Below, piece by piece: positions 1-64,000 of a DNA stretch of 64,000 nt. The number at the start of each line of letters is the position of its first letter. Positions within the stretch are counted from its first letter, which is position 1. Location of the stretch: contig NZ_CP059467.1 of assembly GCF_017894365.1 (NCBI RefSeq), positions 2,666,001-2,730,000 on the forward strand, given 5' to 3'. Source of the DNA: Aromatoleum bremense. Lineage in GTDB: Bacteria; Pseudomonadota; Gammaproteobacteria; Burkholderiales; Rhodocyclaceae. Both the position numbers and the translations under genes were made by a program. Under the pieces are notes generated by a model that searched no databases, was not told where the DNA came from, and was given only the letters and a program-made list of their open reading frames with translations.

Positions 1-37
1 CTTCCTGGAACTCGCGCAGGCTCAGTCGCTTCGCCAT
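1..37 (-). CDS. CheW/PilI-like protein, N-terminal fragment
   Basis: Only the first 12 codons lie in the window. They read M-A-K-R-L-S-L-R-E-F-Q-E on the minus strand. The start lies 5 bases after the stop of the PilH-like regulator. In pilGHIJ chemotaxis-like operons the next gene is pilI, a CheW-type adaptor, and CheW family members often begin with a similar short basic/LREFQ stretch. The identification rests mainly on gene order, since too little protein is visible to see a CheW domain. Confidence 0.5.
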   Translation of the reverse strand, partial: MAKRLSLREFQE

Positions 38-42
38 CCGCC

Positions 43-408
43 TCAGCCCAGCGCCTGGATGCGGACGAGCAACTCGGCGCCGTCGACCGGTTTCACGAGA
101 TAGTCATGGGCGCCCTGGCGCATGCCCCAGATGCGGTCGGTCTCGAGACCCTTGCTGGTGCAGATGATGATCGGGATCGAGCGGGTGGATTCGCTGCGCG
201 CGATCATGCGCGTGGCCTGGTAGCCATTGATACCGGGCATGACGACATCCATCAGGATGAGGTCGGGCATTTCGCTCTTGCTCTTCGCGATCGCGTCCTC
301 GCCGTTTTCGGCCGTGACCACCTGGTAGCCGCGCGCGGACAGCAGCTCGGTCAGGGCGAAGCGTTCGGTCGGCGAATCGTCGACCACGAGGATTTTCTTG
401 ATCGTCAT
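43..408 (-). CDS. pilH: Twitching-motility response regulator PilH
   Basis: This is a single receiver domain of 121 residues with no output domain. The acidic pair is in VVDDS near residue 10, the phospho-acceptor Asp is in LMDVVMP near residue 54, and the Thr and Lys switch residues are in CTSKG and LVKP. Stand-alone CheY-like proteins of this type act in the Pil-Chp system that controls type IV pilus extension and retraction. It follows pilG by 23 bases and precedes a CheW-like gene by 5 bases, so the run looks like one pilGHI operon. PilG and PilH are told apart here by order and by resemblance (PilH has the GLETDRIWG-type loop). Confidence 0.88.
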   Translation of the reverse strand: MTIKKILVVDDSPTERFALTELLSARGYQVVTAENGEDAIAKSKSEMPDLILMDVVMPGINGYQATRMIARSESTRSIPIIICTSKGLETDRIWGMRQGAHDYLVKPVDGAELLVRIQALG

Positions 409-431
409 TTGTCCCGGTGCTCCCGTGGCGG

Positions 432-818
432 TCAGTCTGTGGCGCGGCTGGCGTGGGCAGCTGCCGCCCTGAGCAGGCTGTCCTTCGTGAACGGCTTGGT
501 GAGATATTCGTCCGACCCGGCCATGCGGCCGCGGGCGCGGTCGAACAGCCCGTCCTTCGACGACAGCATGATCACCGGCGTTGCTGAAAGCCGGGGGTTC
601 TTCTTGATCAGCGCGCAGGTCTGGTAGCCGTCGAGCCGCGGCATCATGATGTCGACGAAAATGACATGGGGGCGATGGTCGGCGATTTTCGCCAGCGCAT
701 CGAAGCCGTCCTCGGCGAGGAGCACCTCGCAGCCCGAGTGGGTCAGAAAGATCTCGGCGCTGCGCCGGATGGTATTGCTGTCGTCGATCACCATCACCCT
801 GAGTCCGGTCAGATCCAT
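432..818 (-). CDS. pilG: Twitching-motility response regulator PilG
   Basis: This is a stand-alone receiver domain of 128 residues. The acidic pocket is in VIDDS, the acceptor Asp is in FVDIMMP, and the switch Lys is in LTKPF. PilG is the CheY-like protein needed for pilus assembly and twitching in the Pil-Chp chemosensory pathway. It sits between a rubredoxin gene 70 bases upstream and pilH 23 bases downstream, all on the minus strand, which is the usual order in relatives. Translation starts at an ATG, and the length matches the family. Confidence 0.88.
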   Translation of the reverse strand: MDLTGLRVMVIDDSNTIRRSAEIFLTHSGCEVLLAEDGFDALAKIADHRPHVIFVDIMMPRLDGYQTCALIKKNPRLSATPVIMLSSKDGLFDRARGRMAGSDEYLTKPFTKDSLLRAAAAHASRATD

Positions 819-888
819 GACGTCAATCCTCGCTGCTTCGTTCTTGCGGGCCGTTCCGCCCGGCCGGCATGTGCGACATTCGCAGACT

Positions 889-1068
889 TCAGAGCTCGAC
901 CAGTTCGAAGTCTTCCTTGCGGGCTCCGCACTCGGGGCAGGTCCAGTTCGGCGGAATGTCTTCCCAGCGGGTGCCCGGCGGGATGCCTTCGGCGGGCACC
1001 CCAGCGGCTTCGTCGTAGATGAAGCCGCAGATCAGGCACATCCAGGTCTTGTATTGCGTGTTGGCCAT
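889..1068 (-). CDS. Rubredoxin
   Basis: This is a 59-residue protein with two CxxC(G) knuckles, CLICG near residues 11-15 and CPECG near 44-48, which hold one iron. The aromatic residues and GxxxxDxP core typical of rubredoxins are present (WEDIPPNW). It is a small cytoplasmic one-electron carrier; its partner reductase is not in the window. It lies directly upstream of pilG on the same strand and may be the first gene of that transcript. The start ATG is followed by N-T-Q-Y-K-T-W-M, normal for the family. Confidence 0.92.
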
Positions 1069-1176
1069 CTAGCGGCGTGTTCGGCGCGAATTGGCTGTAA
1101 AATCCGCCGCATCTTACCGCATTTTCCCTGCCGCGCCAGACCAGCCGGCGTACCCAGCAGCAGGTAGCCTTAATAA
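1069..1176. promoter_or_regulatory. Divergent intergenic region between rubredoxin and the ThiD-like gene
   Basis: These 108 bases separate two outward-facing genes and must hold both promoters. A TGTAAAAT stretch around 1095-1102 resembles a -10 box, but I cannot assign a convincing -35 element. There is no THI-box sequence (no CTGAGA or ACCTGATC elements), so the thiE operon downstream does not appear to be under a TPP riboswitch, unlike thiD-thiC at 14-17 kb. Confidence 0.4.
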
Positions 1177-2046
1177 ATGTCTTACGGTACTTCCGACGTT
1201 CCGCCTTCCGTGCTCTGTTTTGCCACCAGTGACGCGACGGGCGGCGGCGGCCTGCAGTCCGATGTCCTGACGCTCGCGAGCATGGGATGCCACCCGCTGA
1301 CAGTCGTCGCGGCGGTCGCCGTGCGCGACACCCGCGGCATCGAGGAACTACTCGCGCTCGATGCCGACGCGGTCGCCGCGCAGGCGCGCGCGGTGCTCGA
1401 AGATATCCCGGTGCAGGCGCTCAAGCTGGGGCTGGTCGGGAACGTCGAAAACGTCGCCGCGATCGCCGAGATCCTGTCCGACTACCCCGATCTGCCGCTC
1501 GTGCTGGAGCCGGCGCTGTCGTACGTCGAGGGTGACGAAGGCGCGGCAGACGAGATGCTCGCGGCGCTTGCCGAACTGGTCCTGCCGCAGGTGACGGTGC
1601 TCGTCGCGAGCCGCCACGAAGTGCTGCGGCTCGCGCTCGCCAGCCTCGAGGACGCGGACGCCGACGGCGACGCCGACGCCGACGCCGACGAGCCGCTCCT
1701 GCTCGAGGACGCCGTCGCGCACCTGCTGGCGCTCGGCATGGAATACGTGTTGCTGACCGGGGTCGGCGAACCGGGGCCGCAGGTCGTCAATATCCTGATG
1801 GGGGCCGAAGGCGTCGTGCGCACCGACGCGTGGGAGCGGTTGCCGGGGCGTTTCCTCGGCGCCGGTGCGACGCTCGCGGGTGCGGTCGCGGCCGCGCTGG
1901 CGCACGGCATGGAAGTTCCCGAGGCGGTGCGCGAAGCGCAGGAGTTCACGTTCCAGGCGCTCACCGGCGCGTACCGGCCGGGGATGGGGCTGGCGCTTCC
2001 CGACCGCTTCTTCTGGGCGCGGCCCGAGGAGCGCGACGATGCCTGA
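1177..2046 (+). CDS. ThiD-like ribokinase-fold protein, probably degenerate
   Basis: The 289-residue protein aligns along its length with HMP/HMP-P kinase (ThiD), which phosphorylates the pyrimidine half of thiamine. The N-terminal glycine motif is ATSDATGGGG instead of the usual GSDSSGGAG. The TALTAQNT block is replaced by AAVAVRDT, and the C-terminal THGTGCTLS anion-hole motif by LGAGATLAG, which loses the conserved Cys. An acidic Asp/Ala repeat (DADADGDADADADE, near residues 160-173) interrupts the middle. A normal ThiD is encoded at 16025-16894. The gene overlaps thiE by 8 bases, so it is likely still translated with it. It could be a weakened kinase, a scaffold or a regulator. Confidence 0.7.
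   Translation: MSYGTSDVPPSVLCFATSDATGGGGLQSDVLTLASMGCHPLTVVAAVAVRDTRGIEELLALDADAVAAQARAVLEDIPVQALKLGLVGNVENVAAIAEILSDYPDLPLVLEPALSYVEGDEGAADEMLAALAELVLPQVTVLVASRHEVLRLALASLEDADADGDADADADEPLLLEDAVAHLLALGMEYVLLTGVGEPGPQVVNILMGAEGVVRTDAWERLPGRFLGAGATLAGAVAAALAHGMEVPEAVREAQEFTFQALTGAYRPGMGLALPDRFFWARPEERDDA
1651..1692 (+). repeat. GACGCC-type hexanucleotide tandem repeat inside the ThiD-like gene
   Basis: This is a run of near-identical six-base units (GACGCS, GACGGC) coding for alternating Asp-Ala. It lies in frame, so length changes by slippage would add or remove Asp-Ala pairs without breaking the reading frame. No equivalent insert is present in the second ThiD of the window. Confidence 0.8.
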
Positions 2047-2665
2047 CACACGCCTGCGCGGCCTGTACCTGATCACCCCGGACTCTCCCGACACGACAAC
2101 GCTCGTGGCGCAGGTCGAGCGCGCGCTCAGAGGGCAGCCCGCGCTGCTGCAGTACCGCAGCAAGCAGCCGGACGCCGCGCTGCGGCTCGGGCAGGCGCGG
2201 CAGATCGCGGCGCTGTGCCGCCAGGCCGGCGTGCCGTTCATCGTCAACGACAGCCTCGAGCTCGCGCTCGCGACCGACGCGGACGGCGTGCACCTCGGCC
2301 GCGAGGACGGCGATCTCGACGCGGCGCGACGCGCACTCGGGCCGGGCCGGATTCTCGGCGTCACCTGCTACAACGAGTGGCCGCGCGCGGTCGCGGGATG
2401 TGCGGCCGGCGCCGATTACGTCGCATTCGGCGCGGTGTTCCCCTCGGCGACGAAACCGGCCGCAGTGCGCGCGCCGCTCGAGCTGTTCGTCCGCGGCCGG
2501 CGCGAACTCGATGTGCCGCTCGCCGCGATCGGCGGCATCACGCTCGACAACGCGGCGCAAGTGATCGCAGCCGGGGCGAGTCTTCTCGCGGTCGTCTCCG
2601 ACGTCTTCGATGCCCCCGATCCGGGCGCGCGCGCCGCCGCCTACCGCACGCTGTTCGACGCCTGA
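2039..2665 (+). CDS. thiE: Thiamine-phosphate synthase ThiE
   Basis: ThiE joins HMP-PP and thiazole phosphate into thiamine monophosphate. The 208-residue TIM-barrel shows the expected landmarks: LYLITPD at the N-terminus, LQYRSK near residue 40, FIVNDSLELA, DGVHLGRED, the GVTCYN stretch, the DYVAFGAVFPSATKP loop and AIGGITLDNA near the C-terminus. I chose the ATG at 2039, which overlaps the stop of the ThiD-like gene, because the sequence matches the family from there on. hemL follows 48 bases later. Confidence 0.93.
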   Translation: MPDTRLRGLYLITPDSPDTTTLVAQVERALRGQPALLQYRSKQPDAALRLGQARQIAALCRQAGVPFIVNDSLELALATDADGVHLGREDGDLDAARRALGPGRILGVTCYNEWPRAVAGCAAGADYVAFGAVFPSATKPAAVRAPLELFVRGRRELDVPLAAIGGITLDNAAQVIAAGASLLAVVSDVFDAPDPGARAAAYRTLFDA

Positions 2666-2713
2666 GGGCGTCCGCTTTTTTCCCTTCAAATGCCATCACG
2701 GGTTGCCATCGAC

Positions 2714-3997
2714 ATGACCAGCAGAAACGAAGCTCTTTTCCAGCGTGCCCAGAAGTCCATCCCCGGCGGCGTCAATTCGCCGGTCCGGGCGTTCCGCTCG
2801 GTCGGCGGCACGCCGCGCTTCATCGCCAGGGCCGAAGGGGCGCGCGTGTGGGATGCCGACGGCAAGGCCTACGTCGACTACGTCGGCTCGTGGGGGCCGG
2901 CGATTGCCGGCCACGCGCACCCGGCGATCGTCGAGGCGGTGCGCGCGGCGGCGCTGCGCGGGCTGTCGTTCGGCGCCCCGTCGGAGGCCGAAGTCGACAT
3001 CGCCGAACTGATCTGCGAGCTGATGCCGTCGATCGAGATGGTGCGTCTCGTCAGCTCCGGCACCGAGGCGACGATGAGCGCGATCCGGCTTGCGCGCGGC
3101 TTCACCGGTCGCGACGCGATCGTCAAGTTCGAAGGCTGCTACCACGGCCACGCCGACAGCCTGCTGGTCAAAGCCGGCTCCGGCCTGCTGACGTTCGGCA
3201 ACCCGTCGTCGGGTGGCGTGCCGGCCGACTTCGCCAAGCACACGATCGTGCTCGACTACAACGACCTGCAGCAGGTCGAGGACGCGTTCCGCGCGCGCGG
3301 CGGCGAGATCGCCGCAGTCATCGTCGAGGCGATCGCCGGCAACATGAACCTCGTCAAGCCGCTGCCGGGCTTCCTCGAAGGGCTGCGCCGGCTCTGCACC
3401 GAATACGGCGTGGTGCTGATCTTCGACGAGGTCATGACGGGTTTTCGCGTCGGCCCGCAAGGTGTGCAGGGGCTCTACGGCATCACGCCGGATCTCACGA
3501 CACTCGGCAAGGTCATCGGCGGAGGGATGCCGGTCGGGGCATTCGGCGGCCGGCGCGACATCATGGAGCATATCGCGCCGCTCGGTTCGGTGTACCAGGC
3601 GGGCACGCTGTCGGGCAGCCCGGTCGCGGTCGCAGCCGGCCTCGCGTCGCTGAAATTGCTGCGCGAGCCCGGCTTCTACGAAAACCTCAGCGCGCGCACG
3701 ACGCAGCTCGTCACGGGGCTCGCCGCGGCGGCGACCGACGCCGGCGTGAGCTTCAGCGCCGACGCGGTCGGCGGCATGTTCGGCGTGTATTTCAGCGCCG
3801 CCGTGCCGAAATCCTTCGCCGACGTCATGGCATCCGACCGCGACGCCTTCAACCGCTTCTTCCACGCGATGCTCGACGCCGGCCACTACTTCGCGCCGTC
3901 GGCGTTCGAGGCGGGTTTCGTGTCGGCGGCGCATACCGCAGCCGACATCGACGAAACGATCGCGGCGGCGCGCACGGTGTTCGCGACGCTGGGGTGA
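2714..3997 (+). CDS. hemL: Glutamate-1-semialdehyde 2,1-aminomutase HemL
   Basis: HemL converts glutamate-1-semialdehyde to 5-aminolevulinate, the first committed tetrapyrrole precursor in the C5 pathway, using PLP. The protein has [12 protein letters not shown] at the start, [16 protein letters not shown] for phosphate binding, [11 protein letters not shown], and the PLP lysine in [10 protein letters not shown]. The ATG at 2714 gives 427 residues, the normal length. An upstream in-frame ATG at 2690 would add eight untypical residues, and neither has a clear Shine-Dalgarno. It is co-directional with thiE and closes this operon. Confidence 0.95.
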
Positions 3998-4024
3998 GCG
4001 GGGCCCGCGCCCCGTAGCGCGCAG

Positions 4025-4050
4025 GCGGATGAGCCGAGGGCGTCATCCGC
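4025..4050. terminator. Candidate bidirectional terminator between hemL and mgtE
   Basis: GCGGATGA (4025-4032) pairs perfectly with TCATCCGC (4043-4050) around a 10-base loop, between two convergent genes. A second GC-rich hairpin (GGGGC/GCCCC, 4000-4013) lies just before it. There is only a short T run afterwards (GTTT), so termination strength is uncertain. Confidence 0.45.
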
Positions 4051-4125
4051 GACCTGTTTCCGGCGTGCGCCCGGAAGGCGCTGCACTACCATGCTTCCCG
4101 CCTGTCGCCCGGCGGGTTCGGCGGC

Positions 4126-5568
4126 TCACAGCAGGAACAGCGTCGCGAGTCCGAGGAAGATGAAGAAGCCGCCGGAGTCGGTCAGCGCGGTGATCATCAC
4201 CGAGCCGCCGATCGCCGGGTCGGCGCCGAGGCGCATGCGCAACATCGGGATCACGACGCCGGCGGCGGCGGCGAGCAGCAGGTTCAGCGTCATCGCGGCC
4301 GTCATCACGACGCCGAGCGACACGCTGCCGTAGAGCCACCACGCGAGCACGCCGAGCAGCCCGCCCCACACCACGCCGTTGAACAGTGCGACGCCGATCT
4401 CCTTTTTCATCAGGCGCTGCATCGCCGACGGCTCGACCTGGCCCATCGCGATCGCGCGCACGATCATCGTGATCGTCTGGTTGCCCGAGTTGCCGCCGAT
4501 GCCGGCGACGATCGGCATCAGCGCGGCGAGCGCGACGAGCTTCTCGATCGAGCCTTCGAACGCGCCGATCACGCGCGAGGCGATGAAAGCGGTGACGAGA
4601 TTCACCGCGAGCCATGCCCAGCGGTTCTTCACCGAATCCCACACCGACGCGAAGATGTCTTCCTCCTCGCGCAGGCCGGCGTGGCTGAGGATCTCGGCTT
4701 CGGATTCTTCGCGGATGAAATCGACGACGTCGGCGACGGTCAGCCGGCCGATGACGCGCCGCTCGCGGTCGATGACCGGCGCCGACACCAGGTCGTAGCG
4801 CTCGAACGCCTGCGCGGCGTCGTCAGCCTCGTCGTCGGGCTCGAAACTGATGATGTTCTCGCGATGCATCGCATCCGCGACGGTCATCTCCGGATCGTTG
4901 ATCAGCAGCGATTCGAGCGTCAGGATGCCTTTCAGGTGATCGTTGCGGTCGATGACGAACAGCTTGTCGGTGTGATCGGGCAGCTCCTCGAAGCGGCGCA
5001 GGTAGCGCAGCACGACTTCGAGCGTGACGTCCTCACGCACCGTCACCATGTCGAAGTCCATCAGCGCGCCGACCGATTCCTCCGGAAACGACATCGCCGC
5101 GCGCAGCTGCTCGCGGCCTTCGCTGTCGAGTGCCTGGAAGACGTCCTGCATGACTTCCGGTGGCAGGTCCGGGGCAAGGTCGGCGAGCTCGTCGGCGTCG
5201 AGGGTTTCGGCCGCGGCGATGAGCTCGTCGGGGCGCATCGTCTCGATCAGCGTCTCGCGCACCGCGTCCGACACTTCCAGCAGGATTTCGCCGTCGCGGT
5301 CGGCCTTGACGAGGTCCCAGACGAACAGGCGGTCCTCGGGCGGCAGCGCTTCGAGGATGTACGCGATGTCGGCCGGGTGGAGCTTGTCGAGGCGAGTCTG
5401 CAGCTCGGCCAGGTGCTGCTTGTGGACGAGGTTTTCGACGAGCTCGTGGCGCGGCATGTCCTGCCGATGGACGAGTTCTTCCACCACCTTGTGGCGCGAC
5501 AGCAGCGCCTGCACTTCGCGCAGGTGCTGCTGGATGTCGTCCGGGTGGAGCTCGTCTTGCGCGCTCAT
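4126..5568 (-). CDS. mgtE: Magnesium transporter MgtE
   Basis: MgtE is a Mg2+ channel/transporter of the inner membrane. The 480-residue protein has the family order: an N-terminal helical superhelix domain (residues ~1-135, with LHPADIAYILEALP), two CBS domains (~140-260, with GILTLESLL and VIGRLTVADVV) that sense Mg2+, and a C-terminal domain of five membrane segments with the pore motif PIVAGIGGNSGNQT. I chose the ATG at 5568 because a GGAG sits just upstream; a longer reading frame to 5694 adds a sequence unlike the family. No M-box riboswitch is evident in the 170 bases upstream. Confidence 0.93.
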   Translation of the reverse strand: MSAQDELHPDDIQQHLREVQALLSRHKVVEELVHRQDMPRHELVENLVHKQHLAELQTRLDKLHPADIAYILEALPPEDRLFVWDLVKADRDGEILLEVSDAVRETLIETMRPDELIAAAETLDADELADLAPDLPPEVMQDVFQALDSEGREQLRAAMSFPEESVGALMDFDMVTVREDVTLEVVLRYLRRFEELPDHTDKLFVIDRNDHLKGILTLESLLINDPEMTVADAMHRENIISFEPDDEADDAAQAFERYDLVSAPVIDRERRVIGRLTVADVVDFIREESEAEILSHAGLREEEDIFASVWDSVKNRWAWLAVNLVTAFIASRVIGAFEGSIEKLVALAALMPIVAGIGGNSGNQTITMIVRAIAMGQVEPSAMQRLMKKEIGVALFNGVVWGGLLGVLAWWLYGSVSLGVVMTAAMTLNLLLAAAAGVVIPMLRMRLGADPAIGGSVMITALTDSGGFFIFLGLATLFLL

Positions 5569-5739
5569 CGGCGCCTCCGGGGCGGGTGTGGAATCGGGTA
5601 TGGACAGGGCGTAAGGCGCGAATTCTACGGACTTCGACCCGCCCTTGCGACCCCGGATCCGACAAAATGCTGCGCTGCGGCGAAAGTTCGTCACCGACGC
5701 CCTCGACCCCCGTGCCGGCCGGTTCGCCGGAAGGCGGTT

Positions 5740-6432
5740 TCAGGGCACCGTCGCGTAACCCATCCGCGACCGGATCCGCTGCGCATGGGCGGCGAGGCGC
5801 GGTCCGAACTGCTTCTCGTAGCGGCGCGGATTCGGCAGCATCACCGCCAGGCGCGCGGCTTCGGCAGGGCCGAGGCGGCTCGCCGGGGCGCGGAAATAGC
5901 GTCGCGCCGCGGCTTCGCAGCCGAAAATGCCGTTGCCCCATTCGACGACGTTCAGATAGACCTCGAGGATGCGGCGCTTGCTCCACACGGCTTCGATCAT
6001 CACCGTGATGACTGCCTCCTGGGCCTTGCGGAAGTAGCTGCGCGACGGCGACAGGAACAGGTTCTTCGCGAGCTGCTGGCTGATCGTCGAGCCGCCGGCG
6101 ACCGCGCGGCCCTTGCGCTGGTTCTTCTCGAGCGCGCGCTGGATGCCTTCCCAGTCGAAGCCGTCGTGGTCGATGAAGGTGTCGTCCTCGGCGGTGATCA
6201 CGGCGCGCTTGAGGTGGATCGAGATGCGTTCGTACGGCACCCACTCGTGCCGCAGTGCGACATCCGGCCGCTTCTGCTGCAGTTCGTCGAGGCGCAGCTG
6301 CATGAAGCTCGTGCTCGACGGATTGAACTGGCTCCACCACAGCACGAGCGTGAAAATCCACAGCTGGTACAGCGCGAACAGCGCGACCAGCGCCAGCAGC
6401 GCCCAGCCGAGTCCGCGCAGCGCGGTTTTCAT
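5740..6432 (-). CDS. mtgA: Monofunctional peptidoglycan glycosyltransferase MtgA
   Basis: This enzyme polymerises lipid II into glycan strands at the periplasmic face of the inner membrane. The 230-residue protein has one N-terminal membrane anchor (residues ~10-32, rich in Leu/Ala) and a GT51 domain with the catalytic Glu in ITAEDDTF, GGSTISQQLAKNLFL, RKAQEAVITVMIE and LEVYLNVVEWG. There is no transpeptidase domain. It overlaps the aroE stop by 4 bases (ATGA), which indicates translational coupling in the operon TonB-like, aroE, mtgA. Confidence 0.94.
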   Translation of the reverse strand: MKTALRGLGWALLALVALFALYQLWIFTLVLWWSQFNPSSTSFMQLRLDELQQKRPDVALRHEWVPYERISIHLKRAVITAEDDTFIDHDGFDWEGIQRALEKNQRKGRAVAGGSTISQQLAKNLFLSPSRSYFRKAQEAVITVMIEAVWSKRRILEVYLNVVEWGNGIFGCEAAARRYFRAPASRLGPAEAARLAVMLPNPRRYEKQFGPRLAAHAQRIRSRMGYATVP

Positions 6433-7268
6433 GTGCCGTCGAGTTGGCGGCGCAGCGCGGCGAGCACCGGCGCGGTATCCGGCCTTATGCCCCGCCACAG
6501 CAGAAAGCTCTCGGCCGCCTGCTCGACGAGCATGCCCAGGCCGTCGGCCCGCTGCGTGGCGCCATCGCTGCGGGCCGCGGCGAGGAAGGGCGTATCGCCG
6601 CGCCCGTACATCATGTCGTACGCCAGCGCGCCCGCCGCGTACAGCCAGGGAGGCAGCTGCGGCGCTTCGTTGGCGAGGCTCGCGGCGGTCGCGTTGATGA
6701 CGACATCGAACGCACGCCCGGCCAGGTCGACGAAGCTGCACGCGTCGAGCGCGACGTCCGGCGCGTGGCTGCGGAACGCCGCGGCCAGGGCGTGCGCCTT
6801 GTCGACGCTGCGGTTCGCGAGCGTGAGCGATGCTGGGCGCTCGGCGAGCAGCGGCAGCAGCACGCCGCGCGCCGCGCCGCCCGCGCCGAGCAGCAGGACG
6901 CGCTGCCCTTCAAGCGGGCGATCGAGGTTGTGGACGATGTCGCGGATGAGTCCGGCGCCGTCGGTGTTGTCGCCGAAGATGCCGTCGGGCCCGAACGCGA
7001 GCGTATTGACGGCGCCGGCAGCGCGCGCGCGCGGCGAGCAGCGTCCGGCCAGCGCGAACGCTTCGAGTTTGAACGGCACCGTGACATTCATGCCGCGGCC
7101 GCCGGCATTGCGAAAGCGCTCGACCGCGTCGCGAAAGCCGTCGAGCGGCGCGAGCAGCGCCTCGTAGGACAGTTGCTGCCCGGTCTGCCGCGCGAACTCG
7201 GCGTGGATGGCCGGCGAGCGGCTATGGGAGATCGGGTTGCCGATGACGGCGTAGCGGTCGATGGTCAC
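6429..7268 (-). CDS. aroE: Shikimate dehydrogenase AroE
   Basis: AroE reduces 3-dehydroshikimate to shikimate with NADPH in aromatic amino acid synthesis. The 279 residues show the substrate motif YAVIGNPISHSRSP at the N-terminus, the catalytic Lys in VTVPFKLEAF, the Asp in DNTDGAGLIRD, and the NADP-binding GAGGAARG with ANRS in place of NRT. It overlaps the TonB-like gene upstream and mtgA downstream by four bases each. Confidence 0.95.
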   Translation of the reverse strand: MTIDRYAVIGNPISHSRSPAIHAEFARQTGQQLSYEALLAPLDGFRDAVERFRNAGGRGMNVTVPFKLEAFALAGRCSPRARAAGAVNTLAFGPDGIFGDNTDGAGLIRDIVHNLDRPLEGQRVLLLGAGGAARGVLLPLLAERPASLTLANRSVDKAHALAAAFRSHAPDVALDACSFVDLAGRAFDVVINATAASLANEAPQLPPWLYAAGALAYDMMYGRGDTPFLAAARSDGATQRADGLGMLVEQAAESFLLWRGIRPDTAPVLAALRRQLDGT

Positions 7269-8194
7269 TGGGCGATTACCTTGTCGGCGTTGGTGAAGGT
7301 CCAGGTGCGGGCAATCTCGAGGATGTCGGTGTCGCCGCGGATGTCGCTGGGGAAAGGCGCGAACGGCGCGGCGAGCTGGACGATGCGCTTCGCGGCTTCG
7401 TCGAGGATCGGCTCGCCCGAAGAACGCTGGACCTCGACGCGCTCGATCGAGCCGTCGGCGCGGATCGCGACGACCAGCAGCAGGCTGCCGTACAGCCGTC
7501 CGCGCGCCGCTTCCGGGTAGTTCAGCGTGCCGACGCGCTCGATCTTGTGGCGCCAGTCCTCGACGTACTGCGCGAAGCGGTATTCCTTGGTGCGCGCGCC
7601 GATGAACTTCTTGCGCGGGCGCCTGGCGTAGTCGTCGAGCTGGCGGTCGATCTCGGCTTCCAGGCGCGCGACGGTGGCCGCGCTATTGAGCAGGTCGAGC
7701 CCCGACGGGGTGGCGGCGGGGGCCGGTGGCGCCTCTCCGCTGCGGGGCGGGGGGCGGGAGACCGCCGCAGCGGCCTTCGGCTGCGTCAGCACGCTGCGCT
7801 GCACCGGCGCGGGCGGTGCGACGCGCTTCCTCGCCTCGACGAGCGCGTTGCCGTCGCGGCGGACTTCCTGCGGCGGCAGCGGAGACTTCGGCCTGACTTG
7901 TCGGTCGCTGTTGCCGCCGCCGTCGACGTTCGCCTGCGCCAGCGCCTCGGCCTTGTCGGGCGCGCGCGCGTGGCGGGCATTGACGAGGACGACCTCGAGC
8001 CCCGGATCGCGGATCGGCGGGCGCACCGGGAGCGTGAAACTGATGCTCAGGATCACCGCATGCAGCACTACCGAGACGGCGAGCGCCAGCTGCAGCCGGC
8101 GCGCGTCCCGCCCCGCGCCGCCGGTCAGCTTCGCCAGCGTGCGCAGGGCGCTCGCGGCGGGCGTCGATCGGCGGAGGGTCGGGCAGCTCGACAT
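7265..8194 (-). CDS. TonB-like energy transducer
   Basis: The 309-residue protein has a short cytoplasmic N-terminus, one membrane segment near residues 36-56 (ALAVSVVLHAVILSISF), a long proline/alanine/arginine-rich periplasmic spacer, and a C-terminal TonB fold (residues ~210-305, LNYPEAARG and GSLLLVVAIRADGSIERVEV). It probably transmits proton-motive force to an outer-membrane receptor, but no exbB/exbD or receptor is adjacent, so the partner is unknown. It is 12 bases downstream of the ribonuclease gene and overlaps aroE by 4 bases. Confidence 0.82.
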   Translation of the reverse strand: MSSCPTLRRSTPAASALRTLAKLTGGAGRDARRLQLALAVSVVLHAVILSISFTLPVRPPIRDPGLEVVLVNARHARAPDKAEALAQANVDGGGNSDRQVRPKSPLPPQEVRRDGNALVEARKRVAPPAPVQRSVLTQPKAAAAVSRPPPRSGEAPPAPAATPSGLDLLNSAATVARLEAEIDRQLDDYARRPRKKFIGARTKEYRFAQYVEDWRHKIERVGTLNYPEAARGRLYGSLLLVVAIRADGSIERVEVQRSSGEPILDEAAKRIVQLAAPFAPFPSDIRGDTDILEIARTWTFTNADKVIAQ

Positions 8195-8206
8195 TGCGCA
8201 GCCGGC

Positions 8207-10114
8207 TCAGCCTTCCAGCGCGGCGTCTGCGGCCTCTTCCGGGGTCGGCTCGGCGAGCGTCTCGACGTAGCGCGCGCGGACGTCGACGTCGAGCACGTCG
8301 CTGTCCTCGATCGTCAAGCGCACGCGGCTGCCCGGCAGCTGCACCGGCAGCGACGGCACTTTCAGCAGCAGTGGAATCGTCTCCAGGCGCACGAGGTTGT
8401 CGCGCAGCACCTTGCCGTCGACCGCGATGCCGGGCTGCTGGCGCAGCCAGCGCAGGCACCAGTAGCGCTCCATCTGGCGCTGGAAGTCGGCGTATGCGGC
8501 GTAGGTCAGTTCGAAGTCGCGCAGCACCGCCATCAGGTCCGCCGACTTCGGCGCGAAGGCCGGCGGCTCGTGGCGCAGCACCGAGATGATCTGCCACTGG
8601 TTGATCATGTCGACGTAGCGGCGCAGCGGCGAACTCGACCACGCGTAGCAGTCGACGCCGAGGCCGTCATGCGGCGCGGCGACCGTCGTCATGCGCACCT
8701 TGCCGCCGCTCTGGGCGCGATAGAGGCCCGGCACGCCGGCCTCGTCGAGCAGCTTGCCCCAGGTCGCGTTCGCCAGGATCATCATCTCGGCGACCAGCTT
8801 GTCGAGCGGTGAACCGCGCCGGCGCTGCGTGATCGTCACGTAGCCGGCGCCGTCGGCGGTCTCGGTCTGCCAGTCGACGTAGAAGTTGAAATCGACCTGG
8901 TTCTGGTTGGATTCGGCCTTGCCGCGGCCGGCTTCGAGCACCGTCGCGAGATCCCACAGCAAGGTGAGCTCGCGCTTCCACTCGAAGTCGGGGCCGTCCT
9001 GCTCGTGCAATACCTGCTCGTTGAACAGCGGCTCGATGTCATGGTGGCGCAGGTTCGCGACGATTGGCACGCGCTCGACGCGGCTCTCGTGGCCGACGAT
9101 CGCCAGCGCCGCGGTGACGTCGAGGTACAGCGACACCGCCGGACAGTCGCGCCCGGCGGCGAGCGTGAACGCCTCGACGACCGCGTCCGGCAGCATCGTG
9201 ATCTTGTTGCCCGGCATATACACCGTCGACAGCCGGCGGCGCGCGATCGCATCGAGCGCCGAGCCGCGCGCAAAGCCGAGCGCCGGCGCGGCGATGTGGA
9301 TGCCGATGCGCCAGCCGCCGCCTGCGCGCGGCGTCACCGAGAAGGCGTCGTCGATCTCGGTCGTCGTCGCGTCGTCGATCGAGAACGCCGCGACATCGGC
9401 GCGCGGCAGCTCGGCCGGCTCGTGCGGCGGTTCGAAAGGCGGGAACGCGACGCCGTCCTCGAAATATTCGAACAGGAAGCGGTGATAGTGGAAATCGTAG
9501 CTCGATGCGAGCGCGCCGCACTTGAGCAGCAGCCGCGGCGCCGACAGGCCGGCGTCGACGCATGCCGCCTCGAACGCCTTGGTCTCGATGCGGTTGCGGT
9601 CCGGGCGGTACAGCAGCTGCGGCAGCATGCCGGCGAGTTCCGGCGGCAGGCGTCCTGCGACGAGTTCGCTGCGCATGCGCTCGATCGCCTCGGCCTGCTG
9701 GCGCTTCTTTTCCAGGCCGGCGAGCGCCGCCTGCAGGATCTCGGCGGGAGCCTTGCGGAAACGCCCGCGCCCCTTGCGGTGGAAATAGATCGGCGCCGAA
9801 TGCAGGCGCAGCAGCACGGCAGCGGCTTCGACGGCGTTCGGCGCGTGGCCGTGGTACTCGGCGGCGAAGTCCTGGAAGCCGAACTCGCCGTCGCCGCACA
9901 CTTCCCACAGGAAACCGGTGTCCAGTTCCTCTGCGTCGGCCGCGGCGCGTTCGAGCAGTTCACCCGGCGCGGGCTCGCGGAACTGCAGCAGCACATGGCT
10001 GCTTTTCAGTTTCACGCGTTTGCCGTGAGAGGTCTCCACCTGCAGCGAGGAGTCGTTATCAGCGAGAACCGTCCCGGCCTTGAAGGCCCCGTCCTCTTCG
10101 AACAGCACAAACAT
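8207..10114 (-). CDS. RNB-family exoribonuclease (RNase II-like)
   Basis: The 635-residue protein has an N-terminal OB-like region, a helical linker and the RNB catalytic domain (~residues 230-520), with the metal site in SIDDATTTEIDDAFS, followed by HIAAP and YMPGNKITMLPD. The C-terminus carries an S1-like end. The first and last two Asp of the RNase II metal cluster are retained, while the Asp expected just before IDD is Glu. RNase II and R degrade single-stranded RNA 3' to 5'; which role applies here is not clear. It starts an operon with the TonB-like gene. Confidence 0.85.
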   Translation of the reverse strand: MFVLFEEDGAFKAGTVLADNDSSLQVETSHGKRVKLKSSHVLLQFREPAPGELLERAAADAEELDTGFLWEVCGDGEFGFQDFAAEYHGHAPNAVEAAAVLLRLHSAPIYFHRKGRGRFRKAPAEILQAALAGLEKKRQQAEAIERMRSELVAGRLPPELAGMLPQLLYRPDRNRIETKAFEAACVDAGLSAPRLLLKCGALASSYDFHYHRFLFEYFEDGVAFPPFEPPHEPAELPRADVAAFSIDDATTTEIDDAFSVTPRAGGGWRIGIHIAAPALGFARGSALDAIARRRLSTVYMPGNKITMLPDAVVEAFTLAAGRDCPAVSLYLDVTAALAIVGHESRVERVPIVANLRHHDIEPLFNEQVLHEQDGPDFEWKRELTLLWDLATVLEAGRGKAESNQNQVDFNFYVDWQTETADGAGYVTITQRRRGSPLDKLVAEMMILANATWGKLLDEAGVPGLYRAQSGGKVRMTTVAAPHDGLGVDCYAWSSSPLRRYVDMINQWQIISVLRHEPPAFAPKSADLMAVLRDFELTYAAYADFQRQMERYWCLRWLRQQPGIAVDGKVLRDNLVRLETIPLLLKVPSLPVQLPGSRVRLTIEDSDVLDVDVRARYVETLAEPTPEEAADAALEG

Positions 10115-10207
10115 CAGCTACCGCCATCAATGAGCAAGCCCGACAGTTTAAAGGATTCGGTCGCAGCGGGCTCGAAGTCCCGGGCAGGACGCGGCGCGCG
10201 GCCCTCG

Positions 10208-11122
10208 TCACCCGCCGCTCGTCGCGCACTGTCCGCCGAGGGTTCCTTCGGCCGGGCGTTGCGCGGTGGCGACGAGCGCGAGCGCGCCGATCGAATATCC
10301 CGTGCCGCCGATGCTGCGATGCGCTTCGAGCTCGGCGGCGATCGCGTCGCGCAACGCGTGCTGCGTGGCCTGCGGCAGGCGCGCGAGCGCTTCGGCAGCG
10401 CCCCCGGCGAGATCGAGGAAAGCCTGCCAGTACGCCGCCGCGTCGGCGAAATGGCATGTGAAGCGGCAGGGTTCGATGTGCACGTCGACGAAACCGGCCG
10501 CTGCGAGCGCCGCTTCGAGCACCGCCGCATCGCCAAAGCGGAACACCGACGGGCGGGCGACTTTCGGCGCCGGCAGCAGGCGGGCGATGCAGTCCTGTGC
10601 GCAGCGGATCAGCGGGACGTCGTCGCGTGCGCCCCACGTCGACAGCGCGACCCGGCCTCCCGGGCGCAGTACGCGGTGCATCTCGGTCAGCGCCCGCTCC
10701 GGGTGCGGGAACATGAACAGCGCGAGGCCGGCGAGCACGCAGTCGAAGCTCGCGTCCGGCAGGCACAGCTGTTCGGCGTCGGCGGCGGCGAACGAAAGCG
10801 CCGGCGCGCCGGCGGACGGCGCGGCTGCGGCAATTTCGCCGAGCGTGCGGCGTGCGCCTTCGGCGAGCATCTCCTCGGCGATGTCGCTCGCGAGCACCCA
10901 GCCGCCGGGCTGCACCTGGCGGGCGGCTGCGCGCGCGAGCAGGCCGGGGCCGCTGGCGAGGTCGAGTACGAGCCGGCCCGGTGCGAGCCGTGCCGCGTCG
11001 AGCAGCGCGTCGGCGAGGTCCGCACGCAGGTGGGCGCCGTCAGCATAGCGGGCGGCGATGCGGTTGAAGCCGGCCCGCTCGATCGACTTGAAGCGGCGCG
11101 CGTCGAAATCGGGCGCGCTCAT
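10208..11122 (-). CDS. Class I SAM-dependent methyltransferase
   Basis: The 304-residue protein shows a Rossmann methyltransferase core: motif I VLDLASGPGLLARA, motif II ASDIAEEML, the AAADAEQL acidic loop, and the post-motif LRPGGRVALSTWG. It resembles UbiE/menaquinone-type methyltransferases, but the substrate cannot be read from sequence. The start ATG overlaps the stop of the YqiA-like gene by 4 bases; a longer frame upstream runs through that gene and is rejected. Confidence 0.82.
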   Translation of the reverse strand: MSAPDFDARRFKSIERAGFNRIAARYADGAHLRADLADALLDAARLAPGRLVLDLASGPGLLARAAARQVQPGGWVLASDIAEEMLAEGARRTLGEIAAAAPSAGAPALSFAAADAEQLCLPDASFDCVLAGLALFMFPHPERALTEMHRVLRPGGRVALSTWGARDDVPLIRCAQDCIARLLPAPKVARPSVFRFGDAAVLEAALAAAGFVDVHIEPCRFTCHFADAAAYWQAFLDLAGGAAEALARLPQATQHALRDAIAAELEAHRSIGGTGYSIGALALVATAQRPAEGTLGGQCATSGG

Positions 11123-11703
11123 GATGCCAGTCCCGCAAACGCGAGCAGCGCGTCGAGATAATCGTTCCAGCGCGAGAAGCCGTGGTCGCCGCCGGCGAGC
11201 ACGGTCTGCCGCGCGCCGGCATATTTCGTGACCGCGTCGCGGTAGTCGAGCACTTCGTCGCCGGTCTCGGCGAGCAGCCAGTAGCGTTCGGGCCGGGTGA
11301 TCGCGGCGATGTCGAGCGCGCGCAGCTCCTCGATGTGCCGCGACGTGAAGTCGAAGCGCTCGCCGGTGTAGAGGTTCGTCTGCGGGCCGATCCAGGCTTC
11401 GAGCGACAGCGGCGCGACGACGGCGGGGTTCACGAGCGCCGCCGCGAGCCCGTGCTTCTCCGCGAGCCAGGTCGCGTAGAAGCCGCCGAGCGAGCTGCCG
11501 ACCAGCGTCGGAGGAAGCTCCGGCCGTTCGCGGCGGCAGTGCGCGATCTGCGCCTCGACCAGCGCGACCGCCGCGTGTGGCGACACCGGCAGCTGTTCGC
11601 ACCAGAACGCGTGCGCCAATCCTTTCGCAGTCATGTGGCGCTGCAGCGCTTGCGCCTTGATCGACGCCGGAGCGGAGCGGAAGCCGTGCAGGTAGATGAT
11701 CAT
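11119..11703 (-). CDS. YqiA-like alpha/beta-hydrolase (esterase)
   Basis: The 194-residue protein begins with MIIYLHGFRSAPASIKAQ, typical of the YqiA/YcfP group of small esterases. The nucleophile elbow is GSSLGGFYA (Ser near residue 70), and a C-terminal GGDHGFSRW supplies the catalytic His. The physiological substrate is unknown. It is translationally coupled to the methyltransferase gene. Confidence 0.85.
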   Translation of the reverse strand: MIIYLHGFRSAPASIKAQALQRHMTAKGLAHAFWCEQLPVSPHAAVALVEAQIAHCRRERPELPPTLVGSSLGGFYATWLAEKHGLAAALVNPAVVAPLSLEAWIGPQTNLYTGERFDFTSRHIEELRALDIAAITRPERYWLLAETGDEVLDYRDAVTKYAGARQTVLAGGDHGFSRWNDYLDALLAFAGLAS

Positions 11704-11765
11704 CGGAGCCTCTCGGGACGGCCGGAAAGCGACAGTCTAGCCGCGGCCGGCGGGATGCGGCGCGG

Positions 11766-12590
11766 TTAGGGCTCGCTCCACTCGACGAGCCCCAGCTGCC
11801 ACGTCGCGAGCACCACCAGCCCGAACACGATGCGATACCACGCGAAGGCGACGAAAGTGTGGTTCGAGATGAAGCGGATGAAGGCCTTGACGGCGAACAT
11901 CGCCGCGAAGAAGGACGCGACGAAGCCGATCGCGAACACCGGCAGGTCGGCCATGTGGAGCAGGTCGCGGTTCTTGTACAGGTCGTAGACGGTCGCCGCG
12001 AACATCGTCGGAATCGAGAGGAAGAACGAGAATTCCGCTGCGGCCTTGCGCGACAGTCCGAACACGAGCCCGCCGAGGATCGTCGCCCCGGACCGCGAGG
12101 TGCCCGGAATCATCGCCGCGGCCTGCGCGAAACCCACTTTCAGCGCATCGGGCCAGCGCATCTCGTCGATCGCATTGATGCGCGGATGGTACGCGCGGCG
12201 CTCGAGCCAGAGGATCAGCAGGCCACCGACGACGAGCGCCGTGGCGACGGTCAGCGGGTTGAACAGCAGGCTCTTGATCGTCGAATGAAACATCAGGCCG
12301 AGCACTGCCGCCGGCAGGAAGCCGATGAACAGCAGGCCGACGAAGCGCTGCGCCGCGGCCTCGGTGCCGACGCCGGCCGCGACCCGCGTCAGTCGTTCGC
12401 GATAGTCCCAGCACACGGCGAGAATCGCGGCGAACTGGATGACGATCTTGAACACCTTGCTCGCCTCGTCGTTGTAGCCGAGCAGGTCGCCGAAGATGAT
12501 GAGGTGGCCGGTGGAGGAAATCGGCAGGAATTCGGTCAGCCCCTCGATGATACCGAGAATGAGCGCGATAACGAGAAGAGAGAGGTCCAT
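11766..12590 (-). CDS. uppP: Undecaprenyl-diphosphatase UppP (BacA)
   Basis: UppP recycles the C55 lipid carrier for cell-wall and polysaccharide synthesis by removing a phosphate from undecaprenyl diphosphate. The 274-residue polytopic protein has both signature blocks: [18 protein letters not shown] near residues 14-31 and [14 protein letters not shown] near residues 162-175, plus about seven membrane segments. It is monocistronic or first in the minus-strand run, 62 bases upstream of the YqiA-like gene. Confidence 0.95.
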
Positions 12591-12676
12591 GCCGTAGTCG
12601 TGGAAAATTGAAGTGCCGGATTATACGGACGACGGCGTTATGCCATCGTGAAACCGGCGGAATGCCGCGCGAGCGG

Positions 12677-12964
12677 CTACGACGTGGCGACCCGCGGCGC
12701 GGTGGCGGTCAGCCGTTCAAGACGTTCGAGATATGCCAGCGCGCGCTCGCGCCGGTCGCCGCACATGTCGGCGGCGGGCGCGAGGCTCGTACAGACGGCC
12801 GGCCGGCGCGGATCGCCGAACAGCCGGCAGCGGTTCGCGTCGTCGAGCTGCGCGCAGCGCACGCCGGCCGGCTTGCCGCCTGCCATGCCGGGAATCGATG
12901 ACGAAATCGACGGCGCGATGCAGCACGCGGCGCAGCCCGGGCGGCAATCGAGTGCCGCGCTCAC
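12677..12964 (-). CDS. YkgJ-type cysteine-cluster protein
   Basis: I place the start at a GTG (12964) that overlaps the stop of the DUF2478 gene in a GTGA arrangement, giving 95 residues. The Cys pattern C-(3)-C-(2)-C-C near residues 7-15, then single Cys in RCAQL, RCRLF, VCTSL and MCGDR, fits the YkgJ (CxxCxxCC zinc/iron chelating) family. The function of this family is not established. A longer frame upstream exists but runs antisense to known coding sequence and lacks a good start. Confidence 0.75.
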   Translation of the reverse strand: MSAALDCRPGCAACCIAPSISSSIPGMAGGKPAGVRCAQLDDANRCRLFGDPRRPAVCTSLAPAADMCGDRRERALAYLERLERLTATAPRVATS

Positions 12965-13485
12965 GCTTGCGGACGCAAGGACGACCACCAGCCGAGAATC
13001 GCGTCGACGTCCGGTGCCAGCAGCGTCGAGCCGCCGCCGGTGAAGTGCTGCCATTCCGCGAGGAAGCGCTCGCCGACCGCGGTGACGACGGGAACGCCGG
13101 ACGCGACCGCCATCGCCATCTCGGTGCGCAGCCCCGAACCGCAGGCCTCCTGCGCGCCGAACTTGTTGATGAACACCAGCGCCGCGCCGCGTTCGAGCGC
13201 GCTGCGCACCGCCATTGCCGCGTGCGCGAGCGCGTCCGGATCGAGCCGGCACGCCTCCGAACCGCTGCCCAGATCCTGCGACAACGGAAACCGTTCGCCG
13301 CCCGACAGGTCTTCGAGCTCCATGCCGCACGGATCGTCGGTCGTCGTCGGGATGTCGTGCTGCAGCACGCCTCCGAGCCGGACCCCCTGCTGCGCCAGCC
13401 GCCGCGCGGCTTCGATCAGCACCGGCTCGATGTGGTCGGCGGGCGTGTAGAGGATCGCGGCGATCGGCAGGGCATCGGAGGACAT
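12961..13485 (-). CDS. DUF2478-family protein
   Basis: The 174-residue cytoplasmic protein starts MSSDALPIAAILYTP and contains GVLQHD, LSGGERFPLSQDLG, VFINKFGAQE and AVGERFLAEW, which I recognise as DUF2478. Members are often found near molybdenum or cofactor genes and look like small NTPases, but no activity is proven and no such genes are adjacent here. It is translationally coupled to the YkgJ-like gene. An ATG 87 bases upstream would add an Ala-rich, untypical extension. Confidence 0.75.
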   Translation of the reverse strand: MSSDALPIAAILYTPADHIEPVLIEAARRLAQQGVRLGGVLQHDIPTTTDDPCGMELEDLSGGERFPLSQDLGSGSEACRLDPDALAHAAMAVRSALERGAALVFINKFGAQEACGSGLRTEMAMAVASGVPVVTAVGERFLAEWQHFTGGGSTLLAPDVDAILGWWSSLRPQA

Positions 13486-13719
13486 GGCGGACTCGGGCTG
13501 GCGGGATGAATGTGCGATTGTCTCATCCGCTGCAGCAGCGATGAAGGGATTGTTGGCTGCCGCAGGCAACACGCATTGGGCTGAGTGACACAGGAGAATT
13601 TGGAGAAGGTGTCCCGCGCAACCCGAGTGTGACCGCCTTGTCGCGGCGGCTATTGCAATACGACTTGCGATTCAGCCCATTTGAGTACCGCGTCGACCCG
13701 GTCCCAAGTCGCAACCGAG
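13486..13719. other. Gene-free spacer downstream of the nucleotidyltransferase
   Basis: I see no convincing gene in these 234 bases. A HEPN toxin gene, the usual partner of an MNT nucleotidyltransferase, would be expected here on the minus strand. Only a 25-codon frame (start at 13727, overlapping the nucleotidyltransferase stop, reading M-A-D-S-V-A-T-W-D and ending at a TAG) is present. Confidence 0.5.
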
Positions 13720-14046
13720 TCAGCCATAAACGACTTTTCCCTCGCGCAGCGCCCAGTACAGCGCTGAGCCCGGCTGGGCGCCCCAGTGTTGCACTTCGTC
13801 GGCGGAATAGACAAGGACATCCGTCGGGATGCGCAGCGGGCGTAGCAGCCGGCGCAGGCGCACCATTTCGCGCGCCCGGTCGGGGACTTCGTCTTCGATC
13901 ACGAGAAGGTCGAGGTCGGATTCGGCCGTTGCATCTCCGCGGGCATACGAGCCGAACAGCAGGATTTTCCGGGGGTGCGCACCCTCCGCCAGCGCCCGGA
14001 CGGCGGCGGCGACGGTCTGATCGGAGATGCGCCCCGTGCTTGCCAT
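13720..14046 (-). CDS. MNT-type nucleotidyltransferase, orphan antitoxin-like
   Basis: The 108-residue protein has the minimal nucleotidyltransferase signature: GSYARGDATAESDLDLLV (GSx10DxD, near residues 32-49) followed by a helical RLRRLLRPLRIPTDVLVY and the REGKVVYG C-terminus typical of MntA-like proteins. In HEPN/MNT modules such proteins AMPylate and neutralise a HEPN RNase toxin encoded next door. Here the adjacent HEPN gene is absent. It lies 9 bases downstream of thiC on the same strand, so it may be read through with the thiamine transcript. Confidence 0.8.
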   Translation of the reverse strand: MASTGRISDQTVAAAVRALAEGAHPRKILLFGSYARGDATAESDLDLLVIEDEVPDRAREMVRLRRLLRPLRIPTDVLVYSADEVQHWGAQPGSALYWALREGKVVYG

Positions 14047-14055
14047 GTCTGCAGC

Positions 14056-16894
<2,839 letters not shown>

Positions 16895-16947
16895 GCGCGG
16901 AGTCCCGTGCGGGAGAATGGCTGGATCGGCGGTGAACAGGTCTGCAT

Positions 16948-17036
16948 GAAAGCGTTTCCCTACGCCGGTGCGATCCGGATCAGGTTCAAAGGGTTTTTCT
17001 CAGCGCGTGCGAAAGCCGCACGGGCACCCCCAACGA
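16948..17036 (-). promoter_or_regulatory. TPP riboswitch (THI element)
   Basis: Read on the minus strand, the sequence contains the conserved elements in order: GGGTGCCC with a GC stem, CTGAGA, then ACCCTTTGAACCTGATC, and ACCGGCGTAGGGAA. Together they form the three-way junction that binds thiamine pyrophosphate. It lies about 55 bases upstream of the thiD start, so it should repress thiD-thiC when TPP is abundant. Confidence 0.95.
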
Positions 17037-17124
17037 GCTGCGAACGTTACCGGACGAGTGAGGCTTCGGCAAGGATTTTTAGCGTCCCGATCGAAACCGT
17101 TCATTTCCTCATGCCCCCCTGCGA

Positions 17125-17703
17125 TCACCCGCCGCCGAAGCCGGCCAGCGCGGCGACGCCGAGCAGCGCGAACAATGCCGCCGCGATGCCGTGGATCAGG
17201 CGGATCGGCAACCGGTTCGCGATACGGTCGCCGGCGACGACGGCCGGCACGTTCGCGACCATCATGCCGAACGTCGTTCCGGCGACGACCGCAGCGAAGG
17301 TGCCGTACTGTGCGGCGAGCGCGACCGTTGCGATCTGCGTCTTGTCGCCCATCTCGGCGAGGAAGAATGCGACGATCGTCGTCGCGAGCACGCCGAGCTT
17401 CGGCGTGGCGAGCTCGTCGTCGTCGAGTTTGTCCGGGACCAGGATCCACGCCGCCATGGCGAGGAAGGACGCGCCGAGCACCCAGCGCAGCAGGTCCGGG
17501 CCGAGCAGCGTCGTGACCCACGTGCCGACGGCGCCGGCGAACGCATGGTTCGCGACGGTCGCGATCAGGATGCCGGCGACGATCGGCCACGGGCGACGGA
17601 AGCGGGCCGCGAGCATGAAGGCGAGCAGCTGGGTCTTGTCGCCGATTTCGGCGAGCGCGACGATGCCCGAGGACATCAGGAAGGCTTCGGCAGGAAGATT
17701 CAT
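17125..17703 (-). CDS. TMEM165/UPF0016 (GDT1) family manganese exporter
   Basis: The 192-residue inner-membrane protein has two copies of the family hallmark: EIGDKTQ near residue 20 and EMGDKTQ near residue 117, each opening a three-helix repeat (six helices in total). Bacterial members export Mn2+ (MneA-type), and family members elsewhere move Ca2+/Mn2+. A GGAGA precedes the ATG at 17703. The manganese riboswitch directly upstream supports Mn2+ as the substrate and means expression should rise with excess Mn2+. Confidence 0.92.
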   Translation of the reverse strand: MNLPAEAFLMSSGIVALAEIGDKTQLLAFMLAARFRRPWPIVAGILIATVANHAFAGAVGTWVTTLLGPDLLRWVLGASFLAMAAWILVPDKLDDDELATPKLGVLATTIVAFFLAEMGDKTQIATVALAAQYGTFAAVVAGTTFGMMVANVPAVVAGDRIANRLPIRLIHGIAAALFALLGVAALAGFGGG

Positions 17704-17764
17704 CAGGTTCTCCGGGCCGGCTGATGACCGATGACCGCACGCCTCCCGGGCCCGAAAAATCGGA

Positions 17765-17876
17765 GGGCATGCAGCCAAAAGTCTCGCCAGGCCCGAAGGC
17801 TGGCCACGCCATGCCCGACGGGCAAGTCTGTTGACGTGGTCCCCGCGAATGCGCGCGGGCGGCTACTCCCTGATGA
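17765..17876 (-). promoter_or_regulatory. yybP-ykoY manganese riboswitch
   Basis: On the minus strand the leader reads AGGGAGTAGCC, a GC stem, then ACGTCAACA and later GGCCTGGCGAGACTTTT, the conserved loops of the Mn2+-sensing yybP-ykoY class. A TAGAAT -10-like box at 17885-17890 would place the transcription start within a few bases of the riboswitch 5' end. A GC-rich segment before the ribosome-binding site could form the expression platform. Confidence 0.88.
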
Positions 17877-17884
17877 CGGCGCGC

Positions 17885-17890
17885 ATTCTA
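17885..17890 (-). promoter_or_regulatory. Candidate -10 box for the manganese riboswitch transcript
   Basis: TAGAAT on the minus strand lies 8-13 bases upstream of the AGGGAGTAG element that opens the riboswitch. The -35 region (TTCCAA, 17 bases further up) is a poor match. The rest of the stretch to the carbonic anhydrase-like gene at 18044 holds no gene that I can see. Confidence 0.4.
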
Positions 17891-18043
17891 CCGGTGTGAT
17901 ACGTTGATTGGAAGGCAGGCATTCAAAGCGCAATCCGGAATGGATCGACGCTGGCTGCCAGGATCCTTCACGAATCGCAGCCGGTTGTCGCTAAAGATAT
18001 CCTGATCCCGGCCGAAGACCGTAACACCTCCCGGAACTCCTTC

Positions 18044-19561
18044 ATGACGATGAAATCCTCGCCGCCCCTCCTGCACTGCTGCCTGCTCGTCGCGCTGGCA
18101 TTCGTCAGCCCCGCGGCGCTCGCCGAGCCCTGGGAGGTTGTCATCAGGGACCGCGAGCGCCAGGTGGAGATCGACCGCTCCAGCGTCATGGCGTCGGATG
18201 CCGGCAGCAAGGTCGCGTGGGGGCGTATCGTGCTGTCGCCGGAACGGGCCGCATCGGAAGGATATGCCGTGGTGAAGGCGCTGAACCGCTTCGATTGCCA
18301 CAATCGCAGGTTCCATACGGTCAAGCGCGTCTATCTCGATGCGCGCCAGTTCGTGCTGCGCGAAGAACCTGTGCCCGACCAGCAGCCGATAGCGGTGGCG
18401 CGCAACAGCGTCGATGAGCGGGTGTGGCAGGAGGTCTGCCGGCCCGCGTCGGCGAGCGACCTGCAAAAAGTTGCGCACGACGCCGTCGCTTCGGCGGCGG
18501 CAGTCACCGATGATTCCGCGATCGACCCGCCGGTCAGGCTCGCAGCGGTCTCGACTCAGGCGCCCCTGGTACCGCCACCGAAGACGTCGCCCAGAACGGC
18601 GCCTTCCGCCGCCGCTTCGACTGCACCGCGGCCGGAGTCGAAGCCAGAACCGAAACCCGAGCCGAAGCCGGGGCCGAAGCCGGGGCCGAAACTCGAGCCG
18701 AAACTCGAGCCGAAACTCGAGCCGAAACTCGAGCCGAAACTCGAGCCGAAACCCGGGCCGAAACCCGGGCCGAAACCCGGGCCGAAACCCGGGCCGAAAC
18801 CCGAGCTCAAGTTGCGTGCGGCGCAGGCTTCCCTGTCGCCGATCCCCAAGTCCGCGCCGGCCCCTTGGGTTCCCTTCGTGAGCGATGCCGCCTGGAGCTA
18901 CGAAGGTGCGACGGGCCCGGAGCACTGGGGCAGGCTGCGGCCGGACTGGTCGCTGTGTGCCGAAGGCAGGCGCCAGTCGCCGATCGAGCTGGGCGGCGGG
19001 GTCGTCGTCGATCTCGAGGCGCTACGCTTCGATTACCGGGAGACGCAGTTTCGCATCACCGATACGGGGCGCACGCTCGAAGTGCGGGTCGGCGAAGGCA
19101 TGGGGGTCGAGATCCGCGGCCAGCGCTATGAGCTCGAGCATCTCGAGTTCCACCGGCCCTCGCTCGCGCGGGTTGGCGGGCAGGCCTCCGACATGGCGGT
19201 GCATTTCCATCATCGCGATGCGGCCGGACGGATGGCGGTCGTCGCGGTGCTGCTCGAAGGCGCCTCCGGCGGACATCCGCTGATCCAGAGTCTGTGGAAC
19301 AGCCTGCCGCTGGAGCGCGGCAGCAGCTACGCGCCGGCGTCGCCGATCGACCTCGCCAGCCTCGTGCCGGTCAGTCCCGCCCACTACCTGTATGTCGGAT
19401 CGCTGGTCACGCCGCCCTGTACCGAAGGCGTCGTGTGGGCGGTCATGAAGGAGCCGGTGAAGATATCGGCGGAGCAGGTGCGCGTCTTTGCGCGTCTCTA
19501 TCCGCGCAACGGGCGGCCGATCCAGCCGCTCAACGGCCGCCTGGTTCTCGAGTCGCGCTGA
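18044..19561 (+). CDS. Secreted alpha-carbonic-anhydrase-fold protein with altered active site
   Basis: The 505-residue protein has a signal peptide (residues ~1-27), an N-terminal domain (~28-135) resembling the surface-adhesin-E-like fold, a PK-rich linker of fourteen four-residue repeats (201-256), and a C-terminal alpha-carbonic anhydrase domain (~285-505). GRRQSPIEL and the [16 protein letters not shown] block are kept. Of the usual zinc ligands, the first (His94 in human numbering) is Glu368; His370 and His387 remain. The Glu117 equivalent is Ala385, and the proton-shuttle His is Arg. It may have lost hydration activity or bind a different metal. Its neighbours do not suggest a role. 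Confidence 0.82.
18644..18811 (+). repeat. 12-base tandem repeat coding a Pro-Lys linker
   Basis: Fourteen 12-base units encode Pro/Leu-Glu/Gly-Pro-Lys. Five consecutive units are CTCGAGCCGAAA-like and four are CCCGGGCCGAAA-like, so homogenised blocks are visible. Units are in frame, so copy number can vary without a frameshift, changing the length of an extended, positively charged tether. Confidence 0.9.
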
Positions 19562-19594
19562 GGCGGATCTGCGGCGGATCTGCGGCGGATCTGC
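19562..19594. repeat. Three perfect 11-base tandem repeats (GGCGGATCTGC)
   Basis: These lie in the 200-base non-coding gap after the carbonic anhydrase-like gene. The period is 11, not a multiple of three, and no reading frame uses it. The rest of the gap to 19761 shows only the ribosome-binding site of the next gene. Confidence 0.75.
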
Positions 19595-19761
19595 GGCGGG
19601 CAGCCCCTTCGCTGCGGGCGCTGCCCCTCGATGGCGGACCCGGGCTTTCCCGCGGGCCGCGGGGGCGCATATCATGACCTCCCGCCGCCTCCGCTTCGTC
19701 TCGTGAGCGGATCGCAGTGACGGCGGAGGGCGGATGCCGGACATCGGGGCAAGGAGGGTTC

Positions 19762-20976
19762 ATGTTCGAGGGGATGGTAGCGGGGGCCCGCAGGGTCGGA
19801 ATCCCTGCCCCGGCGGGTTTGGCGGCGACCGGGCAACGACTTCGGGAGCGGCGCGCGCCGCACGATCCGCTGCGCATCGAGGCGCAATGGGATGGCCAAC
19901 GTGTCACGGCGCCGGCCATCCTCGATTTTGATTCGCGTACGCCGGATACGCGGCAGCTCGCCGGCTGCACGGTCGGGGAGGCGCTGGCGCGGCTCCCCGT
20001 GCTGTGCGCAGCGGCCCCTCGTGCGCAGACGATCGTTGCGATGGCGGCATTCGTCGCCGCCGGTGCGGAAGGGGCGGCGCGCGGCGAAGCACGGGACGAG
20101 GAGCGCACAGTCGCAGCGGAAACCGCGCAGGAGCATCTGTCGCGGCTGATGCTCGACTGGCCGGTGCTGTTCGGCCACGAGCCGCGCCGGGAGCGGTTTG
20201 CCGTGTTGCACCACGGGCTCGCGCAGATCGGCGGCGGGCGGGCAGCCTACGAGCTCGGCGGCGATCTGCTCGATCTGGTCGCGGTTGAACTGCTCGGCGG
20301 CTTCTTCCGCGCGACGCGCGAGCCGACGGCGTTGCGTGAGTTCGTCGAACGCGCCCGGCAGGGCGGCACGATCGGCGAGGCGCTCGCCGACCTGATCGAA
20401 ATCGGCACCTCGACCTCCGAGCACGAGGGCGTGCCGCTGCTGCCGTCACTGTCGGCGCAGGCCTGGGGCGAGACGCTCGGGGGGTTGCCCTCGCCGCAGT
20501 TCTGTCGCACGCCGTCGCTGCACGGGCAGGCGCATGAAACCGGCGTGCTCGCCCGTCATGCGGGTTCGATGCTGGTGCGCATCCTGCTGACGAAAGGCCA
20601 TCGCATCGCGGCGCGCCTGTTTGCGCGTGTCATCGATCTGGCAGATTGCGCGAGCCGCCTGCGTCATCCGCTCGCGGACGACATGCCGGCGCTGCTCGAC
20701 GCGGCGCCGCTCGGCGACCGGGCCGGACTCGCGTGGGTCGAGACCGCAGGCGGCCTGGTGCTGCACGCAGTGCGGCTCGACGACGAGCGCATCGCCGAGT
20801 ACTCGATCATCGGGCCGACGCAGTGGAATTTCCACCCGGAAGGCCCCTTCATGACCGAAGGTTCGGGCTGGAGCGCGGCGTCGATCGAGGCGGCGCGGCT
20901 GCGCTTCGCGGCGCTCGTGCTGTCGCTCGATCCAGGCCGGGATTTCGAGATCGTGCTGAAGCCTGTCGAGGGGTGA
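19762..20976 (+). CDS. HupK/HoxV-like protein (hydrogenase large-subunit relative)
   Basis: The 404-residue protein resembles HupK/HoxV, assembly proteins derived from the [NiFe]-hydrogenase large subunit. The N-terminal LARLPVLCAAAPRAQ corresponds to the RICGxC region, with one Cys left. The C-terminal GPTQWNFHPEGPF matches the large-subunit WNF segment, but the terminal DPCxxC metal motif has become DPGRDF. It therefore cannot hold a normal NiFe site. An AAGGAGGG sits just before the ATG at 19762. No hydrogenase or hyp genes are in the window, so it may be an orphan or belong to a locus elsewhere. Confidence 0.7.
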   Translation: MFEGMVAGARRVGIPAPAGLAATGQRLRERRAPHDPLRIEAQWDGQRVTAPAILDFDSRTPDTRQLAGCTVGEALARLPVLCAAAPRAQTIVAMAAFVAAGAEGAARGEARDEERTVAAETAQEHLSRLMLDWPVLFGHEPRRERFAVLHHGLAQIGGGRAAYELGGDLLDLVAVELLGGFFRATREPTALREFVERARQGGTIGEALADLIEIGTSTSEHEGVPLLPSLSAQAWGETLGGLPSPQFCRTPSLHGQAHETGVLARHAGSMLVRILLTKGHRIAARLFARVIDLADCASRLRHPLADDMPALLDAAPLGDRAGLAWVETAGGLVLHAVRLDDERIAEYSIIGPTQWNFHPEGPFMTEGSGWSAASIEAARLRFAALVLSLDPGRDFEIVLKPVEG

Positions 20977-21007
20977 ATCCCCGTCCGCGCGGAGCGGGCG
21001 GGGGATT
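20976..21007. terminator. Candidate bidirectional terminator
   Basis: AATCCCCGTCCGC and GCGGGCGGGGGATT form a long, slightly imperfect stem around a short loop between two convergent genes. Its outer A-T pairs give a short T tract on each side. It overlaps the last base of the HupK-like stop codon. Confidence 0.55.
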
Positions 21008-21097
21008 GCAGGGCTCGCTACTGCACCAACGACTGCCGGCTGATTCCTCGGGCGCAGGCGGCGCGAGACAGTCGCCGTACCGGTCGTCGACGAACCG

Positions 21098-22114
21098 TCA
21101 CTTCGCGCCTTCCGCGGCCGGTTTCTGCGGCGCGACTGCTGCATTGCGGGCTTGCGCGCGCTGCTTCGCCATCTCCATGAGAGGGGGATAAGGTCCGTAG
21201 CGGTGCTGGTCCGCCGAAGCGCCGTCCACATACGGCGGGAATGCGGCATCGACGGGCTTGTTCCACCGGGCCGGGAAATCCTTGTCGAGACTGGCCTTGA
21301 TCGGGCGCGGCTTCGACAGCACGTAGGCCACGACGTCGTAGGCTTCCTCATCGTTCAGCACCGGCGTCAGGTGCGTCGTGCCCTGCGGCATGTTGTGTTT
21401 CACGAAGCGCGTCGCCGTCAGCAGGCGGTTCATGCCCGCGCCGTTGTTGAACGTGTCATTCCCCCACAGCGGCGGGAAGATGTAGCCTTCGGCGTCGCCG
21501 ACCTTGCCGCGGCGCTGTCCCTCGCCATTCATGCCGTGGCATGCCGCACACGTCTTGCCATAGAGCGCTTCGCCCGCGGCGAGGTCGGCGCGCCGCTCAG
21601 GGACCTTCGTCGGCTTCGTGCCCGCACCCTCGAGTTGTGCTCCGATCGGGATGCCGCGCGACAGGTAGTGGATGTACGTCACGAAGGCCTTCATCTCGGG
21701 CGAATCGAGCGGTAGCGCGCGCCCGTTCATGCTCCGCTCCATGCAGCCATTGACGCGCTCCTCAACCGTACTGATCGAATCTTCGCGCGAACGGTACTGC
21801 GGAAAGGTCGCCGACACGCCGGTCCAGGGCATCGCGTAGGGTTTGGTCGCGTTGTCCTGGTGGCATGAAGTGCAGGCGAGATTGTTGCCAGCGAAGCGTT
21901 TTTCCTTGTCCTGCACTTCCGGCCCGATCAGCGCGAAGGTGCGCGTCGTCAGTTCGTGCCCGTAGCGCACCAGCTTGCCGTACGCATCGTTTGGAAGATT
22001 TTCCGGATTCGGCGCGGGACGATCGAGCAGGCTCGTTTTCGCGCCTTCGCCGGCGGCGCCGGCGCCGCCGGCGAGAATGGCGGCAAGGCTTGCCGCGAAC
22101 AGCTTCGCTTTCAT
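21098..22114 (-). CDS. TsdA-like dihaem cytochrome c (thiosulfate dehydrogenase)
   Basis: The 338-residue periplasmic protein has a signal peptide (residues ~1-20) and two haem c sites, CTSCH (81-85) and CAACH (189-193). TsdA enzymes oxidise two thiosulfates to tetrathionate (or the reverse) and use a Cys as distal ligand to haem 1. A Cys in VNGCMERSMNGR (residue 124) sits at about the right distance, and FVKHNMPQG (Lys239/Met242) fits the haem 2 ligands. A C-terminal Ala/Gln/Lys-rich tail is extra. No dedicated electron acceptor is adjacent. Distinguishing TsdA from other dihaem cytochromes needs an alignment. Confidence 0.78.
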   Translation of the reverse strand: MKAKLFAASLAAILAGGAGAAGEGAKTSLLDRPAPNPENLPNDAYGKLVRYGHELTTRTFALIGPEVQDKEKRFAGNNLACTSCHQDNATKPYAMPWTGVSATFPQYRSREDSISTVEERVNGCMERSMNGRALPLDSPEMKAFVTYIHYLSRGIPIGAQLEGAGTKPTKVPERRADLAAGEALYGKTCAACHGMNGEGQRRGKVGDAEGYIFPPLWGNDTFNNGAGMNRLLTATRFVKHNMPQGTTHLTPVLNDEEAYDVVAYVLSKPRPIKASLDKDFPARWNKPVDAAFPPYVDGASADQHRYGPYPPLMEMAKQRAQARNAAVAPQKPAAEGAK

Positions 22115-22139
22115 TTGTCTCCTCTCTACAGGGAAGTTT

Positions 22140-22154
22140 ATTTAATTATTAAAT
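22140..22154. promoter_or_regulatory. AT-rich palindrome upstream of the TsdA-like gene
   Basis: ATTTAATTATTAAAT is a perfect 15-base palindrome centred about 33 bases upstream of the TsdA-like ATG, inside a 35-base AT-rich island in otherwise GC-rich DNA. It could be promoter DNA, an operator or both. GGAGA follows close to the start codon. Confidence 0.45.
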
Positions 22155-22254
22155 GCTTATTTAATCTACCTGCGCCGGGCCTACCGGACAAGGCGCTTCG
22201 TGCTGCCCACTCCCCGTTTTGGGTAGCTGACGCAGCCCACCCGCGGTTCCATCG

Positions 22255-23208
22255 TCACGTGGGCGACGACGGGGCTGGCGGCGGCCGGCCTTCGAGGTCG
22301 GAAACCTTTTCCTCCACCACCTCCGTATGCACCAGTACCGCTGAATGGCGCGGCCGGATCGGCAGTCCGCGGGATTCCCGATGCGCGCGCGTGAACGCCG
22401 CGCCGAACAGCAGGATCAGCGACGAATAGTTCACCCATAACAGCAGCAGCACCAGGGAACCCGCGGCACCGTAAGTCGAAGCTGGCGCCGTCTTCGCCAG
22501 GTAGAGCGCGATCAGCGATCGGCCGAACGTGAACAGCGCCGCTGTGACGAAGGCGCCGAGCGCGACGTCCTTCCAGCGCAGGATCACGTCCGGCAGCACG
22601 CGGAAGATCGTCCCGAACAGCAGCGTGACGACCGTCAGCGACACTACCGTCTCGACGCCCGCCAGCAACGGCGCCGGCACCGGGAGCCAGTCGCTCGCGA
22701 AGGCGATGATCGAGTTCAGGATCACGCTCAGCAGCAGCGATACCAGCAGCACGAAGCCGATCGCCAGCACCACCATCAGCGACAGCAGGCGCGCCTTGAC
22801 GAGCAGGAAGACGCTGCTGCGCGAGGGTTTCGCCATCACCCCCCAGATCGCGTTCAGCGAGCGCTGCATCTGCGCGAACACGGTGGTCGCGCCGAACAGC
22901 ATCGCGCCGATGCCGACGAGCGTCGGCAGCAGGCCGCTGGCTTCGATGCGGCTGCTTGCCACCGCGGTCTGCACCGCTTCGGCGGCCTCGGAGCCGATCG
23001 CCTGTTCGAGCTGCGCGGCGATCTGGCCGCGCGCCGCGTCCTCGCCGAGCACCGCGCCGACGATGCTGACGACGATGATGACGACCGGCGCGACCGAGAA
23101 CACGGTGAAGAATGCGAGCGCCGCGGCATGGATGAACGCGTCGCTGTCGAGCCAGTAATTCACCGTGCTGCGCAGCACGCCGAACCAGTAGCCGAATACT
23201 TTCCTCAT
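22255..23208 (-). CDS. YihY/BrkB-family inner-membrane protein
   Basis: The 317-residue protein has about six hydrophobic segments and the family landmarks AAALAFFTVFSVAPV near the N-terminus, GAMLFGATTVFAQMQRSLNAIW in the middle and GSLVLLLLWVNYSSLILLFGAAFT near the end. The cytoplasmic tail is short and Pro-rich. Family members were once called ribonuclease BN, but that activity belongs to another protein; their true role is unknown. The ATG at 23208 has GAGGGG upstream. Confidence 0.88.
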   Translation of the reverse strand: MRKVFGYWFGVLRSTVNYWLDSDAFIHAAALAFFTVFSVAPVVIIVVSIVGAVLGEDAARGQIAAQLEQAIGSEAAEAVQTAVASSRIEASGLLPTLVGIGAMLFGATTVFAQMQRSLNAIWGVMAKPSRSSVFLLVKARLLSLMVVLAIGFVLLVSLLLSVILNSIIAFASDWLPVPAPLLAGVETVVSLTVVTLLFGTIFRVLPDVILRWKDVALGAFVTAALFTFGRSLIALYLAKTAPASTYGAAGSLVLLLLWVNYSSLILLFGAAFTRAHRESRGLPIRPRHSAVLVHTEVVEEKVSDLEGRPPPAPSSPT

Positions 23209-23364
23209 GAACAGCCCCTCGCGCCGGGAATTCGTGCGGCCAAGCATTTTGCGCTCCGCGCACCCCTTCCCCCGTCCCTCCACCCTCGTTTTCCTCATGC
23301 CGGCAGCCGCGATCCGGGTTGGGAACGGTGGCGCTGCGTCCGTAAGCGCGTGATGTGAACGCGA

Positions 23365-23400
23365 CGAAAGCCGCGGCTGTGTGGAAATCCGCGGCTTTCG
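23365..23400. terminator. Hairpin terminator downstream of the hemerythrin gene
   Basis: CGAAAGCCGCGG (23365-23376) pairs perfectly with CCGCGGCTTTCG (23389-23400) around a 12-base loop. It lies 42 bases past the hemerythrin stop on the minus strand. No long T tract follows, so it may slow RNases rather than terminate efficiently. The rest of this 233-base gap looks empty. Confidence 0.6.
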
Positions 23401-23441
23401 GAATTGTGCGGCGACGCACGGGGAATCGTCGCCGTGGTCCG

Positions 23442-24032
23442 TCAGGCGTGATGGTGACCGCGCTCGAACACCTTCTTGACGAGGTATGCGCCCGCCACGG
23501 CGGCACCGGTTGTCATCAGCAGCGTCCCGGTATGCATCGTGCGGACGCCGTTCATCGCGATCTCGCCGGCATGCGGGGCGGACAGTTCGAGCCGGCGTTT
23601 CATCATCTCCGCGCCGAGTTCCGCGAGCCGGTTGCCGAGCAGGCGTTCCGCCTTCGGCAGCATGATGGTCTCTTCCTCGGCCGCGTGATGCAGCACGTCG
23701 CGCATCAGGCTCATGAAAGTCTCGTCGTATTGTGGGTCGGTCGGCTCCATGCCGCGCAACTGCGCGATCAGGCGCCGCATTTCCTCGTGCTCGCTCACGG
23801 ACTTGTCGACCGTCGCGCTTTCGGCCATCGCCTGCCGCATCGCCGGGTAAAAGATTTCTTCCTCGAGCTGGGCGTGGATCTCGAGCGACAGGCACGCGCT
23901 GTTCACGAGCGCCTTCTTCGTCTGCGGCGAGGTGTCGGTCTCGTACTGATGGAAGACCGACAGCACGTGCGAGTGGTCGGTGCGGATCATGTTCGTCGCA
24001 CTCGGAGAGAGTTTGCGCATCAGCGGGTTCAT
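23442..24032 (-). CDS. Hemerythrin-domain protein with C-terminal hydrophobic tail
   Basis: The 196-residue protein carries the di-iron hemerythrin ligand pattern spread over four helices: DHSHVLSVFHQ near residue 20, LEIHAQLEEEIFYP, SEHEEMRRLI and VLHHAAEEETIMLP. After residue ~165 comes a glycine/alanine-rich hydrophobic stretch (GTLLMTTGAAVAGAYLV) that could anchor it or oligomerise. Such proteins bind O2 or NO or protect against them. GGAGG lies 7 bases before the ATG at 24032. Next upstream on the same strand are two DUF4399 genes. Confidence 0.88.
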   Translation of the reverse strand: MNPLMRKLSPSATNMIRTDHSHVLSVFHQYETDTSPQTKKALVNSACLSLEIHAQLEEEIFYPAMRQAMAESATVDKSVSEHEEMRRLIAQLRGMEPTDPQYDETFMSLMRDVLHHAAEEETIMLPKAERLLGNRLAELGAEMMKRRLELSAPHAGEIAMNGVRTMHTGTLLMTTGAAVAGAYLVKKVFERGHHHA

Positions 24033-24270
24033 GGACTGGCCTCCGTCAAAAGTTAGGGCTGCAGTCGACGACAGCAAACGCCGTTCCCGCGCCGGGGCGG
24101 GCGCCGGAGCGGTGAGCGGCAACGGGGCGGGGGCGATCGGGGGTTGGAATGCGAGCGTGTTCCCTCCTCGTCCCGGCGGGGCGCCGCGGGGTAAGTCTTA
24201 CAGGAGTTTGTAGATATCGGTACGGACGCGTCATGCCCGGGCTGCCGTATCGCGCTCCGGGGCGATCTGC

Positions 24271-24708
24271 TCACCGCACGGTGATCGTGATCTTCCTCGA
24301 ATATACCGGCGGGTTGTGCGGGACGTGCTTGTCGTCGCCCATCAGCAACTGCAGCGTGTGCCTGCCTGGAGGCAGTTCCAGTGTCGTTTCCGTTTCCCCC
24401 GCACCGAAATGAAGGTGGTTGCGGTCGGAGGGAATTTCCTGGTCCGGCGACGGCAGATCGGTGTCGATCAGCAGATGATGGTGGCCGGTATTCGGAAAGC
24501 TCACGTCCTTCGGCGCGACGCCCATGTTGCGCAGCCCGAACCACACTTTGAACGGCCGTCCGGCGGGCAGGACCTGGCCATCGTTGGGCCAGCCGATGTA
24601 AAGATAGGCATTGGGCGGCGCAGCGGTGCTGCCGGCGATGGCGCCCTGGGCGAGCAGCAGGAACGCGGTGGCGGCGGCGATGAATAGCTTGTGCATGGGC
24701 TTGTGCAT
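24271..24708 (-). CDS. Periplasmic DUF4399 protein (copy 2)
   Basis: The 145-residue protein has a signal peptide (residues ~1-25) and a DUF4399 domain: the GWPNDGQVL start, GLRNMGVAPK, TGHHHLLIDTDL, a NHLHFGAGETE block and TLQLLMGDDKHVPH. The conserved HHH and HxHFGxG residues suggest metal binding or a catalytic role, but none is established. It is a close paralogue of the gene at 24764-25192, 55 bases upstream, and the two probably form one transcript. Confidence 0.85.
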   Translation of the reverse strand: MHKPMHKLFIAAATAFLLLAQGAIAGSTAAPPNAYLYIGWPNDGQVLPAGRPFKVWFGLRNMGVAPKDVSFPNTGHHHLLIDTDLPSPDQEIPSDRNHLHFGAGETETTLELPPGRHTLQLLMGDDKHVPHNPPVYSRKITITVR

Positions 24709-24763
24709 GGATCGGCTCCCGGTCTTGTCGGAAGATCAAACTGGAACTCCGGGCGTCACCCGG

Positions 24764-25192
24764 TCAGGGCACCGTGATCGATATCTTTTTCGAATATATG
24801 GGGGGGTCGTGCGGTTCGTGGTTGTGATCGCCCATCAGCAGCTGCAGCGTGTGCTTGCCGGGCGGAAGCTCGATGCGCGCCTCGGTTTCGCCGGCGCCGA
24901 AATGCACGTGATTCCGGTCCAGCGGAATCTGCCCGTCGGTGGAGAGTTCGGTATCGATGAGCAGGTGATGATGGCCCACGTTGGGCAGTTCGACGCCTTT
25001 CGGGCACACGCCCATGTTGCGCAGCCCCATGCGTACCCACAGCTTGCCGCCACTGATGACGGCGCCGTCCGGCGGCCAGATGATGTAGGCCTCGGCATCT
25101 TTCGGCGATGGTGTCCCCGCCGCGGAGGCAGGCGCGGGCCCGATTGCCATGACGACTGTTGCTATCGAGGCAAGAATGATTTCCCTAGACAT
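24764..25192 (-). CDS. Periplasmic DUF4399 protein (copy 1)
   Basis: The 142-residue protein has a signal peptide (~1-24) and the same domain as its neighbour (GLRNMGVCPKG, VGHHHLLIDTEL, NHVHFGAGETE, LLMGDHNHEPHDPP). It carries a Cys in the MGVCPKG loop where the second copy has Ala. I start it at 25192 because GGGGAGG lies nine bases upstream. The tandem arrangement indicates duplication followed by divergence. Confidence 0.85.
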   Translation of the reverse strand: MSREIILASIATVVMAIGPAPASAAGTPSPKDAEAYIIWPPDGAVISGGKLWVRMGLRNMGVCPKGVELPNVGHHHLLIDTELSTDGQIPLDRNHVHFGAGETEARIELPPGKHTLQLLMGDHNHEPHDPPIYSKKISITVP

Positions 25193-25501
25193 GTTGGGCA
25201 TCCTCCCCAGGAAACATGCGGGGTAAACGTCGGGGTAAACGCGGAGCGAACGCTCGTCGCGTTCGCTCCGACCGACCTGATCGCCACCTAAGATTAGGAC
25301 GGAAGTTGGCCGAAAGATACATATAATGAATCGGGACATGGTTGCCTCCTGGCTTGGCGCGGGGCCTCGAAATCCGGTGGGTCATGTCCGGAAATATGTC
25401 CTGCTCCGTGCGGCGCATTCCCGTGCGAAGCGTATTGAATCCAGCTCCGGAGCTGCGTTGCGGGAGCTGCACCTCCACTACGGGACAAGCGGGGTCTGCA
25501 C
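25193..25501. other. 309-base divergent region with hairpin and TATAAT box
   Basis: This gap separates the DUF4399 pair (minus) from the SUMF1-like gene (plus). It holds a perfect 10-base-pair hairpin (GGAGCGAACG 25243-25252 with CGTTCGCTCC 25260-25269) in the DUF4399 leader, two GGGGTAAACG direct repeats around 25219-25240, and a perfect TATAAT at 25322-25327 on the plus strand without a clear -35. Short reading frames here overlap the SUMF1-like gene in other frames and do not look real. Confidence 0.55.
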
Positions 25502-26653
25502 GTGTGGCGAGAACTTCTCATCGTCGGGGTGTTCGGGGCGTTCGCGTCCGGATTTGCCCAGGGCGCGACCGGCGCCGGTGAATGGAGCGCGCAGGCGGCG
25601 CCCGCCCAGCTTGCCGGAATCCTCCCCAAAGATAGCGCGGAGCAGTACGAGCTGACGTTCTGGGAGTCGATCAAGGACAGCGAACATGCGAGCGACTACG
25701 AGGCGTACCTGAAGGCGTACCCGAACGGACGTTTCGCACCTCTCGCCCGCGCCCGCATCGAGCGGCTGCGAGCGGCTGCGCCAAAAGTCGAGCCGCCGCC
25801 GGCCCCCCGCGCGACTCCGCCCGCAGCGGAGCGCGCGCGGCCTGCGCCGGCTGCTCCCGCCGCGCCGGAGCGACCGCGCGCGGCACCTGCTCCTGCAGCG
25901 CCGGCGCCGGAAAAACCTCCGGCCGCAGCGGCGCGTCCTGTCGAGATCAAGGATTGCCCCGCCTGCCCGGTGATGGTCGGACTGCCCGGCGGCGGGTTCG
26001 TCATGGGAAGCAACACCGACGATCCGTCGGAAAGACCGGCGCATCGTGTCTCGATCGCGCGGCCGTTCGCGATCGGCAAGTACGAGGTCACGAACGAGCA
26101 ATGGGACGCCTGCGTCGCAGCCAGCGCGTGTCCGCAGCTGGCGAGGGAGGAGGGTGCGGCGAAGAACGCCCCGGTGCGCGACCTGCACTGGGACGATGCC
26201 CGGACCTATGCAAAGTGGTTGAGCGGTGCCACCGGCAAGACCTACCGGTTGCCGACCGAGGCGGAGTGGGAATACGCGATCCGCGGCAGCACGACGACGC
26301 GATACTGGTGGGGCAACCAGATGGTCGGCGGCAACGCGAACTGCAAGGGATGCGGCGAGCCTTGGCGTGAGGGCGGCCCGGCGAATGTCGGCTCGTTCCG
26401 CGCCAATCCGTACGGCCTGCACGACATGAACGGAAGCGTCTGGGAATGGGTCAGCGACTGCTGGCACAGCTCCTACAAGGGGGCGCCGGCCGACGGGCGT
26501 TCCTGGGATGAACCGGATTGCCGCGTGCGCGTGATACGCGGCGGGTCATGGCGCGAAGGAGCCGACTACATGCTGTCGTCGACCCGCTTCAAGTACGGTG
26601 CCAGCGTGCGGCACTCGCAGAACGGGTTCCGCGTCGCGCGCGACGTCGAGTAG
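25502..26653 (+). CDS. SUMF1/FGE-fold protein, secreted, not a true formylglycine enzyme
   Basis: The 383-residue protein (GTG start) has a signal-like N-terminus, a Pro/Ala-rich linker (~85-150) and a SUMF1 domain (~155-383): [54 protein letters not shown] and [11 protein letters not shown] up to NGFRVAR. The two catalytic Cys of formylglycine-generating enzymes, expected between RGGSW and GFR, are absent. SUMF1 folds also occur as sensors or ligand-binding modules beside Ser/Thr kinases. This gene converges on the kinase gene with a 48-base gap, which makes a link to the export locus plausible. Confidence 0.82.
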
Positions 26654-26701
26654 CGATCCGGGGCATTTCGGCCTGGTCCGGCGCATCGCCGCCTTCACGA
26701 A

Positions 26702-28765
26702 TCAGGGTACCCGTGCGCGCGTCGTGATCTGGATGAAGTCCGCCGTGATCTTGTCCTGCCCGTGCTTCGCGGCGATGTCGCGCAAGCTCTTGTCGACGGC
26801 GCGCAGATAATCCGATCGCGATTCCGATTCGGGGCGTAGCCCGTCGAAAAGCGGCACCGGCGTGACCAGCAGCACGATCAGCTCGGTGCCGAAAGGCTTC
26901 GAAATCGTCCATCCGGCCACCGTGCCGATCGTCGCGCTGTAACGCGGTGGCGCCCGGTTGGCTTGCGCCCGCCGGCTCGGCACGAGATGGACGACAGTGC
27001 CGTCGAGGACGTAATAGTCGACATGGACGTACGACTCGTAGGCGGGAGTCGTCACGTCGATGATCAGCGAGTCGCCTTCCGTCAGCGCGGCGCCGCCCGC
27101 CTGCATGCGGATCGAAGCCTCGCCGCCGGCCTGCCGGTTCTTCGCCCAGTAAGGCGCGAACGTTTCGATCACGCTGCATTTGTCGGCGCTGACCTGCTGC
27201 ACGTCGGTATTCAGCGTCGTCACGCCGGGGATCGCGGTCAGCGCGTCGCGCAAGCTTGCGAGCCCGAAGGTGGCGGGCAGGTAGCCCTGCACTTGCAGCG
27301 TGTTGCCGCTGCTCGACGCCGCCAGCGCCGAGCAGGGCACTTTCGCCAGCACCGGCGTGACCGATGCCACGGACAGCGGCGGGATCGCGGCGGGCGGTGC
27401 GGGTTCGGGTGCCGAGAATTCGCCTGGGGGGGCTACGGCCGGAGGAGGCGCCTCTTGCGGTGCGCCGGCAGTGGCGGAGGGAGCTTCGCCCTGTGCGACC
27501 TCGGCGGGTGTCCGATCGTAGAGAAGCGCGATCGCGACGAGCGCAGCAGCCACCGCCGCTGCAATCCCCGCCGCGACCGGCAGTGCGACGCGCTGCTGGG
27601 GTTTCATCCCGGCGAGGAATTGCGCGACGCTGGGGGTGCGGGTTTCGCGGTCGAACGACAGCGCGGTGCGCAACGTGCGCCACGCTCTGGCCGGCAGATG
27701 TTTCGGCCGCGGCGGACGCAGTCCCGCATTGCGCGCCTGGGTTGCCGGCAACTGCCCGAACGGATGCGCGCCGGTCAGCAGCTCGTAGGTGATGCAGGCG
27801 AGCGCATAGATGTCGTCGCGCGGGTCCGGTTCGCGGTGTTCGAGGATCTCCGGGCTTGCGTACGCTGGCGTCAGGCCGCCGAGGCTGCCGGCGTCGAAGA
27901 CCGTCGCTTCGGCCTCCTCCTCGGAGCGGCGGAAGACCCGCGCGATGCCGAAGTCGATGACCTTGACCGGACCCTTGTCGGTGAGGAAAACGTTCGCCGG
28001 CTTGAAGTCGCAGTGGACGAAGCCGTGCTCGTGCGCGTAGGCCAGCGCGTTGGCCATGCCGGTGATGATCGGCAGCGCTTCTGCGTACGGCATGCCGCGG
28101 AAACCCTGCGCGCGCAGCACCCGGCTCAGCGGCTTGCCGGACAGGTACTCCATCGTCAGGTACACCATCGATCCGTCGCGGTCGAAGTCGTACACCGCGA
28201 CGATGTTCGGGTGGGCGAGCGCCTGGGCTTTGCGTGCCTCGCGCTGCAGCGCGATCAGGGATTTCGGATGGCCGCGGAACTGGACGTTGAGGACCTTGAT
28301 CGCGATATACGGGTTCCGGTCGGAAGCTTCGAGCTTGCGCAGGTCGAGCGCCTTGTACACGGTGCCCATGCCGCCGAAGCCCAGGCATTCCTCGAGCAGG
28401 AAGCGGCCATTGACCGTGTCTCCGACGCCTTTGATGCGATCCGGTTCGGACGGCGCGGTACCTGCGGCGGGGGCGTGAATGCCGGAAATCCCGGAAACAT
28501 GGGCTCCCGGAGCGAGCTGCATGCGCGTCTGGTCGTCGTTCGCGTCCTTGTGCCCCGTGCCCGTGAGGTGCTCGATGCGCCGATGCACTTCGGCGTACAC
28601 GTCCGGCGGCAGCGGCAGCTTCGTGTGCTCTTCGCTCAGGACTTCGAGGAGTTTCGCCTGGTCGGGCTCGTTCGTCGCCAGCACGCGATCGACCTGCGCG
28701 AAAAACTCGTTGGGAGACAGACCGCCGCTGCGGAAAGCGTGAATCGCGTGCGAAAGACTAGCCAT
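26702..28765 (-). CDS. Membrane Ser/Thr protein kinase with C-terminal DUF4384-like domain
   Basis: The 687-residue protein has a short N-terminal helical region, a PknB-type kinase domain (~118-390) with a Gly loop in GFGGMGTVYK, the ATP-binding Lys157, the catalytic HCDFKPAN (Asp253, a non-RD form) and DFG (271-273). One membrane helix follows (~393-416), then a Pro/Ala linker with a BON-like segment, then a C-terminal DUF4384-like domain ending in ITTRARVP. It faces away from the exporter operon. The likely targets are the FHA proteins or the activator next door; this is inference from co-location. Confidence 0.9.
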   Translation of the reverse strand: MASLSHAIHAFRSGGLSPNEFFAQVDRVLATNEPDQAKLLEVLSEEHTKLPLPPDVYAEVHRRIEHLTGTGHKDANDDQTRMQLAPGAHVSGISGIHAPAAGTAPSEPDRIKGVGDTVNGRFLLEECLGFGGMGTVYKALDLRKLEASDRNPYIAIKVLNVQFRGHPKSLIALQREARKAQALAHPNIVAVYDFDRDGSMVYLTMEYLSGKPLSRVLRAQGFRGMPYAEALPIITGMANALAYAHEHGFVHCDFKPANVFLTDKGPVKVIDFGIARVFRRSEEEAEATVFDAGSLGGLTPAYASPEILEHREPDPRDDIYALACITYELLTGAHPFGQLPATQARNAGLRPPRPKHLPARAWRTLRTALSFDRETRTPSVAQFLAGMKPQQRVALPVAAGIAAAVAAALVAIALLYDRTPAEVAQGEAPSATAGAPQEAPPPAVAPPGEFSAPEPAPPAAIPPLSVASVTPVLAKVPCSALAASSSGNTLQVQGYLPATFGLASLRDALTAIPGVTTLNTDVQQVSADKCSVIETFAPYWAKNRQAGGEASIRMQAGGAALTEGDSLIIDVTTPAYESYVHVDYYVLDGTVVHLVPSRRAQANRAPPRYSATIGTVAGWTISKPFGTELIVLLVTPVPLFDGLRPESESRSDYLRAVDKSLRDIAAKHGQDKITADFIQITTRARVP

Positions 28766-29144
28766 CTGCTTCCCCTCGGTCGGTCAGGAGTCTTCCGGGC
28801 TCACGTTCGCGCCCGGTCGGGATTACGAGGATCAGCCGGGCGATGCTGCGGGTTGGTGGATGGGCGCGCATCGAAGCGTAGTGTCGAACAGGGAGAACGA
28901 TCGCGACGTCACCCTGCACGAGTTCGTCAATCGAAGTGTCTTTAAAAAATATAGTTCATCCGCGCCCGCTTGGCGGGTGCCCAGAGCGTGATCGGGAAGC
29001 GCCACGGTCGCAGAACGCGGCCTTTCCAGCCAAGTGTTCTGGCGCGGCAAACAGATTCCCTGAAATGTGTTCGATGAAAACCACTTCCGCTCGACGCGGG
29101 ATCCGCTGAACGGTCGCGGAAGACTTCCCTTTTCCGGGAAATAA

Positions 29145-29163
29145 AACGCTTTTTCCAAGCGTT
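29145..29163 (+). promoter_or_regulatory. Candidate activator site, AACGCTT inverted repeat
   Basis: AACGCTT-TTTCC-AAGCGTT is a perfect 7-base inverted repeat about 30-40 bases upstream of the -24 box of the exporter promoter. The same AACGCTTT core occurs at a similar distance (44 bases) from the -24 box of the peptide operon (44708-44715, minus strand). This is the arrangement expected of a binding site for the cluster's sigma-54 activator. Confidence 0.4.
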
Positions 29164-29193
29164 CGAGGGATTTTCCGGGTGCCGCCGATGAGA

Positions 29194-29208
29194 TGGCACG
29201 CTCCGTGC
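29194..29208 (+). promoter_or_regulatory. Sigma-54 promoter for the exporter operon
   Basis: TGGCACGCTCCGTGC matches the sigma-54 consensus (TGGCAC-N5-TTGC): a perfect -24 element, correct spacing and the invariant GC of the -12 element, with one mismatch (G for T). Transcription would start near 29220, about 230 bases before the first gene. Confidence 0.75.
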
Positions 29209-29448
29209 AACAGCTCTGCCGAGCCTGCGAAAAGTGTTCGAGCGCACTCGGCACCGCAGCAGGGACTTCGGGAGAAGCTGCTTGAAAATCTTGACGCTCG
29301 GCGATCTGCCCGTGACCCGAGGATGGGCGTTTTGACGAAAGAGCGGGCGAGCGGCTTCGAGGGTTTTCGCGGTCCGGTTTGCCCGGAACCGGTATTTTCA
29401 TCACGAGTCAAAGTTAAGCGATCGTCCGGCGCACGCGGGAGGGTGGGA

Positions 29449-31377
29449 ATGCGAAACACAGTGGCCGTTCCCGAGTCACCAGGCCCGGTGACCGCGTACC
29501 TCGAAGTCACCGCAACGGGCGAGGTGTTCCCCCTCCATGACGAAGTGGTGATCGGCCGGGATCCGCAGGATTCGCTGGCCGAGGGACGTTTTCTCTGCAT
29601 CCCCGAACACACCATCAGCCGCCGTCACGCGCGCGTGTGCCTGAGCGGCGGCGAGTATTTCATCGAGGACCTGCATTCGTTCAACGGCACGTTCGTGCTC
29701 GGCAAGCGCTTGCGCCCCGGCGTCTGGCATCCGCTGCACGACGGCGACGAGCTGTCGATCTCGTCCACGCAGCTCGCGTTCCATTCGCTGCTCGTGCCGC
29801 CTCGCGACAGCGCGCCGGCCGTGATCCGGCAGACGGTGGACGCGACCCAGTATGCCAGGCCACTCGAGGGACCTCCGCCGCAGAGCGAGGACGGCGACGC
29901 GCAGGGGGTGATCCGCAAGCTCCACGCGATGGCGCAGGTCGGCATCGCGCTCGGCGCCGTCACGAACTCCGCCACGCTGACCGAGAAGATCATGAACCTG
30001 ATCTTCGAGCTGTTTCCGCGCGCCGAGCGCGCCTTCATCCTGCTGAGGAAGAACGAAGGCGAGGCGCCGGTGCCGGTCGCGGCGCGCTGGCGCGACGGCA
30101 CCGTCGAGGACCCGGAGCAGCTGAGGATTTCTCGCACTATCGTCGACGAGGTGCTAAACAGGAAACTGTCGATTCTCTCCGTCGACACGCTGGCGGATCG
30201 CCACTTCGGCTGCCAGGAATCGATCGTTGCACAGGACATCCGGAGCGTCATGTGCGTCCCGCTGCTGCTCGAGGGCGAGGTGCTGGGACTGATCCAGCTC
30301 GACACGTCTTCGGATCCCTACGCGTTCAAGGGCCAGGATCTCGAAATGCTCACCGGCGTGTGCGCGGAGATGGCGGTCGCGCTGAAGAACTTCCAGCTGT
30401 ACTCGGATATCGAGCGCCTGCTGGAAGGCTTCGTCCGCGCCTCGGTGCAGGCGATCGAGGAACGCGACCCGGTGACCGCCGGGCACTCGTTCCGCGTCGC
30501 GCACTACGCCGAGAACCTCGCCCGGGCGGTCGACCGCGCCGACGAACCCGAACTGCGCGGCATCGCGTTCTCCGAGGACCAGCTGCGCGAGATCCGTTAC
30601 GCGGCGCTCTTGCACGACTTCGGCAAGGTGGGCGTGCGCGAGCATGTGCTGCGCAAGGAGAAGAAGCTCCACCACGCCGAGATGCGCCTGCTCGAACAGC
30701 GCTTCAAGTACGCGTGCGCGTGTCTCGAGCGGCAGGCCTACCGGAAACTGGCCGAGCTGCACTGCGAGCGCGAACTCGGCATCACCGCGTTCCGCGAAGA
30801 AAAGCGCCGCCTCGAACAGGATCTGCGCGAGGAGGTCGCGCGCCTCGACGAATTCCTCGCCGCGATCCGCCGCGCCAACGAGCCGGCGATCTCGTACACC
30901 GAGCGCTCGCACGAGCTCGACCGCCTCCTCGGCTGCACGGTCGACGAAGTGGACGGGGTTTCCGTGCCGTTGCTGAGCGACAGCGAGTTTGCGGCGCTCA
31001 GCGTGTCGAAAGGCTGCCTGACGGCCGAAGAGCGCAAGCAGATCGAAGCGCACGTCGCCGATTCGTATTCGTTCCTGATCCTGATCCCGTGGACGCGCGA
31101 CCTTGGTGGCGTGCCGGCGATCGCCCACGGCCATCACGAAAAGCTCGACGGCTCCGGCTACCCGATGGGGCTGCGCGGCGCGCAGATCAGCATCCAGACC
31201 CGCATCCTGACGATCTCGGACATCTATGACGCCCTGACCGCCGGGGATCGTCCGTACAAGAAGGCGATGTCGCTCGAGCATGCGCTGGACCTGCTGGATG
31301 CCGAATGCCGGGCGGGACGGCTCGATGCGCGGCTGTTCAGGGTGTTTGTCGAAGCGAAGGCGTGGGCCGCGGCCTAG
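29449..31377 (+). CDS. FHA-GAF-HD-GYP regulatory protein
   Basis: The 642-residue cytoplasmic protein has an FHA domain (~18-110; VVIGRDPQ, SRRHAR, SFNGTFV) that binds phosphothreonine, a GAF domain (~155-320), and an HD-GYP domain with HDFGK (His389-Asp390) and HHEKLDGSGYP (GYP 570-572). HD-GYP proteins hydrolyse c-di-GMP. The gap between HD and GYP is about 180 residues, more than twice the usual, and is filled by a charged helical insertion. GGGAGGG precedes the ATG at 29449. It is the first gene of the exporter operon and would couple kinase signalling to c-di-GMP. Confidence 0.9.
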   Translation: MRNTVAVPESPGPVTAYLEVTATGEVFPLHDEVVIGRDPQDSLAEGRFLCIPEHTISRRHARVCLSGGEYFIEDLHSFNGTFVLGKRLRPGVWHPLHDGDELSISSTQLAFHSLLVPPRDSAPAVIRQTVDATQYARPLEGPPPQSEDGDAQGVIRKLHAMAQVGIALGAVTNSATLTEKIMNLIFELFPRAERAFILLRKNEGEAPVPVAARWRDGTVEDPEQLRISRTIVDEVLNRKLSILSVDTLADRHFGCQESIVAQDIRSVMCVPLLLEGEVLGLIQLDTSSDPYAFKGQDLEMLTGVCAEMAVALKNFQLYSDIERLLEGFVRASVQAIEERDPVTAGHSFRVAHYAENLARAVDRADEPELRGIAFSEDQLREIRYAALLHDFGKVGVREHVLRKEKKLHHAEMRLLEQRFKYACACLERQAYRKLAELHCERELGITAFREEKRRLEQDLREEVARLDEFLAAIRRANEPAISYTERSHELDRLLGCTVDEVDGVSVPLLSDSEFAALSVSKGCLTAEERKQIEAHVADSYSFLILIPWTRDLGGVPAIAHGHHEKLDGSGYPMGLRGAQISIQTRILTISDIYDALTAGDRPYKKAMSLEHALDLLDAECRAGRLDARLFRVFVEAKAWAAA

Positions 31378-31418
31378 GCCGCGGAGCGCGAACTTTTCCC
31401 GTGGAAAGTGGAGACGCA

Positions 31419-32852
31419 ATGGACCCGTCAATGTCGATGTCAAGGCCGTGCGGGCGGGCGCTGCCGCTGCTGCGGGCGTTGCTGGCCGGCTCGCTGGCGC
31501 TGCTGCTCGCGAGCTGCGCGGGCGTGAAAGTGCCCGAATACCAGCGCCCCGACACGCCCGGCAAGGCGTCATGGTCGCGTCCCGCGGTGTCGGCGGCCGA
31601 CACGATCGCGCCCGACTGGTGGCGGGAGTTCCGCGATCCGACGCTCGACGAGCTCGTCAACCGTGCGATCGCCGGCAACTTCGACGTCAAGATCCTCGCT
31701 GCGCGCATCCAGGTCGCCGAGGCGCAGATCGGCGAAGCGCGCGCCGGTGCGCTGCCGACCCTCGACGTCGGCGCCGGCGCGAGTTTCGAGAAAAGCACCG
31801 GACAGAGCTTCCGCAAGCAGTTCAACCTCGGCACCCAGGTCAACTGGGACATCGACATCTGGGGCAAGGTCGAGAAAGGCGTCCAGGCGCAGACCGCCGA
31901 ATTCCACGCGACCGAAGCCGACTGGCGGGCGGGATACCTGACGCTGGTCTCGGACGTCGCGACGACGTATTTCCAGATCCTTCAGCTCGACGAGCAGATC
32001 GACCGCCAGCAGCGCGCGCTCGACCGCAGCCGGCAGATCCTCGCGACGTTCGAGGCGATGCTCGGGCAAGGCCTCGTGCCCCGCACGCAGGTGCTGCGCC
32101 AGCGCGCCGAGAACAACGCGCTGACCCGCGATCTGCTCGAACTGCAGCGCGCCCGCGGCCTCGCCGGCAACGCACTGGCGACGCTGCTCGGTGTGCCGGC
32201 GGGCGAATTCACCGTGCCGCCGGGAAAACTGCAGGAGCGCGTCGGGCTCCCGGCGGTGCCGGCCGGGCTGCCTTCCGAGCTCCTCAACCGCCGCCCCGAT
32301 ATCGTCGCCGCCGAGTTCCGGCTGCTCGAAGCCTACGACCTCGTCGGGCAGGCGCGGCTCGCGCAGCTGCCGTCGATCAGCCTGACCGGGCGCGGCGGCA
32401 CGTCGAGCTTCGCGCTCGGCGATCTGCTGAAATCCTTCACGTTCGGCTTTCTGCCGAGCATCAACATCCCCGCGTTCGACCCGAGCATCAAGGCGCGCCT
32501 CAAGACGACCGAGGCCCAGACCAAAGTCTTCGAGCACGAGTACCAGCGCACCGTGATCGCCGCGTTCGAGGAAGTCGAGAACGCGCTGACGAACCTCGAC
32601 GCCCACCGCCAGCAGCGCACCGAACTGCAGCAGCAGATCGACCAACTGCAGATCGTCGCCGCCCAGATCCAGGCCCAGCTCAGGGAAGGGCTCGTCTCCC
32701 AGCTCGAAGTGTTCGAGACCGAGCGCTCGCTGCTCGCGGCGCAGCTCGCGCTGCTCGCCAACCATCAGCAGATTCTCGCCGACACGGTGACGCTCTACAA
32801 AGCGCTCGGCGGCGGCTGGCCGACCGTCGAGGTCGCGAATGTCCGGCGTTGA
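31419..32852 (+). CDS. NodT-type outer-membrane efflux lipoprotein
   Basis: The 477-residue protein has a lipoprotein signal with a Cys after LLLAS (LASC, near residue 31) and two outer-membrane efflux (TolC-like) repeats, with typical LDELVNRAIAGNFDVKI and ELLNRRPDIVAAE blocks. It would form the outer-membrane channel for the ABC/HlyD exporter encoded in the same operon. GGAG precedes the ATG. A second, non-lipoprotein TolC is encoded at 52203. Confidence 0.9.
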   Translation: MDPSMSMSRPCGRALPLLRALLAGSLALLLASCAGVKVPEYQRPDTPGKASWSRPAVSAADTIAPDWWREFRDPTLDELVNRAIAGNFDVKILAARIQVAEAQIGEARAGALPTLDVGAGASFEKSTGQSFRKQFNLGTQVNWDIDIWGKVEKGVQAQTAEFHATEADWRAGYLTLVSDVATTYFQILQLDEQIDRQQRALDRSRQILATFEAMLGQGLVPRTQVLRQRAENNALTRDLLELQRARGLAGNALATLLGVPAGEFTVPPGKLQERVGLPAVPAGLPSELLNRRPDIVAAEFRLLEAYDLVGQARLAQLPSISLTGRGGTSSFALGDLLKSFTFGFLPSINIPAFDPSIKARLKTTEAQTKVFEHEYQRTVIAAFEEVENALTNLDAHRQQRTELQQQIDQLQIVAAQIQAQLREGLVSQLEVFETERSLLAAQLALLANHQQILADTVTLYKALGGGWPTVEVANVRR

Positions 32853-32941
32853 GCACGCAGATGAGGAAGTGCCCATGGGAAAACGGGAAAGCCCGGATCA
32901 GCCACGCGAAAGAGGTCTGTTCATGACGTCCGTGTTGTCGC

Positions 32942-35431
32942 ATGAGTGACGCGGGGGCGTTCGTCGCCGTGACGCCGACCGTTGCCGGACAGGAGCGCAA
33001 CGTGCTCCTGCAGGCGGTGTCGCGCCCGGAGCTGGGCGACATCCTGATCGAGGAGTCGCTGTTCGCGATCGGGCGCAACGAGCCGCCGTTCGCGACGTAC
33101 GACAAGGAGATCGTCGCCGAGCTGTCGCGCCGCCACGCGCGGGTGTTCTGGGAAGCGGGCGAGCTGTACGTCGCCGACCTCGGCAGCAAGAACGGCACGA
33201 GCGTCAATGGCGTCGCCGTCGGCGAGAGGCCTTCCGCGCTGCGCGACGGCGACGAAGTCTGCTTCGGCGGCGTGCTGTCGTATCGCGTCCGGCTCGTGGC
33301 GCGGGCGAAGAAAGTGCAGCGGGCCGGGACGCTGCTGAGCCTGACGCTGACCCCCGAGCGCGACGACCTGCTGCTCGAACCGGTCGTCATTGCCTCTTTC
33401 CCGTTCCTGATCAGCAAGATCGACGACGTGATCGCGCGCTACAAGAGCGCGTACCCGCATCAGGTGAATTATATTTCGCGTCGCCATGCGCACATCTTCC
33501 TCAAGGGCGGCGCGCCGTTCATCGAGGATCTGGGCAGCACGAACGGCACCTTCGTCGGCGGCACGCGTCTCGACGAGCACGCCGTGGCATTGCACGACGG
33601 CGACGTCGTCGCGTTCGGCGGCAATCACTTCGTGTACCGCGTGAGCCTGCAGCACGAAGCCGAGACCGAGCCGACGGTGACCCGATTCACCCCCGCTGCC
33701 ACTGCTGCGGAAGACGATCCGGGCAACCCGGACAGGACGATGTTCATTGCGGCGCCCGACTCGTTCCTCGACATCTTCTGCATTTCCCCGCCGCCGCAGC
33801 CGGACGAAGTCAATGACGAGGCGGCGCAAGCCGGCAGCCCGGTGCCGCTGGCGCGGCGGGAGCGCAGCCGGACCCTGCTCTTCGTGCGCGAACTGGGCAA
33901 GGCTTTTGCCGGCGGCGACCGAGGGACGGTGAAACGGATGCTGCGCTGGGGCATTCCCCTCGTCGCGCTGCTCGTCGCGGTCGCGTTCGGCTTCTACCGC
34001 GCCGGCAGTGCGGAACGCGAACTCGGGCGCCTCGTCGCCGCAGGCGACTTTGCGCGCGCCGCAGCGGTCGCCGACGCGTATCTCGCGAGCCATCCGGACG
34101 ATGCGGCGCTGCAGGCGCTCGGCACCGAGGCGCTGCTGAAGGCGACGCTCCCCGAGTGGGTCGGGAACCTGCAGGTGCGCGCGTTCGACCGCGCTGCGGC
34201 GCTCGTCGCCGACATGAAGGCGCAGGCCGCGCACAACGCCGACGCGCAGCCGCTGCTCGCCGAGCTCGAGTGGGTCGGCGAGCTCGAGCGGTTCGTCGTC
34301 GAGCGCGGCGGCGTGGACGCGCCGATCCGCATCTACGCCGACGAGGAGCGCATCGGCACGCTGCTGCAGCGCTGGCACGCCGATACCCGCACCCGCCAGC
34401 GCGCGCTCGCCCGCGTCGCGGCGCACGTGCCCGAGTTCAGGGACGTCCATGCCGAAGTGCTGACCCATCTGCGTCGGCTCGAAAGCGACGAATCGGTGTA
34501 TCTCGCTGCGATCGAGCGGCTCAATGCGGGCATCGCGGCCGAACTCGACGCCGGCCGCGCCGAGACGCTCGACGCGTTGTTGAACGACTACGCCGGGAAG
34601 TACCCGCGGCTCGCCGGCCTCGACGCCGTGCGCGAGGATCTGCGCCAGTTCGTCGAGCTCGACCGGGCGCTGCAGGCGCGCCGCCTCGAGCCGCTGATCG
34701 CGCTGCTCGAGAAACTGCAGTTCTCGACGCCGCCTTTCCGCCAGCATTTCGCCAGGCTCGGCGAGACGCGCCTGCCTTCCGGGGAGGTCGTGCGCCAGCA
34801 CCAGGCGGCCGCCCGCGCGTGGCGCGAAGGCCGGGGCGAAGAGGCGCTTGCCGGCCTGCAGCAGATTTCCGCGGGGCCGTGGGCGGAGGTCGCCGCAGCC
34901 GAGCTCGCACGCAAGAAGACCGTGCTGCAGCAGTTCGGCGCGCTGCAGCAGGCGCGCGGCGACAAGGGCTACGACGAGCGGCTGCTGATGTTTCACGCCT
35001 CGCTCAACGAGAGCGAGGACGCCTATTTCATCCGCGCGACCGGGGCCGACGTCGCCGCCTACCGGGACCAGGCGCTCGCGCACGCCAACGGCCTGCTGGC
35101 CCGCGCCACGGCGCAGTGGCGCCAGTACCGCAGCGCCGGCGGGATCGGCGGCGAGCAGCGGCTGGAGTCGGGCATCTCCGGCACGTTCCGCTCGCAGGCC
35201 CGGCTGCTCGCCGAGGCGCAGTCCGCGGCACGACAGGGCGCGCGGATCCATAAGATGCTGAAAACGCAGATGGGCGAGCAAGCGGTCGCGGTCCAGGCCG
35301 AGATCAACGCGGAAGCCGAGCTGCAGCGGCAGTCGCTGCAGGAGCTTCACAGGGTGCTGGAGCCGGGGCTGCTCAAGGCCAAGCTGGCGCTGATCGGAGG
35401 GCAGAGCGATGAAGAGCGAAAATCACCTTAA
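32942..35431 (+). CDS. Membrane protein with two cytoplasmic FHA domains
   Basis: The 829-residue protein has two intact FHA domains: [14 protein letters not shown] and SKNGTSVNG at ~35-120, and ISRRHAHI and STNGTFVGG at ~150-235. These are followed by a linker, one membrane helix (~335-355) and a long helical, Ala/Arg/Glu-rich C-terminal region of about 470 residues that is presumably periplasmic. The FHA domains should bind phosphothreonines made by the kinase at 26702. The C-terminal part has no domain that I recognise. It overlaps the adaptor gene by 23 bases, so the two are likely made together and may sit in one complex. Confidence 0.87.
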
Positions 35432-36782
35432 GCCGCTGACCGAGGCCCTCGAGGATCACAGCGCCGAAGGGATCGCGATCCTGATCGCCGAACCGTCGCG
35501 CTTCGGCCTCGCTCTCGTCGCCGCCGTCCTCGGGCTGGTGCTGTCCGCGCTGGTGTGGTCGTTCGTCGGGCGCGCCGACGTGATCGTCACCGCGCACGGC
35601 GTGCTCGCGCCCGAATCGGACGTCCGGCGCGTCTATGCGCCGATCGACGGCGAGCTCGCCGACATCTACATGGAAGCGGGGCAGCCGGTGTCGCAGGGCG
35701 ACGTCCTCGCCCGGCTCAATGCACGCGGAGCGGTCGAGGCGGCGACGCACGCGCTCGAGGCGCAGCTCAAGCTCGAGGACGCCGAGCGGGAGTGGAAGCA
35801 GTTTCCCGAACGCAAAGCGCTGCTCGAACGCAAGGTCGCGGCCTTGAAGCAGCAGATCGAAGCGGCGCTGCAGCTGCACGAGCGGCGCACCGCGGAAGGC
35901 ACGACGAAGCTCGCCGAAGCCCAGCGCGCGCAGCTGCAGCAGGCGCGCAGCGAGCTCGACAACGCGCGGCGCATGCGCGACAGCACTCGCCTGGAGCTCG
36001 ACCGCTTCCAGCGGCTGTTGGCGCTGCCCGGCGGCGGCGGGGTGTCGGAGCTGCAGGTCGAAGCGAAGAAGAGCGCGTATCTGGCGGCGGAAAACGCGCT
36101 GCGCGTCGCGCAGTCGCGGCTCGGCGAACTGGACTTCCGTCTGAGCCAGGAAACCGCGCGGGCGACGGTCGAGCTCGAAAGCGGCGACCAGGAGCTGACG
36201 CGGCTGCGCATCCAGTACGACGCGGCGGCGCGCGAAATCGCGAACGAGGAGGACAAGCTGCGGCTGCAGCTGCAGACCGCGCGCCTCGCGGCGAACGCGG
36301 CCGAACGGATCCGCTTCGAGAACATCGACAAGGACAACTTCCTGCTGATCATTGCGCCGGTGTCGGGCGTCATCACCGACGTCGCCTCGACGCAGCCCGG
36401 CGACAAGATCCAGGCGAACACGCCGCTCGGCGGCATTGCGCCGAAGGACGCGCGCGCGGTGCTGAAGATGGACATCGCCGAGCGCGACCGCGCGTTCCTG
36501 CGCGAAGGGCTGCCGGTGAAGCTCAAGTTCAACGCGTTCCCGTACCAGCGCTACGGCCTCATCGACGGCCGGCTCGAGTTCATCTCGCCGGCGACTTCGC
36601 CCGCCGCGCAGAGCAAGGAGCCGGTCTACGAAGGCCACGTGACGCTCTCGCGCGATCACTACGAAGTCGCGGACACGCGCTACCCGGTGCGCTACGGGAT
36701 GACGGCGACCGCGGAGATCGTCGTCCGCGAGCGCCGCCTCATCGACCTCGCGCTCGATCCGTTCCGCCAGATCAGCGGCTGA
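35409..36782 (+). CDS. HlyD-type membrane-fusion protein
   Basis: The 457-residue protein has a cytoplasmic N-terminus, one membrane helix (~32-54), a lipoyl/barrel-sandwich half ([23 protein letters not shown]), a long coiled-coil hairpin (~110-300) and the second lipoyl half with [12 protein letters not shown], then a beta-barrel domain. This is the type I secretion adaptor that links the ABC exporter to the outer-membrane channel. It starts inside the end of the FHA gene. Confidence 0.93.
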
Positions 36783-36816
36783 TCCGATCCGGGCGCTTAC
36801 ACAAGGAGCACACCAG

Positions 36817-37569
36817 ATGACCGCGATAGTGCGAATCGACGACGAATCCATCGGCAGCGGGGAATTCGTCCGGATCCTGAAGCTTACCGGGCGCTTCGAC
36901 AGCCTCATCGACGAGATCGTCCGCGACCGGCTCACCGTCCATGCGGCGAAGAAGCAGGGCGTCGCGGTGTCGGCCGACGAGATCCAGGAGCGCGCCGACC
37001 AGTTCCGCCGCGTGCTGGGGCTGCACCGGGCGGCCGACATGAACCATTACCTCGACGCGCGCGGCGTGAGCCTCGACGAGTTCGAGGCGTTCATCACCGA
37101 CAGCCTGTACCAGGAAAAAATGATGCAGCGCGTCTGCAGCGACCAGGCGGTCGAAGAATACTTCCAGCTCAACTCGCCGAAGTTCGACAGCATCGAGGTC
37201 AGCCACATCGTGCTCGAAACCGAGGGCCAGGCGAAAGAGATGATGTCGCTGCTCGCCGAGGACCCCGACAGCTTCACCGAGCTCGCGCGCGAGCACTCGA
37301 TCGCGGACACGCGCGACGATGGCGGTTTCATCGGCAAGGTGATGCGCGGCTCGCTCAAGACCGAAATCGAGGCCAAGGTGTTCAACGCCGCGCCCGGCGA
37401 CCTGCTCGGACCGTTCGCCGCGCCCGACGGCGCGTTCTACGAGATCTTCCTCGTGAATGCGAAGAACCCGGCGCGGCTCGACGAAGAGACCGCGGCCGAG
37501 GTGCGGCGCCTGCTGCGCGAAGGCTGGCTCGCGGCCCGGGCGCAGGATCACGTCATCGAAATGCGTTAG
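36817..37569 (+). CDS. Parvulin-type peptidyl-prolyl isomerase without signal peptide
   Basis: The 250-residue protein has an N-terminal helical chaperone-like region (~1-115) and a PpiC/parvulin domain (~120-225): VSHIVLE, FTELAREHSIADTRDDGGFIG and GPFAAPDGAFYEIFLV. No signal peptide or membrane segment is visible, unlike SurA or PpiD, so it should act in the cytoplasm, where the precursor peptides are made. AAGGAG lies upstream. The setting suggests a folding or holding factor for peptide substrates before export. Confidence 0.88.
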   Translation: MTAIVRIDDESIGSGEFVRILKLTGRFDSLIDEIVRDRLTVHAAKKQGVAVSADEIQERADQFRRVLGLHRAADMNHYLDARGVSLDEFEAFITDSLYQEKMMQRVCSDQAVEEYFQLNSPKFDSIEVSHIVLETEGQAKEMMSLLAEDPDSFTELAREHSIADTRDDGGFIGKVMRGSLKTEIEAKVFNAAPGDLLGPFAAPDGAFYEIFLVNAKNPARLDEETAAEVRRLLREGWLAARAQDHVIEMR

Positions 37570-37585
37570 TCCCGTCGAGGTGATC

Positions 37586-40500
37586 ATGTCCACGGACGCC
37601 CCACCGAAACTCGATTCCCTCGCCGATTTCCTGTCGTCGGTGGAACTGCTGTCGCCCTTCACGCGCGACGAACTCGAGCAGCTGGCCGGGCAGGCCCAGC
37701 CGCGCTTCCTCGCGTTCGGCGAAACCGTGTGCAACGCCGGCGAGCCTGCCGACGGCGTGTTCGTGATCCGCGCAGGCTCCGTGCGGGTGTTCGCCGACGA
37801 GCACGGCAAGGAAATCAGCCTCGGCGTGCGCAAGGCGCGCGAGACCGTCGCCGAGATGGCGATGCTGCGCGAGTACCGGCACGAATTCTCGGCGCGCGCG
37901 TCGACGAAGACCGAGCTGCTGCTGATCCCGCGCCAGGCGTTCGAGCCGGTCCTCGCGAAGAACCCGGCGGCGCAGGCGTTCGTCACCAGCTATGTCGCGA
38001 TCGGCTCGGCCGGCGGCGTCGTCGCGCGGCTGTTCGATCTGCGCGGCAAGGTCGATAAGGCCGAACTCGAGGAGCTGGTGCGCAGCGTCGGCGTCAAGCG
38101 CGTTGCGGCCGGCCGGGAGATCCTCAAGCAGGACGCGCGCGACGACCGCCGCCTGTACGTGGTCCGCCAGGGCGAAGTACGCCTCGTGCGCACCGAGCAG
38201 GGCAGCGAGTACCCGCTGGCGACGCTCGGCCACGGCGAGATCTTCGGCGAGAAGGCGTGCCTGATGCGCCAGGAACAGGTCGCGTCGGTGGTCGCGGTCG
38301 TCGATACGACGCTGCTGGTGGTCCCCGAAAAATCCGTCCACCAGATCCTCGAGCGCAATCCGAAGCTGCGCGAGGTGCTCGAGGAGCGCATCCGCTTCGT
38401 CGAACGCGAGCTGCAGCGGCAGAAAAAGCTCGCCGAACGGCGCAACCTGCGCGTCATGCTCGACCTGCAGTCGAAGCCGGAGCTCGGCGAGCGGCTGATC
38501 CGACGCTTCCCGCTCGTCGAGCAGGCCGAGGAAATGGACTGCGGCGCGGCGTGCCTGGCGATGATCTGCCGCCACTACGACATCCCGATGACGCTCGGCA
38601 AGCTGCGCGAACTCGCGAACGTGACGACACAGGGCGCGACGCTCGACAGCCTCGCGCGCGCCGGCGAATCGCTCGGCTTCACCACGCGCGGCGTGCAATG
38701 CACGTTCGACGCGCTGCTCGGCTTCGAACTGCCGTTCATCGTGCATTGGGAGGGCTACCACTACGTCGTCGTGTATGGCGTCTCGAAGCGGCAGGTGTGG
38801 GTCGCCGATCCGGCCGTCGGCTTCAGGAAGATCGCGATCGAAGAGTTCGAGCGCGGCTGGAGCGGCACCTGCCTGCTGTTCACGCCCGGGCAGAATCTCG
38901 CGCAGCTGACGGTGTCGCGCTCGCCGTGGCTGCGTTTCGTCTCGTACCTGCGGCCGTACAAGAAGATCCTCGCGCACCTCGTCATGGCGACTTTCGTGAT
39001 CCAGGTGCTGGGCATCGTGCCGCCGCTGATCATCCAGAACATCCTCGACGGCGTGATCGTGCACGAGAACGTCAGCCTGCTGCACCTCCTGATCGCCGGA
39101 CTCGTCATCACCAACCTCTTCACGCTGCTGATGTCGGGCATCCGGGCGTTTCTCGCGAATTTCATGGTGCGCAACATGGACTTCGCGATGATGTCGCAGT
39201 TCTTCAAGCACACGCTGTCGCTGCCGTTCTCGTTCTTCGCCAAGCGCAAGACCGGCGACATCTTCGCACGCTTCCAGGAAAACCAGACGATCCGCGCGTT
39301 TTTGACCGAATCGACGGTCACGACGGTGCTCAACCTGCTGATGGTGTTCATCTACTTCACGATCCTGTTCCTCTACAACGTGAAGATGACGCTCCTGCTG
39401 CTCGCGTTCGTCATCCCGATCATGGCGCTGACGGTGCTCGTGACGCCGAAGATCAAGAACTATGCGCGCGAAGTGTTCACCACCTCGACCGACGCCAAAG
39501 CCTTCCTGATGGAAGCGCTCGGCGGCGTCGAGACGGTCAAGGGCATGGGCATCGAGCGCCCGGTGCGGCTGAAATGGGAGAAGAAATACGCGAAGGCGCT
39601 GGAGGTGCAATACCGCGCGCAGCGCTTCAACGTGCTGGTCGGCGTCGCCAGCCAGGTGCTCAACGCCGCGACGACGATCGCGATCCTGTGGGTCGGCGCG
39701 TCGCAGGTGCTCGCGCACCAGCTCACGATCGGTCAGCTCATCGCGTTCAACGCCTTGATGGGCAGCGTGCTCGCGCCGCTGATGGGGCTGGTCGCGCTGT
39801 GGAGCCAGGTCAATGACGCCGGGGTCGCGATGGAGCGCCTCGGCGACGTGCTCGACATGGAGCCGGAGCAGCGCCCGGAAGAGGTCGCCTCGCGCGTCGT
39901 GCTGCCGGACCTGCAGGGTCACATCGCCTTCGAAGGCGTGTATTTCCGCTACGGCGGCGACGAGACGCCATACGTGCTCGAGAACATCAGCTTCGAGATC
40001 AAGCCCGGCGAGCTCGTCGCGATCGTCGGCCGCAGCGGTTCGGGCAAGACGACGCTGGCGAAGCTGCTCGTCGGCTTCTACCCGCCGACCGACGGGCGCA
40101 TCGTCGTCGATGGCTACGACATGGCGACGATCGACAAGGAGTACTACCGCGCGCAGGTCGGCTACGTGATGCAGAGCAACCTCTTGTTCTCCGGCACCAT
40201 CGCCGAGAACATCGCCAGCGGCGACGAGGCGCCGGACCGGCGGCGCATCGAGGAGGTCGCGCGCATGGCCGACGCCCACGCGTTCATCCGCAAGATGCCG
40301 CTGGGCTATGAGCAGATCGTCGGCGAGCGCGGCGTGGGCCTGTCCGGCGGTCAGATCCAGCGCCTGTGCATCGCCCGCGCGCTGTACCACGACCCGCGCC
40401 TGCTGGTGTTCGACGAGGCGACTTCCGCGCTCGACACGCAGTCGGAGAGCAACATCATCAGCAACATGCACGACATCCTCGCCGGGCGCACCGCGGTCGT

Positions 40501-40651
40501 CATCGCCCACCGGCTGTCGACGATCATGCGCGCCGACAAGATCCTCGTGCTGTACGAAGGCTCGATCGTCGAGCAGGGGCGCCACGACGAGCTGGTCGAT
40601 CGGCGCGGCATGTATTACCAACTGGTGCAGAAGCAGCTGGCGGCGGCATGA
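37586..40651 (+). CDS. ABC exporter with two cNMP-like domains and C39 leader peptidase
   Basis: The 1021-residue protein has two cyclic-nucleotide-binding-like domains (~25-140 and ~160-270) and a C39 peptidase domain (~300-440) with an intact triad: Cys319 in EMDCGAAC, His392 in EGYHYVVV and Asp408 in ADPAVG, plus the oxyanion Gln in VEQAE. Six membrane helices follow (~455-740), then an ATPase domain with GRSGSGKTTL, LSGGQIQR, LLVFDEAT and IAHRL. C39 exporters cleave double-glycine leaders during export. The second cNMP domain lacks the Arg that normally contacts the cyclic phosphate. The peptides at 42.8-44.6 kb are the obvious cargo. Confidence 0.95.
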   Translation: MSTDAPPKLDSLADFLSSVELLSPFTRDELEQLAGQAQPRFLAFGETVCNAGEPADGVFVIRAGSVRVFADEHGKEISLGVRKARETVAEMAMLREYRHEFSARASTKTELLLIPRQAFEPVLAKNPAAQAFVTSYVAIGSAGGVVARLFDLRGKVDKAELEELVRSVGVKRVAAGREILKQDARDDRRLYVVRQGEVRLVRTEQGSEYPLATLGHGEIFGEKACLMRQEQVASVVAVVDTTLLVVPEKSVHQILERNPKLREVLEERIRFVERELQRQKKLAERRNLRVMLDLQSKPELGERLIRRFPLVEQAEEMDCGAACLAMICRHYDIPMTLGKLRELANVTTQGATLDSLARAGESLGFTTRGVQCTFDALLGFELPFIVHWEGYHYVVVYGVSKRQVWVADPAVGFRKIAIEEFERGWSGTCLLFTPGQNLAQLTVSRSPWLRFVSYLRPYKKILAHLVMATFVIQVLGIVPPLIIQNILDGVIVHENVSLLHLLIAGLVITNLFTLLMSGIRAFLANFMVRNMDFAMMSQFFKHTLSLPFSFFAKRKTGDIFARFQENQTIRAFLTESTVTTVLNLLMVFIYFTILFLYNVKMTLLLLAFVIPIMALTVLVTPKIKNYAREVFTTSTDAKAFLMEALGGVETVKGMGIERPVRLKWEKKYAKALEVQYRAQRFNVLVGVASQVLNAATTIAILWVGASQVLAHQLTIGQLIAFNALMGSVLAPLMGLVALWSQVNDAGVAMERLGDVLDMEPEQRPEEVASRVVLPDLQGHIAFEGVYFRYGGDETPYVLENISFEIKPGELVAIVGRSGSGKTTLAKLLVGFYPPTDGRIVVDGYDMATIDKEYYRAQVGYVMQSNLLFSGTIAENIASGDEAPDRRRIEEVARMADAHAFIRKMPLGYEQIVGERGVGLSGGQIQRLCIARALYHDPRLLVFDEATSALDTQSESNIISNMHDILAGRTAVVIAHRLSTIMRADKILVLYEGSIVEQGRHDELVDRRGMYYQLVQKQLAAA

Positions 40652-41967
40652 AGATCCTGACTCCGGGGTTGCGCGGCAGTGCGGTGATTTCGTACGCCGG
40701 GCTGCTCGAGAAGATCGAGATCCTGCGCTCGACGCTGCGCTGGGCGCCGACGCTCGCGCGGCCCGAGATCGAGAAGCTCTTGCGGCAGGCCAACGCGGTG
40801 CGCGACGAGGTGATGCAGCTGTCGCACAAGGAGCGCTTCGTCGAGGCGGCCGCGGCCGAAAGCGTGCGCGTCGAGCGTACGCCGGGCGCGCGGCGGCGGG
40901 CGCTGCTCGAGCGCAGCTTCGTCTTCGAAGGCGCGTTCGGCGACAACCCGCAGCTCCTGGAGGCGCTCGAAATCGCCGAGAAGGCGGCGCCGACCGACCT
41001 GCCGGTCCTCATCGACGGCGAAAGCGGCACCGGCAAGGAGCTGATGGCGAAAGTGATCCACGCCAACGGCTCGCGCTCCGACAAGCCCTACATCTCGGTC
41101 AACTGCGGCGCGATCCCCGACAACCTGCTGGAGTCCGAGCTTTTCGGCCACCGCAAGGGCGCGTTCACCGGCGCGGTGAGCGATCGCAAAGGCAAGTTCG
41201 AAAGCGCGCACACCGGCACGATCTTCCTCGACGAGATCGGCGAATTGCCGCTGTCCGGGCAAGTGAAGCTGCTGCGGGTGCTCGAATCGCACGAGATCCA
41301 GCGCGTCGGCTCCGACGAGCCGATCGCCGTCGACACCCGCATCGTCGCGGCGACGAACCGCAACCTGCGCCGCCTGAGCGAAGAAGGCCGGTTCCGCGAG
41401 GACCTGTTCTATCGCCTCGGCGTCATCCACGTGACGCTGCCGCCGCTGCGCGAACGCCGCGACGAGATCCCGCTGCTGTTCGCGTTCTTCGGCGACGAGG
41501 CCGCCGCAGCACTCAAGCGCCGCCCGGTCCGCATGACGCCGCGGCTGCGGGAGTTCCTGCTGGACTATCCCTATCCCGGCAACATACGGGAGCTGCGCAA
41601 CATGATTTACCGCGTCTCCTGTCTGGCCGGGGAGACCGCCGACCTGCAGCATCTGCCTGCCGATATCCGCCCCGATGCGACGCGGTCGGCACCGGCAAAT
41701 GCGGCGGCCGCGCTGCCGGCTGCGAGCGACGCGTCGGCCGCGACGGCAGCCGCGATATCGCTCAGCGACGCAAAACGTGCCGCCAGCGATGAGGCCGAGA
41801 GGCTGTTCCTCGAGCGGGGCCTGCAGCAGGTCGGCGGCACCGTCGCGGAGCTTGCGCGGCGCTGCGACATGAACCGCTCACACCTGCAGACGCTGCTGAA
41901 GAAACACGGCATCCGCTCGAAGGACTTCCGCCACCGCCCGCCGTCCCGCGGCGACGAGGGCCGCTGA
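40648..41967 (+). CDS. Sigma-54-dependent activator without a recognised sensor domain
   Basis: The 439-residue protein has an N-terminal helical region (~1-95) of no known family, an AAA+ domain (~100-330) with Walker A GESGTGKE, the sigma-54-contacting GAFTGA loop, Walker B TIFLDEIGEL and FREDLFYRLGVI, and a C-terminal Fis-type helix-turn-helix (GGTVAELARRCDMNRSHLQTLLKK). No receiver, GAF or PAS domain is present. It overlaps the exporter gene by 4 bases (ATGA). The two sigma-54 promoters in the cluster make it the likely local activator; control may come through phosphorylation or protein contacts. Confidence 0.92.
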   Translation: MKILTPGLRGSAVISYAGLLEKIEILRSTLRWAPTLARPEIEKLLRQANAVRDEVMQLSHKERFVEAAAAESVRVERTPGARRRALLERSFVFEGAFGDNPQLLEALEIAEKAAPTDLPVLIDGESGTGKELMAKVIHANGSRSDKPYISVNCGAIPDNLLESELFGHRKGAFTGAVSDRKGKFESAHTGTIFLDEIGELPLSGQVKLLRVLESHEIQRVGSDEPIAVDTRIVAATNRNLRRLSEEGRFREDLFYRLGVIHVTLPPLRERRDEIPLLFAFFGDEAAAALKRRPVRMTPRLREFLLDYPYPGNIRELRNMIYRVSCLAGETADLQHLPADIRPDATRSAPANAAAALPAASDASAATAAAISLSDAKRAASDEAERLFLERGLQQVGGTVAELARRCDMNRSHLQTLLKKHGIRSKDFRHRPPSRGDEGR

Positions 41968-41996
41968 GCGGGCAGCCTGAGCGACTACTTGCCCGC
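41968..41996. terminator. Candidate bidirectional terminator between activator and PP2C genes
   Basis: GCGGGCA (41968-41974) and TGCCCGC (41990-41996) form a 7-base-pair stem around a 15-base loop, exactly in the 35-base gap between the convergent exporter and peptide operons. There is no T tract. Confidence 0.45.
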
Positions 41997-42002
41997 ACCC
42001 CG

Positions 42003-42767
42003 TCACAGTGCGGGGTTGAGCATCGTCATGTCGGCGCTGCAGGAATCTTCGGCGCGCACGACCACCGCGGTGATGTTGTCGCGCCCGCCGCCTTTCAGCG
42101 CGAGCTCGACCAGCGTGTCCGCCGCCTGCGGGCAGTCGCCCGCAGCGAGCGCGTTGGCGATGTCCCGCTCGCTCGCGTAATTCGTCAGGCCGTCGCTGCA
42201 CAGCAGGAAGATGTCGCCGTCGACGACCGGCATCGAGCCTTCGTCGAGTTCGAGCGTGTCGAGGGCGCCGACCGCGCGCGTGACCAGGTTCTGCGCGGAC
42301 GCGAGCGCTTCGCTGTCGACAAGGCCCCGCGCACGGAGCTCCTCGGCGTGGCTGTGGTCGTGGCTCAGCAGCATCAGCCGGCCGGCGCGATAGAGGTAGA
42401 TGCGGCTGTCGCCGGCCCACAGGTACGCGCAGAACGGCCCCCAGCCGAGCATGACGACGACGGTGCTGCCGATGATCGGGACTTCGCGCATGGCCGCTTC
42501 CGCACGAAGCTGGCGATTGACGGCCTGCAGGCGCTGTCGCGCCGTGGCGATGAACCTCGTCAGGTCGGCGCACGGGGCGAGACCGTCGATCGCCGACACG
42601 ATCATGCGGCTCGCCAGCTCGCCCGCGTCATGCCCGCCCATGCCGTCGGCGACCACCCACAGGCCGCGCTCGGGGCGGTCGAGGAAGGCGTCCTCGTTGA
42701 CATCGCGGACCAGGCCCACGTGGCAGCGGGCCGCTGAGGTCCAGCGGATCCGGTCGGCAGGGGGCAC
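42003..42767 (-). CDS. PP2C-type Ser/Thr protein phosphatase
   Basis: The 254-residue protein (GTG start) has the PP2C metal motifs RDVNEDAF near residue 23, VVADGMGGHDAG near 37, LLCSDGLTNYA and GRDNITAVVV. It should oppose the kinase at 26702 by removing phosphate from Thr/Ser in FHA partners. It is the last gene of the peptide operon, 78 bases downstream of the last small peptide, so cargo and phosphatase are made together. Confidence 0.93.
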   Translation of the reverse strand: MPPADRIRWTSAARCHVGLVRDVNEDAFLDRPERGLWVVADGMGGHDAGELASRMIVSAIDGLAPCADLTRFIATARQRLQAVNRQLRAEAAMREVPIIGSTVVVMLGWGPFCAYLWAGDSRIYLYRAGRLMLLSHDHSHAEELRARGLVDSEALASAQNLVTRAVGALDTLELDEGSMPVVDGDIFLLCSDGLTNYASERDIANALAAGDCPQAADTLVELALKGGGRDNITAVVVRAEDSCSADMTMLNPAL

Positions 42768-42845
42768 GAGGGGTCTCGCCGCCGGCAGGTCGCCGGCTAT
42801 TCGTGTCGGTCCGGTGTCGATTCGCGGGCCGGGCGCTTGCGGCCG

Positions 42846-43037
42846 CTATTGGAACAGCAGGGTCGGCACGGCGCGGCGCGGTGCCTGTTCCGCCGCAGCG
42901 GGGCGAAAAGCTGCGCGGGGTGCTGCGCGCCCGCCCCTCGAACGTCCGCCCAGGCGGGCGCCTCCGCTGATCGCCCGCATTGCCTCGCGGTCGAGCGCCG
43001 TGTTTTCCGGCAAATCCCTGATAACTATGGTGGCCAT
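42846..43037 (-). CDS. Double-glycine leader peptide A, cationic core
   Basis: This 63-residue precursor has a leader ending at Gly25-Gly26 (TALDREAMRAISGG), with hydrophobic residues at the -4, -7 and -12 positions that C39 peptidases recognise. The predicted core is 37 residues, rich in Arg, Ala, Pro and Gly, strongly basic and without Cys, so it differs entirely from the other four cores. GAGGA precedes the ATG. Such a cationic Pro/Arg-rich core could be antimicrobial or bind anionic surfaces; this is inference. Confidence 0.82.
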   Translation of the reverse strand: MATIVIRDLPENTALDREAMRAISGGARLGGRSRGGRAAPRAAFRPAAAEQAPRRAVPTLLFQ

Positions 43038-43200
43038 GGTGTGTTCCTCGAGATTCGTGGTTGGAATGACGATCGCCCGATGCCCCAGTATAGGTCACCG
43101 GCGCGACCTGTCCGGAGCGGCATCGCCGCGGTGGCGACGGAAGCCGCAAGGCCTCCGCCGCCGCGTGCGGTGATGCTCCGGTCGCACATCACCGCGGCGT

Positions 43201-43491
43201 CTACCGCTTGAAGTTGATGGCTGTCTGGGTCGCGGCGACGTTAATGGCCGCATTGGCAGCCGAATTGTCGATGTCGATCACCTGGATCTGATTGTTCATT
43301 TGATCCGCGACGAAGATGTTGTTGGTCTGGTAAAAGTTGGTGACAGCGCCGAAGCGGGACGACGCGTGCCCGATATAAGGGCTTATCCATCCATAGACCC
43401 ACGGCGCGCCTCCCCGACCATTGACGCAGGACATTGTCTTGCGGTCCAGGGTAAGGTCGGTCCGCAGGTCCTTGACGGTGATGGCAGCCAT
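43201..43491 (-). CDS. Double-glycine leader peptide B, long Asn/Gln-rich core
   Basis: This 96-residue precursor begins MAAITVKDLRTDLTLDRK and the leader ends in SCVNGRGG (Gly27-Gly28). The core (68 residues) has an aromatic start (APWVYGWISPYIG) and a second half made of Asn, Gln, Ala, Ile and Val (for example NNQIQVIDIDNSAANAA). It has no Cys. The repeated Asn/Gln-x-hydrophobic pattern recalls secreted beta-solenoid or amyloid subunits, but there is no true repeat. GGAGG lies upstream of the ATG. Confidence 0.83.
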   Translation of the reverse strand: MAAITVKDLRTDLTLDRKTMSCVNGRGGAPWVYGWISPYIGHASSRFGAVTNFYQTNNIFVADQMNNQIQVIDIDNSAANAAINVAATQTAINFKR

Positions 43492-43563
43492 GATGTGCCT
43501 CCGGTGCAGCTTTTCTCGAATCCGGTGGAGGCCGTGTCGAGGCCGCCACCGGGATCGCGGTCG

Positions 43564-43845
43564 TCAGGCCATGCCGCCGAAGAGGTGGCCGAAGAAATTG
43601 CGGTTCTTGCTGTCGCTGTCGTTCGATGCCACCTGCGTCGGCATCGAGTCGACCTGGATGATCACCGGACCGCTGCCGGCAAAGTTTGCGCCGTTGGCGA
43701 CAGCCACCGGAGCGAACATCGACTGGAAGTTCTGCTGCTGAGTCGCGTTGGCCTGATCGAAGAAGCCGCCGCGGACGGCGGACATGGACTTGCGGTCGAG
43801 GGCCTTGTCGAGGGACAGATCCTTGATGGTGAGAGTCGAATTCAT
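43564..43845 (-). CDS. Double-glycine leader peptide C
   Basis: This 93-residue precursor has the leader DLSLDKALDRKSMSAVRGG (to Gly26-Gly27) and a 66-residue Cys-free core. With peptides D and E it shares QANATQQ, the APV-VAN stretch, GSGPV and PTQ-A-ND in the same order. The C-terminus is FFGHLFGGMA, unlike the Tyr-rich ends of D and E. GGAGAAC precedes the ATG at 43845. Confidence 0.87.
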   Translation of the reverse strand: MNSTLTIKDLSLDKALDRKSMSAVRGGFFDQANATQQQNFQSMFAPVAVANGANFAGSGPVIIQVDSMPTQVASNDSDSKNRNFFGHLFGGMA

Positions 43846-43937
43846 GGTAGTTCTCCTGAAACGTTGGTTTGGCAAACAGGCATTGATCCGGCGGAAGCTG
43901 GCGGAGACTGTCGTCGCCTCCGCCAGGCTCGTCGCTA

Positions 43938-44210
43938 TTACCAGTAGTAGTGCGGATAGCCGATCTTGTTCTTGCTGTAGCTGTCGTTCGATGCGTACTG
44001 CGTCGGCTCGGACGTGACCTGCATATTCACCGGGCCGCTGCCGCCGAAGTTGGCCAAGTTGGCGACTTCGACCGGCGCCGTCATCGTCTGGCCGTTCGCC
44101 TGCTGGGTGGCATTGGCCTGATCGAAGAAGCCGCCGCGTACCGCGGACATCGCCTTGCGATCGAGCGCCTTGTCGAGGGACAGGTCCTTGATGATCAGAG
44201 TCGAGTTCAT
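43938..44210 (-). CDS. Double-glycine leader peptide D
   Basis: This 90-residue precursor is a paralogue of C. The leader IIKDLSLDKALDRKAMSAV is almost identical and ends in RGG. The core (63 residues) has FFDQANATQQ, GSGPVNMQV, SEPTQYASND and ends HYYW. The near-identity of the leaders at DNA level and the variable cores point to recent duplication with diversification of the exported part. Confidence 0.87.
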   Translation of the reverse strand: MNSTLIIKDLSLDKALDRKAMSAVRGGFFDQANATQQANGQTMTAPVEVANLANFGGSGPVNMQVTSEPTQYASNDSYSKNKIGYPHYYW

Positions 44211-44294
44211 GATGGTTCTCCTGCGAGGTTGGTGAGGTATCGATCCGGCAGAGGCTGGCGGAGGCTGGCGGCGCCTCCGCCGGGCTCGTCGGTA

Positions 44295-44576
44295 TTACGC
44301 GGCGTAGGGGTAGTAGTGCGAATAGCGGATCTTGTTCGTGTTGTCGGCGTCGTTCCACGCGTCCTGGGTCGGCTTGGACGTGACCTGGAAATTCACCGGG
44401 CCACTGCCGCCGAAGTCCGCGCCGTTGGCGACCGCCACCGGAGCAAACATTTCCTGGAAGTTCCCCTGCTGAGTCGCGTTGGCCTGGTTGCCGACGCCGC
44501 CGCGAACCGACGACATGGCTTTGCGATCGAGGGCTTTGTCGAGGGACAGGTCCTTGATGATCAGGTTGGATTTCAT
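44295..44576 (-). CDS. Double-glycine leader peptide E, first gene of the peptide operon
   Basis: This 93-residue precursor starts MKSNLIIKDLSLDKALDRK and the leader ends SSVRGG (Gly27). The core (66 residues) has NQANATQQ, GGSGPVNFQV, SKPTQDAWND and ends SHYYPYAA. It is closest to the sigma-54 promoter at 44649-44663. GGAGAACG lies upstream of the ATG. The function of this peptide family is not known to me. Confidence 0.87.
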   Translation of the reverse strand: MKSNLIIKDLSLDKALDRKAMSSVRGGVGNQANATQQGNFQEMFAPVAVANGADFGGSGPVNFQVTSKPTQDAWNDADNTNKIRYSHYYPYAA

Positions 44577-44936
44577 GGTCGTTCTCCTGAGAGCTCTGTT
44601 ACGGGTTGGATTTGCATCGAGCACTTTCGCGCGCTCGACAGACCTATCGCAGAGACCGTGCCAGTTGTCGGGCGAGACCCGGAATTTACTTGCAATACAT
44701 TGAAAACAAAGCGTTATTTTGCGAGATTCAGGAGATTCTGCGCCGCGGTCGTGGCGCGCGGCAACGTGCTGTGATGGTTTTCGTCGAACAGGTTGCCGCA
44801 ATTCTGTGTGCTGGTTAGCAACAGTCTGGTTCGCCCTCTCCGCTTAAGCTCACCTTAATCTTCCCGGTACAGACTTTCGGCTGGTGATGGGGGGCACCGC
44901 CACCCGACCGACCCCTTTCCGGAGCGACCACAGCCG
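44577..44936. other. 360-base divergent region between peptide operon and PPOX/radical SAM operon
   Basis: The stretch is visibly less GC-rich than its surroundings. On the minus strand it holds a sigma-54 promoter (44649-44663) and an AACGCTTT motif (44708-44715) that matches the inverted repeat before the exporter promoter. On the plus strand I see no convincing sigma-70 promoter for the PPOX gene. No further gene is apparent. Confidence 0.65.
44649..44663 (-). promoter_or_regulatory. Sigma-54 promoter for the peptide operon
   Basis: On the minus strand the sequence reads TGGCACGGTCTCTGC: a perfect -24 element, five-base spacer and a -12 element CTGC with the essential GC. Transcription should start near 44637, about 60 bases before peptide E. 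It differs from the exporter promoter at only a few positions outside the core. Confidence 0.75.
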
Positions 44937-45431
44937 ATGAACCTGCCGCCGTTCAATGAGGGCGAACTTGCCGCCCAGCAGCGCTGGAACACCCGCACGA
45001 TTTGGGACGACGCCCGCCGCCGGCGCCTGCTGTGGGACCACATCCCGGGCGAATTCCACGCCCGCCTGGAAAACGCGCCGTTCTTCTTCCTCGCAACCAG
45101 CTCGCCCGATGGCCGCTGCGACTGCTCGTTCAAGGGCGGCGGGCCCGGACTGTTGCGCATCCTCGACGGAAGGCGCTTCGTCTTTGCCGATTTCGACGGC
45201 AATGGCGCCTTCATGAGCCTCGGGAATATCCTGTCGAATCCGCATGTCGGCTGCCTGTTCATCGATTTCGCCGACGGAAGCCGCCTGCGCGTCAACGGCA
45301 AGGCGACGATCCACGATGCGGGCGAACTACTGGCTCTCTTTCCGGGTAGCACCCGCGTGGTGATGGTCGATATCGAGCAGGTGGTGCCGAACTGCCCGAA
45401 CCACGTTCCCCGGCTGGTGCCCTTGCCATGA
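44937..45431 (+). CDS. Pyridoxamine 5'-phosphate oxidase-like flavoprotein
   Basis: The 164-residue protein has the split-barrel fold of PPOX-like FMN proteins: PFFFLATSSPDGRCDCSFKGG near residues 48-68, GRRFVFADFDGNGAF, NPHVGCLFIDF and LRVNGKATI. It lacks the C-terminal PNPOx signature, so it is not a vitamin B6 enzyme; relatives bind FMN, F420 or haem. It is coupled to the radical SAM gene by a 4-base overlap and diverges from the peptide operon. Confidence 0.85.
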   Translation: MNLPPFNEGELAAQQRWNTRTIWDDARRRRLLWDHIPGEFHARLENAPFFFLATSSPDGRCDCSFKGGGPGLLRILDGRRFVFADFDGNGAFMSLGNILSNPHVGCLFIDFADGSRLRVNGKATIHDAGELLALFPGSTRVVMVDIEQVVPNCPNHVPRLVPLP

Positions 45432-46423
45432 GCCCGGCCGCAGCGGAAATGCGGGGCCGAGGAAACTACCGGATCGCGGTCAACGCCGAATGGACGAGCA
45501 AGTGCAACGCGCTGTGCCCGATGTGCCCACGCGAGCTGATCGAGCACCCTCAGCTCATGAAGCGGGAGAGCTGGCAGCAGTTGCTCGGGCGGCTGTCGCC
45601 GGAGAGGGTTTTCCGTGTCGTCATCGCCGGCTATGGCGAGCCGACCACGCACAAGGGGTTCTTCGAGTTTGTCGACGACCTTCGCGGTCATCCGGTGCGC
45701 TTCGACATGGTCAGCAACGGACACCTGCTCGACCCCGACAAGCTCCGCCATCTGGACGGCGCGATCGAACTGCTGCTGGTGTCCTTTTCCAGTATTGATC
45801 CTGCGGTGTATGGACGTGTCCATGTGAACCTCGACCACGCTCGCGTCATGGCGAACATCCAGGCTGCACGGAAACTGCTCCGGCACACGCGGCTCGCGAT
45901 CAGCCTCACGCCGATGGCCGAATGCCTGCCTTCGCTGCCGGAGACGATCGACTGGCTGCGCGCGCAGGGCGTGGATACGCTGACAATGTCGCCGACCCTG
46001 TACAACCGCGCCGGCAGCCTGAAGGCCGACGAGCCGGCAACGCGCACGTTGCGCGACACCATCCGGCGCCATCGATTGCGCTCGCAGGAAATCGATTTCA
46101 TTCCCGGCGCCCGCGACCTGCTGCGGCAATGGCGCCGCAACCGCTTCCGCTGCATCCCGCGCAACGTCGATGTCTTCGTTTCGGCGGCAGGAGAATATCT
46201 TTACTGCTACAACGACATCGGCCACCGGCACGTCATCGGGCACGTGGCGACCGACAGCCTGGATGAGGTGCTGAGGCGGCGCGAGGGCATGGGGCCGATC
46301 GCCGAACTGTGCAACGGCTGCAACATGCGCCACCGTTACGGGGCAGCCGAGTTGCTGAGGGCCGGCGCGTCGTTTGCCAAAGCCCGATTCGAGGGCGGGC
46401 TCACCGCGCTGCGGTCCGCCTGA
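45428..46423 (+). CDS. Radical SAM protein with C-terminal auxiliary-cluster domain
   Basis: The 331-residue protein has the radical SAM cluster motif CNALCPMC (Cys26, Cys30, Cys33), a GEPT motif (GYGEPTTHKGF) and a TIM-barrel core, then a SPASM/twitch-like tail with FRCIP, YLYCYND and LCNGC (four Cys, enough for one extra [4Fe-4S] cluster). Such enzymes often modify ribosomal peptides or cofactors. The peptide cores nearby lack Cys, so sactipeptide chemistry is excluded for them; Tyr, Asn or Lys chemistry remains possible. A role unrelated to the peptides cannot be ruled out. Confidence 0.88.
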   Translation: MSPAAAEMRGRGNYRIAVNAEWTSKCNALCPMCPRELIEHPQLMKRESWQQLLGRLSPERVFRVVIAGYGEPTTHKGFFEFVDDLRGHPVRFDMVSNGHLLDPDKLRHLDGAIELLLVSFSSIDPAVYGRVHVNLDHARVMANIQAARKLLRHTRLAISLTPMAECLPSLPETIDWLRAQGVDTLTMSPTLYNRAGSLKADEPATRTLRDTIRRHRLRSQEIDFIPGARDLLRQWRRNRFRCIPRNVDVFVSAAGEYLYCYNDIGHRHVIGHVATDSLDEVLRRREGMGPIAELCNGCNMRHRYGAAELLRAGASFAKARFEGGLTALRSA

Positions 46424-46708
46424 GGCGCGTACCCGGTATCGCGTCGTCGCTTCCGTTCGATCGTGCTGGCTGCGGCGTCCGCGATGCCGGCGATGCCGGC
46501 GATGATCCCGCTGTCGCCCCCCCTCGTTCCGCCCGGTCGAGGTGATACGATCGCTACCGGTTCGTTGCGTCGCTGCTCCATCGGGCGCTATCGCGCTATT
46601 CTTTCGGCCGGTACTGCCGCGCGCAGGACATCGGCAAATACGCCGAAATCCATTTCGACTCGATCCTGAACGCTCTCGCGGCTGTTTCCGCGCGAGCGGA
46701 GGTTCCCG

Positions 46709-47812
46709 ATGAAGGCCCCGATTTTCCTGGCTGCCCCGTTGGTTCTGCTGGCGCTGCTGACGGGCTGTTCCGACCCGCCGGTCGCCGACAAGCCGCCGCG
46801 CGCGGTGCTCGTGCGCAGCGTCGCCGAGACGTCCGTGCCGACGATGAACGTGAACGTGTATACGGGCGAAGTCCGCTCGCGCTTCGAAACGGATCTCGCG
46901 TTCCGCATCGGCGGCAAGATCACCGAGCGACGCGTCGATGTCGGCGCGCGGATCCGGCGTGGCGACGTGCTCGCGCGGCTCGACCCGCAGGATGCCCGGC
47001 TCGCCGCGAACGCCGCCCGCGCGCAGGTCGTCGCGGCCGAAGCGGACGTGGCGCTCGCGCGCAGTGAGTTCGATCGCAGCAAGAGCCTGCGCGAGCGCAA
47101 TTTCATCAGCGAGTCCGCGCTCGACAGCCGCCGCACCGCCCTGCAGGCGGCGCAGGCGCGTTTGCGCCAGGCGCGGGCGCAGGCGGCGAGCGCCAGCAAC
47201 CAGGCGGAATACGCGACGCTCGTTGCGGACCACGACGGCGTCGTCATTGCGGCGCCCGCCGAGCCCGGCGAAGTCGTTTCCAGCGGCCAGCCGGTGGTGC
47301 GCGTTGCACGGCTCGACGAACGCGAGGTGCTGATCCACGTGCCCGAGAGCCGCGTCGGCGGACTCGCGGTCGGCGCGAAAGCCGTTGTGCGCCCGTGGTC
47401 CGATCCGGACCTCGAGTTCGCGGCCGTGGTGCGCGAGATTGCCCCGGCGGCTGATGCCGCCACGCGCTCGTTCGCGGTGCGGGTCAGCGTCCCGCGCGCC
47501 GGCGAGGCGCTCCCGCTCGGGGCGACGGCGAGCGTCGCGTTCGCGTCCGAGGCGGCGGCGCAGACGGTGCTGCCCTTGCCGGCGCTCACAAGCGTCGATG
47601 GGCGCGACGTCGTCTGGATCGTCGACGACGCCTCGACGGTGCGCCCGCTCGCGGTCGAGGCCGGCGAGTTTCGCGAGAACGGCGTCGTGATCCGTTCGGG
47701 GCTGCCGCCGGGCGCGCGCGTCGTCGTCGCCGGCGTGCATCGCCTGATCGAGGGCGAAACCGTGCGGCCGGTCGACGAAGCCGCCCCCGTCGCGGTGGAT
47801 GTGAGGCGATGA
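46709..47812 (+). CDS. RND periplasmic adaptor lipoprotein
   Basis: The 367-residue protein has a lipoprotein signal ending LLTGC (Cys near 19), a lipoyl/hairpin region (IGGKITERRVDVGARIRRGD; coiled coil ~90-165) and a beta-barrel with membrane-proximal domain. It is the adaptor for the RND pump encoded next, which it overlaps by 4 bases (ATGA). The 285 bases upstream hold no regulator gene and no convincing promoter motif; a short direct repeat (GATGCCGGC twice, near 46482) is all that I see. Confidence 0.9.
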   Translation: MKAPIFLAAPLVLLALLTGCSDPPVADKPPRAVLVRSVAETSVPTMNVNVYTGEVRSRFETDLAFRIGGKITERRVDVGARIRRGDVLARLDPQDARLAANAARAQVVAAEADVALARSEFDRSKSLRERNFISESALDSRRTALQAAQARLRQARAQAASASNQAEYATLVADHDGVVIAAPAEPGEVVSSGQPVVRVARLDEREVLIHVPESRVGGLAVGAKAVVRPWSDPDLEFAAVVREIAPAADAATRSFAVRVSVPRAGEALPLGATASVAFASEAAAQTVLPLPALTSVDGRDVVWIVDDASTVRPLAVEAGEFRENGVVIRSGLPPGARVVVAGVHRLIEGETVRPVDEAAPVAVDVRR

Positions 47813-50800
47813 GCCGCGGCGCCGGGGAGGCGGGCGGCGAACCCCTCGATCACGGGCGCTTCAACATCTCGGCGTGGGGGCTGCGCCACCCGTCGCTGGT
47901 GCTGTACTTCATCGTGGTGCTGACGCTGATCGGGCTCTATTCCTACACCCGCCTCGGCCAGTCCGAAGACCCGCCGTTCACGTTCAAGGTGATGGTCGTG
48001 CGCACCGAGTGGCCCGGCGCGAGCGCGCGGGAGGTCGCCGAGCAGGTCACCGACGAAATCGAGAAGAAGCTGCAGGAGGTCGCGCAGGCGGACTATCTGC
48101 GCAGCTATTCGAAGCCGGGCGAATCGCTGGTGTTCTTCGCCGCGAAGGATTCGACGCCCGCGGACGAGATTCCGGACGTGTGGTACCAGATCCGCAAGAA
48201 AATCGGCGACATCCGCCCCTTGCTGCCGCAGGGGGTGATCGGCCCGTTCTTCAACGACGAGTTCGGCGACACCTACGGCAATGTCTTCGCGCTCGTCGGC
48301 GACGGCCTCGACTACGCGGACCTGAAGCGCTACGCCGAAGCGATCCGCAGCGAATTCCTGCGCGTGCCCGACGTCGCCAAGGTGAGCCTGTTCGGCGAGC
48401 AGCCCGAGCGCATCTTCATCGAGCTGTCGAACACCAAACTCGCGACGTTCGGCCTGTCGCTGCGCGACTTCGTCGACGCCCTCGCCGAGCAGAACGCGCT
48501 GACCGGCGCGGGCTTCTTCGAGACCGCCGACGAGCGCGTGTGGCTGCGGCCGTCGGGCGCGTTCGACGACGTCGAGGCGATCGCCGACACGCTGATCCGC
48601 GCCCAGGGCCGCGCGTTCCGGCTCGGCGACGTGGCCGCGGTCAAGCGCGGCTTCGCCGACCCGCCGGCCGAGCGCATGCGCTTCATGGGCGAGGACGGGC
48701 TCGGGCTCGGCGTGTCGATGCGCGCGGGGGGCGACATCATCGCGCTCGGCCGCGGGCTCGACGACGCGGTCGAGCGCATCGGCGCGCAGCTGCCGGTCGG
48801 CGTGCGCCTCGAACGCGTCGCCGACCAGCCGCGCACCGTCCAGCGCTCGGTCGGCGAGTTCGTCACCGTGCTCGCCGAGGCGGTCGTCATCGTCATGATC
48901 GTCAGCCTGCTGTCGCTCGGTTTTCGCACCGGCGTCGTCGTGCTGATCATCATCCCGGTCGTGCTCGCGATCACGTTCCTGTTCATGAACATCTTCGGCG
49001 TCGGCCTGCACAAGATCTCGCTCGGCGCGCTGATCCTCGCGCTCGGCCTGCTGGTGGACGATGCGATCATCGCCGTCGAAATGATGGCGACGAAAATGGA
49101 GGAGAGCTGGGAGCGCGCGAAGGCGGCGAGCTTTGCGTATTTTTCCACCGCCATGCCGATGCTGTCGGGCACGCTCGTGACCGCCGCCGGCTTCCTGCCG
49201 ATCGCGACCGCGGCGTCGTCGACCGGCGAATACACGCGCTCGATCTTCCAGGTCACGGTCATCGCGCTGCTCGTATCGTGGGTCGCGGCGGTGCTGTTCG
49301 TGCCCTATCTGGGCTTCCACCTGCTGCCGGATTTCCGCGCGCGGCGCACCGGGCCATCGCGGCTCGCGCGCCTCGCCGGGCGGCTGTCGCCGCGGCTCGG
49401 GCGGTTTTTTGCCGCGCGCGCCGCGTACGGGCACGAGCTGCACGACGAATACGCGATCTACCACACGCGCTTCTACACGCGCTTGCGCTCGCTCGTGAGC
49501 GGCTGCGTCCGGCATCGCTGGATCGTCATCGCGTTGACGGTGCTGGCCTTCGCGGGGTCGATCGTCGTCTTCGGGCGCTTCGTGCCGCAGCAGTTCTTCC
49601 CCGATTCGACGCGGCCCGAGTTGCTCGTCGACCTGCGGCTCGCCGAGGGCGTGTCGCACCACGCGACCGACCAAGCGGTCCGGCGCATCGAAGCTTTCCT
49701 CGACGAGCAGGAAGGCGTCGAGAACTACGTCGTGTGGCTCGGCGGCGGCAGCCCGCGCTTCTACCTGCCGCTCGACCAGGCGCTTGCGCAGACGAACTTC
49801 GCGCAGTTCGTCGTCCTCACCGAAGGCCCGGCGGCGCGCGAGGCATTGCGCACGAAGCTGATCCGCCTCTTCGAGGAAGGGCCGGCCGACGTGCTCGGCG
49901 TCGTCAACCGGCTCGAGAACGGCCCGCCGGTCGGCTTTCCGTTGCAATACCGCGTCAGCGGCCAGGACTTCGGCCAGATGCGGCGCATCGCGCACGAGGT
50001 CGCGGCGGCGCTGCGCGCGCACCCGGCGCTGTCGAACGTGCATCTCGACTGGGAGGAGCCGTCGAAACAGGTGCGGCTGAAGATCGACCAGGACAAGGCG
50101 CGCCTGATGGGGCTGAGCACGCGCGACATCGCGAACCTGCTCAACACTTCGCTGCAGGGCCTCGCGGTGACGCAGTTGCGCGACGGCACCGAGACGATCG
50201 AAGTCGTGCTGCGCGGTGCCGAGTCCGAGCGCGTGCATCTGGGCCTCTTGCCGGACCTCGCGATCCCGACCGCGAGCGGGGCCAGCGTGTCGCTCGCGCA
50301 GGTCGCGACCGCCGAATACGGCTTCGAGCAGGGCGTGATCTGGCGGCGCGACCGGCTGCCGACCGTCACCGTGCGCGCCAACCTGTACGGGACGGTGCAG
50401 CCGGCGGTCGTGGTCGCCGACCTCGCGCCGGCCATCGGCGCGTTGCGCGGGAAACTGCCGCTCGGCTACCGCATCGAGGTCGGCGGCTCGGCAGAGGAGA
50501 GCGCGAAAGGCGGCAGTTCGGTCGCGGCGGGCGTGCCGCTGTTCCTCGTCGTCGTGTTGACCGTGCTGATGCTGCAGCTGCAAAGTTTCTCGCTGGTGTT
50601 CATGGTGCTGCTGACGGCGCCGCTCGGCCTGATCGGCGTCACCGCGTTCCTGCTGCTGTTCGACAAGCCGTTCGGCTTCGTCGCGATGCTCGGCACGATC
50701 GCGCTGGCGGGGATGATCATGAGGAACTCGGTGATCCTCGTCGATCAGATCCGCCAGGACCGCGAAGCCGGGCGTAGCGCGTGGGACGCGGTCGTCGAAT

Positions 50801-51048
50801 CGACGGTGCGCCGCTTCCGGCCGATCATGCTGACCGCGGCCGCGGCGATCCTCGCGATGATCCCGCTGTCGGAAAGCGCGTTCTTCGGCCCGATGGCGGT
50901 CGCGATCATGGGCGGCCTGACGGTCGCGACGGTGTTGACGATGCTGTTCCTGCCGGCGCTGTACGCGGCCTGGTACCGCGTCGAGCCGCCGCCGGGCGAG
51001 GGCTCCGGGAGTCCCGCGGCGAACGTCGCAGCGCCGCAAGTGCGTTAG
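47809..51048 (+). CDS. RND efflux transporter permease
   Basis: The 1079-residue inner-membrane protein has the RND architecture: one N-terminal helix, a large periplasmic porter loop, six helices including LGALILALGLLVDDAIIAVEMM (the proton-relay Asp pair), a second loop and six more helices with GMIMRNSVILVDQI. It belongs to the AcrB/MexF-like superfamily; the substrates cannot be inferred. No outer-membrane partner is in the operon, though a TolC is encoded 1.2 kb downstream. Confidence 0.92.
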   Translation: MSRGAGEAGGEPLDHGRFNISAWGLRHPSLVLYFIVVLTLIGLYSYTRLGQSEDPPFTFKVMVVRTEWPGASAREVAEQVTDEIEKKLQEVAQADYLRSYSKPGESLVFFAAKDSTPADEIPDVWYQIRKKIGDIRPLLPQGVIGPFFNDEFGDTYGNVFALVGDGLDYADLKRYAEAIRSEFLRVPDVAKVSLFGEQPERIFIELSNTKLATFGLSLRDFVDALAEQNALTGAGFFETADERVWLRPSGAFDDVEAIADTLIRAQGRAFRLGDVAAVKRGFADPPAERMRFMGEDGLGLGVSMRAGGDIIALGRGLDDAVERIGAQLPVGVRLERVADQPRTVQRSVGEFVTVLAEAVVIVMIVSLLSLGFRTGVVVLIIIPVVLAITFLFMNIFGVGLHKISLGALILALGLLVDDAIIAVEMMATKMEESWERAKAASFAYFSTAMPMLSGTLVTAAGFLPIATAASSTGEYTRSIFQVTVIALLVSWVAAVLFVPYLGFHLLPDFRARRTGPSRLARLAGRLSPRLGRFFAARAAYGHELHDEYAIYHTRFYTRLRSLVSGCVRHRWIVIALTVLAFAGSIVVFGRFVPQQFFPDSTRPELLVDLRLAEGVSHHATDQAVRRIEAFLDEQEGVENYVVWLGGGSPRFYLPLDQALAQTNFAQFVVLTEGPAAREALRTKLIRLFEEGPADVLGVVNRLENGPPVGFPLQYRVSGQDFGQMRRIAHEVAAALRAHPALSNVHLDWEEPSKQVRLKIDQDKARLMGLSTRDIANLLNTSLQGLAVTQLRDGTETIEVVLRGAESERVHLGLLPDLAIPTASGASVSLAQVATAEYGFEQGVIWRRDRLPTVTVRANLYGTVQPAVVVADLAPAIGALRGKLPLGYRIEVGGSAEESAKGGSSVAAGVPLFLVVVLTVLMLQLQSFSLVFMVLLTAPLGLIGVTAFLLLFDKPFGFVAMLGTIALAGMIMRNSVILVDQIRQDREAGRSAWDAVVESTVRRFRPIMLTAAAAILAMIPLSESAFFGPMAVAIMGGLTVATVLTMLFLPALYAAWYRVEPPPGEGSGSPAANVAAPQVR

Positions 51049-51082
51049 AATGCGAAGGTTTTTCTCATCCGGTCGCGCACTC

Positions 51083-51100
51083 TATTAGCGTGTGCTAATA
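51083..51100. promoter_or_regulatory. Perfect palindrome upstream of the Pcm-like gene
   Basis: TATTAGC-GTGT-GCTAATA is a perfect 7-base inverted repeat 20 bases before the ATG at 51120. It could be an operator or an mRNA hairpin close to the ribosome-binding site. Confidence 0.5.
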
Positions 51101-51119
51101 TTTGCACAGGAAGCCCAAA

Positions 51120-51773
51120 ATGAATTTCGAACAAGCCCGCTTCAACATGGTCGAGCAGCAGATCCGCCCCTGGGATGTGCTGGATCAGGACGTGCTCGAT
51201 CTGCTGATGGCGGTCAGGCGCGAGGAGTTCGTTCCCGCCGCCTACAAGACGCTCGCTTTTGCCGATGTCGAAATCCCGATCGGCTGCGGCCAGGCGATGC
51301 TCAAGCCCGTCATCGAAGGCAAGATCCTGCAGGCGCTGCAGGTCAAGCGTTCCGACACCGTGCTCGAGGTCGGCGCCGGGTCTGGCTACTTTGCCGCGCT
51401 GCTCGCCGCGTGCTCCGACTGGGTGCGCACGATCGACATCGAGCCCGAACTCGTCAAGCTCGCGGCGGGAAACCTTGCCCGCTATGGCGTCGAGAACGTC
51501 ATCGTCGAGGACGGTGACGCTGCCGCGGGGTGGATCTGCCGCGCGCCCTACGACGTCATCGTCATGTCGGGCGGCCTGCCGATGTTGCCGCCTGCGCTGC
51601 TGGCGCAGCTCAAGGTCGGCGGGCGCCTGTTCGCGTTCGTCGGCGAAGCACCGGTGATGAAGGCGCGGCTCGTGACCTGTGTCGGCGAAGGTGCGTACGA
51701 AAGCGAGGATATTTTCGAAACCGTCGTGCCGATGCTGAAGAACGCGCAGCGCCACGACGAATTCAAGTTCTGA
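51120..51773 (+). CDS. Protein-L-isoaspartate O-methyltransferase-like
   Basis: The 217-residue protein has MVEQQIRPWDV at the start, VRREEFVP, GQAMLKPVI (where classical PIMT has a Ser/Thr-rich QP motif), and the SAM motif VLEVGAGSGYFAA. Pcm enzymes repair isoaspartyl residues; this shorter Rhodocyclales type may have diverged, since the active-site Ser of classical Pcm (GQTIS) is Gln-Ala-Met here. AGGA precedes the ATG at 51120. Confidence 0.8.
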   Translation: MNFEQARFNMVEQQIRPWDVLDQDVLDLLMAVRREEFVPAAYKTLAFADVEIPIGCGQAMLKPVIEGKILQALQVKRSDTVLEVGAGSGYFAALLAACSDWVRTIDIEPELVKLAAGNLARYGVENVIVEDGDAAAGWICRAPYDVIVMSGGLPMLPPALLAQLKVGGRLFAFVGEAPVMKARLVTCVGEGAYESEDIFETVVPMLKNAQRHDEFKF

Positions 51774-51857
51774 GCAGCGGCGGTTTCCGCAGGCCGGATC
51801 GCGGGCGCGCGCCACCACTGCGAGGGTAAGCGAAACTCCACTTTGGAGGATGTGACG

Positions 51858-52181
51858 ATGCGCCAGATGACTGCTGCCGAACTCGCCGACCGGCTCGCCG
51901 ATGCGTCGCGCGAAAAACCCGTGCTGCTCGACGTGCGCGAGCCGTGGGAATTCGAAACCTGCCACATCGAGGGCTCGCAGCCGATGCCGATGGCGACGGT
52001 GCCGGCACACCTCGGCGAACTCGACGCGGATGCCGAGACGGTTGTCATCTGCCACCACGGCGCGCGCAGCGCCCAGGTCGGCATGTTCCTCGAGCGCCAG
52101 GGCTTCCGCAACGTCATCAATCTGGCGGGCGGCGTCGCAGCCTGGGCGGCGCAGGTCGACCCGGGCATGGCCCGATACTGA
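51858..52181 (+). CDS. Single-domain rhodanese
   Basis: The 107-residue cytoplasmic protein has LLDVREPWEF near residues 25-34 and an active-site Cys in VVICHHGARSAQ (Cys near 65), followed by LAGGVAAW. It should carry a persulfide from a thiosulfate or similar donor. GGAGG lies upstream of the ATG at 51858. It sits between the Pcm-like and tolC genes on one strand. Confidence 0.9.
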   Translation: MRQMTAAELADRLADASREKPVLLDVREPWEFETCHIEGSQPMPMATVPAHLGELDADAETVVICHHGARSAQVGMFLERQGFRNVINLAGGVAAWAAQVDPGMARY

Positions 52182-52202
52182 ATGAAGCGGAGGGTGAAGC
52201 CG

Positions 52203-53564
52203 ATGAAGCGGGTGCTGGCAATCTGTGTGGCGAGCCTGATCCCGGCAGCGGTGTGGTCCGCCGATCTGCTCGATGTGTATCGCGATGCGCTGGCGAATGA
52301 CGCGCGCTATGCAGCGGCCCGCGCGCAGTTCGACGCTGGCCAGGAAAGGGTCGTCCAGGGCCGCGCAGGCCTGCTGCCGGTGATCGGCGCGTCGGCCGAC
52401 ACGACGTGGAACGACGTCGATAGCAGCCAGTTCGGCGACCGGCGCTACAACAGCAACGCCTACGGCGTGCAGCTGACGCAGCCGCTGTTCCGCTGGCAGA
52501 ACTGGGTGCAGTACAAGCAGGGCGAACTGCAGACCGCGCTCGCCGGCGTGCAGTTCGGCGAGGCGCGGCAGGACCTGATCCTGCGCGTGTCGCAGGCCTA
52601 TTTCGATGTCCTCACCGCCCAGGAGGTGCTGATCGCGCAGACGCAGCTGCGCACCGCCGCCGCCGAACAGCTCGAGCTCGCGAAGGCGAGCTTCGAAGTC
52701 GGCACGGTGACGATCACCGACGTGCATGAGGCGCAGTCGCGCTTCGATCTCGCGGTGGCGCAGGAAATCGCCGCACGCAACGATCTCGACGTGCGCCGCC
52801 ACACGCTCGCGCAGATCATCGGTAAGGACCCGGAGCCGCTGGCCGGGTTGCGCGGTGGCGTCACGCTGTCGCGGCCGCAGCCGGACAGCATCGTGGACTG
52901 GGCGAGCGCTGCGGAGCAGGGCGCTTATGGCGTGCAGGTCCAGCAGGTGTCGCGCGAGATCGCGGCCCGCGAGGTCGAGCTTGCGCGCGCGGGCCATTAC
53001 CCGACCGTCGATGTCGTCGCCACCTATGGCCACCAGGGCGGCATCAGCACCAGCAGCAGTTTTGCCGGCACCGGCGGGCGCACGGAAAGCGATGCGCAGA
53101 CCGTCGGCCTGCAGTTCAATTTGCCGCTGTTCGCGGGCGGCGCGATTTCGTCGCGCGCGCGTGAAGCGGCGGCGCTGCGGGTCAGGGCCGAAGCCGATCT
53201 CGAGGAGGCGCGCCGCAACGCCGCGCTCGCGGCGCGCCAGGCTTATCTCGGCGTGACCAGCGGCATGGCGCAGGTGCGCGCGCTGGAGGCCGCGCAGGTC
53301 TCGTCGACGTCGGCGCTCGAGGCGAACCGCCTCGGCTATGAAGTCGGCGTACGGATCAACATCGATGTGCTGAATGCACAAAGCCAGCTCGCCGACACCT
53401 TGCGCCAGCTCGCCCGCGCCCGCTACGACACGCTGCTTGCCCAGCTGCGGCTGAAGGCGGCGGCGGGGACGCTCGGCGAAGAGGACGTCCAGGTGATCAA
53501 CGCGCTGCTCGCCGAGAGCCCGACGAGCTTTGCGCCGGCGCAACTCGGGCCGGCATCGCGTTAG
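52203..53564 (+). CDS. TolC-family outer-membrane channel
   Basis: The 453-residue protein has a cleavable signal peptide (MKRVLAICVASLIPAAVWSA) and the two-repeat TolC pattern: ADLLDVYRDALANDARYAAA, GVQLTQPLFRW and a second QLNLPLFAGG-like block (LQFNLPLFAGGAISS), plus EVGVRINIDVLNAQ. I prefer the ATG at 52203 because GGAGG lies 9 bases upstream; an ATG at 52182 is also possible. It is the general exit duct for type I secretion and RND pumps and could serve the pump at 46.7-51.0 kb. Confidence 0.92.
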   Translation: MKRVLAICVASLIPAAVWSADLLDVYRDALANDARYAAARAQFDAGQERVVQGRAGLLPVIGASADTTWNDVDSSQFGDRRYNSNAYGVQLTQPLFRWQNWVQYKQGELQTALAGVQFGEARQDLILRVSQAYFDVLTAQEVLIAQTQLRTAAAEQLELAKASFEVGTVTITDVHEAQSRFDLAVAQEIAARNDLDVRRHTLAQIIGKDPEPLAGLRGGVTLSRPQPDSIVDWASAAEQGAYGVQVQQVSREIAAREVELARAGHYPTVDVVATYGHQGGISTSSSFAGTGGRTESDAQTVGLQFNLPLFAGGAISSRAREAAALRVRAEADLEEARRNAALAARQAYLGVTSGMAQVRALEAAQVSSTSALEANRLGYEVGVRINIDVLNAQSQLADTLRQLARARYDTLLAQLRLKAAAGTLGEEDVQVINALLAESPTSFAPAQLGPASR

Positions 53565-53573
53565 TCTTGGCCG

Positions 53574-54869
53574 TCATCGCTGCCGCCCCGGCGTGTCCGG
53601 TGCCTTGCCGGATCCGGCCAGCTCCTCGACGATCGCCATCGTTCGTTCGGTCGCCCCGCGGTGCGCCGCAGCGAAACCGCGTCCCGCGGCCCCGATCGCC
53701 TGCCGGCGTGACGGATCCCGGAGCAGCGCGAGCGCCGCTGCCATTCCCGCGCCGGGATCGTCCGCGCGCAGCGCGGCGCCCGCCTCGACCGCCTGGTCCG
53801 CCACCAGCGCGAAGTTGAACGTATGCGGGCCGAGGACGACCGGGGTGCCGACAGCGCAGGCTTCGATCAGGTTCTGCCCGCCGAACGCCAGCCAGCTGCC
53901 GCCGAGCAGCGCCACATCGGCTGCCGCGTAATACGCGAACATCTCCCCCATCGAATCGCCGAGCCACACGCGCGTGTTCGGCCCCACCGGCGTGTCGTCG
54001 GAGCGCCGCTGCAAGCTCAGGCCACGCGCCCGGACCAGCCCGGCGACCTCGTCGAAACGCTGCGGATGCCGCGGCACGAGCGCGAGCAGCGCGTCGTCCG
54101 GGGCGCGCGCCACGAACGCGTCGAGAATTGGTGCCTCTTCCCCCTCCCGCGTGCTCGCGGCGAGGATCACCGGGCGGCCGCCGAAACGCGCGCGGAAAGT
54201 GTCGCTGAGCCGCAACAATGACTCGGGCGGCGCGATGTCGAACTTGATGTTGCCGGTCACGTCGACCCGCCCGCCGCCGAGCGCCGCGAGCCGCCGTGCA
54301 TCGGCATCGGTCTGCGCCGCGATCGCGCTCAATGCGCCGAGCGTGAGCCCCGTCAGCGCCGGCCAGCGCGCATAGCGCGCCGCGGAGCGCTCCGACAGGC
54401 GCGCGTTCGCGAGCAGCACCGGCACCTGCCGCCGTCGACAGGCTGCGAGCAGGTTCGGCCACAATTCCGTTTCCATGATCAGCCCGACCTGCGGCCGGAA
54501 GCGGCGCAGGAAGCGGGTCGAAAGAAAACCGAGGTCGTACGGCAGATAAACGCGAAGCACGCGTGGATCGTCGCCGAACAGCGCCTTGGAGGTTGCGCGG
54601 CCGGTCGGCGTCATGTGCGTCAGCACGACGCTGCGATCCGGCCAGCGTGCGAGCAGCGCCCGCACCAGCGGCTCGGCGGCGCGCGTCTCGCCGACCGACA
54701 CCGCGTGGATCCAGAACACCGGCGCCGGCGCCGCAACGCGGTAACGCCCGAAACGTTCGCCGACATGCCGCAGATATTCCGGCTGCCGCCGCGCGCGCCA
54801 CAGCAGACGCAGCAGCACGACCGGCAGTGCGAAAATCCAGAGCAGGGTGTAGAGCAGACGAGCGAGCAT
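53574..54869 (-). CDS. waaA: Kdo transferase WaaA (KdtA)
   Basis: WaaA adds Kdo residues to lipid IVA at the inner membrane. The 431-residue protein has an N-terminal anchor (LLYTLLWIFALPVVLLRLLW), the catalytic Glu in HAVSVGETRAAEPLV, LIMETELWPNLL, and the GT-B donor region with LGGSWLAFGGQNLIEAC and GPHTFNF. It is convergent with tolC with a 9-base gap. Confidence 0.95.
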   Translation of the reverse strand: MLARLLYTLLWIFALPVVLLRLLWRARRQPEYLRHVGERFGRYRVAAPAPVFWIHAVSVGETRAAEPLVRALLARWPDRSVVLTHMTPTGRATSKALFGDDPRVLRVYLPYDLGFLSTRFLRRFRPQVGLIMETELWPNLLAACRRRQVPVLLANARLSERSAARYARWPALTGLTLGALSAIAAQTDADARRLAALGGGRVDVTGNIKFDIAPPESLLRLSDTFRARFGGRPVILAASTREGEEAPILDAFVARAPDDALLALVPRHPQRFDEVAGLVRARGLSLQRRSDDTPVGPNTRVWLGDSMGEMFAYYAAADVALLGGSWLAFGGQNLIEACAVGTPVVLGPHTFNFALVADQAVEAGAALRADDPGAGMAAALALLRDPSRRQAIGAAGRGFAAAHRGATERTMAIVEELAGSGKAPDTPGRQR

Positions 54870-54966
54870 CGAAAGAGTCCGAAACGGTTCGGCAGTATAG
54901 CGGCGTGCGGCGCGAGCCCGCTTTCGTAACCGGAGGTTGCGCAGGCAGCATTACAAGCGCGTATGA

Positions 54967-54972
54967 GATAAT
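54967..54972 (+). promoter_or_regulatory. Candidate extended -10 promoter for the polysaccharide operon
   Basis: TGAGATAAT (TGn followed by GATAAT) lies about 34 bases before the ATG of the epimerase gene at 55006. A -35 is not clear. This is the only promoter-like element that I see in the divergent gap with waaA. Confidence 0.4.
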
Positions 54973-55005
54973 CCGCGGCTCGACGCGAACAGGACGGGCT
55001 CGACC

Positions 55006-56013
55006 ATGAAAGTTCTCATCACCGGCGCAGCCGGCTTCATCGGCATGCACACCTGCCAAGTGCTGCTCGCGCGCGGGGACGAGGTGGTCGGCCTGGACAA
55101 CCTCAATGATTATTACGACCCGCGTCTCAAGGAAGACCGCCTCGCGCGCCTCACGCCGCATCCGCGTTTCCGTTTCGTCAAACTCGATGTCGCCGACCGC
55201 AGCGGCATGGAGCGGCTGTTCGCCGCAGAAGGATTCGATCGCGTCGTCCACCTCGCGGCGCAGGCGGGCGTGCGCTATTCGCTGCAGAACCCGCACGCGT
55301 ACGTCGACAGCAACCTGGTCGGCTTCATGAACGTCCTCGAAGGCTGCCGCCGCGGCGGCGTGCGGCACCTGGTGTATGCGAGCAGCTCGAGCGTCTACGG
55401 CGGCAACACGAAGATGCCGTTCTCCGAGCACGACAGCGTCGATCACCCGGTCAGCATCTACGCCGCGACCAAGAAAGCCAACGAGCTGATGGCGCACACT
55501 TACAGCCACCTCTACGGCCTGCCGACCACCGGCCTGCGCTTTTTCACCGTCTACGGCCCGTGGGGCCGCCCCGACATGGCGCTGTTCCTGTTCACGCGGG
55601 CGATCCTCGAAGGCCGTCCGATCGACGTCTTCAACCACGGGCTGATGATGCGCGACTTCACCTACATCGACGACATCGTCGAAGGCGTCGTCCGCACGCT
55701 TGACCGCGTCGCCGAACCCGATCCGGGTTTCGACGCGCTGCAGCCCGACCCCGCCCGCAGCAACGCGCCGTACCGCGTGTTCAACATCGGCAACCACGAT
55801 CCGGTCGAACTGATGGCGTTCATCGAAGCGATCGAGGAGGCGATCGGCAGGAAGGCGGAGAAGAACTTCCTGCCGCTGCAGGACGGCGACGTGCCGGCGA
55901 CGTATGCCGATATCGCGGAGCTCGACGCATGGACGGGGTTCGCGCCGGCGACGCCGGTGCCGGAAGGCGTCGCGCGCTTCGTCGCCTGGTATCGCGACTA
56001 TTACCGCTCCTGA
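55006..56013 (+). CDS. UDP-glucuronate 4-epimerase
   Basis: The 335-residue SDR protein has the NAD motif [30 protein letters not shown], the catalytic YAATK, and [15 protein letters not shown], the last being typical of UDP-glucuronate/galacturonate epimerases. It supplies UDP-galacturonate for surface polysaccharide. It starts the plus-strand cluster and abuts the next gene with no gap. Confidence 0.9.
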
Positions 56014-56997
56014 ATGGCAGCACGCACCGTCCTCGTCACCGGCGCGACCGGCTTCATCGGCAGCCGGCTCGCGACGGCGCTCGAGGCGCGGGGCGAACAC
56101 GTTCGAAGAATGTCGCGGCTGGCTTTGCCCGGCCCGTCGGCGGTGCGTGCCGACCTGCTCGACCCGGACGCGCTCGACCGCGCATGCCGCGGCGTCGAAC
56201 TGGTATTCCACTGCGCAGGGCACGCGCACGCATTCGACTCGCCCGGTGACACTGCCGAGCGCCGGCACCGCGACGTGAATCTCGTCGGCACCGCGAACCT
56301 CGCCGCTGCCGCCGGGCGCCAGGGCGTGCGCGGTTTCGTGTTCCTGTCGAGCGTCAAGGCGATGGGCGCGCCCGGTGCCGCGCTTGTCGATGAGGCCTGG
56401 CCGGCGCTGCCGGAAACCGCCTACGGGCGGGCCAAGCGCGACGCGGAGCACGCCGTGCTCGCCGCCGGCCCGCGCTTCGGCATGAGGGTGACCAATCTTC
56501 GGTTGGCGATGGTGTATGGCCCCGGCAGCCGGGGAAATCTCGAGCGCATGGCGCGCGGCATCCGCCGGGGCTGGTTCCCGCCGCTGCCCGAGACCGGCGC
56601 GAAGCGTTCGCTGGTGCATGTCGACGACGTGCTCGTGGCGATGCTGCTGGTCGCGGATGACGCCCGTGCGGCGGGAAAAACCTACATCGTCGCGGATCCG
56701 CGCAGCTACTCGGGCCGCGAGCTGTACGACGCGCTGCGCGCGGCACTGGGGCTGGCGCCGGTCCGCTTGCGCTGTCCCGCGGGCGTCCTTCGATTCGGCG
56801 GCGAAATCGGCCATTGGCTCGGGAAGCTGTGTCGCAGGCCGGTTCCACTCGACCGGGCGGCAGTCGAACGCCTGCTCGGCCATGAAAGCTACTCGCCGGC
56901 GCTGATCGAGGGCGAGCTCGGCTGGCGTGCGCGGGTGTCGCTGCAGGGACTGCAAGAGACATTCGCGGCGGACTGCGGTGCGGAGCGGACGCGATGA
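56014..56997 (+). CDS. NAD-dependent epimerase/reductase, WbpV-like
   Basis: The 327-residue SDR protein has GATGFIGSRLA at the N-terminus, FLSSVKAMG, a YGRAK active site, LRLAMVYGPG and a C-terminal helical end. Its place just before a WbpL-like transferase and a WbpM-like dehydratase matches the wbpV-wbpL-wbpM order of O-antigen loci, in which it reduces the 4-keto sugar to the FucNAc/QuiNAc donor. The exact sugar is inferred. Confidence 0.83.
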   Translation: MAARTVLVTGATGFIGSRLATALEARGEHVRRMSRLALPGPSAVRADLLDPDALDRACRGVELVFHCAGHAHAFDSPGDTAERRHRDVNLVGTANLAAAAGRQGVRGFVFLSSVKAMGAPGAALVDEAWPALPETAYGRAKRDAEHAVLAAGPRFGMRVTNLRLAMVYGPGSRGNLERMARGIRRGWFPPLPETGAKRSLVHVDDVLVAMLLVADDARAAGKTYIVADPRSYSGRELYDALRAALGLAPVRLRCPAGVLRFGGEIGHWLGKLCRRPVPLDRAAVERLLGHESYSPALIEGELGWRARVSLQGLQETFAADCGAERTR

Positions 56998-57983
56998 GCG
57001 GGGCAATCGGCTTCATCGCGCTCGCCGCAATGGCTGCGGTGGCCGCGCTGGTCTCGGCGGCCACGATAGCGCTGCGACTGCGTTTTGCCGATCGCGGCGT
57101 CGACCAGCCCGGGCATCGGTCGCTCCATGAGCGGCCGACGCCCCACGGCGGCGGGCTCGGCATCGTCGCGGCAACGCTGGCGTGCGGAGGGTGGGCGGGC
57201 GCAGCACCGGTATGGCTCATCCCGGTGCTGGTCCTCGCCGCGGTGTCGTGGGCCGACGACTGGCTCGATCTGCCGTTCTGGCTGCGGCTCGGCGTGCATC
57301 TGGCATCGGCCGCGGCTGTTGTATTTTTTCACGGCGCGGGCTCGCCGCTGCTCGTCGCGCTGCAGGTCATCGTCATTGCGTGGTCGATAAACGCTTACAA
57401 TTTCATGGATGGCGCCGACGGCCTCGCTGGCAGTATGTCGGCGGTAGGATTCGCCGCTTATGCGATCGGATTCGCGCAGGCCGGGCAGGCGGCGCTGGCC
57501 GGCCTGTGCATCGCGGTGGCCGCTGCTTCGGCGAGTTTCCTCCTGTTCAACTGGCATCCGGCGCGAATTTTCATGGGCGACGTCGGCGCGATTCCATCGG
57601 GTTTTCTTGCCGGCGGCCTCGGTTGGTATGGTTGCTTGATCGGCGCGTGGCCGCTGTGGTTTGCGCCGCTCGTGTTCGCGCCGTTTCTGTTCGACGCAAC
57701 GGTGACCCTGATTCGCCGAGCGTGCAGGGGTGAGCGGGTGTGGCATGCACACCGCGAACATTATTATCAACGCATGGTACGCGGCGGCTTTGCCCACGAT
57801 GCGATGTGCCTGCGCTGGCTGCTCGTGATGCTGGCCGGCGCGTCACTGGCGGTGCTGATGTTGCTGTTCGTCGAGGCGAGCGGATGGATCGGGGCCGCCG
57901 CGTGGAGCGCGGTGCTGGTCGTCCTCGGACGTCGCATCGACCGGCAATGGGATCGTCATATGGAAACGGAGCCCGCAAAATGA
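56994..57983 (+). CDS. Undecaprenyl-phosphate sugar-1-phosphate transferase, WbpL/WecA-like
   Basis: The 329-residue protein is a multi-pass membrane enzyme of the MraY/WecA family: WADDWLDLPFW (the conserved Asp pair), the NFMDGADGLAGS loop, NWHPARIFMGDVGAIPSGFL and the cytoplasmic HREHYYQRMV. It transfers the first sugar phosphate of an O-unit to the lipid carrier. It overlaps its neighbours on both sides by 4 bases. Confidence 0.92.
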   Translation: MSGAIGFIALAAMAAVAALVSAATIALRLRFADRGVDQPGHRSLHERPTPHGGGLGIVAATLACGGWAGAAPVWLIPVLVLAAVSWADDWLDLPFWLRLGVHLASAAAVVFFHGAGSPLLVALQVIVIAWSINAYNFMDGADGLAGSMSAVGFAAYAIGFAQAGQAALAGLCIAVAAASASFLLFNWHPARIFMGDVGAIPSGFLAGGLGWYGCLIGAWPLWFAPLVFAPFLFDATVTLIRRACRGERVWHAHREHYYQRMVRGGFAHDAMCLRWLLVMLAGASLAVLMLLFVEASGWIGAAAWSAVLVVLGRRIDRQWDRHMETEPAK

Positions 57984-59866
57984 ACCTGAGCGTGGCGTTG
58001 CACTGGCGTTCGCTGGCGGTATTCGGATTCGACCTCGCGGCAGTCATCGCCGCCTGGTTCGGCGCCTTCATGTTGCGCTTCAATTTCGAAGGGCTGGGTC
58101 CGTACCTGCCCATCGCCAACTACGGGGCGCTGCTGCTGGTGCCGGTCGAGGCGGTGGTCTTTCGCGCCGCGGGCCTGTACCGGGGCATCTGGGTGTTCGC
58201 GAGCCTGCCCGACCTGCTGCGCATCGGCCGGGCGGTCGGGCTCAGCATGGTGGTGATCGCGCTCGGCGCGGTGTTCCTCGCCCCCGCGCCGGCGCTGCCG
58301 CGGTCGCTGCTGCTGATCTATCCGCTGTTGCTGGTGGCGATCATGGGCGGCGGGCGCGCCGCTTACCGTGTTTTCAAGGAGCACCGGGAATTCGGTGCGC
58401 TGCGTGGCGTCGGCAAGCCCGTTCTGGTGCTGGGGGCCGGTCGCGAAGCGGTGAACCTGATCCAGGAGTTGCGCCGCTCGCGCGAGTGGCATGTGGTGGG
58501 CCTGCTCGATGACGATCCGGCGAAACGGCAACGCGAGGTCTGTGGCGTGCGGGTGCTGGGGTCCGTGGGCGAGATCGCCGACTGGGCGGACGCGCTGCGG
58601 GTCCGCCACGCGATCATCGCCATGCCCGGCGCCAACGCGGAGCGTCACCGCCGGGTTGCAAACCTGTGCGTGCGCGCGGGCGTGCGGGTGTTCATCCTCC
58701 CCGCGATCGAGCAGCTGATCGTTGGGCACGACACGCTGTCGCAAATGCGCAGCCTCGACCTCGAGGATCTGCTCGGGCGCGAACCGGTGGAGATCGACAC
58801 CCCGCAGGTGCGCGAGATGCTCGCGGGGCGGGTGGCGATGGTGACCGGCGCCGGCGGTTCGATCGGCGCCGAACTGTGCCGGCAGATCGCGCGCTTCGGG
58901 CCGGCCCAGATCATTGCGTTCGAACTGAACGAGTTCGCGCTGTACACGCTCAGCGAGGAGTTCGCCGAGGAGTTTCCGGAGGTCGGCCTCGTGGCGATCG
59001 CTGGTGACGTCAAGGATCGCCGCCGCGTCATGGAAATCCTCGAGCGCCATGCGCCGGCGGTGGTGTTCCACGCCGCGGCCTACAAGCACGTGCCGCTGAT
59101 GGAAGAGCAGAACGCGTGGCAGGCCGTGCGCAACAACGTCCTCGGCACGTGGATCCTCGCCCAGGCGTCGGCGGCGCTCGGCGTCGAGCGATTCGTCCTC
59201 GTGTCCACCGACAAGGCGGTCAACCCGACCAACGTGATGGGGGCGAGCAAGCGCCTGGCGGAGATCATCTGCCAGGAAATGCAGCGCCAGTCGCGCCGGA
59301 CGCGTTTCGAGATGGTCCGCTTCGGCAACGTGCTCGGCAGCGCCGGCAGCGTCATCCCGAAGTTCCAGGCGCAGATCGAGCGCGGCGGGCCGGTCACCGT
59401 CACGCATCCCGAGATCACGCGCTACTTCATGGCAATACACGAGGCGGCGCAACTCGTGCTGCAGGCCGCCGCGATGGGCGAGGGGGGCGAGATCTTCGTC
59501 CTCGACATGGGGCAGCCCGTCAAGGTGCTCGATCTCGCCCGCGACATGATCCGCCTGTCCGGCAAGAGCGAAAGCGAAGTCCCCATCGTGTTCACCGGCC
59601 TGCGCCCGGGGGAAAAGCTGTTCGAGGAAGTCCTCGCGCACAGCGAACGCACCCGGCCGACCCATCACCCCAAGCTGCGCGTCGCCCGCGCCTCTTTGCC
59701 GGACGGCTTCGAGATGGCCGAGATGCTGCAGTGGGTGCGTTCCGGCAACACCCGGACCGACGACGAGGTGCGGCGCGTGCTGCGTCGCTGGGTTCCGGAA
59801 TATGCACCGTATAATCCCCCGAAGCCTTTCCTCGTGGCGGCGAAAATGGCACGCGAAGCATGTTGA
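57980..59866 (+). CDS. WbpM/CapD-like UDP-GlcNAc 4,6-dehydratase
   Basis: The 628-residue protein has an N-terminal domain of four membrane helices (~1-110), a CoA-binding-like Rossmann domain (LGAGREAVNLIQEL), then the SDR dehydratase (~285-560): VTGAGGSIGAELCRQI, YKHVPLMEEQN, VSTDKAVNPTNVMGASKR and TGLRPGEKLFEE. The catalytic Tyr is replaced by Met in NVMGASK, as in the WbpM/FlaA1 group. It makes the 4-keto-6-deoxy intermediate that the upstream epimerase would use. Confidence 0.93.
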   Translation: MNLSVALHWRSLAVFGFDLAAVIAAWFGAFMLRFNFEGLGPYLPIANYGALLLVPVEAVVFRAAGLYRGIWVFASLPDLLRIGRAVGLSMVVIALGAVFLAPAPALPRSLLLIYPLLLVAIMGGGRAAYRVFKEHREFGALRGVGKPVLVLGAGREAVNLIQELRRSREWHVVGLLDDDPAKRQREVCGVRVLGSVGEIADWADALRVRHAIIAMPGANAERHRRVANLCVRAGVRVFILPAIEQLIVGHDTLSQMRSLDLEDLLGREPVEIDTPQVREMLAGRVAMVTGAGGSIGAELCRQIARFGPAQIIAFELNEFALYTLSEEFAEEFPEVGLVAIAGDVKDRRRVMEILERHAPAVVFHAAAYKHVPLMEEQNAWQAVRNNVLGTWILAQASAALGVERFVLVSTDKAVNPTNVMGASKRLAEIICQEMQRQSRRTRFEMVRFGNVLGSAGSVIPKFQAQIERGGPVTVTHPEITRYFMAIHEAAQLVLQAAAMGEGGEIFVLDMGQPVKVLDLARDMIRLSGKSESEVPIVFTGLRPGEKLFEEVLAHSERTRPTHHPKLRVARASLPDGFEMAEMLQWVRSGNTRTDDEVRRVLRRWVPEYAPYNPPKPFLVAAKMAREAC

Positions 59867-59878
59867 GGTAAGTCCAGA

Positions 59879-60700
59879 GTGGGAATTTATGCAATCGGTG
59901 ACATTCAGGGGTGTTACCGCGAATTTCGTGAACTGATCGACCGGTTCGGCTTCGACCCGTCAAGCGACCGCCTGTGGCTGGTCGGCGATCTGGTGAACCG
60001 CGGACCCGCGTCGCTCGACACCTTGCGCTTCGTCCAGTCGCTCGGCGACGCCGCGGTGAGCGTGCTCGGCAACCACGACCTGTACCTCCTCAAGATCGCG
60101 TACACCGGCGCCTCGAGCCGCAAGCGCCACGACACGCTGCAGCAGGTGCTCGAGGCCCCGGATCGCGACGAACTCATCGCTTGGCTGCGGACACTGCCGT
60201 TGATGCATCTCGAGGGCGGATACGCGATGGTCCATGCCGGGTTGCTGCCCGGGTGGACGGCCGAACGCGCCCGCGCGCTGGCCCGCGAAGTCGAGGCCGC
60301 GCTCGCGGGGGATTCCTGCGAAGCGTTCCTGCAGCACATGTGGGGCAATTCGCCGAAAGCGTGGCACGATGACCTCGCCGGGTGGGAGCGGCTGCGGGTG
60401 ATCGTCAACGCGATGACGCGCATGCGTTTCTGCACGCCCGACGGGCGCATGGAATTCGATGCGAAGGGGCCGCCCGACAGCGCGCCGCCGAATCATCTGC
60501 CGTGGTTTGCGCACCCGGACCGGGCCAGCAGCGACACGACCCTCGTCTGCGGCCACTGGTCCGCGCTCGGATTGCGCAGGGAGCCGAACCTGCTCGCCCT
60601 CGATTCCGGCTGTGTATGGGGCGAAAAGCTCACCGCGGTGAGACTCGAGGATCGCAAGGTGTTCCAGGTGCATGCGGGGAAGCGGCTTGGGTCGTTCTGA
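59879..60700 (+). CDS. apaH: Symmetrical bis(5'-nucleosyl)-tetraphosphatase ApaH
   Basis: ApaH hydrolyses Ap4A to two ADP. The 273-residue calcineurin-type phosphoesterase starts at GTG 59879 with YAIGDIQGCYREF, then WLVGDLVNRGPAS, LGNHDLYLLKI, VHAGLLPGW and CGHWSALGL, all metal-site motifs. An Ap4A/NADH-cap hydrolase inside a polysaccharide cluster is just synteny as far as I can tell. Its 3' end overlaps the glycosyltransferase gene by 29 bases. Confidence 0.95.
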   Translation: MGIYAIGDIQGCYREFRELIDRFGFDPSSDRLWLVGDLVNRGPASLDTLRFVQSLGDAAVSVLGNHDLYLLKIAYTGASSRKRHDTLQQVLEAPDRDELIAWLRTLPLMHLEGGYAMVHAGLLPGWTAERARALAREVEAALAGDSCEAFLQHMWGNSPKAWHDDLAGWERLRVIVNAMTRMRFCTPDGRMEFDAKGPPDSAPPNHLPWFAHPDRASSDTTLVCGHWSALGLRREPNLLALDSGCVWGEKLTAVRLEDRKVFQVHAGKRLGSF

Positions 60701-61874
60701 GGCACTGCCGGCGGGGGAAATCCGTGCGACTGCGCCGCTGCGGCAAGCGAGGCTCGCGCTGATCTCGAGCCAGGCGTATTCGATCCACAATTTCCGCGGC
60801 CCGTTGATCCGCGACTGGGTCGCGCGTGGCCTGCAGGTGTTCGCGCTCGCACCCGACTACGATGACGCGAGCCGCGACGCCGTGACCGCGCTCGGCGCCG
60901 AACCGGTCGATTACAGCCTCGAGCGGGCCGGCATACGGCCGTTGCGCGACGCGCGCGACATCTTCCGGCTCGTGCGCCTGCTGCGCCGGCTGCAGCCCGA
61001 CTACGCGTTCACGTATTTCATCAAGCCGGTGATCTACGGCACCTTCGCGGCGCGCCTCGCCGGCGTGCCGGATCGCTCCGCGATGGTCGAAGGCGCCGGC
61101 TATGTCTATTCAGAAGAAAGCCCCGGCTTCTCGCTGCGCCGCCGCGTGCTGCGCGCCGCGGTCAGCGGCTTGTACCGGGCCGGGCTCGCCGCGGCGCATC
61201 GCGTGTTCTTCCTCAACCGGGACGATATCGAACTGTTCGTTCGCAGCCGCATGGTCGCTGCTGAGCGCGCCATCATGCTCGGCGGCATCGGCGTCGATCT
61301 CGGCTGGTTCGCCGCCGCAGCACCGGTCACGGATCCGCCGACTTTTCTCCTCGCGGCCCGGCTGCTCGCCGAAAAAGGTGTCCGGGAGTACGTCGAGGCG
61401 GCCCGGCGGGTTCGCGCCGTGCTTCCGTCAGCACGTTTCATCCTGCTCGGCAGCATCGACGTGAATCCGGGTTCGGTCAGCGAGGCCGAACTGCGCGCGT
61501 GGAACGCCGAAGGCGTCGTCGAATGGCGAGGCCATGTCAACGACGTTCGCCCGGCGATCGCCGAAGCGAGCGTCTTCGTCCTGCCGTCGTACTACCGCGA
61601 GGGCGTTCCGCGCAGCATCCAGGAGGCCATGGCGATGGGCCGCCCGATCATCACCACCGACATGCCGGGGTGCCGGGATACCGTCGAGCCGGGTGAAAAC
61701 GGTTGGCTGGTGCCGCCGCGCGATGTCGATGCGCTGGTCGATGCGCTGCTCGGTTTCATCGAGCAGCCCGAGCGAATCGCATCGATGGGAGCCGCAAGCC
61801 GGCGCCTCGCCGAGGTGCAATTTGACGTGCGCCGCGCGAACGCGCGCATCCTGGCGGCGATGGGGTTCGAATGA
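60672..61874 (+). CDS. GT4-type glycosyltransferase
   Basis: The 400-residue protein has a GT-B fold: SSQAYSIHNFRGPLIRDW near the N-terminus, FLLAARLLAEKGVREYVEA, VFVLPSYYREGVPRSIQEAMAMG (the ExxxxxxxE-type motif) and TTDMPGCRDTV. It adds one sugar to the lipid-linked O-unit on the cytoplasmic side. The start at 60672 lies inside apaH and has no clear Shine-Dalgarno, so the N-terminus may be shorter. Confidence 0.87.
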   Translation: MRGSGLGRSEALPAGEIRATAPLRQARLALISSQAYSIHNFRGPLIRDWVARGLQVFALAPDYDDASRDAVTALGAEPVDYSLERAGIRPLRDARDIFRLVRLLRRLQPDYAFTYFIKPVIYGTFAARLAGVPDRSAMVEGAGYVYSEESPGFSLRRRVLRAAVSGLYRAGLAAAHRVFFLNRDDIELFVRSRMVAAERAIMLGGIGVDLGWFAAAAPVTDPPTFLLAARLLAEKGVREYVEAARRVRAVLPSARFILLGSIDVNPGSVSEAELRAWNAEGVVEWRGHVNDVRPAIAEASVFVLPSYYREGVPRSIQEAMAMGRPIITTDMPGCRDTVEPGENGWLVPPRDVDALVDALLGFIEQPERIASMGAASRRLAEVQFDVRRANARILAAMGFE

Positions 61875-61905
61875 GCGCCTGCCGTATCCGCCGGGAGCGT
61901 GAGCG

Positions 61906-62919
61906 ATGAGTGCCGCGCCGCCGCTGCACATCCTGCTCGCGACATACAATGGTGCGCGTTTCCTGCCGGCACTGCTCGACAGCGTGCTGGCCCAGTCGGA
62001 CCCGGACTGGGTTCTGCTCGTGCGTGACGACGGTTCGAGCGACGATACGGTGGCAGTGCTGCACCGTTACGCCGCGCGCGATGCACGGATGCGTCTGGTG
62101 GTGGACGGGGCTGCCACGGTGGGCATCCGACGGAACTTCGAGCGGCTGCTCGATTGCGCACGTCGAGCCGGGGCGGCAAGCTTCGCGCTGTGTGACCAGG
62201 ATGATTTATGGTGCACGCACAAACTCGCCCGCATGCGTGCCGCGCTCGATGGTGCGCAAGCACGCCACGGCCCATCGACTCCGTTACTCGCATATGCCGA
62301 TCTTGCCCTGATCGACGACGCAGGTCGTCCCATCGCCGAATCGCATTTTGGTTGGGCCGGTGCCCCGCAGGTGCGGCATGGCGTCGATACCTGGCTCATC
62401 GCTCACAACCTGATCCCGGGTTGCGCGATGGTCGGTAACCGTGCGCTGCTCGAACTTGCGCTGCCTTTCCCCTCGCAAGTATTCCATCATGACTGGTGGC
62501 TCGTCCTCGTCGCGTCAGCGGCAGGCCAAGTCATCGCGGTGGATGCAGCACTAACCGGATATCGCCAGCATTCTGGCAACGCGATCGGCGCTGCCTCGCC
62601 GACGAGCCGGGCGCTCGACTTCATCTTCCATTTCCGGCGCTCGCTGGACGAAGCCCGCGCACAGTATGGCGGCGCGGTGGATCAGGCCGCAGCCCTTGTC
62701 GAGCGCGTCGGCGCCGGTGGGCACCACAACTGGATTGCTGCTGCCGGTGCCGCACGTGACCGGCTCGGCGCCCCGCTGCGCCGCGTGCGCATTAGGGCGA
62801 TCCTTGCGGGTCCTGTGCGGCGGATCGGGTTGGCCCGCAACGTGCTTATGCTCTCTGCATCCCTGTTCGCTTTGCGCAGCCGACGCCGGGAGCGGTCCGG
62901 TGCTCCTTCAGTCCGGTGA
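61906..62919 (+). CDS. GT2-type glycosyltransferase
   Basis: The 337-residue protein has the GT-A family 2 signature: HILLATYNGARFLPALLDS, VRDDGSSDDTV, CDQDDLW (the DxD-like site) and FHHDWWLVLVAS near residue 195. It probably adds a sugar, possibly rhamnose, to the surface polysaccharide. GGGAG precedes the ATG. The 254 bases after it have no gene. Confidence 0.88.
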   Translation: MSAAPPLHILLATYNGARFLPALLDSVLAQSDPDWVLLVRDDGSSDDTVAVLHRYAARDARMRLVVDGAATVGIRRNFERLLDCARRAGAASFALCDQDDLWCTHKLARMRAALDGAQARHGPSTPLLAYADLALIDDAGRPIAESHFGWAGAPQVRHGVDTWLIAHNLIPGCAMVGNRALLELALPFPSQVFHHDWWLVLVASAAGQVIAVDAALTGYRQHSGNAIGAASPTSRALDFIFHFRRSLDEARAQYGGAVDQAAALVERVGAGGHHNWIAAAGAARDRLGAPLRRVRIRAILAGPVRRIGLARNVLMLSASLFALRSRRRERSGAPSVR

Positions 62920-63173
62920 AGGAGGGGGATGAGGTGTCCTGCTTCCGGGGTTGTGAACAAGCGCCCGAACCCATCGGTGGCACTGCGCACGAAGACAAGG
63001 ACGATACCGCTTGCACCGCATCGATTATCGGATGCATCGGATGACCGACTTGGCTATTATCTTCCGTTTATCCGCCAAGTTCTCCTCCCGCAATCCCATG
63101 CGTTCGCCCATTTCCGGATCTTCTCGCGAGGGCTGTGCGCAGGGCGCAACCGAACTGTCTGAGGACTCCCCCA

Positions 63174-63845
63174 GTGGACACTAATCACCCCGGCCGACTC
63201 GTAGCGGCTGATGATGTCGCCGAACGCTTCCATCGCTGGTACTACGATAACGGCGTGTGGGAGACGGTGCGCTTCCTCGGCGTGCCTTGCCTCAAGTCCG
63301 TCATGGACCTGTGGAACTATCAGGAGATATTGTTCGAGCTCAAACCCTCGCTGATCGTCGAGTTCGGCACGCGCCATGGAGGTTCCGCTCTCTATTTCTC
63401 GATGATCGGCCAGGGAATCAATCCGCTGCTGCGCGTCCTGACCGTCGATATCGAGGATCATCTGCTCGACCCCCAGGTGTCTCGCGTACCCGCCATCGAA
63501 TTCATGAAATGCTCATCGACCGATTCCGCCGTCGCCGCCCGCATCGCCGAGTTGCGCAATAGCCTGCCCGGGCCGATGTTCGCGATTCTCGACAGCGATC
63601 ATCGCCAGCCGCACGTGTTGCAGGAAATGCTGTCATTGCGCAACGTGATGCGTTCCGGCGATTACCTGGTGGTCGAGGACAGTAACATCAACGGTCATCC
63701 GGTTCTGCCGGGCTGGGGGCCGGGGCCGTTCGAAGCCATTGTCGAATATGTCCGGCAATTTCCTGACGACTACGTCAGGGATGAGGCGCGTGAGCACAAG
63801 TTCGGCTTTACCTTCGCGCCTGCGGGCTTTCTGCGGCGCGCATGA
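63174..63845 (+). CDS. CmcI-like cephalosporin hydroxylase/rhamnosyl O-methyltransferase family protein
   Basis: The 223-residue protein has a SAM-type motif (LIVEFGTRHGGSALYF), VLTVDIE, FAILDSDHRQPHV and VVEDSNINGHPV. This family is named after CmcI, but many members methylate sugars or polyketides, and in this setting methylation of a polysaccharide sugar is likely. I use a GTG at 63174, which has GAGGA 8 bases upstream; an ATG at 63135 would add 13 residues. Confidence 0.82.
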   Translation: MDTNHPGRLVAADDVAERFHRWYYDNGVWETVRFLGVPCLKSVMDLWNYQEILFELKPSLIVEFGTRHGGSALYFSMIGQGINPLLRVLTVDIEDHLLDPQVSRVPAIEFMKCSSTDSAVAARIAELRNSLPGPMFAILDSDHRQPHVLQEMLSLRNVMRSGDYLVVEDSNINGHPVLPGWGPGPFEAIVEYVRQFPDDYVRDEAREHKFGFTFAPAGFLRRA

Positions 63846-63882
63846 GCCCTACGGCGCATATCCGCCATCTTCGTGAGTAAAA

Positions 63883-64000
63883 ATGCAAGTTGATTCTGCT
63901 GTCGACCGCCCCCGCCTCGGCGAGCTTCTCGTTCGTGAAGGCAAGCTCAGTCAGCGCGACCTCGAACAGGCGCTCATCGCGCAGCAGGAAATGGGGGATC
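63883..64000 (+). CDS. GspE/PilB-type MshEN N-terminal domain, partial
   Basis: Only the first 39 codons are present. LGELLVREGKLSQRDLEQA is the classic opening of the MshEN/T2SSE N-terminal domain, found on type II secretion, pilus and polysaccharide-associated ATPases; in some cases this domain binds c-di-GMP. The rest of the protein lies outside the window, so it cannot be told whether this is an ATPase or a stand-alone domain. Confidence 0.65.
   Translation, partial: MQVDSAVDRPRLGELLVREGKLSQRDLEQALIAQQEMGD

Follow-up and report, generated by a model that had tools for sequence, protein, structure and literature searches.

The window analysed here is a 64,000-nucleotide stretch of Aromatoleum bremense DNA, and coordinates are window positions. 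Pfam and NCBIfam scans placed all genes named in the initial annotation where it had put them. Seven plus-strand genes (29443-41967), with intergenic gaps of -23 to +89 bp, form an operon-like run. The first encodes an FHA-GAF-HD-GYP protein (29443-31377; Pfam), a lineage-specific accessory. It is followed by a NodT/TolC-type outer-membrane factor (OMF; 31419-32852; TIGR01845 score 300.8, cut-off 210.05), the double-FHA protein FHA2 (32942-35431; Pfam), which has a hydrophobic segment (residues 333-351) and a helical C-terminal domain, a HlyD-family adaptor (35409-36782; Pfam/NCBIfam), a PpiC-type parvulin (36817-37569; Pfam; TIGR04500 score 96.8, below the cut-off of 180), the exporter, which combines two cNMP-binding domains, a C39 peptidase and an ABC transporter (37586-40651; Pfam/NCBIfam), and a sigma-54 activator with a GAFTGA loop (40648-41967; Pfam and pattern check). 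On the minus strand, a membrane Ser/Thr kinase (26702-28765; Pfam Pkinase; hydrophobic segment at residues 397-415) lies to the left. To the right, also on the minus strand, are a PP2C phosphatase (42003-42767; Pfam) and five GG-leader ORFs: peptide 5 with a short core (42846-43037), peptide 4 of class A (43201-43491), and peptides 3, 2 and 1 of class B (43564-43845, 43938-44210 and 44295-44576). A PPOX-type flavoprotein (44937-45431; Pfam/NCBIfam) and a radical SAM protein (45428-46423; Pfam) follow on the plus strand as neighbours outside the core. The kinase, the phosphatase, the two FHA proteins and the HD-GYP domain were present as claimed. Pattern checks found catalytic motifs in the kinase, C39, ABC, PP2C and HD-GYP domains; in the kinase, HCD replaces HRD. 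The conserved set extends further to the left than the block originally described, which missed an FGE/SUMF1-like protein (SUMF; 25502-26653, plus strand; FGE-sulfatase 196.2 bits; signal-peptide-like N-terminus by reading) and a pair of minus-strand DUF4399 proteins, each with an N-terminal hydrophobic segment by hydropathy (first, 24764-25192, start at 25192 or nearby, 123 bits; second, 24271-24708, 127.3 bits; Pfam). The core thus takes in the FGE-like protein as well and, in most cases, both DUF4399 proteins.

The exporter is a C39 peptidase-ABC fusion with catalytic, Walker and signature motifs, the HlyD adaptor and OMF are encoded alongside it, and small GG-leader precursors lie close by. 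The complete exporter with leader peptidase that had been proposed was therefore confirmed in all its parts. These features point to a type I system of the colicin-V-like kind that is dedicated to the GG-leader peptides and predicted to cleave and secrete their cores. The exporter matched NHLM- and HlyB-type models under their curated cut-offs (TIGR03796, 571.7 versus 853.3; TIGR01846, 615.2 versus 725.55). TIGR03794 also missed its cut-off (71.8 versus 156.2), which speaks against membership of the NHLM/NHLP exporters. The parvulin had been described as cytoplasmic; its PpiC family assignment held and a simple hydropathy scan found no hydrophobic segment, and its location is presumably the cytoplasm. 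Pfam found no receiver domain in the sigma-54 activator, which lies beside the genes that it may control.

Sigma-54 control had also been proposed, and the GAFTGA activator occurs in 80 of 80 exporter loci (best 80 of 156). Two sigma-54-type -24/-12 sites are well placed in the window. One is 5' of the exporter operon (29194-29209, plus strand) with one mismatch to TGGCACG-N4-YTGCW; the other, from the consensus scan, is 5' of the peptide cluster (44648-44663, minus strand). The window contains three such sites against 1.39 expected, and 21 of 100 shuffles reach three. Because this count is within chance, our argument is based on the position of the sites and not on their number. In the relatives, the upstream score, computed with hand-set matrix weights, exceeded the 99th percentile of controls for 56 of 87 class B and 40 of 65 class A peptides and for none of the 7 short peptides.

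When the whole genome was searched with a peptide profile (matches up to E 10), no GG peptide turned up beyond the five already recognized. The family has 484 homologs at E <= 0.001; among the matches listed, those that are named are called 'hypothetical' or 'uncharacterized'. A GG pattern recovered at least 159 peptides, from 73 of 81 sources; as the pattern misses some peptides, these counts are lower bounds. NHLP-type leader models did not match the five peptides. Peptide 4 is the most conserved candidate substrate, with a match in 71 of 80 exporter loci (best 80 of 156). The class A core (n = 65, including one peptide from locus L083 that is class B by sequence) is strongly conserved across genera. 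Peptide cores are N/Q-rich, relative to window ORFs chosen by base composition, and of low charge. Median core dN/dS values were 0.12 (374 pairs) and 0.25 (81 pairs), and no core pair exceeded 1; pairs were of the same length, with at least 75% nucleotide identity and dS of 0.05-2. Judged from these sequences, the family is N/Q-rich, carries no name and evolves under purifying selection.

If the exporter is under phosphorylation control, its peptides might still be microcin-like bacteriocins directed against competitors. A C39/HlyD/OMF exporter with GG leaders is the microcin architecture, and some loci carry several paralogous peptides. However, the conservation of the class A core, the low dN/dS values and the N/Q-rich, weakly charged cores make this unlikely; in a non-systematic reading of the locus, no immunity-like gene stood out either. 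N/Q-rich composition and purifying selection are more in keeping with a matrix or structural role than with diversifying bacteriocins. The cores, once released, would most likely be self-associating matrix or structural peptides, not toxins. The AlphaFold model of the class A peptide showed no fold (pLDDT 44), so this idea is drawn from composition, conservation and analogy with cyanobacteria; a search of the class A profile against solved structures gave best values of only E 0.21 and 0.28.

We then considered which genes accompany the exporter in relatives. In one Burkholderiales family, the kinase, FHA2 and the exporter were all found in the same 34 of 130 genomes and none of them in the other 96 (these counts ignore kinship). 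In an order-level sample, the three occurred in the same 2 of 200 genomes. The linkage of kinase, FHA2 and exporter proposed in the initial annotation was thereby borne out; exporter and kinase/FHA genes that never occur together would have spoken against it, and the outcome was the opposite. Across 398 genomes sampled from the phylum, the exporter matched strongly in 3, and six further matches were weak (E 1.9e-27 to 4.2e-24). FHA2 lies less than 10 kb from the exporter in 34 of 34 genomes. The kinase lies more than 100 kb away in 4 of 34 and on a separate contig in 6 of 34, where the separation may reflect a broken assembly (in genome G289 the contig with the kinase is 5.9 kb long). Paraburkholderia xenovorans LB400 (locus L049) is one laboratory strain with the gene set. 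Among the best 80 of 156 exporter loci, with gene presence scored by self-chosen bit-score thresholds and gene order read from the rows listed, we found the parvulin in 79, PP2C in 72, FHA2 and the HlyD adaptor each in 68, the OMF in 67, DUF4399 homologs in 62 and SUMF in 58 (many cut by the flank). The kinase matched within the flanks in only 4 of these 80, because the gene sits beyond the flanks or elsewhere. It matched in all 19 exporter genomes that were searched as a whole, which were picked by hand among the 80 loci and are mostly on long contigs; a further genome search covered 11 of the 12 genomes with no FHA2 at the locus. PP2C was absent from the fetched flanks in 8 of the 80 loci and the class A peptide in 9 of them; some of these contigs end early, and that of L072 does not. 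The kinase, FHA2 and exporter are, from this pattern, inherited together, and there is strong comparative support for the kinase, FHA protein and peptide exporter as one system, although co-inheritance carries neither the direction nor the target of phosphorylation and the genomes compared are related.

In a co-inherited set of kinase, FHA2 and PP2C, the kinase could nevertheless regulate something other than the exporter, for example transcription by sigma-54 or signalling by c-di-GMP. This is improbable, somewhat more so than the bacteriocin reading. The HD-GYP protein of this genome also bears an FHA domain, and the activator gene is inside the operon. In contrast, the kinase is retained with the exporter even where it is distant (10 of 34 genomes), FHA2 stays close to the exporter, and the HD-GYP protein occurs in only 5 of 80 exporter loci (best 80 of 156). 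Because of this last count, the HD-GYP protein was rejected as a core part. The originally proposed membership thus stood for the kinase, FHA2, PP2C and the exporter; it did not for the HD-GYP, PPOX (2 of 80) and radical SAM (1 of 80) proteins (best 80 of 156). The PPOX/radical SAM pair sits 0.4-1.9 kb past the peptides, which could therefore be RiPP precursors modified by it, a reading that the gene list of the initial annotation suggests. Because the pair is not conserved across loci, this reading was rejected as very improbable; moreover, A. buckelii (L007) matches all five peptides and has neither gene in its fetched locus. Taken singly, each gene family of the locus is common in bacteria (this genome matches PF00005 78 times), but a chance neighbourhood is already contradicted by the identical genome sets and by the same ten genes found alongside the exporter in 54 of 80 loci (best 80 of 156).

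Conserved threonines were sought in the putative switch. In 22 kinase sequences (the window protein, 20 unbroken matches picked by hand, and G158), T80 in the N-tail and T288 in the activation loop are conserved. The kinase C-terminal domain is also conserved and is presumably periplasmic; its 272 residues gave no match up to E 1 in a search of solved structures. The FHA2 linker, of low confidence in the predicted structure, contains an invariant D-x-T266-x-F, and Foldseek gave one weak TPR row for the FHA2 C-terminal domain (3ieg, E 0.021). The PP2C C-terminal tail has an invariant [D/E]-x-T248-x-hydrophobic-N-P. Thus, a [D/E]-x-T-x-hydrophobic motif is conserved in the kinase, the FHA2 linker and the PP2C tail. 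No conserved copy was found in the four exporter/activator proteins scanned (the OMF, SUMF, DUF4399 and HD-GYP proteins were left out of the scan). The count of 4/25 versus 0/53, after removal of sequences shorter than 80% of the window protein (one FHA2, one activator), is post hoc, because the motif was spotted by eye before counting. Serine columns in a similar context are present in PP2C, the activator and PpiC. The best solved relative of the SUMF-like protein is PvdO (5hha). TagR of the type VI secretion system (T6SS) is FGE-like, and we propose a TagR-like role for the SUMF-like protein. The T6SS threonine phosphorylation set is partly matched, since a kinase, an FHA protein, PP2C and an FGE-like protein occur together in the window.

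From these results, we consider it probable (roughly 60%) that the locus encodes a type I peptide system under a membrane Ser/Thr-kinase switch, with N/Q-rich GG-leader substrates and phospho-gated export. Phosphorylation control of the exporter is what we infer from the gene set, which suggests that bacteria may switch peptide secretion on and off by protein phosphorylation. A possible mechanism is as follows. The SUMF-like protein, the kinase C-terminal domain and the FHA2 helical domain would face the periplasm, where they would detect a signal from the envelope or the surface. The kinase would autophosphorylate at T288 and T80 and phosphorylate FHA2 at T266 and PP2C at T248. FHA domains would bind the phosphothreonines of the kinase, FHA2 and PP2C, altering the contact of FHA2 with the HlyD/ABC complex, and this may open or assemble the exporter. 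PP2C would reset the switch. In parallel, the sigma-54 activator would induce both the exporter operon and the peptide genes. The parvulin would hold precursors export-competent, C39 would cleave after GG, and the cores would then be released. In its fullest form, at somewhat less than even odds, this proposal has the kinase-phosphatase pair acting through the common [D/E]-x-T-x-hydrophobic motif on the FHA2 scaffold, the kinase tail and the PP2C tail, so that an envelope signal gates type I export of a new family of Burkholderiales matrix peptides, N/Q-rich and amyloid-like.

Once expressed, a type I system is generally regarded as open. Literature searches gave no description of this gene combination among the papers listed, and the part of a T1SS review that we covered does not mention it (PMC8277102). 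Exporters of the NHLM/NHLP (TIGR03796, TIGR03794) and HlyB/colicin-V types have the same C39-ABC and HlyD layout; the NHLM/NHLP type differs in that the scores here fall below its cut-offs and the five peptides have no NHLP-type leader. In Mycobacterium tuberculosis, Rv1747 is an ABC transporter with two FHA domains, encoded in an operon with the Ser/Thr kinase PknF, which positively modulates the transporter (PMC3908365, PMC5549992, as far as covered). A Ser/Thr kinase, FHA domains and an ABC transporter are common to both, but the FHA domains are on the transporter itself in Rv1747 and on a separate protein here. To our knowledge, Rv1747 has no C39 domain, HlyD, OMF or GG peptides.

Two known systems come closest, PteB/EbfG export in cyanobacteria and the threonine phosphorylation pathway of the T6SS. 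According to the parts covered of PMC4997328, PMC9981879 and PMC3140520, a cyanobacterial C39 transporter is required for efficient secretion of small GG-motif proteins (PteB/EbfG), HlyD is found in every group of GG-peptide clusters, groups I, II and VI also include SurA (rotamase), and EbfG1-3 form amyloid structures that likely add to the biofilm matrix. These clusters resemble our locus in C39-ABC, HlyD, rotamase and GG peptides. The same parts describe no sigma-54 activator; 'kinase' is unmentioned in the main text covered of PMC4997328 and PMC3140520, as is 'forkhead' in that of PMC3140520. For the Aromatoleum peptides, the putative amyloid likeness is read from N/Q enrichment. The T6SS pathway, TagQRST-PpkA-Fha1-PppA, shares a kinase, an FHA protein and a PP2C-type phosphatase with our locus and has the periplasmic TagR upstream (PMC10482370, in part), to which the SUMF-like protein may correspond. 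In contrast, the module here sits with a type I exporter, and FHA2 combines two FHA domains with a hydrophobic segment and a helical C-terminal domain. TssB (PF05591) had 0 matches in this genome, while among 14 control genomes it matched in E. coli; therefore, T6SS membership was ruled out for this genome. If our reading is correct, the conserved kinase/FHA/phosphatase gate would make the T6SS phospho-switch a portable module, and the peptides would add a new class to the products secreted by environmental Burkholderiales. Because the threonines are conserved, the phospho-gate idea can be tested directly.

The window spans bases 2666001-2730000 of its source genome, which consists of a single contig of 4.38 Mb, and the GC content of the window is 67.7%. 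Among the relatives listed, the closest named ones at the exporter locus are A. anaerobium (97%) and A. buckelii (95%; exporter N-terminus). Domain and family scans and a peptide search recovered all genes named in the initial annotation. In the exporter (37586-40651, + strand), two cNMP-binding domains are combined with a C39 peptidase and an ABC core. By pattern check, signature motifs are intact in the kinase, C39, ABC, PP2C phosphatase, HD-GYP and sigma-54 activator. Seven consecutive genes run from 29443 to 41967 with intergenic gaps of -23 to +89 bp, and five double-glycine (GG) peptides lie on the opposite strand. When the whole genome was searched with a profile (up to E 10), these five were the only hits. 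After the radical SAM gene, 46709-51048 holds a putative RND efflux adaptor and pump gene pair (annotated by reading).

We scanned the exporter N-terminus against the genome contigs of 84,980 species and analyzed the best 80 of 156 relatives. These were mostly from Caballeronia and Paraburkholderia, with Noviherbaspirillum, Aromatoleum, Cupriavidus, Herbaspirillum, Herminiimonas, Thauera and others. Within 10 kb flanks, shortened by contig ends in some loci, we found the sigma-54 activator in 80/80 loci, the parvulin PpiC in 79, PP2C (42003-42767, - strand, in the window) in 72, the class A peptide (the type at 43201-43491, beside PP2C) in 71, the double-FHA protein FHA2 (32942-35431, + strand) and HlyD in 68 each, the NodT/TolC-type outer-membrane factor in 67, the DUF4399 genes in 62 each and an FGE/SUMF1-like protein in 58. 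The HD-GYP, PPOX and radical SAM genes had been counted in the system; they occur at just 5, 2 and 1 of the 80 loci, and we no longer regard them as members. At one locus (L003, genome G158), reading suggests an RHS-repeat-like gene between activator and PP2C (2699-5338) and an LRAT-like ORF close to the class A peptide (549-1067). In a plasmid collection, 4 records from Caballeronia and Burkholderia, with replicons of 1.3-3.2 Mb, carried class A peptides that had no annotated feature.

The membrane Ser/Thr kinase (26702-28765, - strand), FHA2 and the exporter co-occur, a point on which the initial annotation had made its reading depend. In an order-wide sample of 200 genomes, all three were in the same two. 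In the Burkholderiales family of G158, each was found in the identical 34 of 130 genomes (7 of 25 genera), and 96 had none; in no fewer than three of the 7 genera, other genomes lack the set (G224, G119, G231). In all 34 genomes, no more than 10 kb separates FHA2 from the exporter. However, only 24 genomes have the kinase no further than 25 kb from the exporter; it is 120 kb to 1.05 Mb away in four and on a different contig in six, some perhaps through assembly breaks. Because the kinase is retained with the exporter despite this separation, the pattern argues for a functional bond rather than mere hitch-hiking, in a count of related genomes uncorrected for kinship. A kinase match was found in 19/19 exporter genomes searched (two weakest best E values, 2.5e-165 and 8.4e-165). 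Twelve loci lacked FHA2; in all 11 of the corresponding genomes that were searched, a match turned up elsewhere (best E <= 7e-129). In one of these 11, Noviherbaspirillum denitrificans (L055, G209), the two halves of FHA2 match at separate places: the N-terminal half of the kinase lies together with that of FHA2, and C-terminal-half matches lie elsewhere (C1:666500-669974, 1268768-1269631, 2014647-2015462), possibly a natural separation of signalling from sensing parts. FHA2 matches contain one or two stop codons in G281, G252, G336, G272, G330, G338, G216 and G220; in ten of the 34 family genomes, plus others, the match spans no more than roughly the N-terminal 610-660 residues.

Sigma-54-type sites are located at 44648-44663 (- strand; 5′ end 87 bases ahead of the first peptide's start) and at 29194-29209 (+ strand), ahead of the exporter operon. 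The window total, three against 1.39 expected, is within chance, since at least three occurred in 21 of 100 shuffles. Among relatives, 56/87 class B (the type of peptides 1-3) and 40/65 class A upstreams, and 0/7 short-peptide (the type of peptide 5) upstreams, exceeded the 99th percentile of 2550 random 200-base control stretches. The weight of the argument comes from the relatives' upstreams, not the window count. No site was found upstream of the inner peptides of the window cluster, which would fit transcription from the first peptide's promoter.

The peptides matched no family in Pfam (two tested), NCBIfam (five tested; matches only far under cut-off) or PHROG (three tested). The class A core reads G-APWV-GWI-PY...N-F-A-QMINQFQ-VDV-N and the class B core A-Q-I-Q-Q-N-NNGNN-AFA-P-Q; their profiles compare at 99.3% probability, a score to which the common leader adds. 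Median N+Q content of the cores is 21%, against 5.1% pooled over window ORFs, and 65/65 class A and 85/87 class B cores exceed the 99th percentile of 468 control stretches of 66 residues from those ORFs. Median core dN/dS is 0.12 over 374 pairs and 0.25 over 81 pairs, and every core pair stays at or below 1. This composition and low dN/dS argue for conserved structural or signalling peptides rather than fast-diversifying toxins.

We propose that the system senses an envelope signal, upon which the FHA2 linker and the phosphatase tail would be phosphorylated at their conserved sites. A second conserved threonine pair is present in the linker at residues 245-247 (T245, 98%; T247, 100%) and could be another phosphosite. 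Gene linkage and topology suggest that FHA2 gates the HlyD/ABC complex, and the sites and neighbouring activator that sigma-54 turns on peptides and exporter. The C39 family cleaves after GG, and the window's peptides are predicted to be cut there. From composition, conservation and analogy, the cargo may be amyloid-like matrix peptides.

The nearest studied precedent for these peptides is EbfG1-3 of Synechococcus, GG peptides whose efficient secretion requires the C39 transporter PteB and which build amyloid structures as likely contributors to biofilm matrix (PMC4997328, PMC9981879). Cyanobacterial C39/GG-peptide clusters come with HlyD and SurA (rotamase) genes (PMC3140520). Our literature search, restricted to open-access papers, found no description of the kinase/FHA/exporter/GG-peptide combination among the papers listed. 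The closest FHA/kinase-controlled ABC exporter that it returned is Rv1747/PknF; the FHA domains of Rv1747 are on the transporter itself. The individual parts of the system are already known. What appears to be new is their combination, the family of peptides and the threonine motif common to kinase, FHA2 linker and PP2C tail ([D/E]-x-T-x-hydrophobic).
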